DNA of 64,000 nucleotides from Paramacrobiotus metropolitanus (lineage: Eukaryota > Tardigrada > Eutardigrada > Parachela > Macrobiotidae), in assembly GCF_019649055.1 (NCBI RefSeq), contig NW_026570365.1:186001-250000 (forward strand), read 5' to 3'. Shown piece after piece: positions 1 through 64,000 of the stretch. A model generated the notes under the pieces. The model searched no databases, was not told the origin of the DNA, and saw only the letters and a program-made list of their open reading frames with translations. The stretch's first letter is position 1. Every line of letters begins with the position of its first letter. The position numbers and the translations under genes are program-made.

Positions 1-1808
1 CCTTCGCACCAGAGGACGTCAAAAGCACGCTTTGCAAAACATATTTTTCGGAGGAGAAAGAGAAAGAATGGGTTCTTAATACTGATCGCTGATTGGCATC
101 GGGAAGAAACCTGCACTACATTGTTGACAATGAAAGCATGTACAAAACTTTCTCAATTTATTTCTAATGGGCGAAACCTGCGATACCTTCTTTCGGATGG
201 TAAATTTTCCGGCTGAAGATACATCTGTTCATTCTGTTGGACGGAAATATAAAAATTGTTTGAGAAGCCGTAGCGCAACACTAACGCTTTTGATATGTCC
301 AGATTGGAACTTACGGCGCTGCTGCAGTTTCAGCTTGTCCAGAGCGGGAAACTAAGCGATCCCAAACAGAATACCGTACTTGGCTGGAACTGCTGCACAT
401 GTCAGTAGATACAAATTGTGCTGGTCCAGTCGCCCTATGGATTTCTTTGTTTTTTTACAATTGAGCGACACCTTCCGAGGCACTGCAAAGGGTTTTCTGG
501 CAAAAACGTTTAGTTTTTTTAACGTTATTATCATTTCCACAACATCTACCGTTGCTTAATGTGCAGTGCTCTGGATTTTGTTTTGCTGCATATTTTAATG
601 CGTCATTGGCTGTTCTGAAAACTGCACGCGTTGAGGGTTTCTAATAAAATTTTGGCAGAAATCAGCAGACAGTGTATAGAATTCCAGCGATGCAGTACAA
701 GATGTTCCACACGGCTGTACATAATGTGACCAAATCCAAATTACATGTACAAAGCTGTCCAGTACGTAACATATGGCTGCTACACCGGATAACCAGTTGT
801 GTCGGTTTTGTAGAGCAGTCATCTAGGTACCAACGCCAGTTACACTACTTCCTGTATATCACTGATTCACTGAGCAGGATACAATGTGTATTATTTTAAC
901 AAAATTTTGGTTTTCTGGTAGTGTTGCCAGTTTTTTGTAAAAATCGCACCAAAATTAACAGAGAAAACTCAGTTTTACACAAGTGAATAAACCAAGTGAA
1001 CTGCATTAACAGCTATCTCAAAGAGGAATTTAGATGCACTTTTCGACAGAAGAAGCCGAACTATGTACAGTTAGGTATAAACGCTCGCACAAGACGCTGT
1101 GCCGCTTTCATATTCGGAAAGACAGTTTGCGGGTCAACCTGGCGCCTGGCTGTTTAACGTAAACCAGTTACCAAAATCAAAGGAGCTTTGCCAACCCAGG
1201 CGGTTGGCATATGCGAAGCAGACTGTTCGCGTGTGTTGGCTTATGCAATTATACATACTTGTATAGAAGTACAGTATATATATCCCACCCGAGCTTGACA
1301 ATCAAAGGACAATTCTAGACTGGGAAGAGCAACACTTTGTGGAATATCGTCTAATAACATGGAATATTTTCTGATAACACACTCAACACATGTCTTGAGC
1401 GTGCAGACTGACGTCCATGCTCACTTTTCTTGCCGAACCTTTTATCGATCCAGTTATCTACCTAGCCGGTGGACAGCTGTATATCCTGACTCCTGATCAC
1501 TGTACTACAGCAGTGTATCCCCGCATAATTCGTTTGTTACAGAAGCGTTTACATGTGTGGGTCTCTTGAAAGCGATGCTGTGTTTATTAGGAATTGAATT
1601 TTCCAGAGAATCGAATTTTCCAGATGCTGTGTTTATTATGAATCGAATTTTAAGTCTTCTCCAGAGGGTAAATTTCTCCAGTCCATTGTTGTTGTACGTA
1701 TATCGTTGTTACCAAGTTACCGGTATGAGGGCACAAACGCAGTTCCAGCCGAAAACTTTATCATAAATCTTTATAAAATTATTTGAATTAAATTAATCAG
1801 TTAAAGAC
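1..1808. other. Intergenic, no gene seen
   Basis: Only short ORFs without recognisable domains are present on either strand, and no exon-like runs flanked by good splice signals were noticed. The stretch lies downstream of the sorbitol dehydrogenase gene, whose stop codon is at 2121 on the minus strand. Confidence 0.4.
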
Positions 1809-1915
1809 TACTGTGTTGTCGAGTCAACTTGGCACCTTTTCGTACAGTGAGTTATGCGCTAAGCGGATACAACTCACTTTAAAAAAAGGTGCCAAGTTGA
1901 CTCGACAACACAGTA
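1809..1915. mobile_element. Miniature inverted-repeat element (MITE-like)
   Basis: A perfect 32-bp inverted repeat is formed by 1809-1840 and 1884-1915. The arms begin and end with TA (TACTGTG at the left, CACAGTA at the right), so the element could be a Tc1/mariner-type MITE inserted at a TA dinucleotide. A second inner stem, AGTGAGTT near 1846 and AACTCACT near 1870, continues the fold. There is no coding capacity. The class assignment is inference; the palindrome is directly visible. Confidence 0.6.
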
Positions 1916-2120
1916 TATCAAAGACTTATGGGGCGCAGGTTAAAGTGATACATAAATGCAGATCCATAATCGCAGATGGACATGAATCAAAGCGGGAAAA
2001 ACGAAATCAAGCGGAAAGTAATCAACCGTATCAATCCGTAATCGTATTATCTTTCGATTATGCCAAGAAGAACTAAATAAGCCCAACTGACTGCTGCCAG
2101 AGTGACGAACATGTGAACAT

Positions 2121-5100
2121 TCACTGCTGCCGACTGCAGTCGATGATGACCTTAATGCCGGCGCCGGTGCGGGCCGTCTCGAAGGCGTCCAGCGCCTGCT
2201 CCAGGGCGTAGCGGTGCGTCACCAAGGGCTTGGCGTCGACACGGCCGGAAGCCATCATTTCCAGCGCCATGGGATAGCTGCATAACGATAACATGGTCAA
2301 GACTGATCTAGTACGTATGATTAAGGTGCATGATCGCATTTGCTCACCAGTTGAGGAGGCGGAAAGAACCGCGAAGGTCCACTTCGCGGCACAGCGCATC
2401 CATCACCGGCAGCTTGTTCTCCATTGCGCCCATGCCCACCAGCACGACACAGCCGCCAGACTTGGTGGACTGCAATGAGAAAAATTTAATTCACAGACCG
2501 GCTGGGATGATAGTCATTAACGAAATTTCAAAAAAATCGAATACATGAGACAAACGACGCTGGAGATAAAAGTCATCGACAGCCAAATAACGATACCTTG
2601 ACTGTCGGCAAGGTTATCAATAGAAGTACGCTTACCAGAAAATTTTTAACATAAAATTATTAATATGAAATTTACTTGATATTAATTTTTCAATAATATT
2701 ATATTAACATTTTTTTAACAATTTTCTACAATTTGTAAGTAATTTTTATAACTGTTTAAAAATTTAAGAAACCGTTAACATAGTTTAAAAATATAATTTT
2801 TAATATATGTATCGCAGAAATCGCTGAAGCGTATTTTCTCCCTACGTAAATAGCCGCCGCCTGGCTGGTTTCGAAGCCGCTGCACTCGATAGTGCAGTCC
2901 GCGTGACGACCAAGCGCTTCCTCCACCAGTGCCGCGACGGCTTTGGCATTTTTGCCCGCCACATTGATTGTATGGTCAGCGCCCAATTCTTTAGCGAACT
3001 TCAGCCGATCTTCCACCACATCTGGAAATAAATGGCAATTAAATGCCGTTAATCGAATTGTAAAAAATTCTTTTTATTTACCGGTAATGACGATCTTCGA
3101 AGCGCCCATCGCGCGTGCGGCCAGCACGTTCACCAGGCCGATGGGACCTGCAAAATCAGTTTGTCCATGCAGCGTATCTTAATAGTTAATAAGATATACT
3201 TCTATCTGCGAAGTAATTCGATCGAAGCTGCAATCAGAATACATGGGAAAGCAAATGCGCAAAAAAGTGGAGAGAGAAACAATATTCCTATGCATAATAT
3301 TAGTACAAATATTATGCATAAGAGTATTTTTATGCACAATATCATTATTTTGCATATTATGTGGAGAGAGAAATATTATTATTATTATGAAATATATTAA
3401 TGTGCATAAATCAACGGGCAAAGAATCTTCAAAAATCTTGTTCGTTAAAATTTCGTAATCACTAAATTAAACGCTCAGTAAGAAGGTGTCAGTTACCTGC
3501 TCCACAAACGAGAACTTTGTGACCGATTTCGATTCCTGCTCGGCGACACGAGTGAACAGCGATGGCTAGCGGTTCACACAAGGCGCCTTCTTCCAGAGAC
3601 ACATTATCCGGAAGTCTACAGCACGGAAACAGTAATCGTTAACGGCGATACAAGCACCACCAGTACAGTGAGCGCGTTCAGCGGAAATGCAGATAGGCAT
3701 TAATTGACCAGTACGCACTTGTAGCAGAAACTGGCGTCATGGACGTAGTAGCGCGTGAGGGTGCCGTGGAAGGGCGGTTGCGCGCAGAACTTGACGTGCG
3801 GGCACAAATTGTAGCGGCCCTCCTTGCTGTACTCACACCGTCCGCAGGGGACGCCCGGCTCGATGGCCACACGGTCGCCTGCAGTTTAACGATAACGGGG
3901 CTGAACTCTGACGTATAAATTTAAATATCCACTTCATACCATACCAGCAAAGAATGCGATCCGACTAGCAATGATCTGTCAACTATGCAGAATAGCTACT
4001 CGAGTTGGCCTTACTGGCAAATGCATTCTCGAACATTTTCAGAAACAGGTCAAGTACCAACTCCTATGGCGCAGAGTATTATTCTGGGACAAGGACATTC
4101 TCTCATGGAAAATGTATTCATTTAGGCATACTGCCGACGCAACACATTATATCGAAATCAAGCAAAGCATTTTTGCGCTGCATTTTATGGTATTTTAATT
4201 TGTCTAAAATTATACTTTATTTCTACTGTATTCTATTGTTATGCTTTAAAATTCACCACCCTGAGGGAATGGCCAGTTGGCCACAACTAATTCAAACTCT
4301 GCTAACATCAAAATGCAACTGGGCACATATAGTTTAATAAGAAAAAAAATTCTTTAACAAAATTAGGAAAATATCTTGTATGAAGGTGCAACAGTTACCC
4401 CAACGAAAATTCCATAGTTTTACTAAACCAGCGTAGAAATTAAATATAAGAGGAGATCACGGTATAAACTATATAACGTTCCCTGTGGAAACAAGCTTTA
4501 CACAATTACGCAATCTATTATTGCAATCTGTTGTATATTTTTAAATAAATTAATATTCCCCGCTTTGAAATTTTTTCAAATCTTTTTCGGAAAGTCATCA
4601 CAACAACAAGATAGCGTGAACGAATCTACAAAACAGCTGCGTCTCACCTATTTTCAGGCTGGTAACGCCTTCGCCGACGGCGGAAACAATGCCACTGGCT
4701 TCGTGTCCCAGGACGACAGGCGCTGCAATTCGAGTGAAAAGTTCAGCACAGTAGCATGAAACAGCAGCACACAAATCCGGAATGTGGGTAAAACGATCCT
4801 TCCTGATTGTACAGTATCCCCAAACATTTGGGCCATACCTTTGAGTAAATAATCTCCCATGTGTCCGCTTTGCCTGCAAAATTTAACCATGAGCTGCTAA
4901 AGCAATTAATTTGCAGTTAGGGTACGAGTATTCCGACAAAAACGTTTTCGAACTATAAAGTATGGATGCCACGAGCCTAAATTATGCGCTTCTCGATCAG
5001 TGATTACTGATAACAGATTTTAAATTGAAATAAATAATTTTGTATTCAGTAAATCAATTTTAAATTATTTAGAAATCAATCATAGATTTGATAATTTGAT

Positions 5101-6727
5101 TAACCCAACTTAACGATTTATTTTAACCAGTTTTTAATTTTTTTAAGAGAAAAAGTTTTGTACTTAATTAAAAACTGGTGAAAAAAGTCGAAGCAGTTTT
5201 GGCCAGGATTGCGTACTGGGTAATTCGCAAATGGACGTCCTAGCGCCGCCAGTTAATCACTCAAAAATTATTTAAAAAATATCCTAGAGGCAGTAATTTC
5301 TTCCTATTCAGGCGGAATCCCCAGAAACTTGTTTCCTGTTCGCCTGCGCAAACCCACAGTTTAAACAGATCTCTGAAGATTCTCAAAACTAGGAATTTTA
5401 ACCGTTTCCGGTTCGTGATCAACTGGCCGCCTCCTGGTGTGGCAGCCTGCGAAAAATTCTGCTGCGCAAATTTCTACGATGTCATTATGTTTGCTCAGAC
5501 TCTACCAAGGAAAACACAACTCTTTCTCTATGAATTTTTGAAAAAAAAAACGAAAAACAAGGTGCAGGAACACATACATATGACGTGTGTCCTGTGTACC
5601 ACACGATGCTAAGCCAAACTGCGCGAACCCATTGATTTCGCCTGCGTGCAGCACAAGAAAAACCCGTCTAAATATATCCAGCAGTAATAAATACACCTCT
5701 GTACAGAATTTTCGATTGCTCCATTTTTTATATTATGTTTTATATTTTCTAACAGTTTTATATCCCTCACTTTAAAGTCCTTTTAAATAATTTTCAGAAA
5801 TCATTAGGTATTTTTAGGATAGTTTCGTGTTGCAGTGGCTGTCATATTTAAATTGCTAACATTTCGAAAATCGAATTGTTTTTTCAGATTTTTTTGCCTT
5901 GCTTCGAAATCGCACCATTTCAAGTTTCAACCACAAACAAGGTTTCCAGAATTTAAAATAGTGTGAATCCAGATATTCAGTTTTTTTTATTTGTATTTAA
6001 ATAAATTCCCCTGAAGAAACTAAACAAATTCAGTGCCAACAGACTAAATTGCCAAATAACGAAATCATGGCTGAAAAAAAAATAACGTGCAATAAATACT
6101 TTATTTAGCTGCTTGTTGGACCCAAAAATTATTCGGGATTCTTAAACTGCACAATTATTCTTTTTATTTGGTCTCATTTCGAAGGTGTGCTGAATTTCAA
6201 CCTTAAACTGAGGTTTTTATAAAGAGAAAACCAGCGTACCAGAAATGAACGTCCGTGCCGCAGATTCCGACTTTTTGAACAGCGATCTGCACTTCTGCAA
6301 TACACGAAGAAATACATCAATACCAATCTCAGGGCTGTCTTATAATTTGTGTAAAAATAATAAATGGATTAATGAATAATGAATTAATGAACAATTTCTC
6401 CAAATTCCAGCAGTAATTGTTGGACAAATAAATCCGCCGCCCGTTTCTTCGCTCGCAAATACGACTATTAAATGATTATTTTAATTTAATTTATCTAATT
6501 TAAATACGCCATTGTTTTCCTGGTGATGCAGACGACAACTTACCATTGGGGCCTGGTTGGGGGATCGGCATCTCCTCCTGCAATCACATGACACTGTAGA
6601 GTGGACCCAGGACCCAGATTTCCTTCAGATTTGTTACGGATACGGATACTCAGTTACTCACCAGACGCAGATTCTTCACGGACTGCAGCACTGCTGACAG
6701 ATTGGTATCGCGCGGCGCAGAAGACAT
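2121..6727 (-). CDS. SORD: Sorbitol dehydrogenase (L-iditol 2-dehydrogenase), 11 exons
   Basis: This zinc enzyme of the medium-chain dehydrogenase family oxidises sorbitol to fructose with NAD+ in the cytosolic polyol pathway. Minus-strand exons, in order: 6662-6727, 6544-6577, 6240-6294, 4839-4873, 4648-4722, 3719-3878, 3497-3615, 3082-3147, 2846-3021, 2348-2469, 2121-2277. All introns are GT-AG, the phases join cleanly, and the total is 1065 nt, or 354 residues, close to the usual length of about 355. Catalytic zinc residues are visible: Cys45 (GICGTDVH), His70-Glu71 (LGHE) and Glu156 (CEPL). The nucleotide-binding motif GAGPIG is at 180-185, followed by Asp204, which fits NAD specificity. 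The second (structural) zinc lobe has Cys100, Cys103 and Cys114, but Ser106 replaces one cysteine. The start ATG at 6727 is the first codon of the upstream exon. Several exons are tiny (34-35 nt). Confidence 0.93.
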
Positions 6728-8229
6728 TGTCGACGATGATCAGCACTGCGGCACAGACAACCAAATGACACCAAGGAATTTGGTGTGCGAGATTAGGCGC
6801 AGAAGTCAGAACCGAAACTTCAGCGATTCCAACATTCGATGCAAAATTATCAAACCAGCTCCGCTGCTATCGCAAAAACGTGATTTTTAATAATTTTGAG
6901 ACGGCACTCATCGCTGAAGGCAAACCGTACGACAATGAGCCATAACTGATAACCTGCTATAAATCTGAATGCGCTTCTCCGTGCAACGCGGAGAAATGAA
7001 TTTTGCAGCAAGATTTAAAATCAATACAGTACGATCCACGAGTCACGGTGAGTGTATGCATGCATTCTGTAGAGGGGCGGCGCTAGCCCAGACACACTCA
7101 TTTACGATTCTGGCCAGGATGACGCCCTGTGGCGGTTGGAGCCGTACGCCTAAGCTACACTGGGAAGTCATCGTAGGCCCATAACAACAAGTGCTTATTC
7201 CTACACTTTTTAAACAGTGCGCGTTCGCAAACTATGCTGTTTGTTAATTATGCAGTTAAACGAAAATTTACAGAAAACCATCCTCTGCAAATAAGGCGAC
7301 AAATGTGTTATAAAAATGTTTACATTATCCTTAAATTAAGCGCCAGTGCTATGGCCACGGTATCGCACTACCGCCCATACGACAGCACGCAAACAGAAAC
7401 AGAGCGAATGCGTAAACCTCCTGTTGGCGCACTGAAAAATCCCTGTCTGTTAGTGACGTCAAAATGACACAATGCCAGTCTGCAATCCCAGCCTGAATCC
7501 CGAACTGGCTTTCCGAGTGTTCCTACATCCTAGAACAGAAAATCAAGTGTAGCAGATGCGAGTAAGGACCTTACTCGCATCTGTGTAGCACTAGCGCCAA
7601 CAGCGACTACCATCAGTACCACTATCATGTGCTGTAAAAAGCAATTAAAAATAGTCATGTAACTCATGTGCTGTAAAAAGCAATTAAAAATTAATAGTCA
7701 TGTAACATTTGTGGCCACTTGCAAGTGGCGGCTGGCAACGTGCGCAGCAACAGGAAACAGAACAAGTGACTTCCGGACACGCGTCGGTTTTCACGAACTG
7801 CCGTCCATTCGCGGTTGCCCTGTCGCCTACGCATTTAACAGGGTTATAACTTATATGGATTTAATCGTAAATACAACTATTTATACAAGGTGTCCACTGT
7901 ACAGTCCACGCTGAGTTGTCACCAAAACAAACAACAATCTTGTAGATTTCCAGATCAGATCAAAAACATTTAGTTAATGTTTTTATGGTTACTATTGTTT
8001 TTCTGCATCGTTGGAGCCATGGAGTGCCAAGAGATGAGCGTGTCTTTAACAGCAGCAACCGAAATACAGTCGAAAATCGCTTTTTTTGACAGGTGCTTTG
8101 TTAGCTTTTTCTTCCAGCCGTGGATAATCGACATCAAATCTGAAATGCGAACAGTGAGGTGTCCTTCCGTATCCTTAGGTCGTGTCGCCGCAGGGATTTC
8201 AAATAACCTCCGTTAGCATTGCATCACTC
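6728..8229. other. Intergenic, upstream of sorbitol dehydrogenase
   Basis: This holds the presumed promoter side of the minus-strand dehydrogenase gene. Apart from the palindrome and direct repeat near 7.55-7.71 kb, I see no gene. Confidence 0.35.
7553..7583. repeat. Perfect palindrome, 15-bp arms
   Basis: The arms 7553-7567 and 7569-7583 are exact reverse complements (CAGATGCGAGTAAGG and its complement) around a single A. A tandem direct repeat of about 40 bp follows: copies at 7625-7663 and 7664-7706 both begin TCATGTGCTG and end CATGTAAC. No coding function is apparent. Confidence 0.6.
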
Positions 8230-8682
8230 ATGCCTCGCACCGTCCATTACGGGTTGCCATTATCCACAGACCCCTTTCTACAACTGACCACAGATACACA
8301 ACGCATTCACATCGCAACCCCCGTGGATACGATCCGGGACCTCCGTTTGAACGATGCCAAAACCCGCAGTGTATCTGTCTCGACGAGCACCGGGAATAAT
8401 TTCCCGTATCCCCTGCAGTGGCTGGCACTGGCTGCCGCCCGTCGCCCTGCATCAGTTATTACTTACATCTGTACTCGTTGTTTCCCTACTAATCCCTACG
8501 AGTACCCGCTTAATGTGCTTCCGCAGAATGTTTTCCGTGGATGTCGGATACAGTGTTACGGAACTTACGGGGGTCGCGCAATCGGCGCAATACCTTACAG
8601 TTTGTATGATTTGGCCCAGATCCAGCGGAACCTGGCACATTGCTTCTCTTATTATGGCTTTCTCTTAATGTCTGTCCGCTGA
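8230..8682 (+). CDS. Possible hypothetical protein, 150 residues
   Basis: This is the longest open frame between the two metabolic genes. It runs from an ATG at 8230 to a stop at 8680-8682 and encodes 150 residues with five cysteines and no domain I recognise. There is no signal peptide or membrane segment. The frame is open upstream to a GTG at 8182, so it could be an exon of a longer gene or simply a chance ORF. No splice pattern or conservation evidence supports it, and I consider chance at least as likely. Confidence 0.2.
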   Translation: MPRTVHYGLPLSTDPFLQLTTDTQRIHIATPVDTIRDLRLNDAKTRSVSVSTSTGNNFPYPLQWLALAAARRPASVITYICTRCFPTNPYEYPLNVLPQNVFRGCRIQCYGTYGGRAIGAIPYSLYDLAQIQRNLAHCFSYYGFLLMSVR

Positions 8683-9027
8683 GAAGTGGAGGTGAAAAAA
8701 CTGAAAGCTGCTAACCAAACTAACAGAAAAGTTAATATAATTTTGTCGAGATCAAATCTCCAGCGTTCTAACAGCTTGTGTAATCACACGGCAAACGCGG
8801 TCTGATCAAGCCACATCCGGCAGTAGATGGCGCAAGCCAAAAACCCTCATACACACCACAAGTGACCACACATTAAAACATATGAGGCTATATGAGCACG
8901 TCGAAAATTAAAAAAGTCGGAACTGCACACGTATAAGCAAAAATTCTCTTATATACACAAAATCGCTTCTCGCCGAGAAACAAAAATGGAAATATACTGT
9001 AATTTTCACTCGCTTATGTTACGGCAT

Positions 9028-10523
9028 CTATGTACTGTGTAAGTACATTCTGACAACCTCCAACAAATTTTCCATCACAGCATCGGGCCGTCTCTCTCCG
9101 TGCTCCTCGTCGCCCGTGCGGTACTTGCCCGTCTTCACCAGCACTCCCCTCATGCCGACCCTCTGCGCCCCGTTGACATCATTCCGCACATCGTCCCCCA
9201 CCATCACCACCGCGTCCGCCTCCAGCCCGAGACTGTCCAGGGCCATCTGGAAGAAGCGCGGATCGGGTTTACCGCAGCATTCCGCCTGGATACCGCAGGC
9301 GTACTCCAGAGCTTTACAGTAGGCGCCCACGTCCATCTTCAGACCGTCGGTCTCCTTGTAGTAGCGACCGCAGCCCATGGAAAGCAGGACAGGCTTCGGA
9401 AGGTTCATGAGGATGGAGAAGGCGCGGTTGACGTTTTCATAGGAGAAGTCGTCCTGTGCGTCGCCAAGTACCACGCAATTGGGGTTTGTGGTCTTCAGGC
9501 CGGCAAATTCCTGGAGGACCGTGTCTTTGACCAGGAGGAACGGGCGCAGACCGCGCTCCCGCACGATCTATGGAGGAAACATCTTTACAATAATTATAGA
9601 GTCTATAATTATTATATTATAGAGTACAATATACTTAACCAACTTCTAGCACAACGGCATACTATGGCACAATAAACTGAATATTCATTTCTGATTTCAG
9701 TGCTTTCAAAAACTTTTTGCAACGTAATTTCGCATCTTTTTCGTGAGCTCGTTTTTTCATTATGCAGTCAGAACTAGCTATGCATTCAAGTGATGCAACG
9801 CAATGAAAGAACTGTTATTAAGACTCAAGAAGCCTGGATGAATAGTCTGTCTGCCGTCGACTGCCGATCGACACACATACCACCTATTTTCTGTTAAACG
9901 GTCGCGGAGTTTACTAATTCAGTTTTTTTCAATATTGCTAGCTCACACAGCGGACCTGTATAATTATATATGCAATATATTTTCAATATATTTTTATATA
10001 TTATATATGATGCAATATATTTTCGTAATACCATATTATTACGAACATATTTTCGTAATAATAACAATAATTATAAATCAAAATAATTATAATTATAACA
10101 ATTTGAAAAGGTAGAACGGTTCAGGAGAGAACGAATTTCAGCGTACTACAAGTCACGAAACAAAGTCTACCCTAGCAACAAAGACTTGGTTGTCTTAGTT
10201 TGTTTCGTCTTTGTTACAAAGTCAATGCGGAGCCAAACAGCTGAGATACCAGTACCTGGAGCTACCTTGACAACTTGTGGTGCAGGTGCGATGATCTCCT
10301 GCGCATCGATCTGCAAGCCCAGTGTACTGAGGACCATGGCTAAGAACTGGCGGTCGGAGGTGCTTTCATTGGTGACAAAACGAAAGGGAACATGATGCTG
10401 CCGCAGCAGCTGCAGGGCTTCACAGGATCCGGGAATGGCCGTTCCTGTCAAGCCATAACTATCGTACAGCACCCCAGTCATATCCAAGAGAAAACCCTTA
10501 GCTTCCAGCCATCTCTCAGGCAT
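9028..10523 (-). CDS. LHPP: LHPP-type phosphatase (phospholysine phosphohistidine inorganic pyrophosphate phosphatase), 2 exons
   Basis: This is a HAD-superfamily phosphatase of the LHPP group, which hydrolyses inorganic pyrophosphate and N-phosphorylated amino acids such as phosphohistidine. Exon 1 is 10266-10523 (ATG at 10523) and exon 2 is 9028-9567. The donor reads AAG then GTAGCT and the acceptor is ATAG before ATCGTG; both junctions are phase 0 and give 265 residues, against about 270 in vertebrate LHPP. HAD motif I is visible near residues 14-21 (DMTGVLYD, nucleophile Asp14). As I recall for the vertebrate enzyme, a small hydroxyl residue (here Thr16) replaces the second Asp. Also visible are FVTNES (motif II region), CGKPDP (motif III lysine) and MVGDDVRNDV (motif IV acids). 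The TNPNCVVLGDA and GRYYKETDGL segments are typical of the group. A long antisense ORF (9100-9675) is a shadow of exon 2. Confidence 0.92.
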
Positions 10524-13500
10524 ATCAGTTAATAGCTATCGATACAGGTATACGTAGAACTGATAGAAAAATATTTTCTCTGCACCACATCCACATTCAC
10601 AGCCGCTACCAGGATTACTCAATTAAGTAAAAAAGTTTATTTAATTTCTGACCGCTTTTATCACGAAACGCCAGCATGTACGTATAACTAGCTCGTATGG
10701 ATATTAACGTGCATTTAAACGAGCTGATGTGCAGCACGCGTATCGACGTTAGGTCATACTGCCAACGGGTGTCACACAACCGGAAATGGTTTTATACGTA
10801 CTGTACTAACATAAGTACAGTATAAAACCATTTCCGGTTCCACATGGTACAGACTGTACATTAAGTACTACATTGTTCTATGTTGACTGCGAATTTGGCA
10901 GTTTCACTGGTTTGTCACTTTGTATAGTATACTGTCGCATTACTGTTTTTGAGTCTACACCGACTATCGTTTGAACACCTTAATTAACATGCAGTCTGAC
11001 GCAATGAAGGTTTCGTGTTTCCTCCTTTGCATCCAACTTTGTCCTATCATTTCGAAACTTTTAAGTTGAAATCAGAAACTCTGCAGTCAAGCGCGTTTAC
11101 TGCTGCATGCGCGTTGAGTAAACTTCGCTTCAGTTCATCCAGGTCTTGTGCCCAAATCAGAACCAGAAGCTCTGTTCCTTAAACTTCCGAGTCATATTTA
11201 TCGTCAGAAGGCTATTGGACTAGTCCACCCTGCTGCAAAAACAAAAACGGAAGGTCTACCTCAGAAAAGGCACACGGCGTCACGTGTACTAACCAGGGCC
11301 CCGTCACCGGCTACAATTTCAGAAAAACTTGATCTTTTGCAGAAAGATAGAGGAACACTGGAATAAGCAAAAGAATTATTTTCAGCTGTGATGAATGGGC
11401 GTGATCAGAACAAAATTTGAAACTAAATTTCACAATGTGCTGACTGTGCAGTCTATGGGAACTATCGCTTATGCTGAATGCAGTATTATCCCGCTAATGC
11501 CGAACAGTCTGTACGAGGTCAGTTTAACTTTAAATACTCGTTCACCGTTTTTGGAGACGATACAGTTAACACTTACGTTTTTCAGCAGAAATTATATGTG
11601 ATTTGTGTTAACAATTTTTCCGTTGGCTGCACACAGATGCAGACTTAACACTATGAAAAGAAGAAGACTAATCTTTGCATAGGAATAGTGTTAACGGCTT
11701 GTTTTTGGTTTTTCTATGGAGATTCGTAACCAAAACGTTACACGCCTTTGATTCGCCCATTTTAGGGGAGTGGTTTAGTATTTTCCGGAGGCAAAACCCT
11801 GCAGAGTGCAGTGAGTTATGCATACACAAAGATACTGTATACGTTATAATACAAAGACTGTAAGTATATACGGCTTGCTTATGAACGGTTAATACCTTAT
11901 AAGAGGATAGCTTAGCATTGCAGGCAGTGTAACTGTGCAGCCATCCACAGTTGTTGGTTTATTTTACTTAAGTAAGCCGCTGACCGCTGGTTGTGTTCCA
12001 GACTATATCAACTTGAACGCTAGCTTTGAGCGCTGTCGACTCATTCAATTTTGCTGTATCTCCCAAGCATGGACTTTGTATGGATATTAGCAATTACATT
12101 AAACGCAAAATCCTTATATGCATGCACAAAGATACAGGATCAGAAATTCCTCAAATTTTCTAGAAAAGGCCTTTTGGATTGGAAACCTGAAAAAGGCAAA
12201 ATTCTAATTACCGGTTCTCGAGCACCAGAGAAACTTCAGGCGCCTGCTATGGAGTACAACGTACAAATGTTGCATTCTTATCACTTGTTCAAAGTGAACT
12301 TCTAATGTTTCGTAAGCGTGATTCCGCATATATGGATATTTTTTGACAGCGACAAAAGTCATCACAGAAAACAGCTTGTTTTCCTAAATTTTTGAAGTTG
12401 GTTTGATTTAAACAATAACTGATCGAGATGCAAGAGTTGGAGTTATCTTGCAAGTCCGAAGAAAACAACCAGCCGTCTAAAACTGCATTAAACCGTCGCC
12501 TGTTTGCTTCTTTGCAGTTGCATCAGTTACAGTGCGGCTGTTAACAGGTTTTTTTTTTAAATATCAAATTTTTCAGTTTGGTTCAATCCACGCACACTTA
12601 GGAGGCTAATTTTAGGAAGCAAATGGGTTCTAGAATGAGCACGTTCTAATTCCAGCAGCGCGCTGCTGGAATGAAAATCTTCAAAAATTCGTAACTACGT
12701 TATTTCCGTGCTAAATTTATTGTATGCGCTTAAAAATTTAAAATAATGCATACAATTAGGCAGAATAACTGATTTTCTAGTTTTGTTTCGAGTTTTGGCA
12801 CTGAGAGCATACGTGCTTAGCATAGCCGCCTATTTAAAATCTCGAATGAGTCTTCCATAGACAGGTATATTATTATCAAAGGCTCATAGTGAATAACCCG
12901 AAAATAAAAACGAAAGATCAGTTGTCTTGCCTAAGGGTATGCGTTATTTTGTATTTTTTAAACTAATACAAAAGAATTTAACACGATAATTAACAAACTA
13001 ACGAATTTTTGAAGATTTTGTTTCCAGCAGCGTGCTGCATTGGCCACCGCACGCGTACTTCAGCTACGTTGCTGCTAGACAGCTGGCAAAACTTCGCCAG
13101 CATTATGGCAAACAAAATCAACAATAAGTTCAAGAAAAAATAATGGACCGCTCTGTAAATAATATGCTCTCGTCGTACATTGTATAGTATTTAACCATCC
13201 TCCAAACTTGTTTCAATCAGGTGCGTGCCGCAATTTAGTTAAAGACTCCCGTACACCGTTCAGGAGCAAGCCTTATACAGACTATAGAAAGTCTCATGTA
13301 TTCAGCCGACGGAACTATTTCCGCGAGGAAATGCCACGAAGTGTTTTTCAGCTGTTACGAGATCGAAAAGTTGCAACGCGCGCACCGATCTCTCTCGGCA
13401 GAAACAAGCTGAAGCGCGGACTGCGTACGTACCATTGGCAAACCCGTTTCACAAGCAGCTGCATTGTTAAATTTATGTATGCTTAAGTATTTAAGAAATG

Positions 13501-13960
13501 CATAAAAATTTTGAGAAAGCATTTAAAGTTAAACTGGCCTCGCAGAGGTTGTTCTGCGGTACGCTGCCCATAGGCTACAGCACAGTGTAGAATTTACTTT
13601 CAATTTTTGTGCTGGCCACACCCCTTCATCACGCAGCCGAAAATAGTTGTTTTTGCTTATTCCAGTATTCCTCTATCTTTCCATAAAATATCAAGTTTTT
13701 CTGAATTAATAGCCGGTGACGGGGCCCTGGTAAGTTGCCCAGACTGTAAACGCTGTATAATTATAGGGTTTAGCGTAAGAATTTTTGGAATTATTATTCT
13801 TCCGATTGTTTTACGATTTTGTTAACTGTCTTTCGTCCTTGATTTTTGGTAGTGCTTTGTTGCACAGCTGTGCATGTAATAAGGATGGGGAAGTGTGGAA
13901 ACTTCCGCCATAGTATACCGAAAATCACTACAGTTCTCAATTACTGAAAAGGTTCCCCAT
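10524..13960. other. Intergenic, AT-rich, with two palindromes
   Basis: No gene was recognised. Two palindromes are visible. The first is an imperfect 26-bp-arm hairpin at 10778-10839: left arm 10778-10807 with a three-base insertion, right arm 10814-10839. The second is a 24-bp perfect palindrome at 12650-12673 containing CCAGCAGC and its complement. Short ORFs look random. Confidence 0.4.
10778..10839. repeat. Hairpin / foldback repeat
   Basis: The left arm starts AACCGGAAATGG and the right arm ends CCATTTCCGGTT. The pairing extends over about 26 bp and is interrupted by GTA at 10798-10800; the loop is AACATA. The size suits a small MITE or foldback remnant. No target duplication was identified. 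Confidence 0.5.
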
Positions 13961-15640
13961 TTGCCGCAGGGCAGTGCCTACCGTTACCGGAAGTGACTGG
14001 TTGGAGCGCAACTGCTTCCCGGCACTGAGTGTGGTGGCCGGAAATGGTAGGCGGCACCCCATCTGCGGCAGTGATAATTGTGCCCGGAAGCGGTTGGTTA
14101 CCCCGTTTGCCGCCCGGCAATGACTGTTGTGTCGGAAGTGGTCGGCGGTACCCCGTTTGCCGCCGGGCAGTGACTGTTATGCCGGAAGTGGTCGGCGGTA
14201 CCCCGTCGGGCCTACGGCAACGACTATGGTGACCAGAAGTTGTCCGTGGTGCCCGATCTGCCGCCGGACAGTAACCATTTTGTGACCGGGAGTGTTTGGT
14301 TCTACCCCTTCTGCCGCCAAGCAGTGACTATTGTGACCGGCAGTAATTGGTGGTACTCCATCTGCCGCCCGGCGGTGACTATGGCGGCCGGAAGTGGTCA
14401 GTGGTACCCCGATGGCCGTCAGGCAGTGACTATTGTGACCGGAAGTAATTGGTGGTACTCCATCTGCCGCCCGGCGGTGACTATGGCGGCCGGAAGTGGT
14501 CAGTGGTACCCCGTCTGCGGTCAGGCAGTGACTATTGTGACCGGAAGTAATTGGTGGTACTCCATCTGCCGCCCGGCGGTGAGTATGGCGGCCGGAAGTG
14601 GTCAGTGGTACCCCGTTTGCGGTCAGGCAGTGACTATTGTGACCGGAAGTAATTGGTGGTACTCCATCTGCCGCCCGGCGGTGACTATGGCGGCCGGAAG
14701 TGGTCAGTGGTACCCCGTCTGCGGTCAGGCAGTGACTATTGTGACCGGAAGTAATTGGTGGTACTCCATCTGCCGCCCGGCGGTGACTATGGCGGCCGGA
14801 AGTGGTCAGTGGTACCCCGTCTGCGGTCAGGCAGTGACTATTGTGACCGGAAGTAATTGGTGGTACTCCATCTGCCGCCCGGCGGTGACTATGGCGGCCG
14901 GAAGTGGTCAGTGGTACCCCGTTTGCGGTCAGGCAGTGACTATTGTGACCGGAAGTAATTGGTGGTACTCCATCTGCCGCCCGGCGGTGACTATGGCGGC
15001 CGGAAGTGGTCAGTGGTACCCCGTCTGCGGTCAGGCAGTGACTATTGTGACCGGAAGTAATTGGTGGTACTCCATCTGCCGCCCGGCGGTGACTATGGCG
15101 GCCGGAAGTGGTCAGTGGTACCCCGTCTGCGGTCAGGCAGTGACTATTGTGACCGGAAGTAATTGGTGGTACTCCATCTGCCGCCCGGCGGTGACTATGG
15201 TGGCCGGAAGTGGTCGGCGGTACCCCGTTTGCCGCCGGGCAGTGACTGTTGTGCCGGAAGTGGTCGGCGGTACCCCGTCGGGCCTACGGCAGGGACTATG
15301 GTGGCCAGAAGTTGCCTGTGGTACCCATCTGCCGGCGGGAATATCTATGGTGGCCGCTAGTGGTCGGTGGTATCCATCAGCACCTGGCAGTAAGTGAGTT
15401 GGCCGGAAGTTGTCTGTGGTAGCCCATCTGCCGCCTGGCAATGACTATTGTGACCGGAAGTGTTTGGTGGTACCCGGCCCATCTGCCGCCATGCAGGCAC
15501 TGTCTGCTGTGGTTGGAAGTGGTGGGTGAATGGTCCACGACGTCCGTGATCCGAAAGCGGCTGCTGAGGACAGCTATCCGAAGGTCATTACCGCACTAAC
15601 CGCCCGGCACTGTCTATTGTGGCCGGAAAGTATCCATCTG
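13961..15640 (+). repeat. Minisatellite with 102-bp higher-order unit
   Basis: The basic unit is about 51 bp and has the form GTGACTATNGTGRCCGGAAG plus a GGTGGTAC-type segment. In the core (about 14318-15235) two diverged 51-bp subunits alternate, giving about nine nearly identical 102-bp copies. The flanks (about 13961-14317 and 15236-15640) hold more diverged single units, as expected when the centre of an array is homogenised by unequal exchange. Because 102 is a multiple of three, a 385-codon frame stays open (14240-15397). It starts at TTG with no proper context, so I read it as non-coding. Confidence 0.85.
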
Positions 15641-18600
15641 CCCGTGTGCGTACTTCCATAACTCGTATCAAAAGTTCACAGATGTACAAAGTTATACACG
15701 CCGTTCGCTGCGATGCCCGAAGGGATGCACGGGCAGCGGTCGGAACAAAGAGTGGTTCAATTTCGTGCAAAGGTACTCCAGACTTAATTTGTGACAGAAG
15801 TCCGTCTTGCGGCTACAGTACAGTTTAATCGGCTACAGAAATTTTTCGAAGTAATTGAGTTGGCGCTATTCGAAGTCTGTGAGTGAAGCATGAATAAATT
15901 GCCGGATCAAAAACTGCATTAATTGAAAATTTTTGAGCGATGCTACCGAATAAGTTCGCAGCAAACATTTCAAGTTTACAGCAAAGGCAAAACGATTAAT
16001 ATTACACAGTGGCGAACGTGATTTAAAATTTTACCGTAAATATTAACAATATTAATCACTTTTGGAAAGGTGAACTATCGCGCGAAGCGTCGTAAAGCAC
16101 TGCATGTTGTCACTGTATAAACTGCCTGAAATTTTTCGGAACATAGTTATTTATTATAAATTTCTTGTAAGGTCACTTCTAGCAGCATGGTGATGAGTAC
16201 TCTCCATCAGTTACACGTACGAGTACTGTACTCTGGAATATACTGTTGTTGGGTCAGCTCGGCGCTTTTCGTACCTTACGTAAGTCGTATCCGATCTGTA
16301 CTTCGACCAATGTCTTATATGGGCTTCCCTTAGCTTGGTCTCCCTAACCTGGGCTCCCCGGCAATATGACAACTGTTTATATACGCGGTTACGTTATTAC
16401 TCACACTGTCGCAGCTGTTATGTTAACATAAAAAAACACAAGAAAACGATAGGAAAACGGCAAGGGAATAACAGTGCTACTCAACTGGACTGTTCAAACA
16501 ACTTAAAACGAAACAGCAAAAGTAGAGTGAAAAGCATGCAGTCCTTCTATACGAATTTGCGCTTTATATATTTGTCGGCCTGCGATGTAATACATAGGTC
16601 TGTAAGTGGGCTACAGCCGCTACAGGCTAGATTAGACCACAGGCTTAATGTTGCCTGTGGCCTTGTATTGCTCTAGGTGTTTATAAGTACCTGGTCGAGG
16701 ATACGATACTTTGTAGAGAAGCACTTTACGGTAAAAAAAGGATTGTATAACTGCAGGTCCGAAAATGCACTGAAAAATGGGTGAAATGTTGCCTGTGGCA
16801 TTTTGTAGGTCTCTGCACTGGGGCACATGTATCTACAAGCCCAGTCAACAGTTGATACCGCAAAGCAAAAGTAGTTCACCGTAAGTACACCTGGTACGGA
16901 CCGTTTCCGCACCAATTGCACTTAAGGTGAATAAGTTTTTTTATGAATACGAGTAGTTAATGCGCAACGATCGCGATGGTGGCACACTGTACCTTCTTTT
17001 TATCATTCTTGCTGAACGCTTATCGCATTCAGAAAAAAAGCTGACTCCGCACACCGCTGATATTTTAAAACAGGAAGTTTACAGAAGTTGTTACGTATTC
17101 CACGAAGGATATGAAAACTGAGAACCAGATACGTTGTCGGTAAAAATTTTTATTAACGGCAATGACAAACGACAATTTTCACAAAAGAAGCCCGAAGGGA
17201 GATCAAATACCGGCGAAGCTATACAAAAATTTAGGTTAGTATTTCTGGAATATAACAATTCAGAGAACCACTCCTAAAAACGCGTCTTGAACAACTGTAG
17301 CCGAAAGAATGAAATAAAGGTTTGAATTTTTCATTCTGTGCTGGATGGTGGTGCAGCTTTATGAAGCGCAATGCGTCGGTTTGGACGTAACACTAACGGC
17401 ACATGCGAGCTAGGTCATTGCGACTTACATATATCTGTATATGAATGATGATGATGCGAATAACTACCTTATAGAATGCTATACTTTTACGTAATACGTA
17501 AATAAATTTTATTGGGCAAAGGCCATCAATGTTACAAAAAGTGCATTCGCGTAATACTACTTAAAATGATTCAAATTTAAACGTTAAAAAAACGTAAATA
17601 TTGATGATAATGATGATCGTAAATACGTGGTTATACGGTGGTTATACGGTGGTTATACGGTGGTTATACGTAAATAATGATGATCAGCAGCAAAACTCAC
17701 GTTTCGGATGTAAAATCTCAAAGGCTCTCGCATATAGGTGCATCGGAATAAACCGGCAGGCGTCAGTAATTCCTGAGCAAAAAAAAGATAATTCGAAAAT
17801 TTTCGAACTTGTTTGTAGGTATTACCGTTGCTATCTACTTTATAAACTGGTTGCGTTATCGTGAGTGACTTTTGCCCGTCTTTTACGTATAAATCACCAC
17901 CAGTAATGACCACTGCCGTTACGTTATGTAATGCAACGATTTCAAGTAGCGTTCTCGATTACGGTGCATTCCTGCATTCACTCTGTATGTGTAATCAGTA
18001 ATCTGTAGTGGCGGGAAGGCAGATTATGTGCTGCCCTGGCTTTGTAATTGCACCCACATGGACATTAAAGGTTTAATAAATGCAAATTGCGAAGTTATAA
18101 GGGTCGCTTAGCTAGCTGGAGAATGTCAAAAACATGCTTTGGGTTGGGTTGAAAGTTTAGCCACTTTAGGACAGCGCAAATGGATTCCTCTAACTCAGTA
18201 TATCCGGAATTTTTTTAACTCAGGATACCCAGTAAAAGTATCTGCCCACTATTTCTACTTGCACGCAGCGGCTGATTGCTCGAAAAACGTTAGAAAGAAA
18301 AAATCCGCTGTGCAAGCTGGACGTAACCCACGCACCCCCAGCGCTTAATTAAGTAACAGCCGAATAGAGGCGGATGGGGTAATGCCAACTAACGTGACGA
18401 TGGAAGTATAAAATTAATATTTAGTTATCTGCAAGCATTAAATAACAACTAGCGTTTGAGCACTCCGCACTAAAACAATAGGGACGGCAGAGAAACTGCC
18501 TTTGTTATAATTTCCATAATTCGCTTTTTCTCATTTTTCGGCCACTTATGGTTTCATATTTCGGTTAGCGGTCACTGGTGCGACCGCCTATGTGGCGCAC

Positions 18601-21600
18601 TAGATGAATAGCTGCTGATCGCACTGCCTTTAGCCACCCGTCAAATGTGCAGTTCGCTGAGCAAGCCCACCTCACATTCCCACCTTTCAGTACATTTCAT
18701 TTGTTGAAGTTTTCAGTCCATTAATCTTCATTTGCTGAAGTTTATAAACGGAATGGCCCAGTGTTTTGCGCCACACCCGGCAAAGAGAGTTTCTGTTATT
18801 TGTTTTGTTTTTCATAAAAGCTTATTGATGTTTCGTTCAAATTTAATGACAATCAATTTTCTTTTAAAATTGACGATCTGTGTGAACTTCGTTTTGTCAG
18901 AAAGTTTAACAACCTGGTGACCGAAATACGAAACCATACACTCAAAGTGACCGGAATCTGAAAAAAAGCGAAGTAACTTAACTGTCACTAATCTCGATCT
19001 CGAAAACTAAAACCTCCTTTGTAGAGAAATGTTTTCGCTACATTTGGTAGGCTGCAAAACTAGTAATAAAGAAGATCAGCAGGCTAGGAAAATGTGTAAC
19101 GCCCGTATGCGTTCTGTATCTGGTTTGATCTGGAAGCCGGTCCGGAACGGCGGGCGCTGGTATAGTGAGCTGCCGTTCCATCAGAAAGTTTATTTACTAT
19201 TCGGCCTCCACCGGCAGCGGCCTGGCTGAAAGTGAAATGCAGTGCAGAGACATTTTCGCCCGGATTGTAACGAAGGCGCTTCGATGTCCACTGCTAATGA
19301 AAAATGTGGTGTCTGCGCGTCGATCACCGCCACCGGATGCAGATATGAACGGTTATATTATTTGTTGCCGGAAACAACCTGCACGGTCACTCACGCCTAC
19401 ATACAAACACTTTGGTCGACAACGCACGGTTCAGGCATTGCCGTACCGCATACAACAAAACTATGAGAACGTTGCAACGAGGAGGAAGTAACATCGCAGT
19501 ACGTGAGACTTATGGGGAAACGGCGGCGGCATTTTGCTAAAAGCATTATTTCTAAGGACGTTGCCTCGTGTTATCTTTGCATCTTGCCGTGTCCTGACAA
19601 ATGCGTGTATCACGACAGCTGCATCCACTTTTGTAGGAAGATTTCGAGTTGCTTCTGCCGCTGCATTTTTCTGTATTCGTAAAAGATCCAGCGGAACCAA
19701 AAAACTGCATGTCAGCAAATAATTCGAACGACAGAAAATAATTCCGACAAAGTCGGCAAAAAATTTAGCTGTACATTCTTTTACAGCATTAACCAGGCGT
19801 TACTGTTGGGTGTCTTCTGTAGAGAAAAAGCCGATGCCTATACTATCTCGAACGAATATGGTAAAAGGAAAGGTAAAAAATACACGTTAAGGTTACCGTA
19901 ATTAGGAAAGGTCAAAAAGAGGAAAGAAACGTAAAGGAAAAAAATCAATCTCTACCATCGTATTATATCCGTATTATATACGTATTACATCCGCTTTCGT
20001 CGCTGGTATATACGTAATTAGTGCACTGGTGTATGATTGTTGTGCTCGTACTGTAAAACTGTTTTGCGGCTTGGGCAAATGGCAGTACACTCCCACAGAA
20101 CACTGTCGTCACCAGTCACTAATGTGCAATACGCAGCAAAAAATGGCTAGTTGCGCTACATTTGTCATTTGAGTGATTTGACTCGTATATCGATTACAAC
20201 AGTTGGCTAATGGCACTAGACTATTAATCTTCTGGTCCACACCCGTACGCTACCGCTGCTACATAACTGGTTTCAACTTTCGACGGAAGTCAGAGCGGGA
20301 ATGTTAGTCGATTACTGTAGGCGCCGGTGCCCGCTGTCTCAAACCCGTCTGTCATCTGACCGCATCATGCGCATAATTCAGCGTTCCAGCGGGAAATTTC
20401 CTTTACCGGACATCGCGCAACTAAACAAGATAAACTTTATACGCGTTCTGCGGAAAATTAAGTTTCATAGTAGGTGTTTCCATTAGCGCGTTACAATAAT
20501 CATTTTGTTAAAAAATTTGAAAACCGTTGAGAAAACGTTAGAGGGGTCTGTCGAATATAAAATTTGAATTAAAAAATTTGTATTTTTAATGGAATTTCTT
20601 AATTTTTTAGGGCAACATCTGCCGTCGGCTTCGCGCGAAATTTGTTTTATTAAACCTCACACTTAGATACAGGGGTAATCGCGCACTAAATATTCCCTAA
20701 AAATCCCTCTCACCAGTAATAATTCGCGACGGTCCTACTTGAAATTTAGAACATGGGTCAGGTTTTCTGTACCTTCGGCATAGATCCAATTTAAAACAAC
20801 CTTCATTAACAGCAATACCCGGTTCCTTTTACGAGAGTCGGTATTGAACTACAAATTTATGTACGTGTATTACACGTTGTTCAAGATATGTACTCGTTGT
20901 TTTATTGCCGTTAGTAAAGTGAAACTCGGCACAAATTAAAACTCCAGCAAAATAGTATTTCATGCGTCTTTCATGAAAATAGCTCGTCGGCTTCGCGCTT
21001 CGCGCGAAAATACTTTTATCTGTAGCTGCTTAATAAGAACATAACTTACCCCACCCAGCGCCCCCGAGGTCTCAGGGGCAGCCCCCTCGGGGTATGGGGG
21101 GAGTGCGCATTATTAAATTTCTACTATTTTAATCTCTGCAATCACGATATCGTGTTGCAAAAGCGGTTTAAATTCTTGAGTAGAGCTCGGTGCCACTGCT
21201 GCTTGCTATCCGCAGACATTTTACTCTCCAATGGGTAATTAATCGACCTTCGGGACAGCGCCTTTACTGACGTGCCTTCCTCGTTAAACGTGACCATACT
21301 ACAGTGTATAAGTAGTAAGTGCTTTATGACGTTGTAACCGTTGTTATGCTCGTATGTACTGTTGTTCTCAAGAAACAAATTTTTTGTTACACTTTCGCAA
21401 AGTTTTGCGTCCACAAAGCAGATCTTATTACCTACGTACCTCTCTAACGTTCGGTGCCCTATTACTGCAATATGCGGTTGGGATAATGGCCTCCTCTTGA
21501 CAAAAAGCGGGAAATCATTCAGGGAACGCAATTAGGGTCATATTGCATTACACCGTATTTCCGCCGTTAGACAGTATACAAGCAGCCTCACCTGGCGCTC

Positions 21601-21813
21601 CTTCAGGAGCGTGTGCCAAAACTGGAGATAGCATGTGCGTGCGTACGTTTGTTTTCCCCAGGTTTTCTTGGAACGAGCCTCCTGACATCGGGTAACACCA
21701 TAAAAAGAAGCGCGTAAACGGTTAAAGTTCACAGGAAACTTTTTACGTACGACTAGTTGACTGGTTGGATAGCACTTTTCCTGTGATTTAAGTCAAGTGT
21801 TTTGAAAAAAGCT
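15641..21813. other. Intergenic, no gene recognised
   Basis: About 6 kb of mixed-composition DNA with only short ORFs. It contains a four-copy 11-bp tandem repeat (GTGGTTATACG, 17627-17670), an inverted-repeat element at 18520-18972, and a GC-rich segment around 21060-21110 (runs of CCCC and GGGG). A 129-codon minus-strand frame (21142-21531) lacks an ATG near its beginning and is not supported. Confidence 0.4.
18520..18972. mobile_element. Element with about 50-bp terminal inverted repeats
   Basis: The left arm (18520-18566) contains TTCGCTTTTT, CGGCCACTT and ATGGTTTCATATTTCGGT. The right arm (18920-18972) contains their near-complements in reverse order, with one 7-base indel. The interior of about 350 bp has no ORF of note. 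It looks like an aged non-autonomous DNA transposon; the class is not determinable from the ends alone. Confidence 0.45.
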
Positions 21814-23267
21814 ATGGAAGTGAATTCAAAATCACGCGAACCTAATTTGCTCCATGAAACAGGTGATATAAATAGCTCTACCTTTTTAAATGTCACAACT
21901 GATTTAGATGTTTCTGCCATTTCAAATGAAACCATCGATCCTGCTTGCAATCGATACGGGAACTGGCGTGATCCGCTAGTACTGACTGAATTGTTCTTGA
22001 TGACTTTCATTGTTATTCTGAACATAGCCGGTTTAACCAGCCTTTTCCGCCGCGGACGGGTCAACGCTTCTTTTAGCATTTACATCGCCAACCTTCTCCT
22101 GGCAAACGTAACTTTGGCTGTTGCAGAGAATCCTTTAGATCTTTTGTTCGGTCTCTCATGTGGGCGGTGGATTATTGGCAGTGCAGCATGCGACCTTTTC
22201 CTTTACTGTAATAATGTCATCACTGCCTGGGCAATGCATGCACACGTTCTGATCACCGTCAACCGATTATGGGCGGTGACCTTTCCCTACAGTTATCGGA
22301 AACACCACACAGTGAAAGTGGCTGTCCTCCTATGTGCTGGCGCGCTGGCGTATGTTCATATGTGGAGCGTGCCCGGACTCGTAATGGATTCGGTTTTTTA
22401 TCGCGACTCGTTGGCAAAGCTGGAGTGCGAATTGAATGTGGATGCCCAAAAAACCTGGGTGTTGCTTTTGCAGCTTTGTGTCTATCTTGCGCCAATTGCT
22501 TTTGTTGGAATATCATACGGATTCATTGGATATAAGCACAGGCAACGTCATAAGGTCAAACAGGCTGGACGAACTGCATCGGGGTTTCCGTCAGTCAAGA
22601 ATCTTCGACCGACTATCAACGACACGCTGGTAAGACTATACTAAACCAGTACTAAACTGATTGTTGTATATGACGATGTACTGCAAGTATGTAACTACAA
22701 TTGCACTTACACATTACACAATATATCACACACAAGCTGCCGTAGATCTCACCATGGTCAAAATGTAATGATAAACACAATTTTGTACACAACCGTATAA
22801 TTTGTTATAAACGTCCATCTAAGTGTCAGCCCGGGTAATTATTTTTTATCAAAAGAGATTGTTTATGCCTTTCGTGCTTTTCTTGAAATCCCGTTAAAAT
22901 GTTAGCTGAACAATACGCTGATGCATTTGTATCAATATGAGTATTTGTTTTCCGCATTCGAAAGCCCGGGAGCGGTGTTCCCATAACTAGCGCCGGCGCC
23001 AGAGCCAGAGAGCGCAATCAGGGTGCCCAGGCTTTTGTCACTTTAACGCTACTGACAATCAGTCTGCTGATTACATGGACGCCCTACGAAGTATTGCAGA
23101 TGATGTCATTCACCATCCACGATTTCAAACCCGCTGATGATCTGGATGAATGTCTGGATGTGTTATGGACGCTACAGGCGCTCTTGGATCCTTTATTCTC
23201 GACCCATCTTTTATCCGATCTACGGGGTTTGTTCTCTATGATCCGCACAAAGCTCATCCGCCGCTGA
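21814..23267 (+). CDS. Rhodopsin-like seven-transmembrane receptor, 2 exons
   Basis: A putative G-protein-coupled receptor of the plasma membrane; ligand unknown. Exon 1 is 21814-22629 (ATG at 21814) and ends CTG before the donor GTAAGA. Exon 2 is 22965-23267, after a TTCGAAAG acceptor, in phase 0; total 372 residues. Exon 1 carries an N-terminal tail with NSS, NVT and NET glycosylation sequons, then TM1 to TM5: TM1 near 58-78, TM2 near 88-112, and TM3 ending in NRLWA at 150-154, where most class A receptors have DRY. Exon 2 carries TM6 with TWTPYE (CWxP-like) and TM7 with LDPLFS, where NPxxY is usual. It is closely similar in layout to the minus-strand receptor at 57.6 kb, so the two are probable paralogues. 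Confidence 0.85.
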
Positions 23268-24822
23268 CGCAGATCCCCGTAAACCCATCGTGTGAACAAG
23301 CTCGCTTTTTGAATTCTCGAATACCTAAGCGTTGTTTTAACAGCTTTCTTCCTTCTGGTATACGGTGTGTTTTTTTGTTTGTATACATACCGTCTGTAAT
23401 GCGCGTACGTACGTACTGAATGGTGTTCACTGTTAGCTAGTTTATAGCAGCATGAAAAGTACGGTGTTGTTAACCATCAGTTTTCAGTAGATAAGCTAAT
23501 CGTCCACACTGTTAAAGACTGCGCTTCATGGTCTGCCTCCAACGTGCTCTGTTACAGGTTGCATTGAAGTAAAAGTTTGTCAAAAGAGAAACAGCAAAGG
23601 CTTATCAAACTCTGCGTTCCCAAAATGGGCATCACAATTTCCACAGTCGCGCAGATTGGAGCAACGGAATGGAAATGATACAGCTGCCGAATAAAGATTT
23701 AGCAGTCAAATGACCGTACCTAGTAACATAGTCCTAAATTCTTTCTACAACGACACTGTAAATCAGTCGTTGGAAGAAAGGTGCATGTACGGAAGGTTGG
23801 AAGAAAGGTGCCAAAATTCAATCGTTAACATATTCGCCAGTCGAAAATTTTAAAACCACTTTTGCCGGACAAGCTTGGTTATTTCTAAACCGTTAACATG
23901 TTGGCGTTTGTCCCGGCTGCAGACTCGTATATGTGCTGTCATTTAGTTGCAACCAGATGGTGTGCAGGGGCAGCATGCTGCGAATTGTGGCGAACTTTTG
24001 AGAATTCGTCCCCTTTTGTTCGTAAAATTTATGGTAAACAATTAGGTACCGTGCAGTAACAAGGCATGGTTATTGGATACAACAGTTACAATGTAAATCG
24101 CCAAAACTTTCCTGTGTACTTAATGTCGGTACAGTAATAATTTATGATGGTTTACGACATTTCAAAACCCGCATGATGCTTTTTATAGCGGCATTGCGAG
24201 AATAAAAGAAATATGAAACTTCTCCTCGCTGGTCGCTGAGGTTGTATAATAAGATAGACTGAGTCTCGGATGGGCGGAAGGGGCACAAGCGGGTTTTGGT
24301 GCATTTGTGCTCTCAGATGTTTTGGACAAACTAAATATCAGGAAGCGGGTTACTGCAGAATTTTTGTCGCTGTCTTTTTGCGCTTCGTTTTATGTGTTTG
24401 GTCCAGCCGACGAATTTCAGTTTTTGCTCACGAAGCAGCCTCTCAATTGTCAATAAACTACTCTTAATCTCAAGTCCCTAAAGTTGTTCCTGATTTTCTG
24501 GCTGAATTAAATTCGTTTAAACACTGCCTTGACTCGTTCAGTCGATGCCTTCGCTTTGTTAGGAGTTTCTCGCGGCATCGCAACAAAAGTCGAGTAATTT
24601 ATACTTAGAAAATTTGCAAGAAAAAACTGCACTGGAAACTGCAAAAATATTTGATATCCATGCGCAACACGATTCGGTAGAAAAATAAAATGTCATGCCG
24701 CCAACTTGGCGTGACCAGGGTGTATGTTGACTGCTACATTCCAAAGATTAAAGAATGTGGTTACCTAGTGCGTGGACACTTACACCGAAATATCTTTATT
24801 TAGGGTCCGGTTATTCTGTTTT
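23268..24822. other. Intergenic between receptor and retrotransposon
   Basis: No gene was recognised. A short repeated phrase, GTTGGAAGAAAGGTGC, occurs around 23769 and again around 23797. The right end is the empty-site flank into which the giant element inserted. Confidence 0.4.
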
Positions 24823-24826
24823 CCTG
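24823..24826. repeat. Target-site duplication, left copy (CCTG)
   Basis: The four bases CCTG lie directly before the 5' LTR and reappear directly after the 3' LTR at 49516-49519. A 4-bp duplication is within the range seen for Ty3/Gypsy integrases. It shows that the whole 24.7-kb segment inserted as one unit. Confidence 0.75.
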
Positions 24827-25187
24827 TGTGAGACCGGGATCACTAGCGTTCACGTCAGTGGCGCTACGCCTGTGGCGCTACGCCTTTGGATTACGTGTCT
24901 GTGTTGTGTCTCTTGTGATTGGCTTGCGTTCTGATAGTGGGTGCGGTATAGCACGTGCTGCACAGCGTTGCACGCTGTTGAATTGGCTCTACGTTTTACG
25001 ATCGAGCTGCGCCGATCACTTGTTGATTTTCTGTTGTGCAGACTTTCAATATTAAAAAGTCAGCAGTTTACGGTGCGACGTTTTGTGATTTCGCAATAGT
25101 TCGCAATCCAGATCGTATTGCTCACTTCCACGGGATAGATTCCGTTTCTGTCTCCGTCTGTGGATCTGTTCTGGATCTACCATTAGA
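24827..25187 (+). repeat. 5' LTR (361 bp)
   Basis: It begins TGTGAGACC and ends CCATTAGA, immediately followed by the primer-binding site. Compared with the 3' LTR it shows no substitution over about 353 aligned bases. The differences are an extra 8 bases (TAGCACGT) near 24950 here and a 30-bp tandem duplication missing here. An ATTAAAAAG run at 25051 could serve as a TATA-like element; that is inference. Confidence 0.93.
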
Positions 25188-25198
25188 TGGTAGCAGAG
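25188..25198 (+). other. Primer-binding site, initiator Met tRNA
   Basis: TGGTAGCAGAG directly abuts the LTR. It is complementary to the last 11 bases, including CCA, of animal initiator methionine tRNA as I know it. This places minus-strand priming exactly at the LTR boundary and supports the LTR end call. Complementarity stops at the twelfth base. Confidence 0.8.
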
Positions 25199-25356
25199 CC
25201 GACAGCGGTTCTCTGATTTGATTTGTGTCAGGCAAAGTTGGCCTGTTATTGACGTGGAACCCGACCAGTAAAGCACAGGTCAATCCTACAGCAAAGCGCA
25301 CACCACAAGCGGTGAACTGCCTCATCTGACGCGGATTTCCAGCTTCGGTTTTCGGT

Positions 25357-25505
25357 ACGGTATCTTCAGCGAAGAACCGTGCTGTTGCCCCAGCTGTGCA
25401 AGAGTTCAAGAGTTCAGTCGTCGGTGTTCCTCGGTGTAGAGTCTTCAGCGAAGACCTACACTGGTGTCACCGATACTCGGCAAGGATTCAGCGAATCCTA
25501 AGCCG
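25357..25505 (+). other. Three leader hairpins with identical AGC loop
   Basis: H1: ACGGT (25357), bulged A, TCTTC, loop AGC (25368-25370), GAAGA, ACCGT to 25380. H2: GTGTAG (25434), bulged A, GTCTTC, loop AGC (25447-25449), GAAGAC, CTACAC to 25461. H3: CGGC (25478), AA, GGATTC, loop AGC (25490-25492), GAATCC, TAA, GCCG to 25505. Loop and closing pair are the same in all three, while the stems differ yet still pair. H1 and H2 share a single bulged A at the same place. The position just after the primer-binding site is where dimerisation and packaging signals lie in many retroelements; the role here is inference. Confidence 0.7.
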
Positions 25506-25582
25506 TGGGCCACAAGCGGCGAAGCGCTAAAAGGGGCGCACGGATTTGCCAGATCAGACTCCTCCAAACTGGAGTAGAGCAT

Positions 25583-25612
25583 TACTGTTGCTACGGCACA
25601 GCCGGCACAGTA
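25583..25612 (+). other. Nested hairpin, 5' copy
   Basis: Outer stem TACTGT (25583-25588) pairs with ACAGTA (25607-25612). Spacer TGCTA is followed by inner stem CGGC (25594-25597), loop ACA and GCCG (25601-25604), then GC. Spacer lengths (5 and 2) and the TGYTA spacer match the type-B hairpins of the 3' array at 47.9-48.3 kb. A 14-mer beginning CCACAAGCGG at 25510-25523 also recurs exactly at 48016-48029 and 48208-48221. Confidence 0.65.
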
Positions 25613-26071
25613 GCCTACTAATAGCGCGAGGCACGCTACGGAACAGCGGCGACGCGGGAACGGAGTTGGAAGAAGAATTGGATCATCTGGATCACTTTCC
25701 CCGTGGAACGGACGGACGTGGAACGGACAGACGGTGAACAGGTAGAAAAACCGTTATTAATTACGAGATTGGCTAGTTGATAAATTTGGCAATTCCTATT
25801 GGTCCGTTCTGAGCTGAGCGTAGATGTAGGCGGAGTTTTGCACGCGGCACGCATGTCTGGCCGTTGACCGTGACGTCAGGCTAATATAAAATTTAAATGG
25901 TGAAACGGGATTGGTCAGTTATCTGAGCTGTGATTGGTCGACATTTGAACTGAATATTTTGAGCTAGCGGACCAATCAGAACGAAGTAAACAACCCGAAT
26001 GGGGATTTTCCGTTGAACTCGAGTCGTAATGGGAAATTTGATTTAAGATGAGATAACTGAGCGGGAAAGTG

Positions 26072-26612
26072 ACCTTTAGACTTGAATTGAGTTGAGAAGT
26101 GACCTTTTGAGTTGAGACAAAGGAAAAGTGACCTTTGATCGAATTGAGCTTAAAAGTGACCTTTAACTTGAATTGAGCGGGAAAGCGACCTTTTAACAGA
26201 AATTGAGTCAGAAAGCAACCTTTTGAGTTGAACTGAGTCGGAAAGTGACCTTTGAGACCAGAACAGGACTTTTTACCTGAAAAGTGACCTTTACTAAAAA
26301 GTTGGAATTGTCCTAATTGACTTATTTAAGTGACCTTTGTGATCTGAAACTGACGAAAGGTGACCTTTATCGAAGTGAAATTGAAGTGAATAGTGATACA
26401 GCGATATCAGCAGCTGTAGGATTTCATTTGCTAAACGTGTTTCAAACTGTAAAAACGGTTTCGAAGTTTTGTCCGAAAGTGACCTTTTAGGGCAAACCTC
26501 TCGAACTTTTTACCGAAAAAGTGACCTTTAAACGGGACTTGGTCGAAATCTTTCAGTCGAAAAGTGACCTTTAATAAGGACTTAGAAAAATTTCGGAGGT
26601 ACAGAGTGACCT
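26072..26612 (+). promoter_or_regulatory. Cluster of GTGACCTTT motifs in the leader
   Basis: I count 12 exact TGACCT hexamers, mostly as GTGACCTTT, plus two one-base variants (GCGACCTTT, GCAACCTTT). All have the same orientation, within about 540 bp just upstream of the Gag start and separated by 15-110 bp. The complement is AAAGGTCAC, which contains the nuclear-receptor half-site AGGTCA. No protein is encoded here. A regulatory or binding role is inference. Confidence 0.6.
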
Positions 26613-26691
26613 CTAGGATAATTGAATAAACCATACAATAACGTGTGTGTGTGAGAACAATTGACAGGAGCGTCCAAGTTATCCGATCAAC

Positions 26692-29600
26692 ATGGACAAA
26701 GACAAAGAAGAACCGATATCCAACAGTAGTCAGGGAAGCAAAAGCTCCCGCAGCTCACAGCAAAGCGCACCGAACCCGTACAAAAAGGACTTGCACACAT
26801 ACTCACGTCCAGTTGGACATGAGCGGAATACTCGAGCGCCCAAGGCATTCGAGAAAAAGGATTCACGAGGCTCTGATAGCACTTATCAGAAGGCGCTCGA
26901 GGCGGTCGCCAATCAGGAAAGCTCCAGTGACGACCAGAAGCACACCCCCGCATCCATGGCGGGAGGTGATCCGATGAACCAGATAAAGGTCACCGGGGAG
27001 GAAAAGCCCACAGAAAGGGGAGCGGAACCGGTTGGAGCATCACAGTTGGATGCTACCACCAGCAGAACGAATGAGCAGGATAAAAATGTAAATCTGGCTC
27101 AAGTGGAAGCTCAAGTGGAAGATGGAAACACAAAGGTCACCGAAGAGGACTTGGCGGAACTGGGACTGGATGACCTTTCACTAAACGATAAGACTGTCGG
27201 TGATGACCTTTGGGCAACTCCAATGGTCTCGGATGAATCGAATGAATCATACTTCACGGATGATGAAGCGACGATGAACATGTCCTTCCAAACTGCGATG
27301 AAGGAAGCTGACCGCGCTGAAGGGATGACACGATTCAAGGACATACCAGAGCACCTCATTGAACGGACACAAACTGGAAAGGTCATCAATGTACGACCGC
27401 CATCACCGAACAGCCCCACGTCAACTTTGAGGAGACGTGTCAGCGAATTGGAAAACGAATTGGAAGTTAACGAACGACAGGCGGACAAGCGGAAACAGGA
27501 ATACCGAGAAAGACTGACCACACTCGAAACCCGCCTCTTCGACCTGGAGCAGCAACAGGGTGACCTTCAAAGTGCCGCAGATGGTTGGAAAGTGAAATAT
27601 GAAAGACAGAAGGAACTGGCCGATGAATATTTGAAAATGGCAGATGACAGAGAAATGGAAGGTCATCTTGCAGTTAGTGACCTTAATGAGAGCATGTCAG
27701 AAGAATCAGCCGAAAGGTCACGGCACTTAGCCGAATTGAAGGATGAATGTGACTCACTGAAACTTAAGGTCACCGAAGCGGAAGCCAAGCGAGATGAATA
27801 CGCGGCCAAACTCGTCGACGCTACTCAACGATTGTTGACAAACACCAATGAGGTGTTTAAGCTGAGAAACGAATTGAAGTTACGGGACGAGAACATCGGA
27901 ACCCTTCAAAAAGAATCACAGGATCATCAGAGGAGAGCCGACGACGCTGTCAAAGTGGCTAAGGACCTGAGGGAGCTTACAGCCACTGAAGGTGTGCGGT
28001 TGAAGAACGAAATTAAGCAGGTGATGGAAGAGAACAAGTCGTTGAAAGAAGATGTTCAAAAGGTCACCGAAGAGAATACCGAGTTGAAAAAGACTGCTAA
28101 GACAATTGCCGAGCAAGGCATGAGGTGGGAACACGAGACACACCTCCTGGATGAAAAGGTCACGGTACTTGAATTGAAAGATAAGGAGTGGCAACAATCA
28201 GTCCACCAGAAGACGCAGGAGATTATCAAGCTCAACACGGAGCTGATTGATATGACCCAAACGGTGATGACAAGAGAAGATGAGGTCACCCAGACGAAAA
28301 ACCAACTGAAAGCAGCAGTCGAGGAATACACGAAGCTGGAAAGGGATGTGACCCAGTTGGCGGAACACATTAAAAAGGTGGAGAATGACACTGAAAAGGT
28401 CATTCAGGAGAAGACTTTCCAACTCCACCAACATATGTTAAAGGTCAAGGAGGAGAATCAGAACTTGAAAACGGAGAAAGAGGAAGTCCAGTTGAAAGTC
28501 CGTCGCCTTGAGGATGAGAATAAGGCGCTTGTTATGTCTAATAAGCACAAAGATGAACAGCTTCTGCAATATGGAGTCAGGACTTCAACAGTGGAGTCGC
28601 CCCCGCCCAGTTATAGCAAGGCGCACGAAACGGGCACGGGCAAAAGTTTCCACTTCGAAATGCCACTACGAACCGGTACTGGCAAAGGAAGTGTCAAAAA
28701 CGAAAGAAATGGCGAAAAGGTCATCGACGATAAAGAGCCGCCGTCGGAAAGTTACCCGCATATGGGTCGAGGTGACCCTTCACAGTTTCCCCCGCACATG
28801 GAAACAAATGTGTTCATTGATGAAGGACGACGGGACAGACCCCCCAGCCGGCAGGAGCGTCCAAGGAAATCCCGTTATGGAAAAGCGAAACGAAATCAAA
28901 GCGATGATGGAAGTAGTGAAGAAGACGATGACCAGAGAGCAGAAAATACAGCGGTGCAACTGACAAAAGCACTCAACTCGATGGCCAGGAAAACACCACT
29001 CATGACCTTTGACGGCAGTCGTGACACAGTGAGTGGGTGGACACGATTGGTGAAAGAAACCCAAAGGACTTATCAGTTGACAGACGACCAAGTCATGATT
29101 GAGATAGCCAGTGCAGTGAAAGGTCCTGCAAAAACATGGTTTGAAGGAGAAAAGGACATCGCAGCAGAAGATGGAACCGAATTTTCAATAACTGAATGGA
29201 TGGAGAAATTCAAAGATGAATATGGCGATAGAGACGAAGAAGTCTTAGGCTTACGTGAGGCCTACGCGAGGAAATTTGAACTCGGAAAGGAATCGCTTGA
29301 CCAGTATTATCAGGCGATAATGCGCTTCAAAGCGAAGAGAATTATCACCGAAAAGCAAGCAGTCGGCTTCCTAATTGAAGGATGTAGAGGGGATAACGAA
29401 CTCTACAAGGCATTGCGTATACAGAAGTGCAAGACGCCAACGGACGTGAAGGACTTCTTCCGACATTGGGCAACGGGAGAGGAAAAGTATAAGGCGCCGA
29501 AAGGTCAACGTAATCAGGAATACGTGACCATCCGCCAAGGCCAAGTTGAAAACGTGCCGCAACAGAGAATGGCAGCTGCGCCAGTCCAGCAGCCGGTGGA

Positions 29601-29844
29601 ATACCGCAGGGAGGCTCCGGTGCAAGAGGTCACCAAAGAAGTGACCTTTATCGACAGTCAGACGGGACAGCCACTCACGTACGCAATGGTAGCTGCGATA
29701 CAGGCGGCGGCTCAAGTGAGACCGATACCTCAGAATGTGGCCCCACCGGCACCACAGAATGTGGCCCCTTTGAACACTGGGTTACCACAACAAGGAATGG
29801 GTAACGGAAACTTTGGCGGAAACGGATACGGAAATGGAAATTGA
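26692..29844 (+). CDS. gag: Gag polyprotein with long coiled coil, 1050 residues
   Basis: The structural protein of the element. Residues 1-245 are polar and low complexity. About 246-625 is a continuous heptad-rich coiled coil (many LE/KE/EE repeats, few prolines). About 750-935 is a retrotransposon Gag domain: the MTFDGS, SGWTRLVKE, PAKTWFEG, EWMEKFKDEYGD and LDQYYQAI segments fit the capsid region of Ty3/Gypsy Gag. The C-terminus is rich in Pro, Gln, Gly and Asn. The start ATG at 26692 is the first in the frame. The frame ends at a TGA (29842-29844) and stays open directly after it for 139 codons that hold the zinc knuckle. A coiled coil of about 380 residues before the capsid domain is unusual for Gag. 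Confidence 0.88.
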   Translation: MDKDKEEPISNSSQGSKSSRSSQQSAPNPYKKDLHTYSRPVGHERNTRAPKAFEKKDSRGSDSTYQKALEAVANQESSSDDQKHTPASMAGGDPMNQIKVTGEEKPTERGAEPVGASQLDATTSRTNEQDKNVNLAQVEAQVEDGNTKVTEEDLAELGLDDLSLNDKTVGDDLWATPMVSDESNESYFTDDEATMNMSFQTAMKEADRAEGMTRFKDIPEHLIERTQTGKVINVRPPSPNSPTSTLRRRVSELENELEVNERQADKRKQEYRERLTTLETRLFDLEQQQGDLQSAADGWKVKYERQKELADEYLKMADDREMEGHLAVSDLNESMSEESAERSRHLAELKDECDSLKLKVTEAEAKRDEYAAKLVDATQRLLTNTNEVFKLRNELKLRDENIGTLQKESQDHQRRADDAVKVAKDLRELTATEGVRLKNEIKQVMEENKSLKEDVQKVTEENTELKKTAKTIAEQGMRWEHETHLLDEKVTVLELKDKEWQQSVHQKTQEIIKLNTELIDMTQTVMTREDEVTQTKNQLKAAVEEYTKLERDVTQLAEHIKKVENDTEKVIQEKTFQLHQHMLKVKEENQNLKTEKEEVQLKVRRLEDENKALVMSNKHKDEQLLQYGVRTSTVESPPPSYSKAHETGTGKSFHFEMPLRTGTGKGSVKNERNGEKVIDDKEPPSESYPHMGRGDPSQFPPHMETNVFIDEGRRDRPPSRQERPRKSRYGKAKRNQSDDGSSEEDDDQRAENTAVQLTKALNSMARKTPLMTFDGSRDTVSGWTRLVKETQRTYQLTDDQVMIEIASAVKGPAKTWFEGEKDIAAEDGTEFSITEWMEKFKDEYGDRDEEVLGLREAYARKFELGKESLDQYYQAIMRFKAKRIITEKQAVGFLIEGCRGDNELYKALRIQKCKTPTDVKDFFRHWATGEEKYKAPKGQRNQEYVTIRQGQVENVPQQRMAAAPVQQPVEYRREAPVQEVTKEVTFIDSQTGQPLTYAMVAAIQAAAQVRPIPQNVAPPAPQNVAPLNTGLPQQGMGNGNFGGNGYGNGN

Positions 29845-30264
29845 ATGGAGGTCAGGGAACTTCCAGAATCAAGGTCAAGGTCAAGGGAACTTCAGAGGAA
29901 TCAACAGCAAAACCAAGGGTCACGAACTGAGTTTAAGTTCCAGATGATTGATGGATGGGTGGCGAACAATGTGCAGATGTGCCAGTACTGTATGTATGGC
30001 AACCACCAGACTCAGGGATGTAAATTCGCCAACACACCACCGGAACAGAACCCAAACCTGTTTGCCTTCAACGAGTGGCAACGACTGCGCGAGCTCGGTG
30101 GTTGGCGCCAAGCGGTCGCAGAAATGGATATGACCTGGATCAGCGCGGCGGCGGCTTCAGAGGAAGGAACAGAGGCTATGGCCGCGGAAATTACAGAGGC
30201 GGTGGAAATGGAGGCGGAAACTACCAACAGGGTGGTGGCCAGCCAAACGGAGGCGGCCCGGTGA
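29845..30264 (+). CDS. Gag nucleocapsid fragment with CCHC zinc knuckle
   Basis: In the same frame as Gag, directly after its TGA stop, this 139-codon stretch contains a perfect CX2CX4HX4C knuckle (CQYC, then H and C, about 29974-30015), the RNA-binding motif of retroelement nucleocapsids. Two readings are possible: UGA readthrough making a longer Gag, or a disabling mutation. The Gly/Asn-rich composition before the stop continues better in another frame for about 60 bases, which suggests small indels rather than programmed readthrough. Confidence 0.7.
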   Translation: MEVRELPESRSRSRELQRNQQQNQGSRTEFKFQMIDGWVANNVQMCQYCMYGNHQTQGCKFANTPPEQNPNLFAFNEWQRLRELGGWRQAVAEMDMTWISAAAASEEGTEAMAAEITEAVEMEAETTNRVVASQTEAAR

Positions 30265-30341
30265 ATGATCAACAGCAGGGAAATGTGCAGGGCGCGCAAC
30301 AAGGAGGGGCGCCGGTTCAGGGAAACGGGCAAGATCAGTAG
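30075..30341 (+). CDS. RGG-rich Gag tail in a shifted frame
   Basis: From about 30138 this frame reads a dense Gly/Arg/Asn/Gln tract with repeated RGG, RGN and GGG, ending at TAG 30339-30341. Such RGG boxes bind RNA and commonly follow zinc knuckles in Gag. The frame differs from the zinc-knuckle frame, so a frame change between about 30110 and 30140 is needed for the two to be one protein. It begins at GTG, so it is not an independent start. Confidence 0.5.
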   Translation: MATTARARWLAPSGRRNGYDLDQRGGGFRGRNRGYGRGNYRGGGNGGGNYQQGGGQPNGGGPVNDQQQGNVQGAQQGGAPVQGNGQDQ

Positions 30342-30441
30342 GCACCGGTGAGCCTACTGATCGACCCGACCCTAAACCACCGGATAAAAGGGAAAGGTCA
30401 CCACTGCAGAATGGTACTGCAGTGAATGTGACCACTGCGAC

Positions 30442-30678
30442 GGCTATATGGATGCCGTCAGCGAAAAAGCAAAGTGGACCGGCTATATGGATGCCGCAAC
30501 CACAAGAAACGGCTAGATGGATGCCGTCACAGCAAAGAGAAACGGCTATATGGATGCCGTCATCGCAAAAAGGCGGTGGAAACGTCCAAGTGGATAAAAG
30601 GTCACCGCAGAATGGTACTGCGAGTGGAAACGCGCAACGGGACCAAAGGTCACCGCAGAATGGTACTGCGAGTGGAAA
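30442..30678 (+). repeat. Short in-frame peptide repeats (AIWMP and QNGTASGN)
   Basis: GGCTATATGGATGCCG occurs at 30442, 30481, 30511 (one change) and 30544, spaced 39, 30 and 33 bp. All spacings are multiples of three, so in one frame they read TAIWMPS-type repeats. A second unit starting GTCACCGCAGAATGG is at 30601 and 30649, 48 bp apart. The preserved phase points to selection on protein at some past time. Confidence 0.6.
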
Positions 30679-31691
30679 TTGTCGACGGTAGCGCGACACT
30701 GCAAGAAGTGCAGCAAAATGAAAGGTCACCGTATTGCAGCGAAAAAGTGTTAGCTGAACGCCGTGCATTACGTAATGCCAAGATTCAACAAGCTCTGTTA
30801 AACCAAAAGAAACCACAAACTGATACCGCAGAAGAAGTGGAAATGCACCACGAATGGTTTCGGAAACAGATAAATGACAAATCGAAAGACCAAAATTTAC
30901 CACCGCAGAACGATACTGCGCAAGAGGAAAATGAACAGCACGCAAAATCCCGAAAAATTTTGGCAGAAAACGACAAGGCGAATGAGCCAAGGTGCGATTG
31001 TTACGGGGAACCAAAGCCAAAGTTTTGGAATTGTTCAGAAGACGAAGAAGAGAAGCGAATAAGGCAAGAATGGATTAAGCAGAATATCACTGTCATTAGT
31101 AAAGATGAAAGGTCACCTTCTGTTGGAAAAGTCCAAGTTAAAGGTCAAGGAGCGAGTGCGAATGCGAAAGGTCACGGCGACAGCGTCGTGTTAAAAGGTC
31201 AAGAAACAGACTTGACACTGCGAACAGCGCAGCAAAAGAATGGCGAATTGGCACAACAGAACTCCGATGACTCACTTGTAGATGCAATAACGCTGCAACG
31301 GAAGGAGAAGTGGCAAAAAGTGGCCTACAGACCGAATGGCAATCACGGGATGTGGATACCTGTGACGCCGAAAGCAAAGCAGAAAGCGAGAATGTCACAA
31401 GAGGACTACTGGGACATGCAACAGTTGCGAACGCAATGTGAAAGAAAGCGACTGGAAGAGTTGGTTACCGGGAAACCAGCGCAAAGGTCATCGAACCCAG
31501 TCCCAGTATTCAATCCAGAGGAATATAAGAAGACATTCGCTGACTGGAATCATTCACGTAATGCTCCACCACAGGATAAACCGCCGAATTATGGAGAAAA
31601 AGTCCCCATACAAAAGCTGACAGGTGGCGGATTTGTCATGAAGCGCAACGAAAGGTCACAGGACTTAGCCCAAAGGTCACAGGACAAATGA
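30474..31691 (+). CDS. Hydrophilic linker ORF between Gag and protease
   Basis: A 405-codon frame (GTG start, so probably an internal segment) ending at 31689-31691. The first 70 codons read the repeats above out of their natural frame, so the meaningful part begins near 30690. It is rich in Lys, Glu and Gln, without recognised domains except a small Cys cluster (CDCYGEPKPKFWNC, 30994-31035). AGGTCA motifs occur every 30-400 bp and are read as ERSP, KGH or KGQ depending on frame. Probably part of the Gag-Pol precursor. No function is assigned. Confidence 0.45.
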   Translation: MDRLYGCRNHKKRLDGCRHSKEKRLYGCRHRKKAVETSKWIKGHRRMVLRVETRNGTKGHRRMVLRVEIVDGSATLQEVQQNERSPYCSEKVLAERRALRNAKIQQALLNQKKPQTDTAEEVEMHHEWFRKQINDKSKDQNLPPQNDTAQEENEQHAKSRKILAENDKANEPRCDCYGEPKPKFWNCSEDEEEKRIRQEWIKQNITVISKDERSPSVGKVQVKGQGASANAKGHGDSVVLKGQETDLTLRTAQQKNGELAQQNSDDSLVDAITLQRKEKWQKVAYRPNGNHGMWIPVTPKAKQKARMSQEDYWDMQQLRTQCERKRLEELVTGKPAQRSSNPVPVFNPEEYKKTFADWNHSRNAPPQDKPPNYGEKVPIQKLTGGGFVMKRNERSQDLAQRSQDK

Positions 31692-31794
31692 GATAGCGCA
31701 AACGCAACAGAGTAGCGCAGTTGAAAGGTCACGGGACTTATCACAAGCACTGCAAAAGGATGCCAATGACAAGTCACCAGCCCGAACAGACGGG

Positions 31795-32481
31795 ATGTCT
31801 TCGCAAATTGACCCAACGAAAACGAACAATGAAGTATCTGCAAAAGTGATGCAATGGATGACCGAAAAGGGATATGACATGGTTACATATGAAAGGTCAC
31901 CAGATGAGATGAAAGATAGCGAAGAAGACGAACTGAAGCGAGCGGACCAAATAACAAGTGAAGTCATTGAGAAGTTGAGAGATAAACGAAATGAAAATCG
32001 CAAAGAGGAACTGATCCATCAAACGATAAATGAAGTGACTAAAGGTCACATGGAGAGCACAAAAGCAAATGAGCAAGTGCAGAACGTGGAAAAGGTCATC
32101 AGTGATAAAATGGCTACAGAGAAGCGAACAAATAAAGAAAAGCCGCGAAAATATTACGACGTTCGGACTAATGTTCCACATAGGATTGATAAGCTGAGCG
32201 AGATACTGAAAGGTCACAGCACTCCAGCAAAAGGACAAGTGCTTCCCGATATGGACCCGGGACCAGTATCGCTTATTCCTGTGAAATGTAAGATTCATAC
32301 TTTGAAGATTCAAAATGGAAAACTGCCCAAGAGAATTGAAGCGTACACACACGAAGTGAAAGTGGGAGACATAAAGGTCAACGCAATGTTGGACACCGGC
32401 GCTGAGACGTCGCTGATCAGCAAACCGTTTTGCGAGAAGAATGGACTCATATGCTCCCATTGCCACCAGACAGATTGGTGA
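31795..32481 (+). CDS. Aspartic protease of the retrotransposon (N-terminal part)
   Basis: The frame begins at ATG 31795. The first 150 residues are polar. The retropepsin motif LDTGAETSLIS follows, with catalytic Asp at residue 200 (32392-32394). This homodimeric protease would process Gag-Pol. The frame is lost about 60 bases later and ends at 32481. The rest of the protease fold continues in the frame of 32430-32648, so a single-base indel near 32450 separates them. The order Gag, protease, RT is as expected for Ty3/Gypsy. Confidence 0.8.
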   Translation: MSSQIDPTKTNNEVSAKVMQWMTEKGYDMVTYERSPDEMKDSEEDELKRADQITSEVIEKLRDKRNENRKEELIHQTINEVTKGHMESTKANEQVQNVEKVISDKMATEKRTNKEKPRKYYDVRTNVPHRIDKLSEILKGHSTPAKGQVLPDMDPGPVSLIPVKCKIHTLKIQNGKLPKRIEAYTHEVKVGDIKVNAMLDTGAETSLISKPFCEKNGLICSHCHQTDW

Positions 32482-32648
32482 AAATAAATGGAATTAGCGG
32501 AACGTCAGGATTCCTGGTGACGCACTACTGTGTAGCGCCAGTGACCTTAAGGAAAAAGACTAGCGAACATTCATTCTACGTCCGACCGAAGTGTGACGAC
32601 GTACAAGTGTTATTGGATTTGACTTCTTGGAAAAGAAATTCGTACTAA
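32430..32648 (+). CDS. Protease C-terminal part, shifted frame
   Basis: It reads a hydrophobic beta-rich stretch (VKINGISGTSGFLV, then VQVLLDL) typical of the flap-to-C-terminal half of retropepsins, where a conserved hydrophobic LLG/LLD segment precedes the end. Another apparent frame change near 32618 follows, since a more plausible tail continues in a third frame until about 32770. Described as a broken gene. Confidence 0.5.
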   Translation: MREEWTHMLPLPPDRLVKINGISGTSGFLVTHYCVAPVTLRKKTSEHSFYVRPKCDDVQVLLDLTSWKRNSY

Positions 32649-32769
32649 TGGATAACGAAGGTGAAGAAGAGAAAGAAGACGACCCAAAACCAGTCGCCAA
32701 AGTTCAAGTCGGAAAGGTCACCGAACTTGTAAAACAGACGGGAAATGCTCAAATGGTTAATAAACGCTA

Positions 32770-33318
32770 ATCCCAGTACCAGAGGCACCGGGAAACGAAA
32801 AGAAAAAGATGACGCGAAAAGAATTGTCACCATTTGAGCAGTTGCAAATGATTCAGCAGGAGATCGAAAAGACATTAAATCGGACCTTGCTGGCACAGAA
32901 GGGAGAGAAAGGTCATCCCAGTACCAGAGGCACCGGGAATGACAAAAGTGCAGCAGGAAGAATTATCCCAGTACCAGAGGCACTGGAAACGAAAATGAAA
33001 ATGGAAAAGTCGGATGTTATCCCAGTACCAGAGGCACTGGGAAAGGAAGACGAAAGGTCACCAGCAACTGAGAACTTGGAACGAGAGCGTAATTCGAACC
33101 TTTTCGAACCACGATCTGCTACCCAAAATGAAAGGCTACCAGATAAAGCCAAAGAGGAAGTAACAGAACGTGACTCTCAAAGGTCACCAACGATTGAAAG
33201 GTCACCAACGATTGAAGAGATAATTGCCACACAGAAAGAAGCGGCAGTTGCAGCGAAACAATCTCTTGTGCCAGACATGGAGTGGGTAAGCCTATCCCAG
33301 TACCAGAGGCACTGGAAA
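32770..33318 (+). repeat. Five dispersed copies of a hairpin-forming repeat
   Basis: ATCCCAGTACCAGAGGCAC begins at 32770, 32915, 32965, 33019 and 33294. CCCAGT can pair with the following ACTGGG over a nine-base loop (perfect in the copy at 33019, one mismatch in the others). Copies fall in three different reading frames. Where read in the common frame they give IPVPEAL. Either indels separated an old peptide repeat, or the nucleotide hairpin is itself the unit. Confidence 0.65.
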
Positions 33319-33321
33319 TAA
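32809..33321 (+). CDS. Polar ORF with IPVPEAL repeats
   Basis: 170 codons from an ATG at 32809. Composition is dominated by Lys, Glu, Arg and Ser, with two IPVPEAL units and several ERSP tetrapeptides that come from the AGGTCA motif. No domain is recognised. It lies between protease and RT, is probably a fragment of the polyprotein, and overlaps the next frame by 40 bases. Confidence 0.35.
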   Translation: MTRKELSPFEQLQMIQQEIEKTLNRTLLAQKGEKGHPSTRGTGNDKSAAGRIIPVPEALETKMKMEKSDVIPVPEALGKEDERSPATENLERERNSNLFEPRSATQNERLPDKAKEEVTERDSQRSPTIERSPTIEEIIATQKEAAVAAKQSLVPDMEWVSLSQYQRHWK

Positions 33322-34688
33322 AGACGGCTAAAGTGGGGAAGGATAAAAAGAGTGAAAGGTTACGAGTTTTGAAACGAATAGTTGAAGAGGAACAGATGTT
33401 TACAAGCGAAATCCGCGACAAGGCACTCGAACAATTGAAAGGTCACCGAACAGAAAAAGAACCAGAGGTCATTGAAATATCCTCTGAGGATAAAAGCGTG
33501 ACTCCAATCGAATGTGAGGAAGATACCACAGTACAGGAACAGGTTAAACCTGAAGCGAGTCAAAGGACATTAACTCCAGAAGAACGAGCCGGGAGTTGTC
33601 ACCACGGTTACTTTGAGGATCCGTGCAGAGTGCAACCACAATGGGAATGCGCGGAATGTTGTGAAAATGCCTCTCAAGATGACCCTTCAGAATGGCCAAG
33701 ATGTAATGCCGCATTAGCAGACCTTAAAGGTCATGCCCAAAAGAAAGCGAAAAGCATCATGCGGACAAACGAAATGTGGAAACCACACATCGAACGGTAT
33801 CATTGGAATAGATATCGAACGTGGTTGTCATGTGTGGAAAGTTTTATAATTGGAAGAGGCAGATGGCTAAACCATTGGTTGCAACGTGTCGAGAAAGGAA
33901 TCCAAGATCCTCTCGATCCGGTAGCAACAGAAAGGAGATTTGAACGAGAGATAGAAGAAATGACCGAGGAAGGAGAAATGTGGGAAGAAGCGAGAGTTGA
34001 CCTTTTCTGGGACTTCCGTGTGAACCACATGTATAAAGGTGAAGGGAGAACGATCATTTTCCCGGCAGGACTTGGAACACCTGTCTACGAATCACTTGAA
34101 GTGTACTACAACGCGTTAAAAGAGGGAAACGAAAAAGCATTCGAGAAATACTGGAAGAAATTCGAGGAAGAAATCCCCAAATTTGACGTAAAAGAGATGC
34201 GAGAATTACAGGTTACCCGGAAAAGAAGGTTACCGGGATTAGTGCAAAAGAAAAAGGTGACCTTTGCACCAGATCCAGATGGAGTGGACTACCCCGAACG
34301 AGGCGGTGATACATGGTGCATGTATGAAACGATTCCAAATGATGAATGGGTCACCGAAGAGCTGATGGCAAACTGCATCTTTGTTGGGCCTAAACGACCT
34401 AAAGGTTACGAAACAGTTCAACAGGATGAAGCCGATAAAGGGACTGTCAAAGAAGCAGAGAAAGAGGAACCAATTAAAGAGATAGCCGAAGGACAATCGA
34501 ATGAAACAGAAGAAAGTTCAAAGTCAGCTTTCGATATTGCGCAGATGTTAACGGACAGAGGTGAAATGTGGAAAAGGTTCAAAGAGGAAGTTGAAAGGAT
34601 ATCGAACGAACAGCAAAACCCAGTAACTGAGGCAAAAACGGGGAAAGGTCACTCGATAACGGTGAGGAATGCCCGCCGGTCGAGTTGA
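33282..34688 (+). CDS. Unrecognised Cys/Trp-rich pol insertion, 468 codons
   Basis: A long open frame (GTG start; read as a polyprotein segment) between protease and RT, where Ty3/Gypsy elements normally have only a short spacer. Residues 105-145 hold a cluster of His and Cys (CHHGYFEDPC, CAECC, RCNAA) that could bind zinc. A Trp-rich, predicted helical region follows (WKPHIERYHWNRYRTWL, then FWDFRVNHMY) and then a basic segment (VTRKRRLPGLVQKKK). The tail is acidic. I recognise no family. Its intactness over 1.4 kb, while flanking frames are broken, argues that it was functional in the recent ancestor. Confidence 0.6.
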   Translation: MGKPIPVPEALEIKTAKVGKDKKSERLRVLKRIVEEEQMFTSEIRDKALEQLKGHRTEKEPEVIEISSEDKSVTPIECEEDTTVQEQVKPEASQRTLTPEERAGSCHHGYFEDPCRVQPQWECAECCENASQDDPSEWPRCNAALADLKGHAQKKAKSIMRTNEMWKPHIERYHWNRYRTWLSCVESFIIGRGRWLNHWLQRVEKGIQDPLDPVATERRFEREIEEMTEEGEMWEEARVDLFWDFRVNHMYKGEGRTIIFPAGLGTPVYESLEVYYNALKEGNEKAFEKYWKKFEEEIPKFDVKEMRELQVTRKRRLPGLVQKKKVTFAPDPDGVDYPERGGDTWCMYETIPNDEWVTEELMANCIFVGPKRPKGYETVQQDEADKGTVKEAEKEEPIKEIAEGQSNETEESSKSAFDIAQMLTDRGEMWKRFKEEVERISNEQQNPVTEAKTGKGHSITVRNARRSS

Positions 34689-35416
34689 CCGAAAAGCCAT
34701 TAACGAGCCGCGAAGAAATAAATGAACTGGAAAAGTCAAAATCGGACGAAGAAAGGTCAAACTCCGATCAATCAGAAAGGTCACCAACGAGAATTCGGGT
34801 AGCAAGGAGTCACCCAAGAGTCGCCGCACGAAACGGACGAAAAGCAAAAGAAGGGGACAAACCCCTGCTCAAAAATTCGAAAGCGAAAAAACTTAGCGAT
34901 TCGCCGGAAAACGGAAGTGACCTTTCATCGGAAGATGAAGGAGTTGATGAGCGTCCACTCGAAAAGGCTGACAAAGGTCAAGCCACTGCACAAGAATATG
35001 AGAGCAGTAACTCCGACTCCGAGTGGACGAGTTCAAGCGATAACTCAACAACTTCGGAAGATTCAGGTGTAAGTGACCTTTCGGAGCAAGAGGATTTAAT
35101 GGACTTGGATGAAGATGACGAAGTAGATGAGGAAAAAGAAAAGGATATTAAAGTCAGAAGATTGAAAGTGGAAAAAGCTAGAATGTCGAAGGACGTGATC
35201 AAAGTTTACAGCGATCAGCGAATCAAATTGAAACCGTCAAACTGCACACGTGTAAAGGTCAAGATGGGAAAATATGCACCGGCTCAAAACAAGCTGATGT
35301 TTACACCGGTCCCACAAGTGGAAACTGAAGTGCAACCGTTGGCAGGAGTGACGGACCACAGGGAAAATACTTCGAAATCGTTATCGCAAATCACAGTAGC
35401 AAATACCGAATCGTGA
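34685..35416 (+). CDS. Acidic Ser-rich ORF before RT
   Basis: 243 codons overlapping the previous stop by four bases in a different frame (TTG start, so not an independent gene). The first half is basic and polar. The middle is strongly acidic and Ser-rich (SDSEWTSSSDNSTTSEDSG, then DLDEDDEVDEE). The end (LKPSNCTRVKVKMG and following) resembles the beta-rich region that precedes RT in Ty3/Gypsy Pol. The following 35417-35560 continues this type in another frame (NQLLGYVEPYEH). Confidence 0.45.
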   Translation: MTEKPLTSREEINELEKSKSDEERSNSDQSERSPTRIRVARSHPRVAARNGRKAKEGDKPLLKNSKAKKLSDSPENGSDLSSEDEGVDERPLEKADKGQATAQEYESSNSDSEWTSSSDNSTTSEDSGVSDLSEQEDLMDLDEDDEVDEEKEKDIKVRRLKVEKARMSKDVIKVYSDQRIKLKPSNCTRVKVKMGKYAPAQNKLMFTPVPQVETEVQPLAGVTDHRENTSKSLSQITVANTES

Positions 35417-35613
35417 AGAAAAATCAGCTTCTCGGCTACGTTGAGCCGTATGAACATATGGAGAATGTAAAGGTCAACGCAGGGACAGTAAAGAACGTAC
35501 TCGAAGACCCTGAGGTGGATGAGACAACGAAAGCTGAACTTAAAAGATAATCGAAAACCTGAAATTGGGACCTGACCTTACCCAGAGCAGAAAAACGACG
35601 TGTACAACGCGTT

Positions 35614-37119
35614 TTGGGAATTCTGGAAGGTTTACCCACATCAAAGAAACCGTATGGAGATGTGAAAGGGGTCACCCACGTAATTGATACGGGAGATGCG
35701 AAACCAGTAAAATGTAACCCGGCCAGAACGAGTTGGACAGGCCGCGAGTTTATAACAAAGCATATCGAAGAGATGTTGGCACAAGATGTAATTGAACCGT
35801 CAGACGCCGAGTGGAGTTTCCCAGTCGTATTGGCAGTAAAGAAAAATGGCGACGGAACAATGGGAACAAGATTTTGCGTCAATTACATCATGCTTAACAA
35901 GCTAACGAGAAAGAATAATTACCCGTTACCAAATCCGGATGAGTTGCTCGACGCGTGCGCAGGCAACAAATATTACGGAAAAATGGACTTACAAAGTGGA
36001 TTCTGGCAGATCCCAATGGATCCAGCGTCAATCAACAAGACGACCTTTGTAACACAAGATGGAATGTACCGATTTAAAAGAATGCCATTTGGCGTATGCA
36101 ACGGACCAGCAACGTTTCAATTGTGTATGGATAAAGTACTTTCGAAAGCGAAAAGAAAAGGTTGCGTTTTCGGGTATATCGACGACGTGATCTTCGCCGG
36201 AAAAACTTGGGAAATTTTCATGCAGAATCTGCGAAATGTTTTAATGAGTCTGGTGGAAGCGGGATTCACGATTAAGCCAACGAAATGCGAATTTGGAATG
36301 AGACAAATGGGATTTCTGGGTCATATACTCAGCGAAGACGGAATTCGAATGGATCCGGAAAAGGTCACCGCGGTCTCAGAATTCAAACGGCCTCAAACAG
36401 AAAGGCAGTTAAGGTCATTCCTTGGACTGGCGAATTATTATCGCAAGTTCATAATGGGATACGCACAGAAGACTTGCCACTTGTATGAGTTGCTGAGACA
36501 AGATAAACACGTGAAAAAGGACTGGACTGCAGTGCATGAAGAAGAGTTCAATAGTTTGAAGAGAAGTTGTTGTGAAGGTCCAGTACTGGCAAAGTTTGAC
36601 CCCGCGAAACCGACCGTTATTGAATGCGACGCGAGCAAAGAGGGAATCGGAGCCGTACTGTCACAAGATGGACATCCGATCGCGTACGCCAGTCGTGTCC
36701 TACATGGAGCGGAGAAGAATTACGGTGTAACAGAATGGGAATGTCTGGCAGTAGTGTTCGCTGTCAGGAAATTCAAGCCGTACATCGATTATGCCGAGTT
36801 CACCGTAAGGACGGATCATCAGGCGCTGACCAACTTGCTAAGGTCAGAAACGAATAAAGTTGGAATGAACCCACGCTTGACAAGATGGGCAATGGCATTA
36901 CAAGGTCACCAGTTTAAAATCGAATACAAACCGGGGAAATATTGCGACAACGCGGACGCGTTATCAAGAGCGCCAATCGAAGGTCCGACGTGTCACGAAG
37001 AAGAATTTGACGAGATTCCGAATTTCGAGGATTACAAGAAGGAGTTCGATACGAAGGAACCGGCAATTGAAGTTGGACAGCTGTTCCTGCAGATGGTGGA
37101 ACAGAGGAGAAACGATTAA
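35614..37119 (+). CDS. pol: Reverse transcriptase - RNase H
   Basis: 501 codons, the best-preserved part of the element. RT motif A KMDLQSGFWQI has catalytic Asp125. Motif C FGYIDDVIF has YIDD at residues 188-191 (36175-36186). The RKNNYPLP, RMPFGVCNGPATFQ and GHILSEDGI blocks are typical of Ty3/Gypsy. The tether leads to RNase H with ECDASKEGIG (Asp339), the WECLAV Glu, RTDHQAL Asp and NADALSR Asp, the full DEDD set. The frame begins without an ATG (TTG at 35614), consistent with polyprotein translation. It ends at TAA 37117-37119, inside a TAAAGGTCAC motif, before integrase begins in another frame. Confidence 0.95.
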   Translation: MGILEGLPTSKKPYGDVKGVTHVIDTGDAKPVKCNPARTSWTGREFITKHIEEMLAQDVIEPSDAEWSFPVVLAVKKNGDGTMGTRFCVNYIMLNKLTRKNNYPLPNPDELLDACAGNKYYGKMDLQSGFWQIPMDPASINKTTFVTQDGMYRFKRMPFGVCNGPATFQLCMDKVLSKAKRKGCVFGYIDDVIFAGKTWEIFMQNLRNVLMSLVEAGFTIKPTKCEFGMRQMGFLGHILSEDGIRMDPEKVTAVSEFKRPQTERQLRSFLGLANYYRKFIMGYAQKTCHLYELLRQDKHVKKDWTAVHEEEFNSLKRSCCEGPVLAKFDPAKPTVIECDASKEGIGAVLSQDGHPIAYASRVLHGAEKNYGVTEWECLAVVFAVRKFKPYIDYAEFTVRTDHQALTNLLRSETNKVGMNPRLTRWAMALQGHQFKIEYKPGKYCDNADALSRAPIEGPTCHEEEFDEIPNFEDYKKEFDTKEPAIEVGQLFLQMVEQRRND

Positions 37120-37166
37120 AGGTCACTTCAGCTACGGCGAACGAGTCGGCTGAAAACGAAGCAAAA

Positions 37167-38243
37167 GTGAACCGAGTGAGAAGCTGGTTGCCCGCCGTTA
37201 GTGACTTAAAGGTCACCGGACTTGACGCGGAATCTCAAATGCAGAATGGAAAGGTCACGGGACTTGATGATAGAGCGGAGAATAGAGATGACCTTTGGGA
37301 AACGGACAAAGTGGCACAAGCGTTGAACGAATGCCCAATCAAACTGTTGAGATTCCCAAAACAGGCGAAAAAGCGGTATAAACCGTTACCACGATGCAAG
37401 GTCATCAAGGATTGGAATGAACTCAGTACAGCGACAGTTCGCATTGTCAACCTGCAAGGTGACGAAGAAGAGGTTGATGACTCAAACTTGCAATTGCGGA
37501 ATAAACAGTTGAAAGATCCCCATCTGGCAATGATCATAGACGAACTGGAACACCTACCAGACGCGGAAACAAGATCGAAATTTGAAGTGCATTACCAGTT
37601 ATGGAATGGTATATTATACCGAGTAAAGGATAAAAATGGAAAACTTGAAAGGTCATATGTTGTACCGTTGTCAATGCGAAGAGCAATAATCCACGCATTG
37701 CACGACGAGAAAGCAGCGGGACATCTGGGATTTGAGAAAACATTGTCAGCAATAAGACTCCGATATTACTGGGACAGGATGAGTACAGACGTGAAGAATT
37801 ACATACTCGCCTGTCAAGGATGTCAGTTCCGTAAAACACCGAGGAAATGTCCACCCGGAAAATTGCAAGAGATTAAAGTGGGACATCCGTTCTTCCGAGT
37901 ATATGCTGACTTGAAAGGACCTTTGTTACCGACGAAGAAACGTGGATACAAGTACATAGCGGTATTTATCGACCAACTGACGAAATACGTGATCGCGGTA
38001 CCGATGAAAACAGCAACGGCTAAAGAATTCGCTAAAGTGTTCGTGAAGCACGTGATATTGGTACACGGAGCACCGCACATCCTGCATACGGATCGCGGAC
38101 GACACTTTACAGCTGAAGTATTGGCAAAGGTCACCAATGTGTTTAAGATTAAACACACATTTGGAACCGCGTATCACCCAGAAGGTCAAGGCCAAGTTGA
38201 AGACAGATGCAGACAATTGCGGATGGCTTGGCGCAATACCTGA
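37167..38243 (+). CDS. Integrase (zinc-binding and catalytic core)
   Basis: The HHCC domain is seen as HALHDEKAAGH and CQGCQFRK. The catalytic core has Asp248 (YADLKGP), Asp309 (HTDRGRHF) and Glu345 (GQVED), giving the canonical D,D(35)E spacing of retroviral-type integrases. The usual GQVER or GQAER reads GQVED. The frame changes just after the catalytic Glu (about 38207) and the protein continues in the next entries. The region before the zinc domain (37167-37650) is a connecting segment. Integrase last in Pol confirms Ty3/Gypsy order. Confidence 0.9.
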   Translation: MNRVRSWLPAVSDLKVTGLDAESQMQNGKVTGLDDRAENRDDLWETDKVAQALNECPIKLLRFPKQAKKRYKPLPRCKVIKDWNELSTATVRIVNLQGDEEEVDDSNLQLRNKQLKDPHLAMIIDELEHLPDAETRSKFEVHYQLWNGILYRVKDKNGKLERSYVVPLSMRRAIIHALHDEKAAGHLGFEKTLSAIRLRYYWDRMSTDVKNYILACQGCQFRKTPRKCPPGKLQEIKVGHPFFRVYADLKGPLLPTKKRGYKYIAVFIDQLTKYVIAVPMKTATAKEFAKVFVKHVILVHGAPHILHTDRGRHFTAEVLAKVTNVFKIKHTFGTAYHPEGQGQVEDRCRQLRMAWRNT

Positions 38244-38440
38244 AAGCGGGAAATGAAAGAAAGTTTAACAAGTACCTCCCATATGTTATTTTGGCGATGA
38301 ACAGAGTCGTACACGCCATAACGGGATATTCAGCATACTATATTCTGCACGGCAGAGAAATGACAATGCCGGAAGATGTGGTTACAAAACGAATATACCC
38401 GATGATTATGGGACTCCAGACGAATGGGTGGAGACCATGA
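38207..38440 (+). CDS. Integrase middle part, shifted frame
   Basis: It continues the core after the catalytic Glu: YLPYVILAMNRVVHAITGYS and then YYILHGREM match the helix that in Ty3/Gypsy integrases reads like LPxxxxAxNxxxHxxTGxSPxxLxxGR. The frame is one of three used in succession for integrase. Confidence 0.75.
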   Translation: MQTIADGLAQYLKAGNERKFNKYLPYVILAMNRVVHAITGYSAYYILHGREMTMPEDVVTKRIYPMIMGLQTNGWRP

Positions 38441-38888
38441 AGAAGAACTTGACCTTTGCAGAAGAAGTGGCTGGTGTAATATTAAAGACGCTTATGAGAA
38501 GAACGCGGAGATTTACAACAAGAAGAAGTCGGAGCCGAACTTTAAAGTGGGAGATTTCGTATTGATACGGCTACCAAAGGATACGAAACAAGGGAAAAAA
38601 GAAAACCAATCGGACTTTAAGTCGAAATACGACAAAGTGTGGAAGATTCTCAGTTTCCCGCGACCAAACGAAGCCGAAGTCATTGAGCAGAACCCGAAGA
38701 AGGAAGCAGACTTGAAGGTGGTTTCGATCGACCGGTTGAAACCATGGCACCCTCCATTACCAGATGAGGAAAAGGCAACAGAGCGTACTCAAAAAGATTC
38801 GGAAAAACCTTTTTTCGAACCACCTCTGCTACCCGAAACGGAGAAAGCTAACGGAAAGAAGACAGATCAAGGCGGAGTCCGAAAATGA
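38424..38888 (+). CDS. Integrase C-terminal domain
   Basis: From ATG 38424 this frame encodes FKVGDFVLIRLP, KYDKVWKILSF and IDRLKPWHPP, the SH3-like C-terminal domain of Ty3/Gypsy integrases. No chromodomain follows. The frame then runs into a polar tail with FEPPLLPE, a phrase repeated nearby (38811 and 38910; related at 33101 and 39136). Confidence 0.8.
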   Translation: MGGDHEEELDLCRRSGWCNIKDAYEKNAEIYNKKKSEPNFKVGDFVLIRLPKDTKQGKKENQSDFKSKYDKVWKILSFPRPNEAEVIEQNPKKEADLKVVSIDRLKPWHPPLPDEEKATERTQKDSEKPFFEPPLLPETEKANGKKTDQGGVRK

Positions 38889-38933
38889 CTCAGTCACACA
38901 GCAAACCGGTACGAACCACCTCTGCTACCCGAA

Positions 38934-39311
38934 ATGGGAGAAGGTCAAACAGATGGGTTAAACGGAGATAAGCCGAAACAGAAGCGAGGAAGGAAAAGGA
39001 AAGAGGACAAAGACTTTGAAACTGCAGTCACAATTAAGTTGAACGCGGAAGCTGGTAATTTGGCAGAAGGTCACTGGAAAAAGGCCGAACAGCTCAGAAG
39101 TACCAGAGCGTACCTCCAAAAAGGACTTGCAACAATCCTTTTTCGGAACCACGCACTGCTACTGAAGATAAGGATGACCTTTCGAAACAGCGTACGGACG
39201 CTGAGATGTCAGAGCGTGACCCAGATTTTGTCGAACCACACTGTTACCGGTTATAAGAATGACCTCATACAAAAGAGAAGAGGAGATAGAAGCGGTCAAA
39301 TCAAAAGCTGA
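38934..39311 (+). CDS. Basic ORF after integrase
   Basis: 125 codons from ATG 38934. The early part has KQKRGRKRKE, an AT-hook-like basic patch that could act in nuclear import or DNA binding. The second half probably reads the wrong frame. No domain is recognised. Confidence 0.3.
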   Translation: MGEGQTDGLNGDKPKQKRGRKRKEDKDFETAVTIKLNAEAGNLAEGHWKKAEQLRSTRAYLQKGLATILFRNHALLLKIRMTFRNSVRTLRCQSVTQILSNHTVTGYKNDLIQKRRGDRSGQIKS

Positions 39312-39550
39312 ACAATTGGGCCGTGATATGGCAGAAAGCAATTAACGAGCGGAAAGTCAAACAGAAGAAAAAGAAACCGACCCCTACGGACTTATTGACC
39401 CAAAAGGCGAACCTGAGGACGCAGCCGAGAAAGAACTCCTTGATCGGATAACTAAAGGACGAGAGAACAAATAACCACATAGACATAAATAAGGGTCACA
39501 CTTAATTAAAAATAGAGTTGGGAAGGCAAAAGAAAGGTCACCACTGTGCA

Positions 39551-39582
39551 AAAAGCTAACCTTTATTGTTTCGTTTTATAGA
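39551..39582 (+). promoter_or_regulatory. Consensus splice acceptor before a post-pol ORF
   Basis: A branch-point-like GCTAAC (39555-39560), a pyrimidine-rich tract and TATAG, ending at 39581, stand 16 bases before ATG 39598. This is the arrangement expected if a downstream ORF is expressed from a spliced subgenomic RNA, as in env-bearing Ty3/Gypsy elements. The matching donor was not identified. Inference from pattern only. Confidence 0.45.
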
Positions 39583-39597
39583 AGGTAAGCACAGTTA

Positions 39598-40122
39598 ATG
39601 GACAGATTGGAACGACAAAACTCGGATAATTCAGACTCGGAAAGTATCGGAAACCCACTAAAAGCATCAACACCTATAAGAATGGAAGGTGAATACGGTT
39701 ATGACACTTCATATGGTGAAGGATCAACGTCGTCAGTGGGAACGGCTTAGAATGAACCTGGAACAAGTCAAGGAGGTTACTATGGCGGCCAGGGATATTA
39801 CGTGTATCACGATCCAGGACAGCAGACGAGTTATCAGGACACGGTTAACTGGGTGCACCACGGCTCACCTGCCGGAACCCAGTATTCGGGACAAGCAACG
39901 GGCGCCCCTTATCAACCGTATCCAGGATCGTATACCCCACCGATGGGACCACCACAAGTAATGATGGGACCGGCAAGAATGTTGATGCCGCCACCGCAAC
40001 AGACCACACCGAGTCGATTTATGGGACATGGTGGATTCAGCGGAACTCCACCGCGATCACAAGGTCATCTCCGATACTACCGCCTTTTCCGGAGACGGGA
40101 GGCTTGGCACTATCGGACATAA
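39598..40122 (+). pseudogene. Post-pol ORF with Pro/Gln/Tyr/Gly-rich domain, one internal stop
   Basis: It begins at ATG 39598, reads 50 codons to TAG 39748-39750, and stays open in the same frame to 40122. After the stop it is rich in Gly, Tyr, Gln and Pro (GGYYGGQGYYVYHDPG, YQPYPGSYTPP), a low-complexity, prion-like composition. It lies just after the splice-acceptor-like site. No membrane segment, so it is not a standard envelope gene. It may be a second structural or RNA-binding protein. Confidence 0.45.
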
Positions 40123-40405
40123 GACGCCTCGCATGAGGACACCGCAGCAACTGGGTGTGCAGCGTCTCATCGCAATTCGCCAAACAGAGGAAATAGGCGA
40201 CCGAGAGAATTTTACCGTCACTGGACCTAACTTGGACGAGACTGGACCAGACGGATTACGACTTACGCCCCCAGGTGAACCTTCAATACATGCATACGCA
40301 CCGAAACTCCCTTTGGATTTGAGCGAAAACGATGCACGCTTAAATATGGTTCCGGATAAGGACGACAAACTGACAGAAAAGGATTTGAAGCTATCCGGGA
40401 ATTAA
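40028..40405 (+). CDS. Unrecognised ORF in the post-pol region
   Basis: 125 codons; probably the shifted continuation of the preceding ORF. Polar, with TGPNLDETGPDGL and PKLPLDLSENDARL. No domain is recognised. A similar quality of coding sequence continues past the stop in another frame (RELYRIHMRVEDEHAWYG, to about 40610). Confidence 0.35.
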   Translation: MVDSAELHRDHKVISDTTAFSGDGRLGTIGHKTPRMRTPQQLGVQRLIAIRQTEEIGDRENFTVTGPNLDETGPDGLRLTPPGEPSIHAYAPKLPLDLSENDARLNMVPDKDDKLTEKDLKLSGN

Positions 40406-40610
40406 ACCGAAAGTGTCGTGAACTTTACCGAATTCATATGCGAGTTGAAGATGAACACGCATGGTATGGAAAGCTGATTAGCCTGGAAGCTGTCATCAAA
40501 CCATGTCATATCGCACTGAAGGAAAAGACAAAACTGATCGAAAAAGAGCGCAGGGGAATACGCGATAAAAGTTGCGTCGATGTGGCAATACCATCCGTCG
40601 CTAAACGGTA

Positions 40611-41291
40611 GACCATGGCTTCGACTATCGAAAAAAAGATCCTTCGATATCTCAAGGTGTTCCCAGAAACAAGACAGACACCGACTACCAGCGTCAGGAC
40701 CATCTAAACCCAGAGCTGAAAAAGATGCGGTTGATGGGAAATGACGGACGAGGACCTTTTGGCCACAAAGCAGAGGATTGATGCCGTATTAACGGAACGA
40801 GCAGAAAAGGTCACGGGCCAGCTCGGTTGCAGGATCAGGACGTGGACGTACTAGCTCCGGTCACAGAACCATCAGTGGCACCACGAGTGGAAAAAGAGTG
40901 AGATCACCGACGACAAGCCCAAAAGAAACTGATAAGAAAGGGCAGCGAACAAAGACCACAGAAAGCAAAGCAACGCCAGCTGAGCCGGCAAGCCACAGGC
41001 CCCGATTCAGTGGGTAGAAAGAGTGTACCACCCACGCCGAAAGGAACGAAGGTCAGATTCGATTCGAAGTGTAGAAGTTCACGGCCAAATACACTGGGAA
41101 GATCATAAAGAACGAAAGGTCACTGCACGGAATAGTCGATAAGAAAACGAACAAAGAGATCGACTCGTATAATCCCCCTCGCGGATAGGTCAGTCAAGGA
41201 TGCCATTGGGAAAGAGAGTCAAAACGATAGTCAATGAGGCGCTACAGTTTATTCCTCAGAAGAACGTCATAACCCAAGAGTTATCGTTCAG
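40611..41291. other. Degraded coding-like stretch
   Basis: No frame longer than about 60 codons, but the base composition, the density of AGGTCA motifs (40806, 41048, 41114) and Ser/Thr/Arg-rich short frames resemble the flanking ORFs. Probably a part of the post-pol coding region where indels are dense. Confidence 0.35.
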
Positions 41292-41558
41292 ATGATGAAG
41301 CATGTGGTAGCTAAAGTTGCAACCGAAGAAGATGCATGGATCCGTATCAAAGTGGGCACAGATGATGACCACTTGGCATATCTACACAACGGACGGCAAC
41401 TGTTGATCAAAGAGAACTCGCTCAAAACCGACGGCGGATCAGATCCGAAGAAACGATCGTCAGATGATTATGAGTCGGTCGAGGATATACAGATGCGACA
41501 AGCAGAAAGGTCACCCTCAGACTTTTCGCTGACAATGGAGAAAACTGGGAAACCATAA
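41292..41558 (+). CDS. Small ORF in the post-pol region
   Basis: 88 codons from ATG 41292. It starts with a compact mixed hydrophobic/polar segment (KHVVAKVATEEDAWIRIKVG) and ends with an ERSPSDF phrase produced by the AGGTCA motif. No family is recognised. Confidence 0.3.
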   Translation: MMKHVVAKVATEEDAWIRIKVGTDDDHLAYLHNGRQLLIKENSLKTDGGSDPKKRSSDDYESVEDIQMRQAERSPSDFSLTMEKTGKP

Positions 41559-42095
41559 CGCAGTGATAGTGGACCCAATAACAGGAGGCCCGGTCCCGCC
41601 CCATGGGATGTATCGAAGAGCGCCCGAAACGCAGATCAGGCAGCTATTGACCAGCTGGGATCTGATACCTGAAAGCGACCGAAAAGATGCCGTGGTTCAA
41701 GCGGCCTCATCAGCATGATGCGGCATGGCGGACGGAGATCGATGGAGCACATTTCCGACTGACAAGACGAATGGAAGACGGGTCGTACAAAACAGGTATT
41801 TTACGACGCTAAGAAGAACCCTACCATAACTGCAGATAGTCGACCCAATAACAGGAGACCCGGTCCCATATGCCCCATGGGATGTATCAGAAGAGCGCCC
41901 GAAATGCGAATCAGGCAGCCATTGACCAGTTATGGATCTGATACCTGAAAGTGACCGAAAAGATGCCGTGGTTCAAGAGCACACTGATCAGCATGATGCG
42001 GCATCGAGCGGAGATCGATGGAGCACATTTCCGACTCACAAGACGAATGGAAGACGGATGTACAAAACGGTATTTTACGACGCTAAGAAGAACCT
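41552..42095 (+). repeat. 271-bp tandem duplication
   Basis: Copy 1 is 41552-41822 and copy 2 is 41823-42095. Both start ACCATAAC, contain ACCCAATAACAGGAG, ATGGGATGTATC and GAGCACATTTCCGACT, and end CTAAGAAGAACC. They differ by scattered substitutions and several indels, so the duplication is older than the LTR pair suggests for the insertion itself. Frames differ between the copies. Confidence 0.8.
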
Positions 42096-42471
42096 TTGTG
42101 GGAGGTCGCCTCACAGGATCTCCGAAAAGACAAGACACTTGAAATTCATCCCCGGCACAAGAAGGCGGAGCCGGAGAGACGGAAGAGGCGCAGGGCACGT
42201 CGGCAAATCTAACTGAAACAGGAGGGGCCAGACGTTCGCTACAAAGAGTATTAGAGATTGCCCAAGGAATTCATGAGCACCTTCAGTGTGATGAACCAAA
42301 CTGTGGCCATTGTAATCCACCTGGTGACGACGAACCAGAGACGGAAGACGATAACCCACCTGAGGAAGAAGGATCAGACGAAGAAATGGCCGACAAGCAT
42401 AAAAAGCCCTCAAAAGCAAGCCCTCAAAGTCAAACCGAGAAAAGCGCCCAGATTGGAAGAGGCCATGAACC

Positions 42472-43005
42472 GTGACAAGGTTAAGAAAGGCGATTTCTCA
42501 AGAAACGACGGAGAAGAAGATAAGAAGAAACGACAGGAGGAAGAAGATAAGAAGAAGAAGAGCGGTGACGAAAGATAGCACAAGCACCGGGAAGAAGAAA
42601 AGAGATGAACCAGCGTCTCATGACGTTGAGATATTGGACGAGTCAGTCGGCGAAGTTGAAGAAAGGTCATCGACACCTACGAAGTCAAAGAAAGTTATTC
42701 AATCGGCTACAGCAGAGCCATCAAAACTCAAAGGAAAGGTCATAGCGGTGAAACAAGCTGTCCCCATTGTCATTTCCGCATCCACGCCAAAGGAGCGCAA
42801 GGACAAACAGATTCGCGAAAAAGCGAAACGGGAGACGTCGCGTGAATCGGAGGCATCGGAAGTGAGCCTTCCAAGCACTTCGACGGTTAGTGCGAGGTCA
42901 CACACGGACTCGAAAACGACACGATCAAGAACCACTGAACCAAGAAGAAGCGGAAGTCTGGATAAAGGGAAAAAAGCAAAGAGCGAACCCGTTAAGGACG
43001 GTTAA
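42472..43005 (+). CDS. Lys/Glu/Ser-rich ORF, post-pol
   Basis: 177 codons. The first part is extremely basic and acidic in alternation (DRRKKIRRRRA, KKKRDEP), then Ser-rich (SRESEASEVSLPSTSTVSARSH). Low complexity, probably disordered; no domain. The start is not ATG. A related acidic/basic stretch precedes it in frame 42258-42578. Confidence 0.35.
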   Translation: MTRLRKAISQETTEKKIRRNDRRKKIRRRRAVTKDSTSTGKKKRDEPASHDVEILDESVGEVEERSSTPTKSKKVIQSATAEPSKLKGKVIAVKQAVPIVISASTPKERKDKQIREKAKRETSRESEASEVSLPSTSTVSARSHTDSKTTRSRTTEPRRSGSLDKGKKAKSEPVKDG

Positions 43006-44267
43006 TTACACTGAACCAGATGGAGAGGAACTGGACTTCACTCAGACGAAGAATTTGATGGTCCCGATGATGATAATTTGAACACGGTCGATGAAGTAAT
43101 CAGAGCGTATAACGGAGCTGAAAAGAATTTCACACGAATAAGAACAGCATCGGTGACATCCAAATTTCAGCAGGCCTGAAGACGATTTGAAGAAACAACA
43201 TCGTAGCTTCACTAAACAAAAGTTCGACGTCGTTGGAATTCGCGCGGAACGCAGGAAAACTTATACAGAAGCACCGAGAGTTTTCGTATGAGGCCGTTGT
43301 TCAGACCAGCCAGTTCGGATAAAGCGCTGACAACCCGAATGAAGCGGTCCCAATGCGAGTAGAAAGGGCAATCGCGGGAATGACAAGCCCATTAGGGTCA
43401 ACAGATCCACCGGACAATACATCAACGCGCAGTTTGGAACGACGGAAATGGAATGATAAAGAGATCGACACGGCAGCCGAGCGCGTATTGCCAAGTTGAT
43501 TAAACAGAACGTCCTTGCCACGACAAACGCACATAAAGCGACAACGGATCCGATACACGAGAGTCGGTCTAATACCACCGGAAAGACAGATCCACTGTAA
43601 TATGTCCGACAGTCAGGACATGGAAAAGGTCACAGTTTCATCGAAGACAAAAGGCCCAATGGATTCGGAATCGGAAAGCGACGACACGCTACTATAACGG
43701 CTCCTTCTGGACTTACGACAGAAAAGATGAACAGTCGAAAGGTCCGAAGACATCTGAAACTACCGCAGAAGTTCAACCGAAAGGTCATGAAGCTTCAGAC
43801 AAACGGGAGAAGAAAAGGTCATGCTCCCGATGGATAAGGCAGCAGCAGAAGCTGAAGCGGATTCGGCGCGACAGGTGTTTCTAAATCACTGTTCATACCA
43901 TTAAAGGAGGTCTTTGAGAAGGAACGATCGAAATCGGTCGGCGATCTAAAAGGTCAAGAGACTTTGCCGCAAGAGGAAAAAGAAGACAGTTGAACAAAAT
44001 CGGCGGGGTCATCATCAGGATCACTGGCAAAGCTGAGGATCGACGAGAACAGCGACAGCTGACCCAACGGACTCGACATCCTCCCAGAAAAAATAGCGGT
44101 ACACCGGCAAAGGAGGCTACAGATTACATGTTAGGACCGGCATTGGACGTGAATAATCGTACATGGAACGAAGTCCAGAACGCTCCCAGATCATCCGAGA
44201 AAAAGATGCTTGGTACAGATCTGAAGAGACAAGTGGCAATAAATTCAACGGAAGGTCGTCACTTAAC
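43006..44267. other. Degraded coding-like stretch of the element
   Basis: Short frames only (up to 105 codons), none with a recognised domain. AGGTCA motifs at 43624, 43782, 43813 and 43947. The texture is the same as in the neighbouring ORFs. Confidence 0.3.
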
Positions 44268-44650
44268 ATGACTGAACGAGTCTTGAAACGAGCTTATAAG
44301 GAAGGAAAGTTGGGATGTAAATATAACAAGGACAACAAAGTCGTCTACTACCTTCCGAAACAGGGCACGGAACGAACGCCCAGACTGGAAAATGGAACTG
44401 GAGGCCTGGAAGATAGCCATCACAGATGGGAGCTCTGGACGCCATTGGCGTGCTCAATGGCGCGTCATGGCATGACCTTTCGAACTTCATGGCCGTCAAT
44501 GATACGATTGGAGATTTGAATATTGAAAGCGATAAAGAGTGGATTAAGAATGCCGTTGAAGCCTTGATCGCGGACGAAGTGCTTCATATTAAGCCAGATG
44601 GCCGAATCGATTTCAAGCCGTATAAACCATCGACGAAAGAATCCGAGTGA
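44268..44650 (+). pseudogene. Broken ORF with compact globular segment
   Basis: From ATG 44268 (MTERVLKRAYKEGKLG) the frame runs to 44519. The frame of 44426-44650 then carries SDKEWIKNAVEALIADEVLHIKP, a helix-rich amphipathic segment that ends at TGA 44648-44650. The two parts look like one small globular domain separated by a frame change near 44430. No family is recognised. The stop is followed by about 340 bp of non-coding sequence before the next ORF. Confidence 0.35.
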
Positions 44651-44956
44651 ACTAATCGAGTGTAATATGCAGCGAGTAATGAACCCTGCATATTACAGAA
44701 AAAAGCATAAAACAGTTTAAAACGAAAGAAAAAGCGTTACGAAAGGTCAACTGAAAGCAGTACTAGGACTAATAGAAAAGGTCACAGCAGTAGTCAGAAA
44801 GTGCTGATAACGTGAGAAAGCGTCACCACGTTTACAGTGATAGAAAAGGCAGCAGGAGCTAGGAAAAGTCTCAGCCAGCAACGGAATAGGCGTAAAATGA
44901 TAGAAAAGCCTTGATATGGATAGGAATGGAAAGGATTAACGTGGAAGTTAATATGA

Positions 44957-44977
44957 CGGATTGTTTTATAATTACAG
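44957..44977 (+). promoter_or_regulatory. Second splice-acceptor-like site
   Basis: TTGTTTTATAATTACAG ends at 44977, 14 bases before ATG 44992, with a GGATTAAC branch-point-like phrase about 40 bases upstream. It resembles the site at 39581 in position relative to an ORF start. Inference from pattern only. Confidence 0.35.
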
Positions 44978-44991
44978 ATTGAAGCGGAAAA

Positions 44992-45765
44992 ATGGCACAG
45001 AAAGGTCAAGCCACTCCTAAACGTACGGGAACGGCGGCAGACATCGATCAGTTTACGGGCTATAATCCGAAATGTCCCGACTGCTTAAGGAACAACAAAA
45101 AGGTTGATAAGAAATTCCCTTGCTACACTTGTATTCACAAGCTTGAAGACCACATGCCGCTCACGCTTGTTGGGATCATGGAAGCGAAACGAGGGAACTT
45201 GGACGTTTTTCGAAATCTCATAAGCGCAAGAAATTACGGCAGCATCCCAGTGGAAGAGCGAATGCTACTCGAGGATCGCTACCGGGAAGCGATCCGGAAC
45301 AACGAACCTGGTTGGGATGACACCTTGGAGCCGTTGAAGTGTCCACAGACAGACGCGTATCGGAAGGAATTCGAAGAGGACCAGGAGAAGATGCGAGTTC
45401 AGCAAATGGAAGACGAACTCCGCGCGAAAATTAATGCGGAAAATAAGAGAGCAAGTGAACAGGCTGCACGAGAGGGGCTGCCCAGCACATCGAGTTTAGT
45501 TGCACCTACGGGCACGGCCAGCCTTAATGAAGACGAAATGCAACTCGTACGACAGTCGCTTATCATTCAAATTGAAACGTTAACGAAGGATCCAGCAGCT
45601 ATGTCAGACGAGGTATTCAAAATGTTGTTGCGGGAGAAGAAACGACTTCAAGACGGGTTCGCGCCGGCACCCTACATAAAGAAGGAAGTCGAAAGACGTA
45701 TGGATGACCTACGTAAATCTCACCGAACCGAAAGCGATGTGCTGCAAGCACTCAAGAAGTTTTAA
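44992..45765 (+). CDS. Unrecognised post-pol protein with Cys4-like module, 257 residues
   Basis: Starts at ATG 44992. Residues 23-45 hold CPDC, then CYTC about 15 residues later, a possible Cys4 zinc-binding module. This is followed by a helical region (MEAKRGNLDVFRNLISARNYG, EERMLLEDRYREAIRNN) and a Gln/Glu/Lys-rich coiled segment to about residue 160. The C-terminal half has LVRQSLIIQIETLTKDP and EVFKMLLREKKRL, which look like amphipathic helices. No family is recognised. It is one of the longest clean frames in the post-pol region, so probably a real element protein. Confidence 0.6.
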   Translation: MAQKGQATPKRTGTAADIDQFTGYNPKCPDCLRNNKKVDKKFPCYTCIHKLEDHMPLTLVGIMEAKRGNLDVFRNLISARNYGSIPVEERMLLEDRYREAIRNNEPGWDDTLEPLKCPQTDAYRKEFEEDQEKMRVQQMEDELRAKINAENKRASEQAAREGLPSTSSLVAPTGTASLNEDEMQLVRQSLIIQIETLTKDPAAMSDEVFKMLLREKKRLQDGFAPAPYIKKEVERRMDDLRKSHRTESDVLQALKKF

Positions 45766-46309
45766 ACAGGACGAAGGTTTCATTCGACCTCGATCGCCTC
45801 CGCATAGAGAAAGTCACGCGGACATTCTCGTGAAAGGACACGTGACTACACGTGACTACCACAGTGAAAGGTCACGCGAACGCTCCCGCGACAGGGATTA
45901 CCGTGGCGGAAGAGGATGGGTACGCCACGGCGATGAAGTAACAGAGATGAGCATTCAGAGGAAGATCGACACAACGAAGTTATTGGCAGCGACCAGAGAA
46001 CGTGAAGAAAAACGGCGTGCGGAGACATTCCGTACAGAACCTGAAAAGGAAGGACATCAGGTGCCGACGGAAGTTGCTTTCCGTAATCGTAACGTCAGGA
46101 TGTCAACACCCGAAAGGTCATGGGATAAAAGACGCGAACATACGCGAAATCGAACGCCTGACCCACGCGATAAAAGATGGCAACAGAGGCTGCATTCTAC
46201 GCGACCTTTGACTCAGGCGCAAGCAAAAGGTCATCGAGTGCGGAGAGGAAGATTCACCCCAAAATATCAGCGAATGGAGTCAACAGTTCACGTAGTGGAT
46301 CCATCGTGA
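45704..46309 (+). CDS. Arg-rich ORF, possible continuation
   Basis: 201 codons in a different frame, overlapping the previous ORF by 62 bases. Rich in Arg, Asp, Ser and His, with RSRERSRDRDYRGGRGW, an RS/RD-type RNA-binding composition. The useful part begins near 45770. May be the tail of the preceding protein after a frame change, or a separate nucleic-acid-binding protein. Confidence 0.45.
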   Translation: MTYVNLTEPKAMCCKHSRSFKQDEGFIRPRSPPHRESHADILVKGHVTTRDYHSERSRERSRDRDYRGGRGWVRHGDEVTEMSIQRKIDTTKLLAATREREEKRRAETFRTEPEKEGHQVPTEVAFRNRNVRMSTPERSWDKRREHTRNRTPDPRDKRWQQRLHSTRPLTQAQAKGHRVRRGRFTPKYQRMESTVHVVDPS

Positions 46310-47127
46310 GTACCGTACAAGAAGATGACGCGATGGAAGGCACTGGCTCAGTTGTCGAAACCACGTCTCAAGAGAATGTGACTCACCGACGAAATGTAAT
46401 CTTGGATAGTGACCTTCAACCGGCTTCATCGACGAGTAATGAACCGTCGCAGCCAGCATCAGCAGACCGACGCGAACTGGAAGGTCAAGGCGAACCGGAT
46501 AATTGTCGCCAAGGTGATCAGCGATTAAACTCCAGATTTAATAACCGACAACCAGAAAGTATTGACATGGAATACAAGACGACTGATATCGATGAGCAAA
46601 CGGTCGAAATTTGTCGATACTTTGGACTTGAGCCGGATTCGGTTGAAGCCAACAAATTGGCACAATTCTGACAGCTGAGTCAATTCTTACTTGACTCAGG
46701 TTACGCGAAAGAAATTAAAGAGGAGTGGAACAAGGACTTTTCGCCGGTTATTCATCCACCGCGATTCGGTACGGGACTGTTATCTCCTATCAGACAGAAT
46801 GGGCTACACAGCTTAGTGGATTTGAACTTATTGGATGTACCATTGGATACAACTGACCCAATCGGAATGACACAGTTTTATTATCGCGATTATCCTGAAC
46901 GACAGGAATATGTGGCTCAGTTTGTTCTACGCTACGTGAATCCGGCTTTCAAGTTGCTCGCAGCCAGAGCATCAGTAGGACTTCAGGTGGATCCGAAAGA
47001 CTATGCCGCAAAAAGGATGGGGCAAAGGTCTTTTGCCACGACTGGCACATTACAAGACACAGAACCAGCTGGTATCGAATACGATGAGAGACGATATCCC
47101 ACCGTTTTTCCGACCTCACGTCGCTAA
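46177..47127 (+). pseudogene. Post-pol ORF with single in-frame TGA
   Basis: The frame opens at 46177, is closed by TGA 46669-46671, and continues open in the same frame to 47127. After the stop there is a compact segment (FLLDSGYAKEIKEEW, QFYYRDYPERQEYVAQF, NPAFKLLAARASVGL) that looks globular. No family is recognised. A frame change near 47010-47060 leads into the next ORF. Confidence 0.4.
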
Positions 47128-47680
47128 ATTGGGACAACCGTTGGAACACATCAGCATAGCCCATAATGCTCGGAAGGCGCTGAAGAAATGTAAGACACGG
47201 ATGGAAAAGGGCAACTTGACACAGCGCCATGCCTCGCAAGTTGAAGAGAGGATCAATAAGATCAAAGATTCACTAGGAAGTGACTATGTGGAACCGGTAG
47301 ACGGAGTCGAGACTTACATTGATGAATTCTTGGTGAAGAAAAGTGACCGTCGTCCGGAACGTGCTCCTAACCAGATGGGACGACGTGGTATACGGAACCA
47401 GCAACTCCGAGATAATCTCGCTGACGTACAACGGCGACTGGCAGCTGACCCTAATAACCGAAGACTGCGGTTAGAGGAGAACGACGCACGGCACCAACTT
47501 GAGAGAGTTAAGCGAAGCCGCCAAGGGAAAGGTCGTGGCCAGCGCCATGTTGACCCGGTAAAGGTCATGGAAGTTGACTCGACGGAACCAGTTGACCGAA
47601 CTTCCGATCGAAACCAACCGGAAAGCGCTAAGAAACGCCCGCCGAGAGATGGTGAGGGCGATTCAAATGAAATGGAATAG
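47003..47680 (+). CDS. Basic helical ORF at the 3' end of the coding body
   Basis: 225 codons from ATG 47003, ending TAG 47678-47680. The segments ARKALKKCKTRMEKG, LRDNLADVQRRLAADP and ARHQLERVKRSRQGKGRG suggest amphipathic basic helices able to bind nucleic acid. The C-terminus is acidic and Pro/Arg-rich. No family. This is the last substantial ORF before the hairpin array. Confidence 0.5.
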   Translation: MPQKGWGKGLLPRLAHYKTQNQLVSNTMRDDIPPFFRPHVAKLGQPLEHISIAHNARKALKKCKTRMEKGNLTQRHASQVEERINKIKDSLGSDYVEPVDGVETYIDEFLVKKSDRRPERAPNQMGRRGIRNQQLRDNLADVQRRLAADPNNRRLRLEENDARHQLERVKRSRQGKGRGQRHVDPVKVMEVDSTEPVDRTSDRNQPESAKKRPPRDGEGDSNEME

Positions 47681-47779
47681 TGTTGACCTTTAGGATCACA
47701 CTATTGAAAGGACGTCTACGGCATTTTGTCGGTACGTCACAAAAATGAAAAACGGTGTTGTATAAAGGGCGTGATATGT

Positions 47780-47944
47780 GACATGTTAACATTAATTGTA
47801 TTTGTGTATTTGTCGTTTGCAGCATTTATAGCACAGAATTGCCTAAAGAAATCATGTGGAATACTATTGGGGTTGAAATTGATTCGGTCTATAAAGCCGG
47901 CTCCAAGGGAGTTGCTACGGCAGTTAGCCGGCCCTCCTCTCTAA
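47780..47944 (+). CDS. Short ORF with one hydrophobic segment
   Basis: 54 codons from ATG 47780, with a membrane-like stretch LTLIVFVYLSFAAFIA followed by a basic tail. It overlaps the first hairpins of the 3' array. It is the only membrane-like segment I found after integrase, too short for an envelope protein and possibly chance. Confidence 0.2.
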   Translation, partial: DMLTLIVFVYLSFAAFIAQNCLKKSCGILLGLKLIRSIKPAPRELLRQLAGPPL

Positions 47945-48320
47945 GCGACTCAGTGTTATAAATGCACAAGAGAAACAACGGTAATCAAGCCGGATCTCTT
48001 GCATACGAAACGGGGCCACAAGCGGCGAAAAAGAGAAAAGACAACAGGTGGAATATTGATGAGGTTAACTTAATGCGGCAATCAGCCGGCCTCATTAGAG
48101 TTGTTACGGTAAACTATGCCGGCACTCTCTGTAAGCGATTCAGTGTCAAAATTAAAACGAGAAAACTACGGTAACCAAGCCGGATTTCTCGTAGTAATGG
48201 ATGTTAGCCACAAGCGGCGAACAAGAGTAAAAGATTTAAGGTGGAAATTTCATGGGGTAAACTCAATGCGGTAACTAGCCGGCCCCATCAGAGATGCTAC
48301 GGTAAACTTGCCGGCACTCT
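47867..48320 (+). ncRNA. Tandem array of eight nested RNA hairpins
   Basis: Three hairpin types (A, B, C) recur with a period of 189-193 bp in the order A B C A B C A B. Inner stems CGGY/GCCG start at 47885, 47918, 47979, 48076, 48107, 48169, 48269 and 48300. Outer stems differ but pair. A: TTGGGG with CTCCAA, TGATGAGG with CCTCATTA (one G-U pair), ATGGGG with CCCCAT. B: GGAG with CTCC, AGAGT with ACTCT, AGAG with CTCT. C: CAAGAGA with TCTCTTG, ACGAGAAA with TTTCTCGT. Compensatory changes between homologous copies argue for a conserved RNA (or cruciform) fold. Function unknown; packaging, transport or 3'-end recognition are possibilities. Confidence 0.75.
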
Positions 48321-49132
48321 CGCCGCTCGAGGCATACTGAAGTTGGATGTGCGACGGAAAGGTCAAACTGCAAATTTTACCAGGGAGGCAAGCGAAGAAG
48401 TGCTTGAAAGCTGCAGAAAATTGGCTAAGTTCCTCCATGACCTTTAATGGGAGTTTTGACGAGTGGGATGACCTTTGGGATCATCAATTGCCCAATAGAG
48501 TCACCGTATCGGAATTCAAGTCGCATGACCTTTGGGACCATTAACCCAAAACGAGTCGCACATCTCAACGGATCATCTCAACAAAGGATGACCTTTACTA
48601 GGGAGGAAGCGGACTACGCTTGTCTTCAAAGACGTCCCTCCATGACTTTTATTGGATCTCATTTTGAAGTCGTACGAATGATACGCACCATATTCCAAAG
48701 ATTGAAGCAGTATTCCTAAGTCGTACTTGATACGCACCTGATTCTCAAGCGGATTGTGATGAAAAGTCGCATTATGGATGCGCGGCATTGCTCAACAGAG
48801 CGGAATGGGCCAAAGTGCGGAAAACGGTGGACAGGACCTGTGACCTTTACGAGTCAGAAATGGAGGATCCTAGTCTACATTTTGCATTTGGATTAATACT
48901 TTTGTTGATCTGTTTAACTGTTGATCTGTTTTCTTATAGTATTTTTTTATAATTGGATCTCTTTATTCACATCGTATTAAATGGAATTGTGCCTTATGGA
49001 ATTGATGTGATATGATAAATGGATTAAGAGAATTGATGTTTTTGAGCGCACACAGACACCGGCGACCGTCGTCTTCTCGTGGATCCGGGAGTGTGTCCAG
49101 CCTCACAGGAGCTCGGCATCCCCCCAGAGGCA
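48321..49132 (+). other. 3' untranslated region of the element
   Basis: No ORF of note. TGACCT hexamers return here in the same orientation as in the leader (48437, 48468, 48524, 48588, 48840), opposite to most copies in the coding body. The bases directly before the 3' LTR (CCCCCCAGAGGCA) do not form an obvious polypurine tract, which is unexpected for a complete element. Confidence 0.5.
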
Positions 49133-49515
49133 TGTGAGACCGGGATCACTAGCGTTCACGTCAGTGGCGCTACGCCTGTGGCGCTACGCCTTTGGATTAC
49201 GTGTCTGTGTTGTGTCTCTTGTGATTGGCTTGCGTTCTGATAGTGGGTGCGGTAGCTGCACAGCGTTGCACGCTGTTGAATTGGTTTCGTTTTACGATCG
49301 AGCTGTTGAATTGGCTCTACGTTTTACGATCGAGCTGCGCCGATCACTTGTTGATTTTCTGTTGTGCAGACTTTCAATATTAAAAAGTCAGCAGTTTACG
49401 GTGCGACGTTTTGTGATTTCGCAATAGTTCGCAATCCAGATCGTATTGCTCACTTCCACGGGATAGATTCCGTTTCTGTCTCCGTCTGTGGATCTGTTCT
49501 GGATCTACCATTAGA
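49133..49515 (+). repeat. 3' LTR (383 bp)
   Basis: It starts TGTGAGACC and ends CCATTAGA, followed by the CCTG duplication. Relative to the 5' LTR it lacks 8 bases near 49255 and has a 30-bp tandem duplication around 49284-49343 (GTTGAATTGG and ACGATCGAGC occur twice). Otherwise it is identical over about 353 bases. Confidence 0.93.
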
Positions 49516-49519
49516 CCTG
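49516..49519. repeat. Target-site duplication, right copy (CCTG)
   Basis: Matches the four bases before the 5' LTR at 24823-24826. Confidence 0.75.
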
Positions 49520-50427
49520 CTTATCTGCATTGTTCATGACAAGCTGAGCAAAACAGTCAGCCACAAAAAAATCTAATGAAATTTCAAATGCAGTTAGCAC
49601 TACGGCGATTTCTATCATTTCACAGCTAAGATACTTCGACTATAATGATCTATAATGATTTTCGCCCATATCCTTGTTGGTGACTGCGTCACCATGAAGC
49701 CCCTCATGGTTCTAAAACTAACGCAAACCAGCCCACGAGCGCAAAAACAACATGATCTGGATATTTATTCTCGGTAGGTTCAGCATTTCTTCGGATGACT
49801 CTTGTCATATTTACAAACACAACCCGGATGAGATTTCAGTATAACCGTAGTAGCAATATACGTAAAAGCTAAGAAAATTGTCGTGGGCGGCAATTCCCCG
49901 TTGGACTGCAGCTCAGAAATGAACTCCTCCCGATTATACACGGTAAAAAACTATAAGTACAGGAGATGTCCAGTGGTGTGCGATGTGTGTCAAAATGCAG
50001 GCTTTAGCACTGTTTGTTTTTTGAGCCGCTCATAGGCAGTAGTAAGCAGGTACTGCACAGGTGCCGTGCAGGCCCGTTCTGGATATGCTGAGTGCATACC
50101 CTCTGTACTTTTCAGTGATCCACATTTTTTTATTCTTCATTCCCTTATTATGAAATATTCAAATTATTAGTATCACTGACGATATCGTCTTGTTACACAT
50201 TCTTTGTGTCACTTATTATTCTATCGAAAACCTGACGTTTCGGCCAAATAGCAGATCTGCCCGCCTCACAGCCAAACCAGAGGATGTTTATTTTGTTGGT
50301 TGCGTGGCAGTACTTGTTTCAGAGTCAGTGCACCCGCCATGGTTTTTGCCGCTGAATTCAGTCAAGCATGGCCAAGAATAGCGATGAACAGCATAGCCAA
50401 GAATTGTTGTGAAAGAGCTGGCTTTCC
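49520..50427. other. Intergenic 3' of the retrotransposon
   Basis: No gene recognised. The last 100 bases contain, in other frames, a short phrase (CERAGFPCQLE, near 50410-50445) that probably belongs to the N-terminal side of the retroelement fragment that follows. Confidence 0.35.
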
Positions 50428-50832
50428 TTGTCAGCTGGAAGCCTGGAACCGACTGGGCTATCAAGCACAGAGGGAAAAAGACCCGACGGGATGACGCTGA
50501 TACCTGTCCGCCAGGGCAAACCGCTGGTTTGGGACGTAACAAGCTGGTGTACTGTTGCAGATTCTCACGTTACCGGAAGCTCGAAGAAAGCCGGAAGTGT
50601 GGCGCAACTGGCAAAAAATTCCAAACGCCGGACGTACTTGTTTTTGGAATACGGATACCTCTTCTATCCTCTGGTTACTGAGACGCTGGGAGTTTTTGGT
50701 CCTGCGTTTAGTGAACTACTGCATTTCATGGGCCGCAAAATTCCGGACTTAACGGGTGAAGCGCGTTCTAATGCTTTCCTCAAGCAGCGTTTTAGTTTAG
50801 CTGTCGTCAAAGGGAATGCTACGGCTGTTTGA
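50428..50832 (+). pseudogene. Fragment of a non-LTR-type retroelement protein
   Basis: The frame reads EGKRPDGMTLIPV, KPLVWDVTSW, then LFYPLVTETLGVFG, LLHFMGRKI and QRFSLAVVKGNATAV. I recognise this order of motifs (KRPDG, VWD, ETxGxxG, GRR, QRxSVxxQRxNA) from a C-terminal module recurrent in invertebrate retroelements, probably an endonuclease-like domain of the RPD..D type. It lacks the RT part, starts without a proper ATG and shows a frame change near 50440, so it is a dead fragment. It lies 0.9 kb beyond the giant element but is not part of it. Confidence 0.5.
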
Positions 50833-52820
50833 GTGCCTTGCCTTTCTACTTGAGAGAGGATAGGGATTTTGGCTGTTTTTTTAATGTTTAATTTTTAAAA
50901 ATTAAGTAGTGTACCAGCGCTTGCAATTATTGTTATTCGGGTGGCTATTGCCAATAAAGTATTGATTCAGTCAAGTGTGGCTGCTGCAGAGGGAATGCAT
51001 ATTTTTATCTTTGAAGTTTGAGCTCTTGGTTCCACCTTTTTGTTATTCTCATCCCGTTTTGTGAATAAAACTTTTCGTTTTCACTTTTCTGGAATAATTT
51101 AACGAAAGTGCTATGCGCCCGGAAATTTTCCGGGCGCATAGCAGATTTCCCTGTTGTATTACAGGGAAATCTGCGATATCGCATGTTTTAATTGAGTTTG
51201 CTATTTTTGCTAATTGCATTATAATAATTTTGCATTCGAGTTCGCGTTAAGGTTTATTTATTAGGCTGGGTCCGGATGAAAGATTAAAGCAGATGCCATG
51301 ATAAACGATAAAAAAATCTGAGCGCCAAATGGCCGCACTCTCTAAGCCCTGCGGAGCCCGCAGCACGAGGATCCGATCCTTGACGATATCGTCCCTACCA
51401 TTGATGACGCAGAGTTACTCTAAAGTAAGTTTACGAATAAGAATTAAACATTAGTTTCAGCGCTTGTGTACTTTAAAAAGTTATATCAGCCTTTAAAAAA
51501 AAAGCTTAATTGCTGAATATACATAACTCACATATTATTTGCATTTATTGCATATTTGAGCTCGATGCCTTGATCGCTGGTTCTGAAGCAGCTTGGTAAA
51601 CTGCTAAAATGCATTTCGGTTATATAGCCAGTTGATTATGTATTCCAGAAATTACTGAAAATTCTGCAACAGCTTTGAAACGATAAGAAAGAAATGGAGG
51701 AACATTTAACTTTTGGATGTTGTTTTTTAGCAAGTAACGAAATCGTTAGATTGAAGAGCCGAAAAAACTGCGGGCGGTCGGCAATATTGCAACAGCAACC
51801 ATCAGAAATGATGCAAATTGTGCAACTGCGTGAAGAGCGAGTTTCTGTATGTCTGCTGTATAGCAAAAACTGTTAAACTTTTTTTTTTTAATATCTGCTT
51901 GATTTCTTTTTGCAGTGCATTTGGATGGGCTCGGATGCAACGTGACAAGCGGTGATCGCCTGTATCGTACGATGAATGCGTGGAAGAAGAAGGCCTTCGA
52001 AGGTTTCAGAACACCAATTTAAGGATTAGATTAAAGACAATATTGTCAGACGTTTCTTGTTTGGTTGGTAAAAAGTGTTTTTTTGAAGTTTAGTATCAGA
52101 GCGCCCAATGACTAGAAAATCAATAAATTCGTGATTTTGGATTGTACCCCAGAGTATCGCTTTTTGTTTTATTTTTCTGCGTGTTTGAAGTTTTTTCAAG
52201 GCGGTAATTAATTTGTTGATTTTTGTTTGTTTTTTTACTGATGGAATCCGGGTACGATATCGTAATAAAAGAACTGAATGGCGAACGTTGATTCTCAGAC
52301 TTTTTAGTGCGCTTCTTGACACGTTTAGCACGTTCAAAGGCCATAGTTGGAGACGTCTTTGTGTATGTCAAAAGCGGCTCCATAAGTATATTGAAACTAT
52401 TTGTAGCTGCGGCATCTCACCAGTGCACTGCATAGGTAATCCGCAGCACTGTTCAACGTTTAAAAGCTGCTTAAGCGGCGTTAAAAAAGTGCCTACCGTA
52501 GAATCGGGCATTGGGTTATTCATGGCGAATTACTTTTAAAGCGGCTGAAACAATAATTAGCACGATTCACAGCAGCTGGCTTGTCCGACATCCGCAAACG
52601 CCACGATAAAAGACAAGGATCGTTGTAGTGCAAACCAGAACAATTTCCGGAAAACGTATCATTTTTTTACTTGATTTCATACTCGTACTCACTTTTTTAG
52701 GATTTTACCCCCTCATAAAATGGCATAATTGCTTTAAAAAATCCGTTTACTGGTTTCCGCTTTTCCAGTAGTTTCGCTTTTGAGCGATACATATTTCAAC
52801 CTTATTTCCCAAGCAACAGA
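50833..52820. other. Intergenic with a palindrome cluster
   Basis: No gene recognised. It contains the three overlapping palindromes at 51109-51182, several AT-rich tracts, and short ORFs without domains. Confidence 0.4.
51109..51182. repeat. Three overlapping perfect palindromes
   Basis: First: 17-bp arms 51109-51125 and 51127-51143 (TGCTATGCGCCCGGAAA). Second: 14-bp arms 51141-51154 and 51161-51174 (GCAGATTTCCCTGT), loop TGTATT. Third: GCGATATCGC at 51173-51182. Neighbours share two or three bases, so only one of each adjoining pair can be fully extruded at a time. No ORF. May be a foldback insertion or a structured regulatory site. Confidence 0.7.
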
Positions 52821-53790
52821 ATGACTTTTCAAATTAATACTGGTTCAACTGGCGATTGTTTTGCTAATGCATCATTGCCCAACGGCAGCAACACACTGAA
52901 TGCCTCCGGGGCTTTTCCCCCGGCAAAGCAACCTGAACCGTTTACTTGGGCAATTTGTACCTAATTTTGACCATAATCAGCTGTTCCAGCAACAGTTCCC
53001 TCCTATGTCAAATCTCCCCAACTCTGGACACCTTTAACAGCTACATTGTGACCTTGTCAGCACTGGATTCCTCAAGTCCTGCACCAGTAACGTGGCGCAC
53101 ATCAGCAATTACCTGCAGTTCCGCTGGGCGTTCGGTGAATACGGTTGCTTGTTCGTGCTTTACTGCTCGCAAATTGCCAGTGCGTGTATTGTGTCAGCTC
53201 ACGCCCTCATCAGCATCGACCGGCTGTGGGCGGTGACTTCTCCATTCAGTTACCGTGTGCGGCACATGAGAAACTGGCGGCCACGCTAATCGTGGCGGTG
53301 ATGGTCGTCATCAATGTGTTGTCGTTGCCAGTATTTCTCCATGACGACAGCCGCGCCCGTGGTGCCACACTCGGAATTTGTGCATTTACAACTTTAGCTA
53401 TAATTACTTTTACAACGTCCTCTACGCATACATCACGCATCCGTTGCCGCAAGCGCTGGTCACCGTTATCAATCCTGTTGTTGTTTGGAAAGTGAGAAAT
53501 CTGCGTAAAACCTGTGTTGACACAGTTACACAGGCTGTAAGTGTCATGCCTCGGATTGGTGCGACCACTGTGCCGGTGGGTAGTCCCCACAGAAACGTTT
53601 ACCTCCAAGACGAAAGCCGTGCTGGGCGTTGGCTGTCGTGAATATACTATTCTCGTTGGACTGTACCCTGAATCCTCCGCTCTGCATGCTGGCTTCCAAG
53701 CAGTGGCGTCAAGCACCTGGGCAGTATATTCGCTGCTTACCGCGGAAGCAAAAAAAACCCCTGCAAAACGATGTTTGTAGAAAGCCGTTA
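52821..53790 (+). pseudogene. Degenerate seven-transmembrane receptor
   Basis: Receptor-like segments follow in order but in changing frames. They are: ATG 52821 with an N-glycosylated tail (NASLPNGSNTLNAS); TM1-TM2 (LYLILTIISC, FNSYIVTLSALD) in the frame of 52946; TM3 with ISIDRLWAVTSPFSYR (53092-53289); TM4 (LIVAVMVVINVLSLPVF); TM5 (FYNVLYAYITHPLPQALVTVI); and a TM7-like ILFSLDCTLNPPLCMLAS (from 53629). At least five frame changes are needed, and I see no TM6. TM3 keeps DRLWA, closer to the canonical DRY than its relatives. It is most like the receptor at 61.3 kb. Probably a pseudogene; intron-exon structure cannot explain all the shifts. Confidence 0.65.
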
Positions 53791-56700
53791 AAAATGTTTG
53801 CCCAAATGTCACACTTGAGCACCTATTTTGAAATAATATTATGTATTGACTGTTGTAAGAGTATAATATATGTAATAATACATTGTATTGCAATAATAGA
53901 ATCCTCTGTCATTTTATTCTGTTACGCCATATGCCAAAGCTGAATCTTCTGCTGTATAATATCACCCCGGTCAACTGGAAACAGGCTTGACGCCTAAAAA
54001 CGTATTCTTAATATTTCATCATCGTGGTCATTTTTTACTTTACCACTTTTCACTAGGCTTAGTTCCTTATTTCGAGGTGGGTTTTTTATTTTAAGGGGTC
54101 GCTGTTGATAAAATACAAGAACAATGCCCTTAAAGCGTCTACCGAAATAGCTGGCTTGATACAGCGCTTCCATGGAGCAAAACGCCTTTTCACGTTGGAA
54201 AAGGATGCGAGGTCACGAGGCAGCTAAGATTACAATTACCAAAATTCAGAAGCAACATTACTGTTCACTGTGCGCCCAGATCGCAGTTCTGGTTTACTAG
54301 AACGTCCCCGACGAACTGAAAACTGATTAGAAGAAGTTTTGCCAGCTTTCAGTAATAACTGCACTGGCATGCTGCGCTCATGTTAAAGTGGTCAGCACAG
54401 ATGACCACAACATGTTAAGCCAACATTCATTCGCTTTAATACGGTAAATCTACTGTTTTGTGCATTAAAGCGAATTTTACGTAGAATTGCCTCTAACAGT
54501 TACAATGCAAGTGAAGATTACGCCGTTTTATCCATAGTTTAGCATTTCAGTGACAATTTAATCATACGACTGCCAGTATACCTTGTTTTACGAAAAAAAG
54601 TGCACCCTTGAGCTAACAAACCTACGCTAATAACCAGAAAATGCAGTCTAATTTATTTTGTCAGGTTGAAAGGGGTAGCCTAAACTTAAAGTACTGCTTT
54701 TGCCCCTCGCTCCTTGCCGTCTCAGTTTGCCTTTGTCAGCTTTGCCGCCGCGAATACCTTCACCGTCCGAACTTACCGCCGAAAAGCTCTAAAATGGTTG
54801 CGTAAAGATACCTTATACCGAGAATGTCTTGTCACTAGGAACGAAATGGAAGTGGACTCCGTTGACTCGGATACGGACGAGCCTGGATTTTCGGCTTCAC
54901 TTATTAGCATTTTCACTGTTATGTTAACAGTAAGAAAATTATTAACTATTATTCAAACGTTCCATTTGAACCACGCTTATCGTGCAAACAATCTAGTCAT
55001 TTTGCTGTTGCCGTTCTTACTGTTATTCTGACAGTAAGATAAGCGGGATTATTTGGAATCTGTGATTAATAATTATTAATTTTCTTCCGCCATTTCTGTA
55101 TATGACAGTGTTCTGTAGGCTATAAAGTGCGAATCACCGCTATTTCTGACCGACTCAAAATTGAATAATTTTTGTGCCGGTACAATCAATGTAAAGCTGT
55201 TGAAAACCCAAAATTTAGACGAAGTAACGGCGTCGATGGTACCGTTCGGTCAGTCTTAATTTCGCATCAGACTGAAGGTGAAAATGCAATTAAAAAAAGT
55301 ATTAAAGCAAAGTAAAACAGCGGCAACCAACAGATTTCTGCATTATTGCGAGTCCGTTCTTTTTTAGAGAAACAGGGTGCTGAACATTCCTATTTTCTGG
55401 TTCCGTAAAGTTCGTTCACTTACAATCAGGCTATGGTGAAATGAAAAAGGCAACGCTTTTGTATATAATAGTTTAAATGCGAGCGCTCAGTAGCGTTGTT
55501 AACGGTGCGATGCGGTGTACACCGGTGTGCCGTCGGTGCGGTTTTTTGCAAGAAATCGCACTTACCTTACCGGTGTAAAGCGAAAACCGCACCGGACGGT
55601 GCGGTGAAAAATAAAAATCGCACCGCAATTTTTCACACCGCACCGCACCGGTTTATACCGGTGTAGCGCACTTTAGTTGCCCAAGAACAACAAATTACCG
55701 ACTTTATTACTTATCAATTTCCAGAACTTCTTGACACTACTAGCGCTAAGCCTTCTAAGGGCATCGCTAATAGGATGTATCTAGTCGTAGCAAAACTGTC
55801 ACGACGTAAAATATCGAAAACAAATTCTCTAAGAGTTTTGTGACGAAAACAGACTCAATGTAGAGCGTGGAAAATCAAGCCGCCATATTGTTTGCGCAGC
55901 AATGCTACATTTTCGTTTTTATGGCAACCCGGTTGCTGCAGCAGCTACAAGTTGAAACTAGGGAGTAGGGAGTGTGAGTGAGCACTGTACGATTTAGACG
56001 TACGATCGTCACAGCCCGTGCTTCCCGTGGGCGTGAGCACAGCGTGCAGCGTCATCGCATAATAAAGTATTATTAATTTATGATAATTATGAATTTAAGA
56101 ATATCGTCGATTAACCGGTGTGCGTCAACGCGGTTTCCCCAACGCACCGGTGTGCGCCGGTGCGGTTTTTCTCAAAAACCGCACCGCCTGTACCAATTTA
56201 TTTTTCAAAATCGCACCGCAATTTTTTCATATTGCACCGGTGCACTGGTAAAAAACCGCACCGTTAACAATCTTAGCGAGCAGCCTTATAATGAAAGGTT
56301 AGATACGGTAAAGTATTGACGGTGATTCAGTAATTTACGGTAAGACACCGGTAAAGGCTTTTGCAACGGCGTCTTTCGATGGTAATTTGGGACAGTAAAG
56401 GTATCCATGGCGGCAAAGACAAAGGTAAAGGTGACAATGGCAAACTAAAATGGGCGGCGAATGTGCTGTCAGGCAGTTTTACGGATTAACGGAATATGCT
56501 GGTACTGTAGTTAATTTTACGGGTTAGCCAGTAACCGGTACTACTTGGTACACTAAAATACTAAAACTAAACAAAAAAATAAAAAAAGTACTGAAATAAA
56601 AACTCACTAAAATTACTAAAATTTTGTAATCGGTTAGCGACGTTAGCGCAGTACTCACACCTCACATTCTATCGTTCTAGTAAATCAAATTTAATTGTGT

Positions 56701-57646
56701 GACGCTGTATTAATTTATTCCTAAAGCCAATACCAGCTTTTGTTATTTGATACAAACAGTTTCTCAATGCTGTAAAAAATTATTTTGCAATATTACTTAC
56801 TCTTATGCTATTTCTAATTGGTTTTTCGTAATTACTTGGTAGCTGGTAATTTGCATGAAAATATCAAACAGTGGCTGACTTCCCGAAATCCTTTTATTCG
56901 GTTTATTATAAGCCAAGCGAAAATAATATCACTGCAACAATAGGAAAACAAATGAAAACATGCTGTTGCTTCAGAGAATATGAGGAAACATGTACTTTTC
57001 CAAGTCCACTGACAGTCCACCGTCCAAACAGCAACTGCTCTCACTCGTCCGACCTCCAGTTCTATGACGAGTAGAAGTATAGCAGACCATGTGCGGAATG
57101 TCTAAGGAAATTAGAACAGGAAATTGGAAATTAAATGGGCTAAACCAGCAGATGGAATTGTCTGGGTTCACTGATTCTTTTGATGGTTTTTCTTTGTAAA
57201 TGTTTATCGTGGAAGTTTCCGATGATCCACCCGGTGCATACGATCAATATTTCCTCATTTTATCTCTAGCTTACGACGAACTGCACAATATTACCGCAAA
57301 ATTCAAGCAAATTCAATTTTACCGCATTCAATGCACCACTTTATGTAATACGTACATACAAATTTCTGTGTAATTAAGACATTCTTACCTAGCGCTGCCT
57401 TACTTCTCTGCTGTCCCATAAAAAAAATTAATAGAATTCCTTCGACGCGGGTTTAAGGCTTAGTGTCGTTAAACCCAGTTAGTTAATCATCCAAGTAATA
57501 ATGATGAGGAGCATCATATACATAATGCAGCAGCATAATTTAAGCCGTAGAACTCTCCTCTACACGAAATCCAACTGTATGCCGTCACGCGAAAGGTCAT
57601 TCATCACAAGCTGCATTGCATACAACTGCTTACTTGCGGATATTCT
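53791..57646. other. Intergenic with CACCGG-rich repeats
   Basis: No gene recognised. A 105-codon frame (54714-55031, no ATG context) has a hydrophobic C-terminus but no homology I know. The main feature is the repeat element at 55496-56270. Confidence 0.4.
55496..56270. mobile_element. Repeat element rich in GGTGCGGTTTT/AAAACCGCACC, with 14-bp ends
   Basis: TTGTTAACGGTGCG at 55496-55509 and its exact complement at 56257-56270 bound about 775 bp. Inside each end, clusters of GGTGCGGTTTT, CACCGGTGT, AATCGCACCGCAATTTTT and their complements form sub-terminal inverted repeats (55500-55670 and 56130-56270), with unrelated sequence between. Sub-terminal repeats of this type are seen in hAT-like non-autonomous elements. 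Alternatively these are two separate insertions of the same small repeat in opposite orientation. No clear target duplication. Confidence 0.5.
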
Positions 57647-58654
57647 TCAATGCCGCTGTACAAAAACAGTACGCACGTCGGAGACAATGCTGGTGGACAG
57701 CAACGGATCCAGGATAGACTGGATGATCCACAAAACATCCAAGGCGCCCACGACGTCATCATTTACCGTCACACCCCCGATCTGCAGCAACTGGCACACC
57801 TGGTAGGGCGTCCATGTGACAACCAAACTGCAGGTCAACAGGGTGAGGATGAAAAAGGCTCGGCTATTTTGCCGACGCGTCTTCTTCAGCGCTGCAGGAG
57901 CCTCACCGCTGGTTCCATTATCTGTCGGGCGTGACTGTAGTTCGATTTCCGGTGCATCAGGACGCGTTTTCAGACGCATCCGCTGTCTGACTACCAGGCA
58001 GACGTAGGATCCGGCCACAAAGGCAATTGGAGCCAGAAACAAGAAGGTCTGCACCATCAGCTGCCAGGGTCGTTGGGCGTCGCCATTGACTTCGCATTCT
58101 CTCCCCATTATTCGGAAGAAAAGGGAATCCCGGACGAGACCAGGCAAAATCCATGCATGCACGTAAATGAAGGCGCCAGTCGTCAAAACAAAGCTGGTGG
58201 TCATCGTGTGCCGGTGGCGGTAGTTGTAGGGAAAGATCATCGCCCATAGCCGGTTCACTGTGATGAGAAGGTGGGCATGCATCTCCCAGCCGGCAAAAAC
58301 GTAGTTGCAGTACAAGAAAAAATCACAGGCTGCCCACGAGAGCGTCCACCGATCGCAAGAGAGCTCGAAGAGGATGTCCAGTGGATTCTCCAGGATGGCC
58401 ATGGCCAGGTTTGCTAGGAGAAGGTTGGCTATGTATGGTTTGAATGAACCACTGATTGCGGTGGTGCGGTAAAGGCTGGCGAGGCCGGCGGTATTGCAAA
58501 CAATCACTAATACCATGGCAGCGATCTCTATGGCAGCCAGTGGATCGCCCCAGTAACTGTAATGGAGGCAGGCATAGTCCAGGCTGCTGTTATCGGTGGC
58601 GTTTGACCAATGCGCACCACTCGTTGTAGCATTATTACAGCTTCGGTCATCCAT
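57647..58654 (-). CDS. Rhodopsin-like seven-transmembrane receptor, single exon, 335 residues
   Basis: Complete intronless frame, ATG at 58654. The N-terminus has sequons NAT, NAT and NSS. TM1 is about 40-62, TM2 about 72-96 (ANLLLANLAMAILENPLD), TM3 110-133 ending NRLWA 134-138 in place of DRY, TM4 about 153-173, TM5 about 199-222, TM6 about 267-290 with TWTPYQ (WxP conserved), and TM7 about 302-323 with LDPLLS where NPxxY is usual. Cys100 and Cys187 could form the TM3-ECL2-type disulfide. The third loop is polar and basic. The protein is a close relative of the two-exon receptor at 21.8 kb, and lacks the intron found there. Ligand unknown. Confidence 0.9.
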   Translation of the reverse strand: MDDRSCNNATTSGAHWSNATDNSSLDYACLHYSYWGDPLAAIEIAAMVLVIVCNTAGLASLYRTTAISGSFKPYIANLLLANLAMAILENPLDILFELSCDRWTLSWAACDFFLYCNYVFAGWEMHAHLLITVNRLWAMIFPYNYRHRHTMTTSFVLTTGAFIYVHAWILPGLVRDSLFFRIMGRECEVNGDAQRPWQLMVQTFLFLAPIAFVAGSYVCLVVRQRMRLKTRPDAPEIELQSRPTDNGTSGEAPAALKKTRRQNSRAFFILTLLTCSLVVTWTPYQVCQLLQIGGVTVNDDVVGALDVLWIIQSILDPLLSTSIVSDVRTVFVQRH

Positions 58655-61262
58655 TAGTCATCTGTTCTTCTACTCTTTTCACGTCGCATTAAAATTGAGG
58701 TTTTTCTTATTCTTATGTCAAGAGCAGGAATGCCGGGTAGCAAGCCATAAATGCAGGTCTCAATACTGCTACTTGTATACACTTACCCAGCTAATTTGAC
58801 ATTCTCCAGTTTCCTGGCAGAGCTAGGTTAGGCATACCTGGAAACCGCGGAGTGCCACCTAACCAGATACGGCAAACCGCTGTTAATTGGTCTCCCGGTG
58901 ATAAATTGAATGACTGCGTTAATACTTAACGCATTGCTACCGCAACTCACCGGTCACGGTGTACAGCTTTGTCACGGAATAATTGGCATCCAGACTGGAT
59001 TTAATAAGCGGGACAAGACGGGTTTAGCGCAAGCAGAAATATGAGATTATTTTTGGGAAACCGGATATTCGTTAGTAGGTGCCGGAAGGGTGCAAGAAGG
59101 TGCCGGATGCGCCTGCTTTGGATTTCCGAACGGCCAGTGCAAGTAACAACCTTCGTCAACGTACTTCCGCAGCCTAGTCAAAAATGCACCGCAACGGCTC
59201 AAAAACCGAGTTTGCCCGGTCAGATGATGTTTGATGAATGTAGGTCATGTTATTTAGCCCGCTTCCGGTGAAGGAAACATATCTACTTAACATGGGATTC
59301 TAAACCCGTCTAAGGACAATATTGCAAACATTATTAAAACACCCAGTTCAGCGTAGAACTGACTTGCGTCTTTAGGACACAAGCAACATTCTATGCAAAA
59401 ACTTAAAAAAGATATCTTATCCATCGGCAATTTCGCACCCGTACAATTGGGAGTGTGACATTTTCGCACTCAAGTTCGATGCGGGACTTTTTGTCGCGAA
59501 GACAGTCGGCGCGGACATGTGGATTGTGGGTTGAGGTATTTAGCTTGAGAATTTTCACTTGCAACATTTCGCCGCAAGACAAATGTGCGCTTAGTGGGCA
59601 GCTGGACACTGGATTTTAGTTTTAGTGTTTTACTCAGGTACTGATGCGGACGCGTTTGCGTTCAGGTTCCGGGTTCATTGACTATACTAATACGACACAA
59701 ACAAAGCCCCGATAGGCCACATTTGCAATAAGATCCGCTGCTAATGGAAGCTAATCTGTGGCGCCGTTACTGCCTGGGCAAGGAGAATACCGGTATCCGG
59801 CCGGGATGGTGGGAAATTAGCTGTCTCCAAAATTACAAGAAACTGGATTAAAATGCAGACTTAGACACACACCACTGGAGAAACTGCGCTGCGACCACCC
59901 AAAGGCATTCTGTGTTGCCAAAGGCACACTTATTACTCTGTATTTGTATAATATGTAATACCTACTCTAGTCAGTAAAAACGTCAGCCGGGGTTAACTGA
60001 ATAGTACGGTTGCTTGGCGTTCTTTTTTTCGCGCAAGGCGGCGCAGCTATCTGTACACAGACTTTGTTCACTTGCATTCAGTACCATTTCAACCAAATTC
60101 AATGAATACTGTATCAATGAATATTATATTCAATGAATATTATACTGATTCTGTTCCAGGTATTTCTGCAATATCTCACGGGGAGGGGGCTATGGTAGCG
60201 CAGTGTTTGGCAAATTTGGGTGTAAAAGATGTACGTTGTGTAAATGATAAATAGGTACTTATGGGAAACTCAGAGATAAGTATATTTCAACATAGTACTT
60301 TCGGTTTATCGGTCTTAAAGTACTAAACATACTTCAAGACGGCCTCTGAGAAAAGCAGATATATTGCTGTTTGAAAATCACTGTTTGCAGTTTCGGGAAG
60401 AGCGAAAATGTTATAAGTTATGTTTGTTACGTATTACTTTTGCTGTCTAATTTTACAGTAATACAGTAGCAAAATACCGTTCTGCTCTCGCCCGGCGCCC
60501 AAATATAGCAGTGTCCCGAGGCAACTTTCCTTCTTGAAATAAAGGTTCAGTGGTGTAAGATAATAATCGTATCGATCGCGGTATCGTTCCCGGTATCTGA
60601 TGCGGACTGATATAACCGTGCTCGTATTTTATAGAAAGTTTAGCAATATCTCTCCTGCATATTGTTGCGGACGCAAATGCTTCACTGGTCACGGAAGGAA
60701 ATACGATAACTGATCCGGGAAACGTTATATTAGTGTTTCATTACTTACTACCGCTAGAATGCAAAATCATCGAAAACTACACTGTCGGGTAATCAAGCAG
60801 TTTTCCTTGAAGTGACCTTCCATGCCTGAGCGCATTAATTTATGTTTATTGCAAGGGAATGTCGCGATCAGAACACATATCAGCCTAATTATTATCACTT
60901 ATACCGTGGCTACGTATCCCATATCGTGAAGCCGCTGCCGGCTGGCTCGAGTTAATTGTAGTGGTTCCGAAATCGGCGCTGGAGCGCGCCATAGCGCGCC
61001 ATAGCGCGTGCGCGATCTAACAAGCGTTAATGAGCGTAAAACAGTCAAAATAGACAAACAGTATTCGTGCAGTTCTCAGGAAATCAGCATGCAGTCTGCA
61101 CTACTACACAAATAAATACCTGGTGTCACGGCTGTATTACCCGTTTCTTTAGCACACCTGGGAAACACTGTAGTTCCTACGCCATTACAGTGACTTTCCT
61201 GATGGCAGGAAGAAGTGAAACGTGTGAAGTCCACGCACAACTTCTTTTACTCGAAAATAAAA
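58655..61262. other. Intergenic between divergent receptors
   Basis: The two flanking receptors point away from each other, so promoters for both probably lie here. No gene recognised. A short GC-rich repeat (GCGCGCCATAGCGCGCCATA, about 60985-61004) and a repeated TCAATGAATATTATA phrase near 60115-60146 are present. Confidence 0.4.
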
Positions 61263-62225
61263 ATGAACAATTCCACCCGCACGCTTACTGTGTTTGGAAT
61301 ATCAGTTGAGTCACCCTTACGGGGTTACTTTACATACATCCAGTGGCTGATGTTGACGGCCAGCATTTTTGCTATACTGGGCAACACTGTGGTCTTGGCT
61401 TCATACTGTCGCAATCGAAACCTGCGAACATCTTTTGGCATTTACGTGATGAGCCTGCTGAGTGCTAATATATTAAGTGCTTTATTATCACAAAATCCAT
61501 TCCTGTTCGCTATTAAATACCTGTTACCAGAGCGGTCGCATGGAGTATTTTGTGTCCTTTACCGCTTTGTGCTGTCTCTGCTCGGTCCAACGCTCCCATT
61601 AGCCCATATGCTTATTGTGGTCAACCGCTTCTGGGCTATCCAGTGGCCATTTGCCTACCGAAGATATCATACGAGAAGCTTTGCTGTTGGAATTTGTGCT
61701 GGTAGTTGGATGATGATCTTGGTTTACATTGTGCCGGCCATTACGGTCGATAGCGTACTTCGACTGGAAAAACTGGACAGCGCCAACTGTGGATTTTCCA
61801 TAAGCTGGCATGGCCAACCGGAGTGGCTGTTGCCCTATAATATCATCATCTTCTACGGTTTGCCTGAACTGACGATCGTTGTGGGCTATATATACTTTTG
61901 CTGCAAACACTGGAAAAACAAGCAACGTAACGTACTGCCGTTCCATGGAGCGGTCACCGCGGCGGCTGATTACGCCGTTTCGGCACAAAAAGTTAAGTCA
62001 TCGTTTCCCGTTTTGTCGGCCATCACGTGGAGTTTTGTTATATGCTGGTCGCCAAGTAATTTGTATTTTATCTTTGACCTCATGTCTGAGAATATTCAGT
62101 TTTACCAGATTGGTAAAATCTTGAAAGTAGTACATGCTGGCTTAGATCCTATATTATTTGTCTACGCCCTTAAGAACGTTCGCCACGACCTACGGAGCGC
62201 TGCGGGATTTTTATTATCTCGCTAG
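61263..62225 (+). CDS. Rhodopsin-like seven-transmembrane receptor, single exon, 320 residues
   Basis: Complete frame. I chose ATG 61263 because the frame upstream opens with GTG only, and the sequence from here starts MNNSTR with a sequon. TM1 is about 24-47 (ILGNTVVLA, with the conserved GN of class A), TM2 about 56-78, TM3 about 97-120 ending NRFWA 121-125, TM4 about 139-160, TM5 about 190-213 (GLPELTIVVGYIYF), TM6 about 247-270 with CWSPSN, and TM7 about 284-303 with GLDPILFVYALK, a D-P-x-x-x-Y variant of NPxxY. Cys97 and Cys176 could form the usual disulfide. More diverged from the other two intact receptors, closest in layout to the pseudogene at 52.8 kb. Ligand unknown. Confidence 0.9.
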   Translation: MNNSTRTLTVFGISVESPLRGYFTYIQWLMLTASIFAILGNTVVLASYCRNRNLRTSFGIYVMSLLSANILSALLSQNPFLFAIKYLLPERSHGVFCVLYRFVLSLLGPTLPLAHMLIVVNRFWAIQWPFAYRRYHTRSFAVGICAGSWMMILVYIVPAITVDSVLRLEKLDSANCGFSISWHGQPEWLLPYNIIIFYGLPELTIVVGYIYFCCKHWKNKQRNVLPFHGAVTAAADYAVSAQKVKSSFPVLSAITWSFVICWSPSNLYFIFDLMSENIQFYQIGKILKVVHAGLDPILFVYALKNVRHDLRSAAGFLLSR

Positions 62226-64000
62226 CGCGGATGCTGAAAGCGTCCTGGTTATGGTAACGTTGCCGTACACGGTTCACTAACGATTTTTCCGTATGGGATT
62301 GGAATTTTTTAAGTCTTTAGTTCTCCAAAATCTTTTAACTCTAGATTCTTTCCATCAATAAAAATGACTTCTTTGGCCCAGGTACAGCACCTATAGATGA
62401 ACGTTCGTTTTTAAGTCAGATCAAAAGCTACGAAGATGAGAACCACAACTGAAATGAATGTTTGTTTTGGACTCCATCAGAAGTACCGCGCGGTCCGCAA
62501 TACATATAGTGGACTGTAACCCAGAATTTTTGATACTTGTATAGAGAAACATTTTGTTTCATTCAATCAGAATGAAGCAGAACAGACACATATGTCACGC
62601 TTCTTTTTTTTCCTGAAGGCACTGCCGACTCATGATCGAAAAACTCAATCTTTATACTCATACAACCTTAACGTCTAGACTTTATTTCGGAGGATGAGAA
62701 CAGCAGTCAGCAATGCACCGGTCATACTTAAATCGTCAGTGATTTATGAAGGAGGGGCGCTTTCAAAATTAGTATCAAATATAATTAAGTATACACCATG
62801 TGCAGCATCAAATTCCCAGATGAAATCATGAAAATGCAAACAAGTGTTTTATTTTCGTACATAGATTATTTGTAAGAAACATGCAATGCGGGTCTGACTT
62901 GAATTTAACGGGTGAAACGAACAAGTCGATCGCATAAACGCGCAATTAAAAAATAAATAATGTTATGTGTAGCCTTCCACTTCTCACAGCACAAAATACG
63001 TGCGATAAAAACAACTTGCACAGGGGAAACTTACAAGAACTTGCGCATAGGAGCCCATAAAATCGTCAGCCTTTGATGATTCAGTCATACTATATTCATG
63101 TACATAAATTACGTTTAATGTAGGTACCCGAAATCCACACAGCTTTGTCGGCGTTGTCGTAGATAACCCGATTTCGGACATCCGTACTTTCCATCTGGAG
63201 CGTCCTCTGACGGCCTCCTGTGATTTCTGTCGAACGGTACGGCAGATTGTAAGCCATTATAACCGGCGCTTGTAAGCTATCATTTCGAGTTCATTTTATA
63301 TAGAACGTTCCAATATTCTTGGAATATTGCAAAATAACGCATCCCAACCGGTTTATTGTTATTTCACACCCACAACTCAATGTTCCCACGCGCTAGCTAT
63401 GGTCTGTATTGTAGCAATAGACGTTGTACATCCATAAGACCCCCCAGTTACGATTCATCATTACGTTATGAATTTCGTTTATTTTACAGCCTAGCTTTCC
63501 TTCTCATGAAATTTCTAGAATTCAGTCTTGTACTCAGCTTGCTACAGCCTGCATCAGCTCGACCAGCTTGTTCACCTGGTTAAACTCTTGACCAAACCTT
63601 GCTTCCTCTCTTGCACTGTTATTGTCATTAAACATGCCGCGAACTATCGTTGTTACGTTCAGTAATTGTGTTACGTCAGTAAGAGCGTTCAAAAACCACA
63701 TAAAATACGAAACTGATATTTAACTGGCTGCGTTGAAGTAGCTGCTACCTGAGTGCAGAATCGAAAAGTCATTTACAATAAAAAATGTGCTCATAATGGT
63801 TACCAGGTAAGCATCATGTACCGGCTTTTCGTAAGCTAAGAATCCACATAAGCGGGTCAAAGAAAAGCTGAATGGTATACAATAAATGGCAGTACTCCGT
63901 CGCGGTATGGACAACAGTGGAGGATGTCTTCAGAAACCACTGGTCAGCCAGCAGATAATAACGCTTAACGTGGTCAGTGATAGAATCAGAAACGATCGTA
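62226..64000. other. Intergenic to window end, no gene seen
   Basis: Only short ORFs without domains on both strands; mixed AT-rich DNA. Confidence 0.35.

Follow-up and report, generated by a model that had tools for sequence, protein, structure and literature searches.

Related systems

Protein-binding sites of retroelements are usually described in long terminal repeats (LTRs) and leaders. Nuclear-receptor sites have reportedly been described in Alu repeats. In bacteria, DNA uptake sequences are short, greatly over-represented words that occur chromosome-wide on both strands, lie in genes, affect proteins and are read by an uptake machine; we know of no DNA uptake process for a retroelement. 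An NBRE is usually present as a single site or a few sites near a host promoter, and the core of a Su(Hw) site is TGCATA. The sequence of the NBRE is AAAGGTCA, to which NR4A binds as a monomer or homodimer (PMC6912296), and the gypsy insulator of Drosophila contains 12 Su(Hw) sites in its 5' untranslated region (PMC2374998). This gypsy cluster, which is located in the leader, is the nearest known system.

In the window examined here (the whole stretch of DNA that was analysed, 64,000 nucleotides), an 8-base word is selected along ~23 kb of a retroelement, through genes and in both orientations, and sets the commonest tripeptides. The likeness to gypsy is that a Ty3-type element has, downstream of its 5' LTR, a leader carrying roughly twelve sites for a single host DNA-binding protein (here predicted from sequence). 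However, the word is a different one, and 82 further copies extend through the coding and 3' regions; TGCATA/TATGCA is absent from 25188-26691 and occurs seven times in the whole element, so the sites are not of the Su(Hw) type. Alu repeats likewise represent receptor half-sites spread by a retroelement, but these elements are short and non-coding and have only one or a few of them, whereas here the array is selected through coding sequence. The element word is identical over 8 bases to the NBRE as cited and also consists of single half-sites, although 93 of them are found in one mobile element instead of one or a few near a host promoter. With DNA uptake sequences there is an analogy only: the word occurs in excess on either strand, genes included, but it is concentrated in one animal retroelement lineage and not spread over a bacterial chromosome.

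Our main reading, to which we assign a probability of roughly 0.55, is that double-strand DNA sites for a monomeric nuclear receptor are arrayed along the whole body of the element, the receptor most probably being the NR4A orthologue of the host. It is conceivable, and we propose it only tentatively, that in a lineage of giant retroelements the entire body, including coding sequence, has become densely studded with one receptor word, most of whose sites every spreading copy has to keep. The array would be the eukaryotic counterpart of bacterial uptake sequences: a code at the DNA level would determine some of the protein sequence and bind the lineage to a single nuclear receptor of its host. 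Selection for the word, with the contrast between shared and private mutations described below, opens three questions to testing: by what means retroelements of such length remain transcribed despite silencing, whether one receptor of the host can become indispensable to a parasite lineage, and to what extent coding sequence yields to a DNA signal.

Structure of the element

The LTR retrotransposon spans 24827-49515 (24.7 kb); the range of 26072..48845 given in the first-pass annotation lies inside it, and its true extent is larger. On the basis of its LTRs, the short target-site duplication (CCTG flanking both outer ends) and the domain order, it is a Ty3/gypsy-type LTR retrotransposon, with Pfam domains RVT_1, RT_RNaseH, Integrase_H2C2 and rve following one another in the Ty3/gypsy order. 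Its features are as follows ("copies" are those of AAAGGTCA/TGACCTTT):

24827..25187, plus strand: 5' LTR, 361 bp; zero AAAGGTCA; CCTG just before
26070..26691, minus strand: leader cluster; 11 TGACCTTT (12 TGACCT), all reversed, many spaced 28-46 bp
26692..29844, plus strand: gag-position ORF, 1050 aa; 14 copies
29845..35613, plus strand: gag-to-RT region with several ORFs; 34 copies
31795-32481, plus strand: protease-like stretch, under the Pfam cut-off
35614..37119, plus strand: reverse transcriptase and RNase H; two word starts, one crossing the region end
37167..38888, plus strand: integrase and next ORF; 6 copies
38889..48350, plus strand: long 3' region with shorter ORFs; 20 copies
44992..45765, plus strand: 3' ORF with a CxxC...CxxC stretch, zinc-ribbon-like; no Pfam match
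48351..48845, minus strand: 3' cluster; 6 copies, 5 reversed
49133..49515, plus strand: 3' LTR, 383 bp; zero AAAGGTCA; CCTG just after

The integrase zinc-binding and core domains are Pfam matches within the ORF at 37167-38243. Apart from the integrase zinc finger, no known DNA-binding domain was detected by Pfam in the 20 scanned ORF stretches. In related elements the 3' region contains longer ORFs without clear Pfam domains, and the ORF with the CxxC...CxxC stretch, a putative zinc-binding motif, is also present in L031 and L033 (see below), where the protein continues into an arginine/serine-rich part. AAAGGTCA/TGACCTTT are absent from both LTRs and from the 880 bp downstream of the 5' LTR. 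The element is purine-rich in composition and has short tandem repeats at 26066-26258, 30467-30678 and 33179-33216.

The repeated word

The first-pass annotation had reported about 120 AGGTCA or TGACCT hexamers between 26072 and 48845 and about a dozen outside the element. We counted 121 in this range (84 AGGTCA and 37 TGACCT) and another 19 elsewhere in the window (13 and 6, respectively). The observation is confirmed and is stronger than first described. The expectation for the element under an order-2 Markov model is 11.6 and 4.6. The real repeated unit is the 8-mer AAAGGTCA and not the bare hexamer. Plus-strand AGGTCA hexamers are preceded by A at position -1 in 93% of cases and at -2 in 80%, and the element contains 64 AAAGGTCA and 29 TGACCTTT, 93 in total, compared to expected values of 0.67 and 0.14 (~0.8) when core matches are masked from the background. 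These are the top two over-represented 8-mers of the element. A reversed control word occurs six times inside the element, and outside it (39.3 kb) three AAAGGTCA/TGACCTTT were found versus five of the control. Versions of AAAGGTCA changed within GGTC show little or no enrichment (0-5 times).

Several arrangements of the sites were considered and rejected. Dimeric receptor sites are ruled out, since none of the 93 sites has a second AGGTCA within 12 bp and, among the 95 spacings below 80 bp between AAAGGTCA sites in the window element and L029-L033, a single one is under 17 bp. Helical phasing was not observed either (vector length 0.08-0.13 for periods of 9.5-11.5, close to the random value of 0.10). 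When the flanks of the 93 sites were compared pair by pair, only 11 pairs were alike at 15 or more of 24 positions; thus, most sites are not copies of each other, and the idea that they arose when a single long unit was duplicated was discarded.

Word copies in coding sequence and their orientation

Thirteen ORFs (13,191 bp) contain 56 AAAGGTCA/TGACCTTT, compared to a mean of 5.0 (sd 2.0, maximum 12) in 2000 codon-preserving shuffles, a control proposed with the first-pass annotation that the excess survives. Plus-strand sites in these ORFs occupy all three frames, whereas the ten minus-strand sites are confined to two frames, with none in the frame that would read TGA, which partly explains the plus bias in coding parts. 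Moreover, each of the four tripeptides used most often in the element's ORFs is a reading of AAAGGTCA. These data show that the word overrides synonymous codon choice and marks the amino-acid sequence. The earlier proposal of a frame-independent signal at the DNA level is therefore supported by the use of all usable frames and both orientations as well as by the codon-shuffle excess. Since the word is also kept in the lineages of copies that continue to spread (see below), it looks like a DNA-level signal needed by the element.

Orientation also bears on a role in RNA, in which reversed leader copies would pair with forward body copies so that the genomic RNA folds, dimerises or is packed. All 11 leader copies are indeed reversed and the body copies mostly forward, but the body and the 3' end each hold both orientations, pairing does not need the same word in diverged elements, and the word matches a protein-binding consensus exactly. 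We regard such a role as quite improbable.

Conservation among copies

The sister set consisted of 20 stretches, namely every place matching one exact 18-mer containing the word (24 matches, giving 21 places including the window). For the comparison of variants, 18-21 of the 21 copies (window included) were aligned, and non-spanning copies and gapped columns were dropped; alignments below 150 bp were also dropped in the gag mismatch, shared/private variant and codon-position analyses. Variants common to several copies, counted per column and not as separate events on a tree, affected 6 of the 272 word columns compared to 1170 of 7210 elsewhere and were thus rarer in the word, whereas private variants of single copies were alike in both (23 of 272 and 604 of 7210). 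At third codon positions, shared variants were found in 7 of 99 word columns versus 730 of 2116 elsewhere, and private variants in 10 of 99 versus 265 of 2116; first and second positions alone exhibit no significant excess conservation in the word (p = 0.08 and 0.82, respectively), which counts against our main reading. Mismatch among copies in gag was 1.65% in the motif and 15.4% in its flanks. Because shared variants are rare in the word and private ones normal, selection acts on transposing lineages: the word is constrained there and not in single resident copies. This contrast indicates that the element, and not the host, needs the word. Loss of the word at the neutral rate in sister copies, the outcome that would have spoken against a function, was thus not what these copies display.

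The same contrast weighs on the suggestion, made in the first-pass annotation, of a host silencing target. A related reading is a repressor platform by which the element imposes latency on itself. According to PMC9295971, NR4A2 silences HIV in human microglia by recruiting CoREST to the HIV LTR. NR4A can thus repress a retroelement, which favours silencing and counts against our main reading. However, a silencing target is predicted to be lost from successful lineages, and the spreading lineages keep the word, which decays only after insertion, at the background rate, in resident copies. Taken together, these silencing readings are very unlikely, self-imposed latency being the form that this argument does not reach.

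Candidate reader of the word

The 93 exact copies of AAAGGTCA and their occurrence as single half-sites agree with the NBRE. The match to a monomeric nuclear-receptor half-site noted earlier is thus supported, with the NBRE fitting better than an NR2-type direct repeat. The host receptor is most likely NR4A, judging from the form of the site and from an NR4A-type DNA-binding exon in the genome (C45:297502), whose best solved-structure matches are NGFI-B and NR4A1. The genome has 63 zf-C4 matches, of which 34 were read. Capture of a receptor by the element was rejected, as a scan of 20 ORF stretches gave no zf-C4 match and all 63 genomic matches are on contigs other than that of the window.

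If the sites are read in this way, the receptor would occupy them, most of all where they are dense, in the leader cluster and the 3' cluster. Occupancy may raise transcription, or keep the chromatin of a 24 kb retroelement open against silencing, and copies losing sites would leave fewer descendants. Two observations count against this. Neither the LTRs nor the 880 bp that follow the 5' LTR contain a site, in contrast to most sites linked to promoters, and the AGGTCA core is common to other receptors, which argues against NR4A as the reader.

Another DNA-binding protein could instead read the word. It might come from the host, as another receptor or a zinc-finger protein, or be the 3' protein of the element itself with its CxxC...CxxC and arginine/serine-rich parts; the sites would then serve as a platform for packaging, nuclear import or anti-silencing. 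Selection on transposing lineages suits any protein that serves the element, and the ORF in question was seen in L031 and L033 as well as in the window. On the other hand, the word equals the NBRE exactly, the scanned ORF stretches have only the integrase zinc finger as a known DNA-binding domain, and the window's contig lacks a zf-C4 match. On balance, we consider a different reader unlikely.

Related elements in the genome

Genome-wide, 3880 same-direction AAAGGTCA pairs 10-40 bp apart were found, compared to 40 for the control, whereas CAAGGTCA had no excess of same-direction pairs (20 versus 31). L029-L034 were chosen from the first 100 places listed in this pair search, all on contig C1, so that their site density was itself selected for. 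Diverged elements (73-76% identity) retain 16 of 19, 20 of 23, 7 of 15 and 1 of 2 alignable sites. Most sites are thus kept in elements about 25% diverged. The 7 of 15, less than half of the alignable window sites, belong to L029, which counts against reading the element as an array for a nuclear receptor. L034 has six sites and no alignment to the element; its matches look like a host gene with histidine/glycine repeats, and part of the 3880 pairs is therefore not from retroelements.

Two further elements, on C25 and C45, were drawn regardless of the word from an RNase H list (2 of 150 places scored among 1043 candidates). The C25 element, a Ty3 relative whose A and T content is similar, is free of sites over 4.5 kb, which demonstrates that base composition does not force the word. 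This bears on the idea that composition, tandem duplication, mutation bias or gene conversion made the excess without selection. The purine-rich element with its short tandem repeats might invite such a view, but it is contradicted by the Markov and codon-preserving controls, by the mostly unrelated site flanks, by this site-free relative and by private mutations that strike the word at the normal rate; we consider it extremely improbable. In the C45 element (L069), two sites were found in 1.5 kb.

Over-representation of the word across the element

The 8-base word AAAGGTCA, counted in either orientation, occurs as 64 + 29 copies in the 24.7-kb Ty3-type LTR retrotransposon of the window (hereafter the element), compared with 0.67 + 0.14 expected when core matches are masked from the background, and both orientations top the list of over-represented 8-mers. 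For the core hexamer, the first-pass annotation had estimated about 120 copies across the retrotransposon and about a dozen outside; our count of 84 AGGTCA + 37 TGACCT in 26072-48845 bears out the former and the excess inside, and the remainder of the window contains 19 rather than a dozen. Variants of the word reach 0-5 times expectation when GGTC is altered and 9-17 times when the first A is altered, versus about 115 times for the exact word, a sharper drop than a decaying repeat would yield. Codon-preserving shuffling, the control proposed in that annotation, left the excess standing: 13 ORFs hold 56 words, against a mean of 5.0 and a maximum of 12 in 2000 synonymous-codon shuffles.

Architecture of the element and location of the word

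24827-49515, LTR element: CCTG outside both ends; interior 23.9 kb
LTRs and 880 bp 3' of the 5' LTR: 0 of the 93 copies
26070-26691, leader: 11 copies, all reversed
gag: 14 copies
29845-35613: 34 copies
RT-RNase H: 2 copies, the lowest density of the occupied parts
37167-38888: 6 copies
38889-48350: 20 copies
48351-48845, 3' end: 6 copies

RT, RNase H and integrase follow in Ty3 order (Pfam), accompanied by a protease-like stretch below the Pfam cut-off and a 1050-aa ORF in the gag position. The alignment of the two LTRs (361 and 383 bp) opens 10 gaps and includes blocks of 122 and 214 bp without a difference. The 9.5 kb 3' of integrase contain shorter ORFs only; in related elements, ORFs there reach 838 aa, without a Pfam match above the cut-off. 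Such long proteins without a Pfam match are encoded in the diverged elements at L031:3-1718, seemingly three repeats of one module by eye, and L033:2907-4913. The plus strand of 26000-48000 has strong purine skew (AT skew about 0.19-0.40, GC skew about 0.06-0.16), and A-rich, T-poor composition is also found in relatives both with and without the word.

A leader cluster similar to that of the window recurs in another copy of the element, with at least 7 word pairs at C1:865826-866370, on the opposite strand to the element copy at C1:859181. The nearest known system is the gypsy insulator, whose 5' untranslated region has 12 Su(Hw) sites (PMC2374998); it resembles the leader cluster in place and number of sites but differs in the word, TGCATA occurring 0 times in the element's leader. 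Among the titles and abstract openings surveyed, drawn mainly from openly available literature and including Alu, HERV-K and HIV cases with receptor or factor sites, none describes a body-wide array, though one may be in print elsewhere.

Constraint on the word among copies

An exact 18-mer containing the word retrieved 20 sister stretches with mean identities of 91.0-94.6% to the window, which hold 815 words in 189.7 kb (control word, 66) and keep the exact word in 789 of 871 site-copies. The motif proved far better conserved than its flanks, a comparison suggested by the first-pass annotation: in gag, a fast-changing region, base differences are 1.65% in the motif, 15.4% in the 8-base flanks and 12.3% at other bases, and in 30.15-38 kb they are 1.28%, 4.5% and 4.4%, respectively.

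Gap-free variable columns from six stretches (18-21 aligned sequences each, window included) were split into private variants, present in one copy only, and shared ones. Private variants affect 23/272 motif columns versus 604/7210 elsewhere (p 0.91), and shared variants 6/272 versus 1170/7210 (odds ratio 0.12, p 1e-13), so that among shared variants the neutral-rate loss which the annotation considered damaging to its idea is not seen. This test set aside 40 columns with the word in less than half of the copies (11 shared, 6 private variants); with all columns that are motif in any copy, the figures are 17/312 shared (p 2e-8) and 29/312 private (p 0.53). Third codon positions show the same for shared (7/99 versus 730/2116, p 5e-10) and private variants (10/99 versus 265/2116, p 0.64). 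Shared variants did not differ significantly at first (3/92 versus 184/2145, p 0.08) or second positions (6/91 versus 127/2150, p 0.82), or outside the listed ORFs (1/30 versus 129/799, p 0.07). Since private variants are normal and shared ones rare, mutations in the word appear to be tolerated in place and purged from spreading lineages. The word would thus be needed by the element, not kept by the host.

Imprint on proteins

The four most frequent tripeptides of 14 ORFs (6984 codons; 8 ORFs in the window, 3 each in L031 and L033), KVT (20), ERS (20), KGH (18) and KGQ (17), are three-frame readings of AAAGGTCA, in line with the KGH, ERSP and KVT readings noted at first pass. Expectation is 0.7 for KGH and 1.7 for KGQ; of the 35 observed, 28 are encoded by AAAGGTCA, even though just 84/369 glycine codons are GGT. 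The ORF frame in which the reversed word reads TGA is used by 0/10 reverse sites.

Diverged elements and genome-wide counts

The diverged elements L029-L033 (44 kb), chosen for holding word pairs, contain 171 words versus 0 control words. Aligned to the window, L029, L030, L032 and L033 are 92-97% identical in motif columns versus 73-76% outside sites, and keep 7/15, 16/19, 1/2 and 20/23 window sites in place, respectively; for L031, no alignment to the window was obtained. Two Ty3 relatives were picked by RNase H match regardless of the word. The one on C25, whose RT shares 73% identity over 178 residues, has 0 words in three stretches totalling 4.5 kb, and therefore not every Ty3 element of this genome carries the word; its patchy presence may reflect gain in one lineage or loss in C25. 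The other, a distant Ty3-type element at C45:286000-287500, has 2 AAAGGTCA and 4 AGGTCA in 1.5 kb, perhaps a thinner version of the array.

Across the 169.8-Mb genome of 533 contigs, in which the window spans C145:186001-250000, AAAGGTCA occurs 42,562 times and the reversed control word 15,522 times, and same-direction pairs 10-40 bp apart number 3880 versus 40; such pairs of CAAGGTCA show no excess (20 versus 31). Within C1:2083000-2091999, six AAAGGTCA lie in an apparent histidine/glycine-repeat host gene, a KGH repeat being another possible in-frame source of the word.

Candidate receptor and proposed role

Of 63 zf-C4 (nuclear-receptor zinc finger) matches in the genome, which identify it as that of an animal, 34 were inspected. 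The exon at C45:297502 is NR4A-type by its best matches to solved structures (NGFI-B and NR4A1, E 1e-20 each, then RXR, E 5e-16; 43 residues); the others inspected include probable FTZ-F1-, ERR-, RXR- and COUP-TF-like domains. The absence of an adjoining second half-site and of close spacings speaks for a monomeric reader. This agrees with the likeness to monomeric-receptor sites first remarked on. AAAGGTCA is the NBRE, which NR4A receptors bind as monomers or homodimers (PMC6912296).

The likeliest use of the word would be transcription or protection from silencing: a receptor would bind the leader and 3' clusters first, and the body sites would then hold 24 kb open. The main cautions are that the LTRs lack the word and that NR4A2 can silence a retrovirus, as reported in PMC9295971.

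Surroundings of the element

ORFs at 21802-22644, 57647-58654 and 61215-62225 around the element putatively encode rhodopsin-type receptors, judged by eye. At 14099-15473, a 102-bp unit made of two related 51-bp halves is repeated in tandem about 13.5 times; this array has 57% G+C in its 2-kb bin and one frame open for 385 codons.
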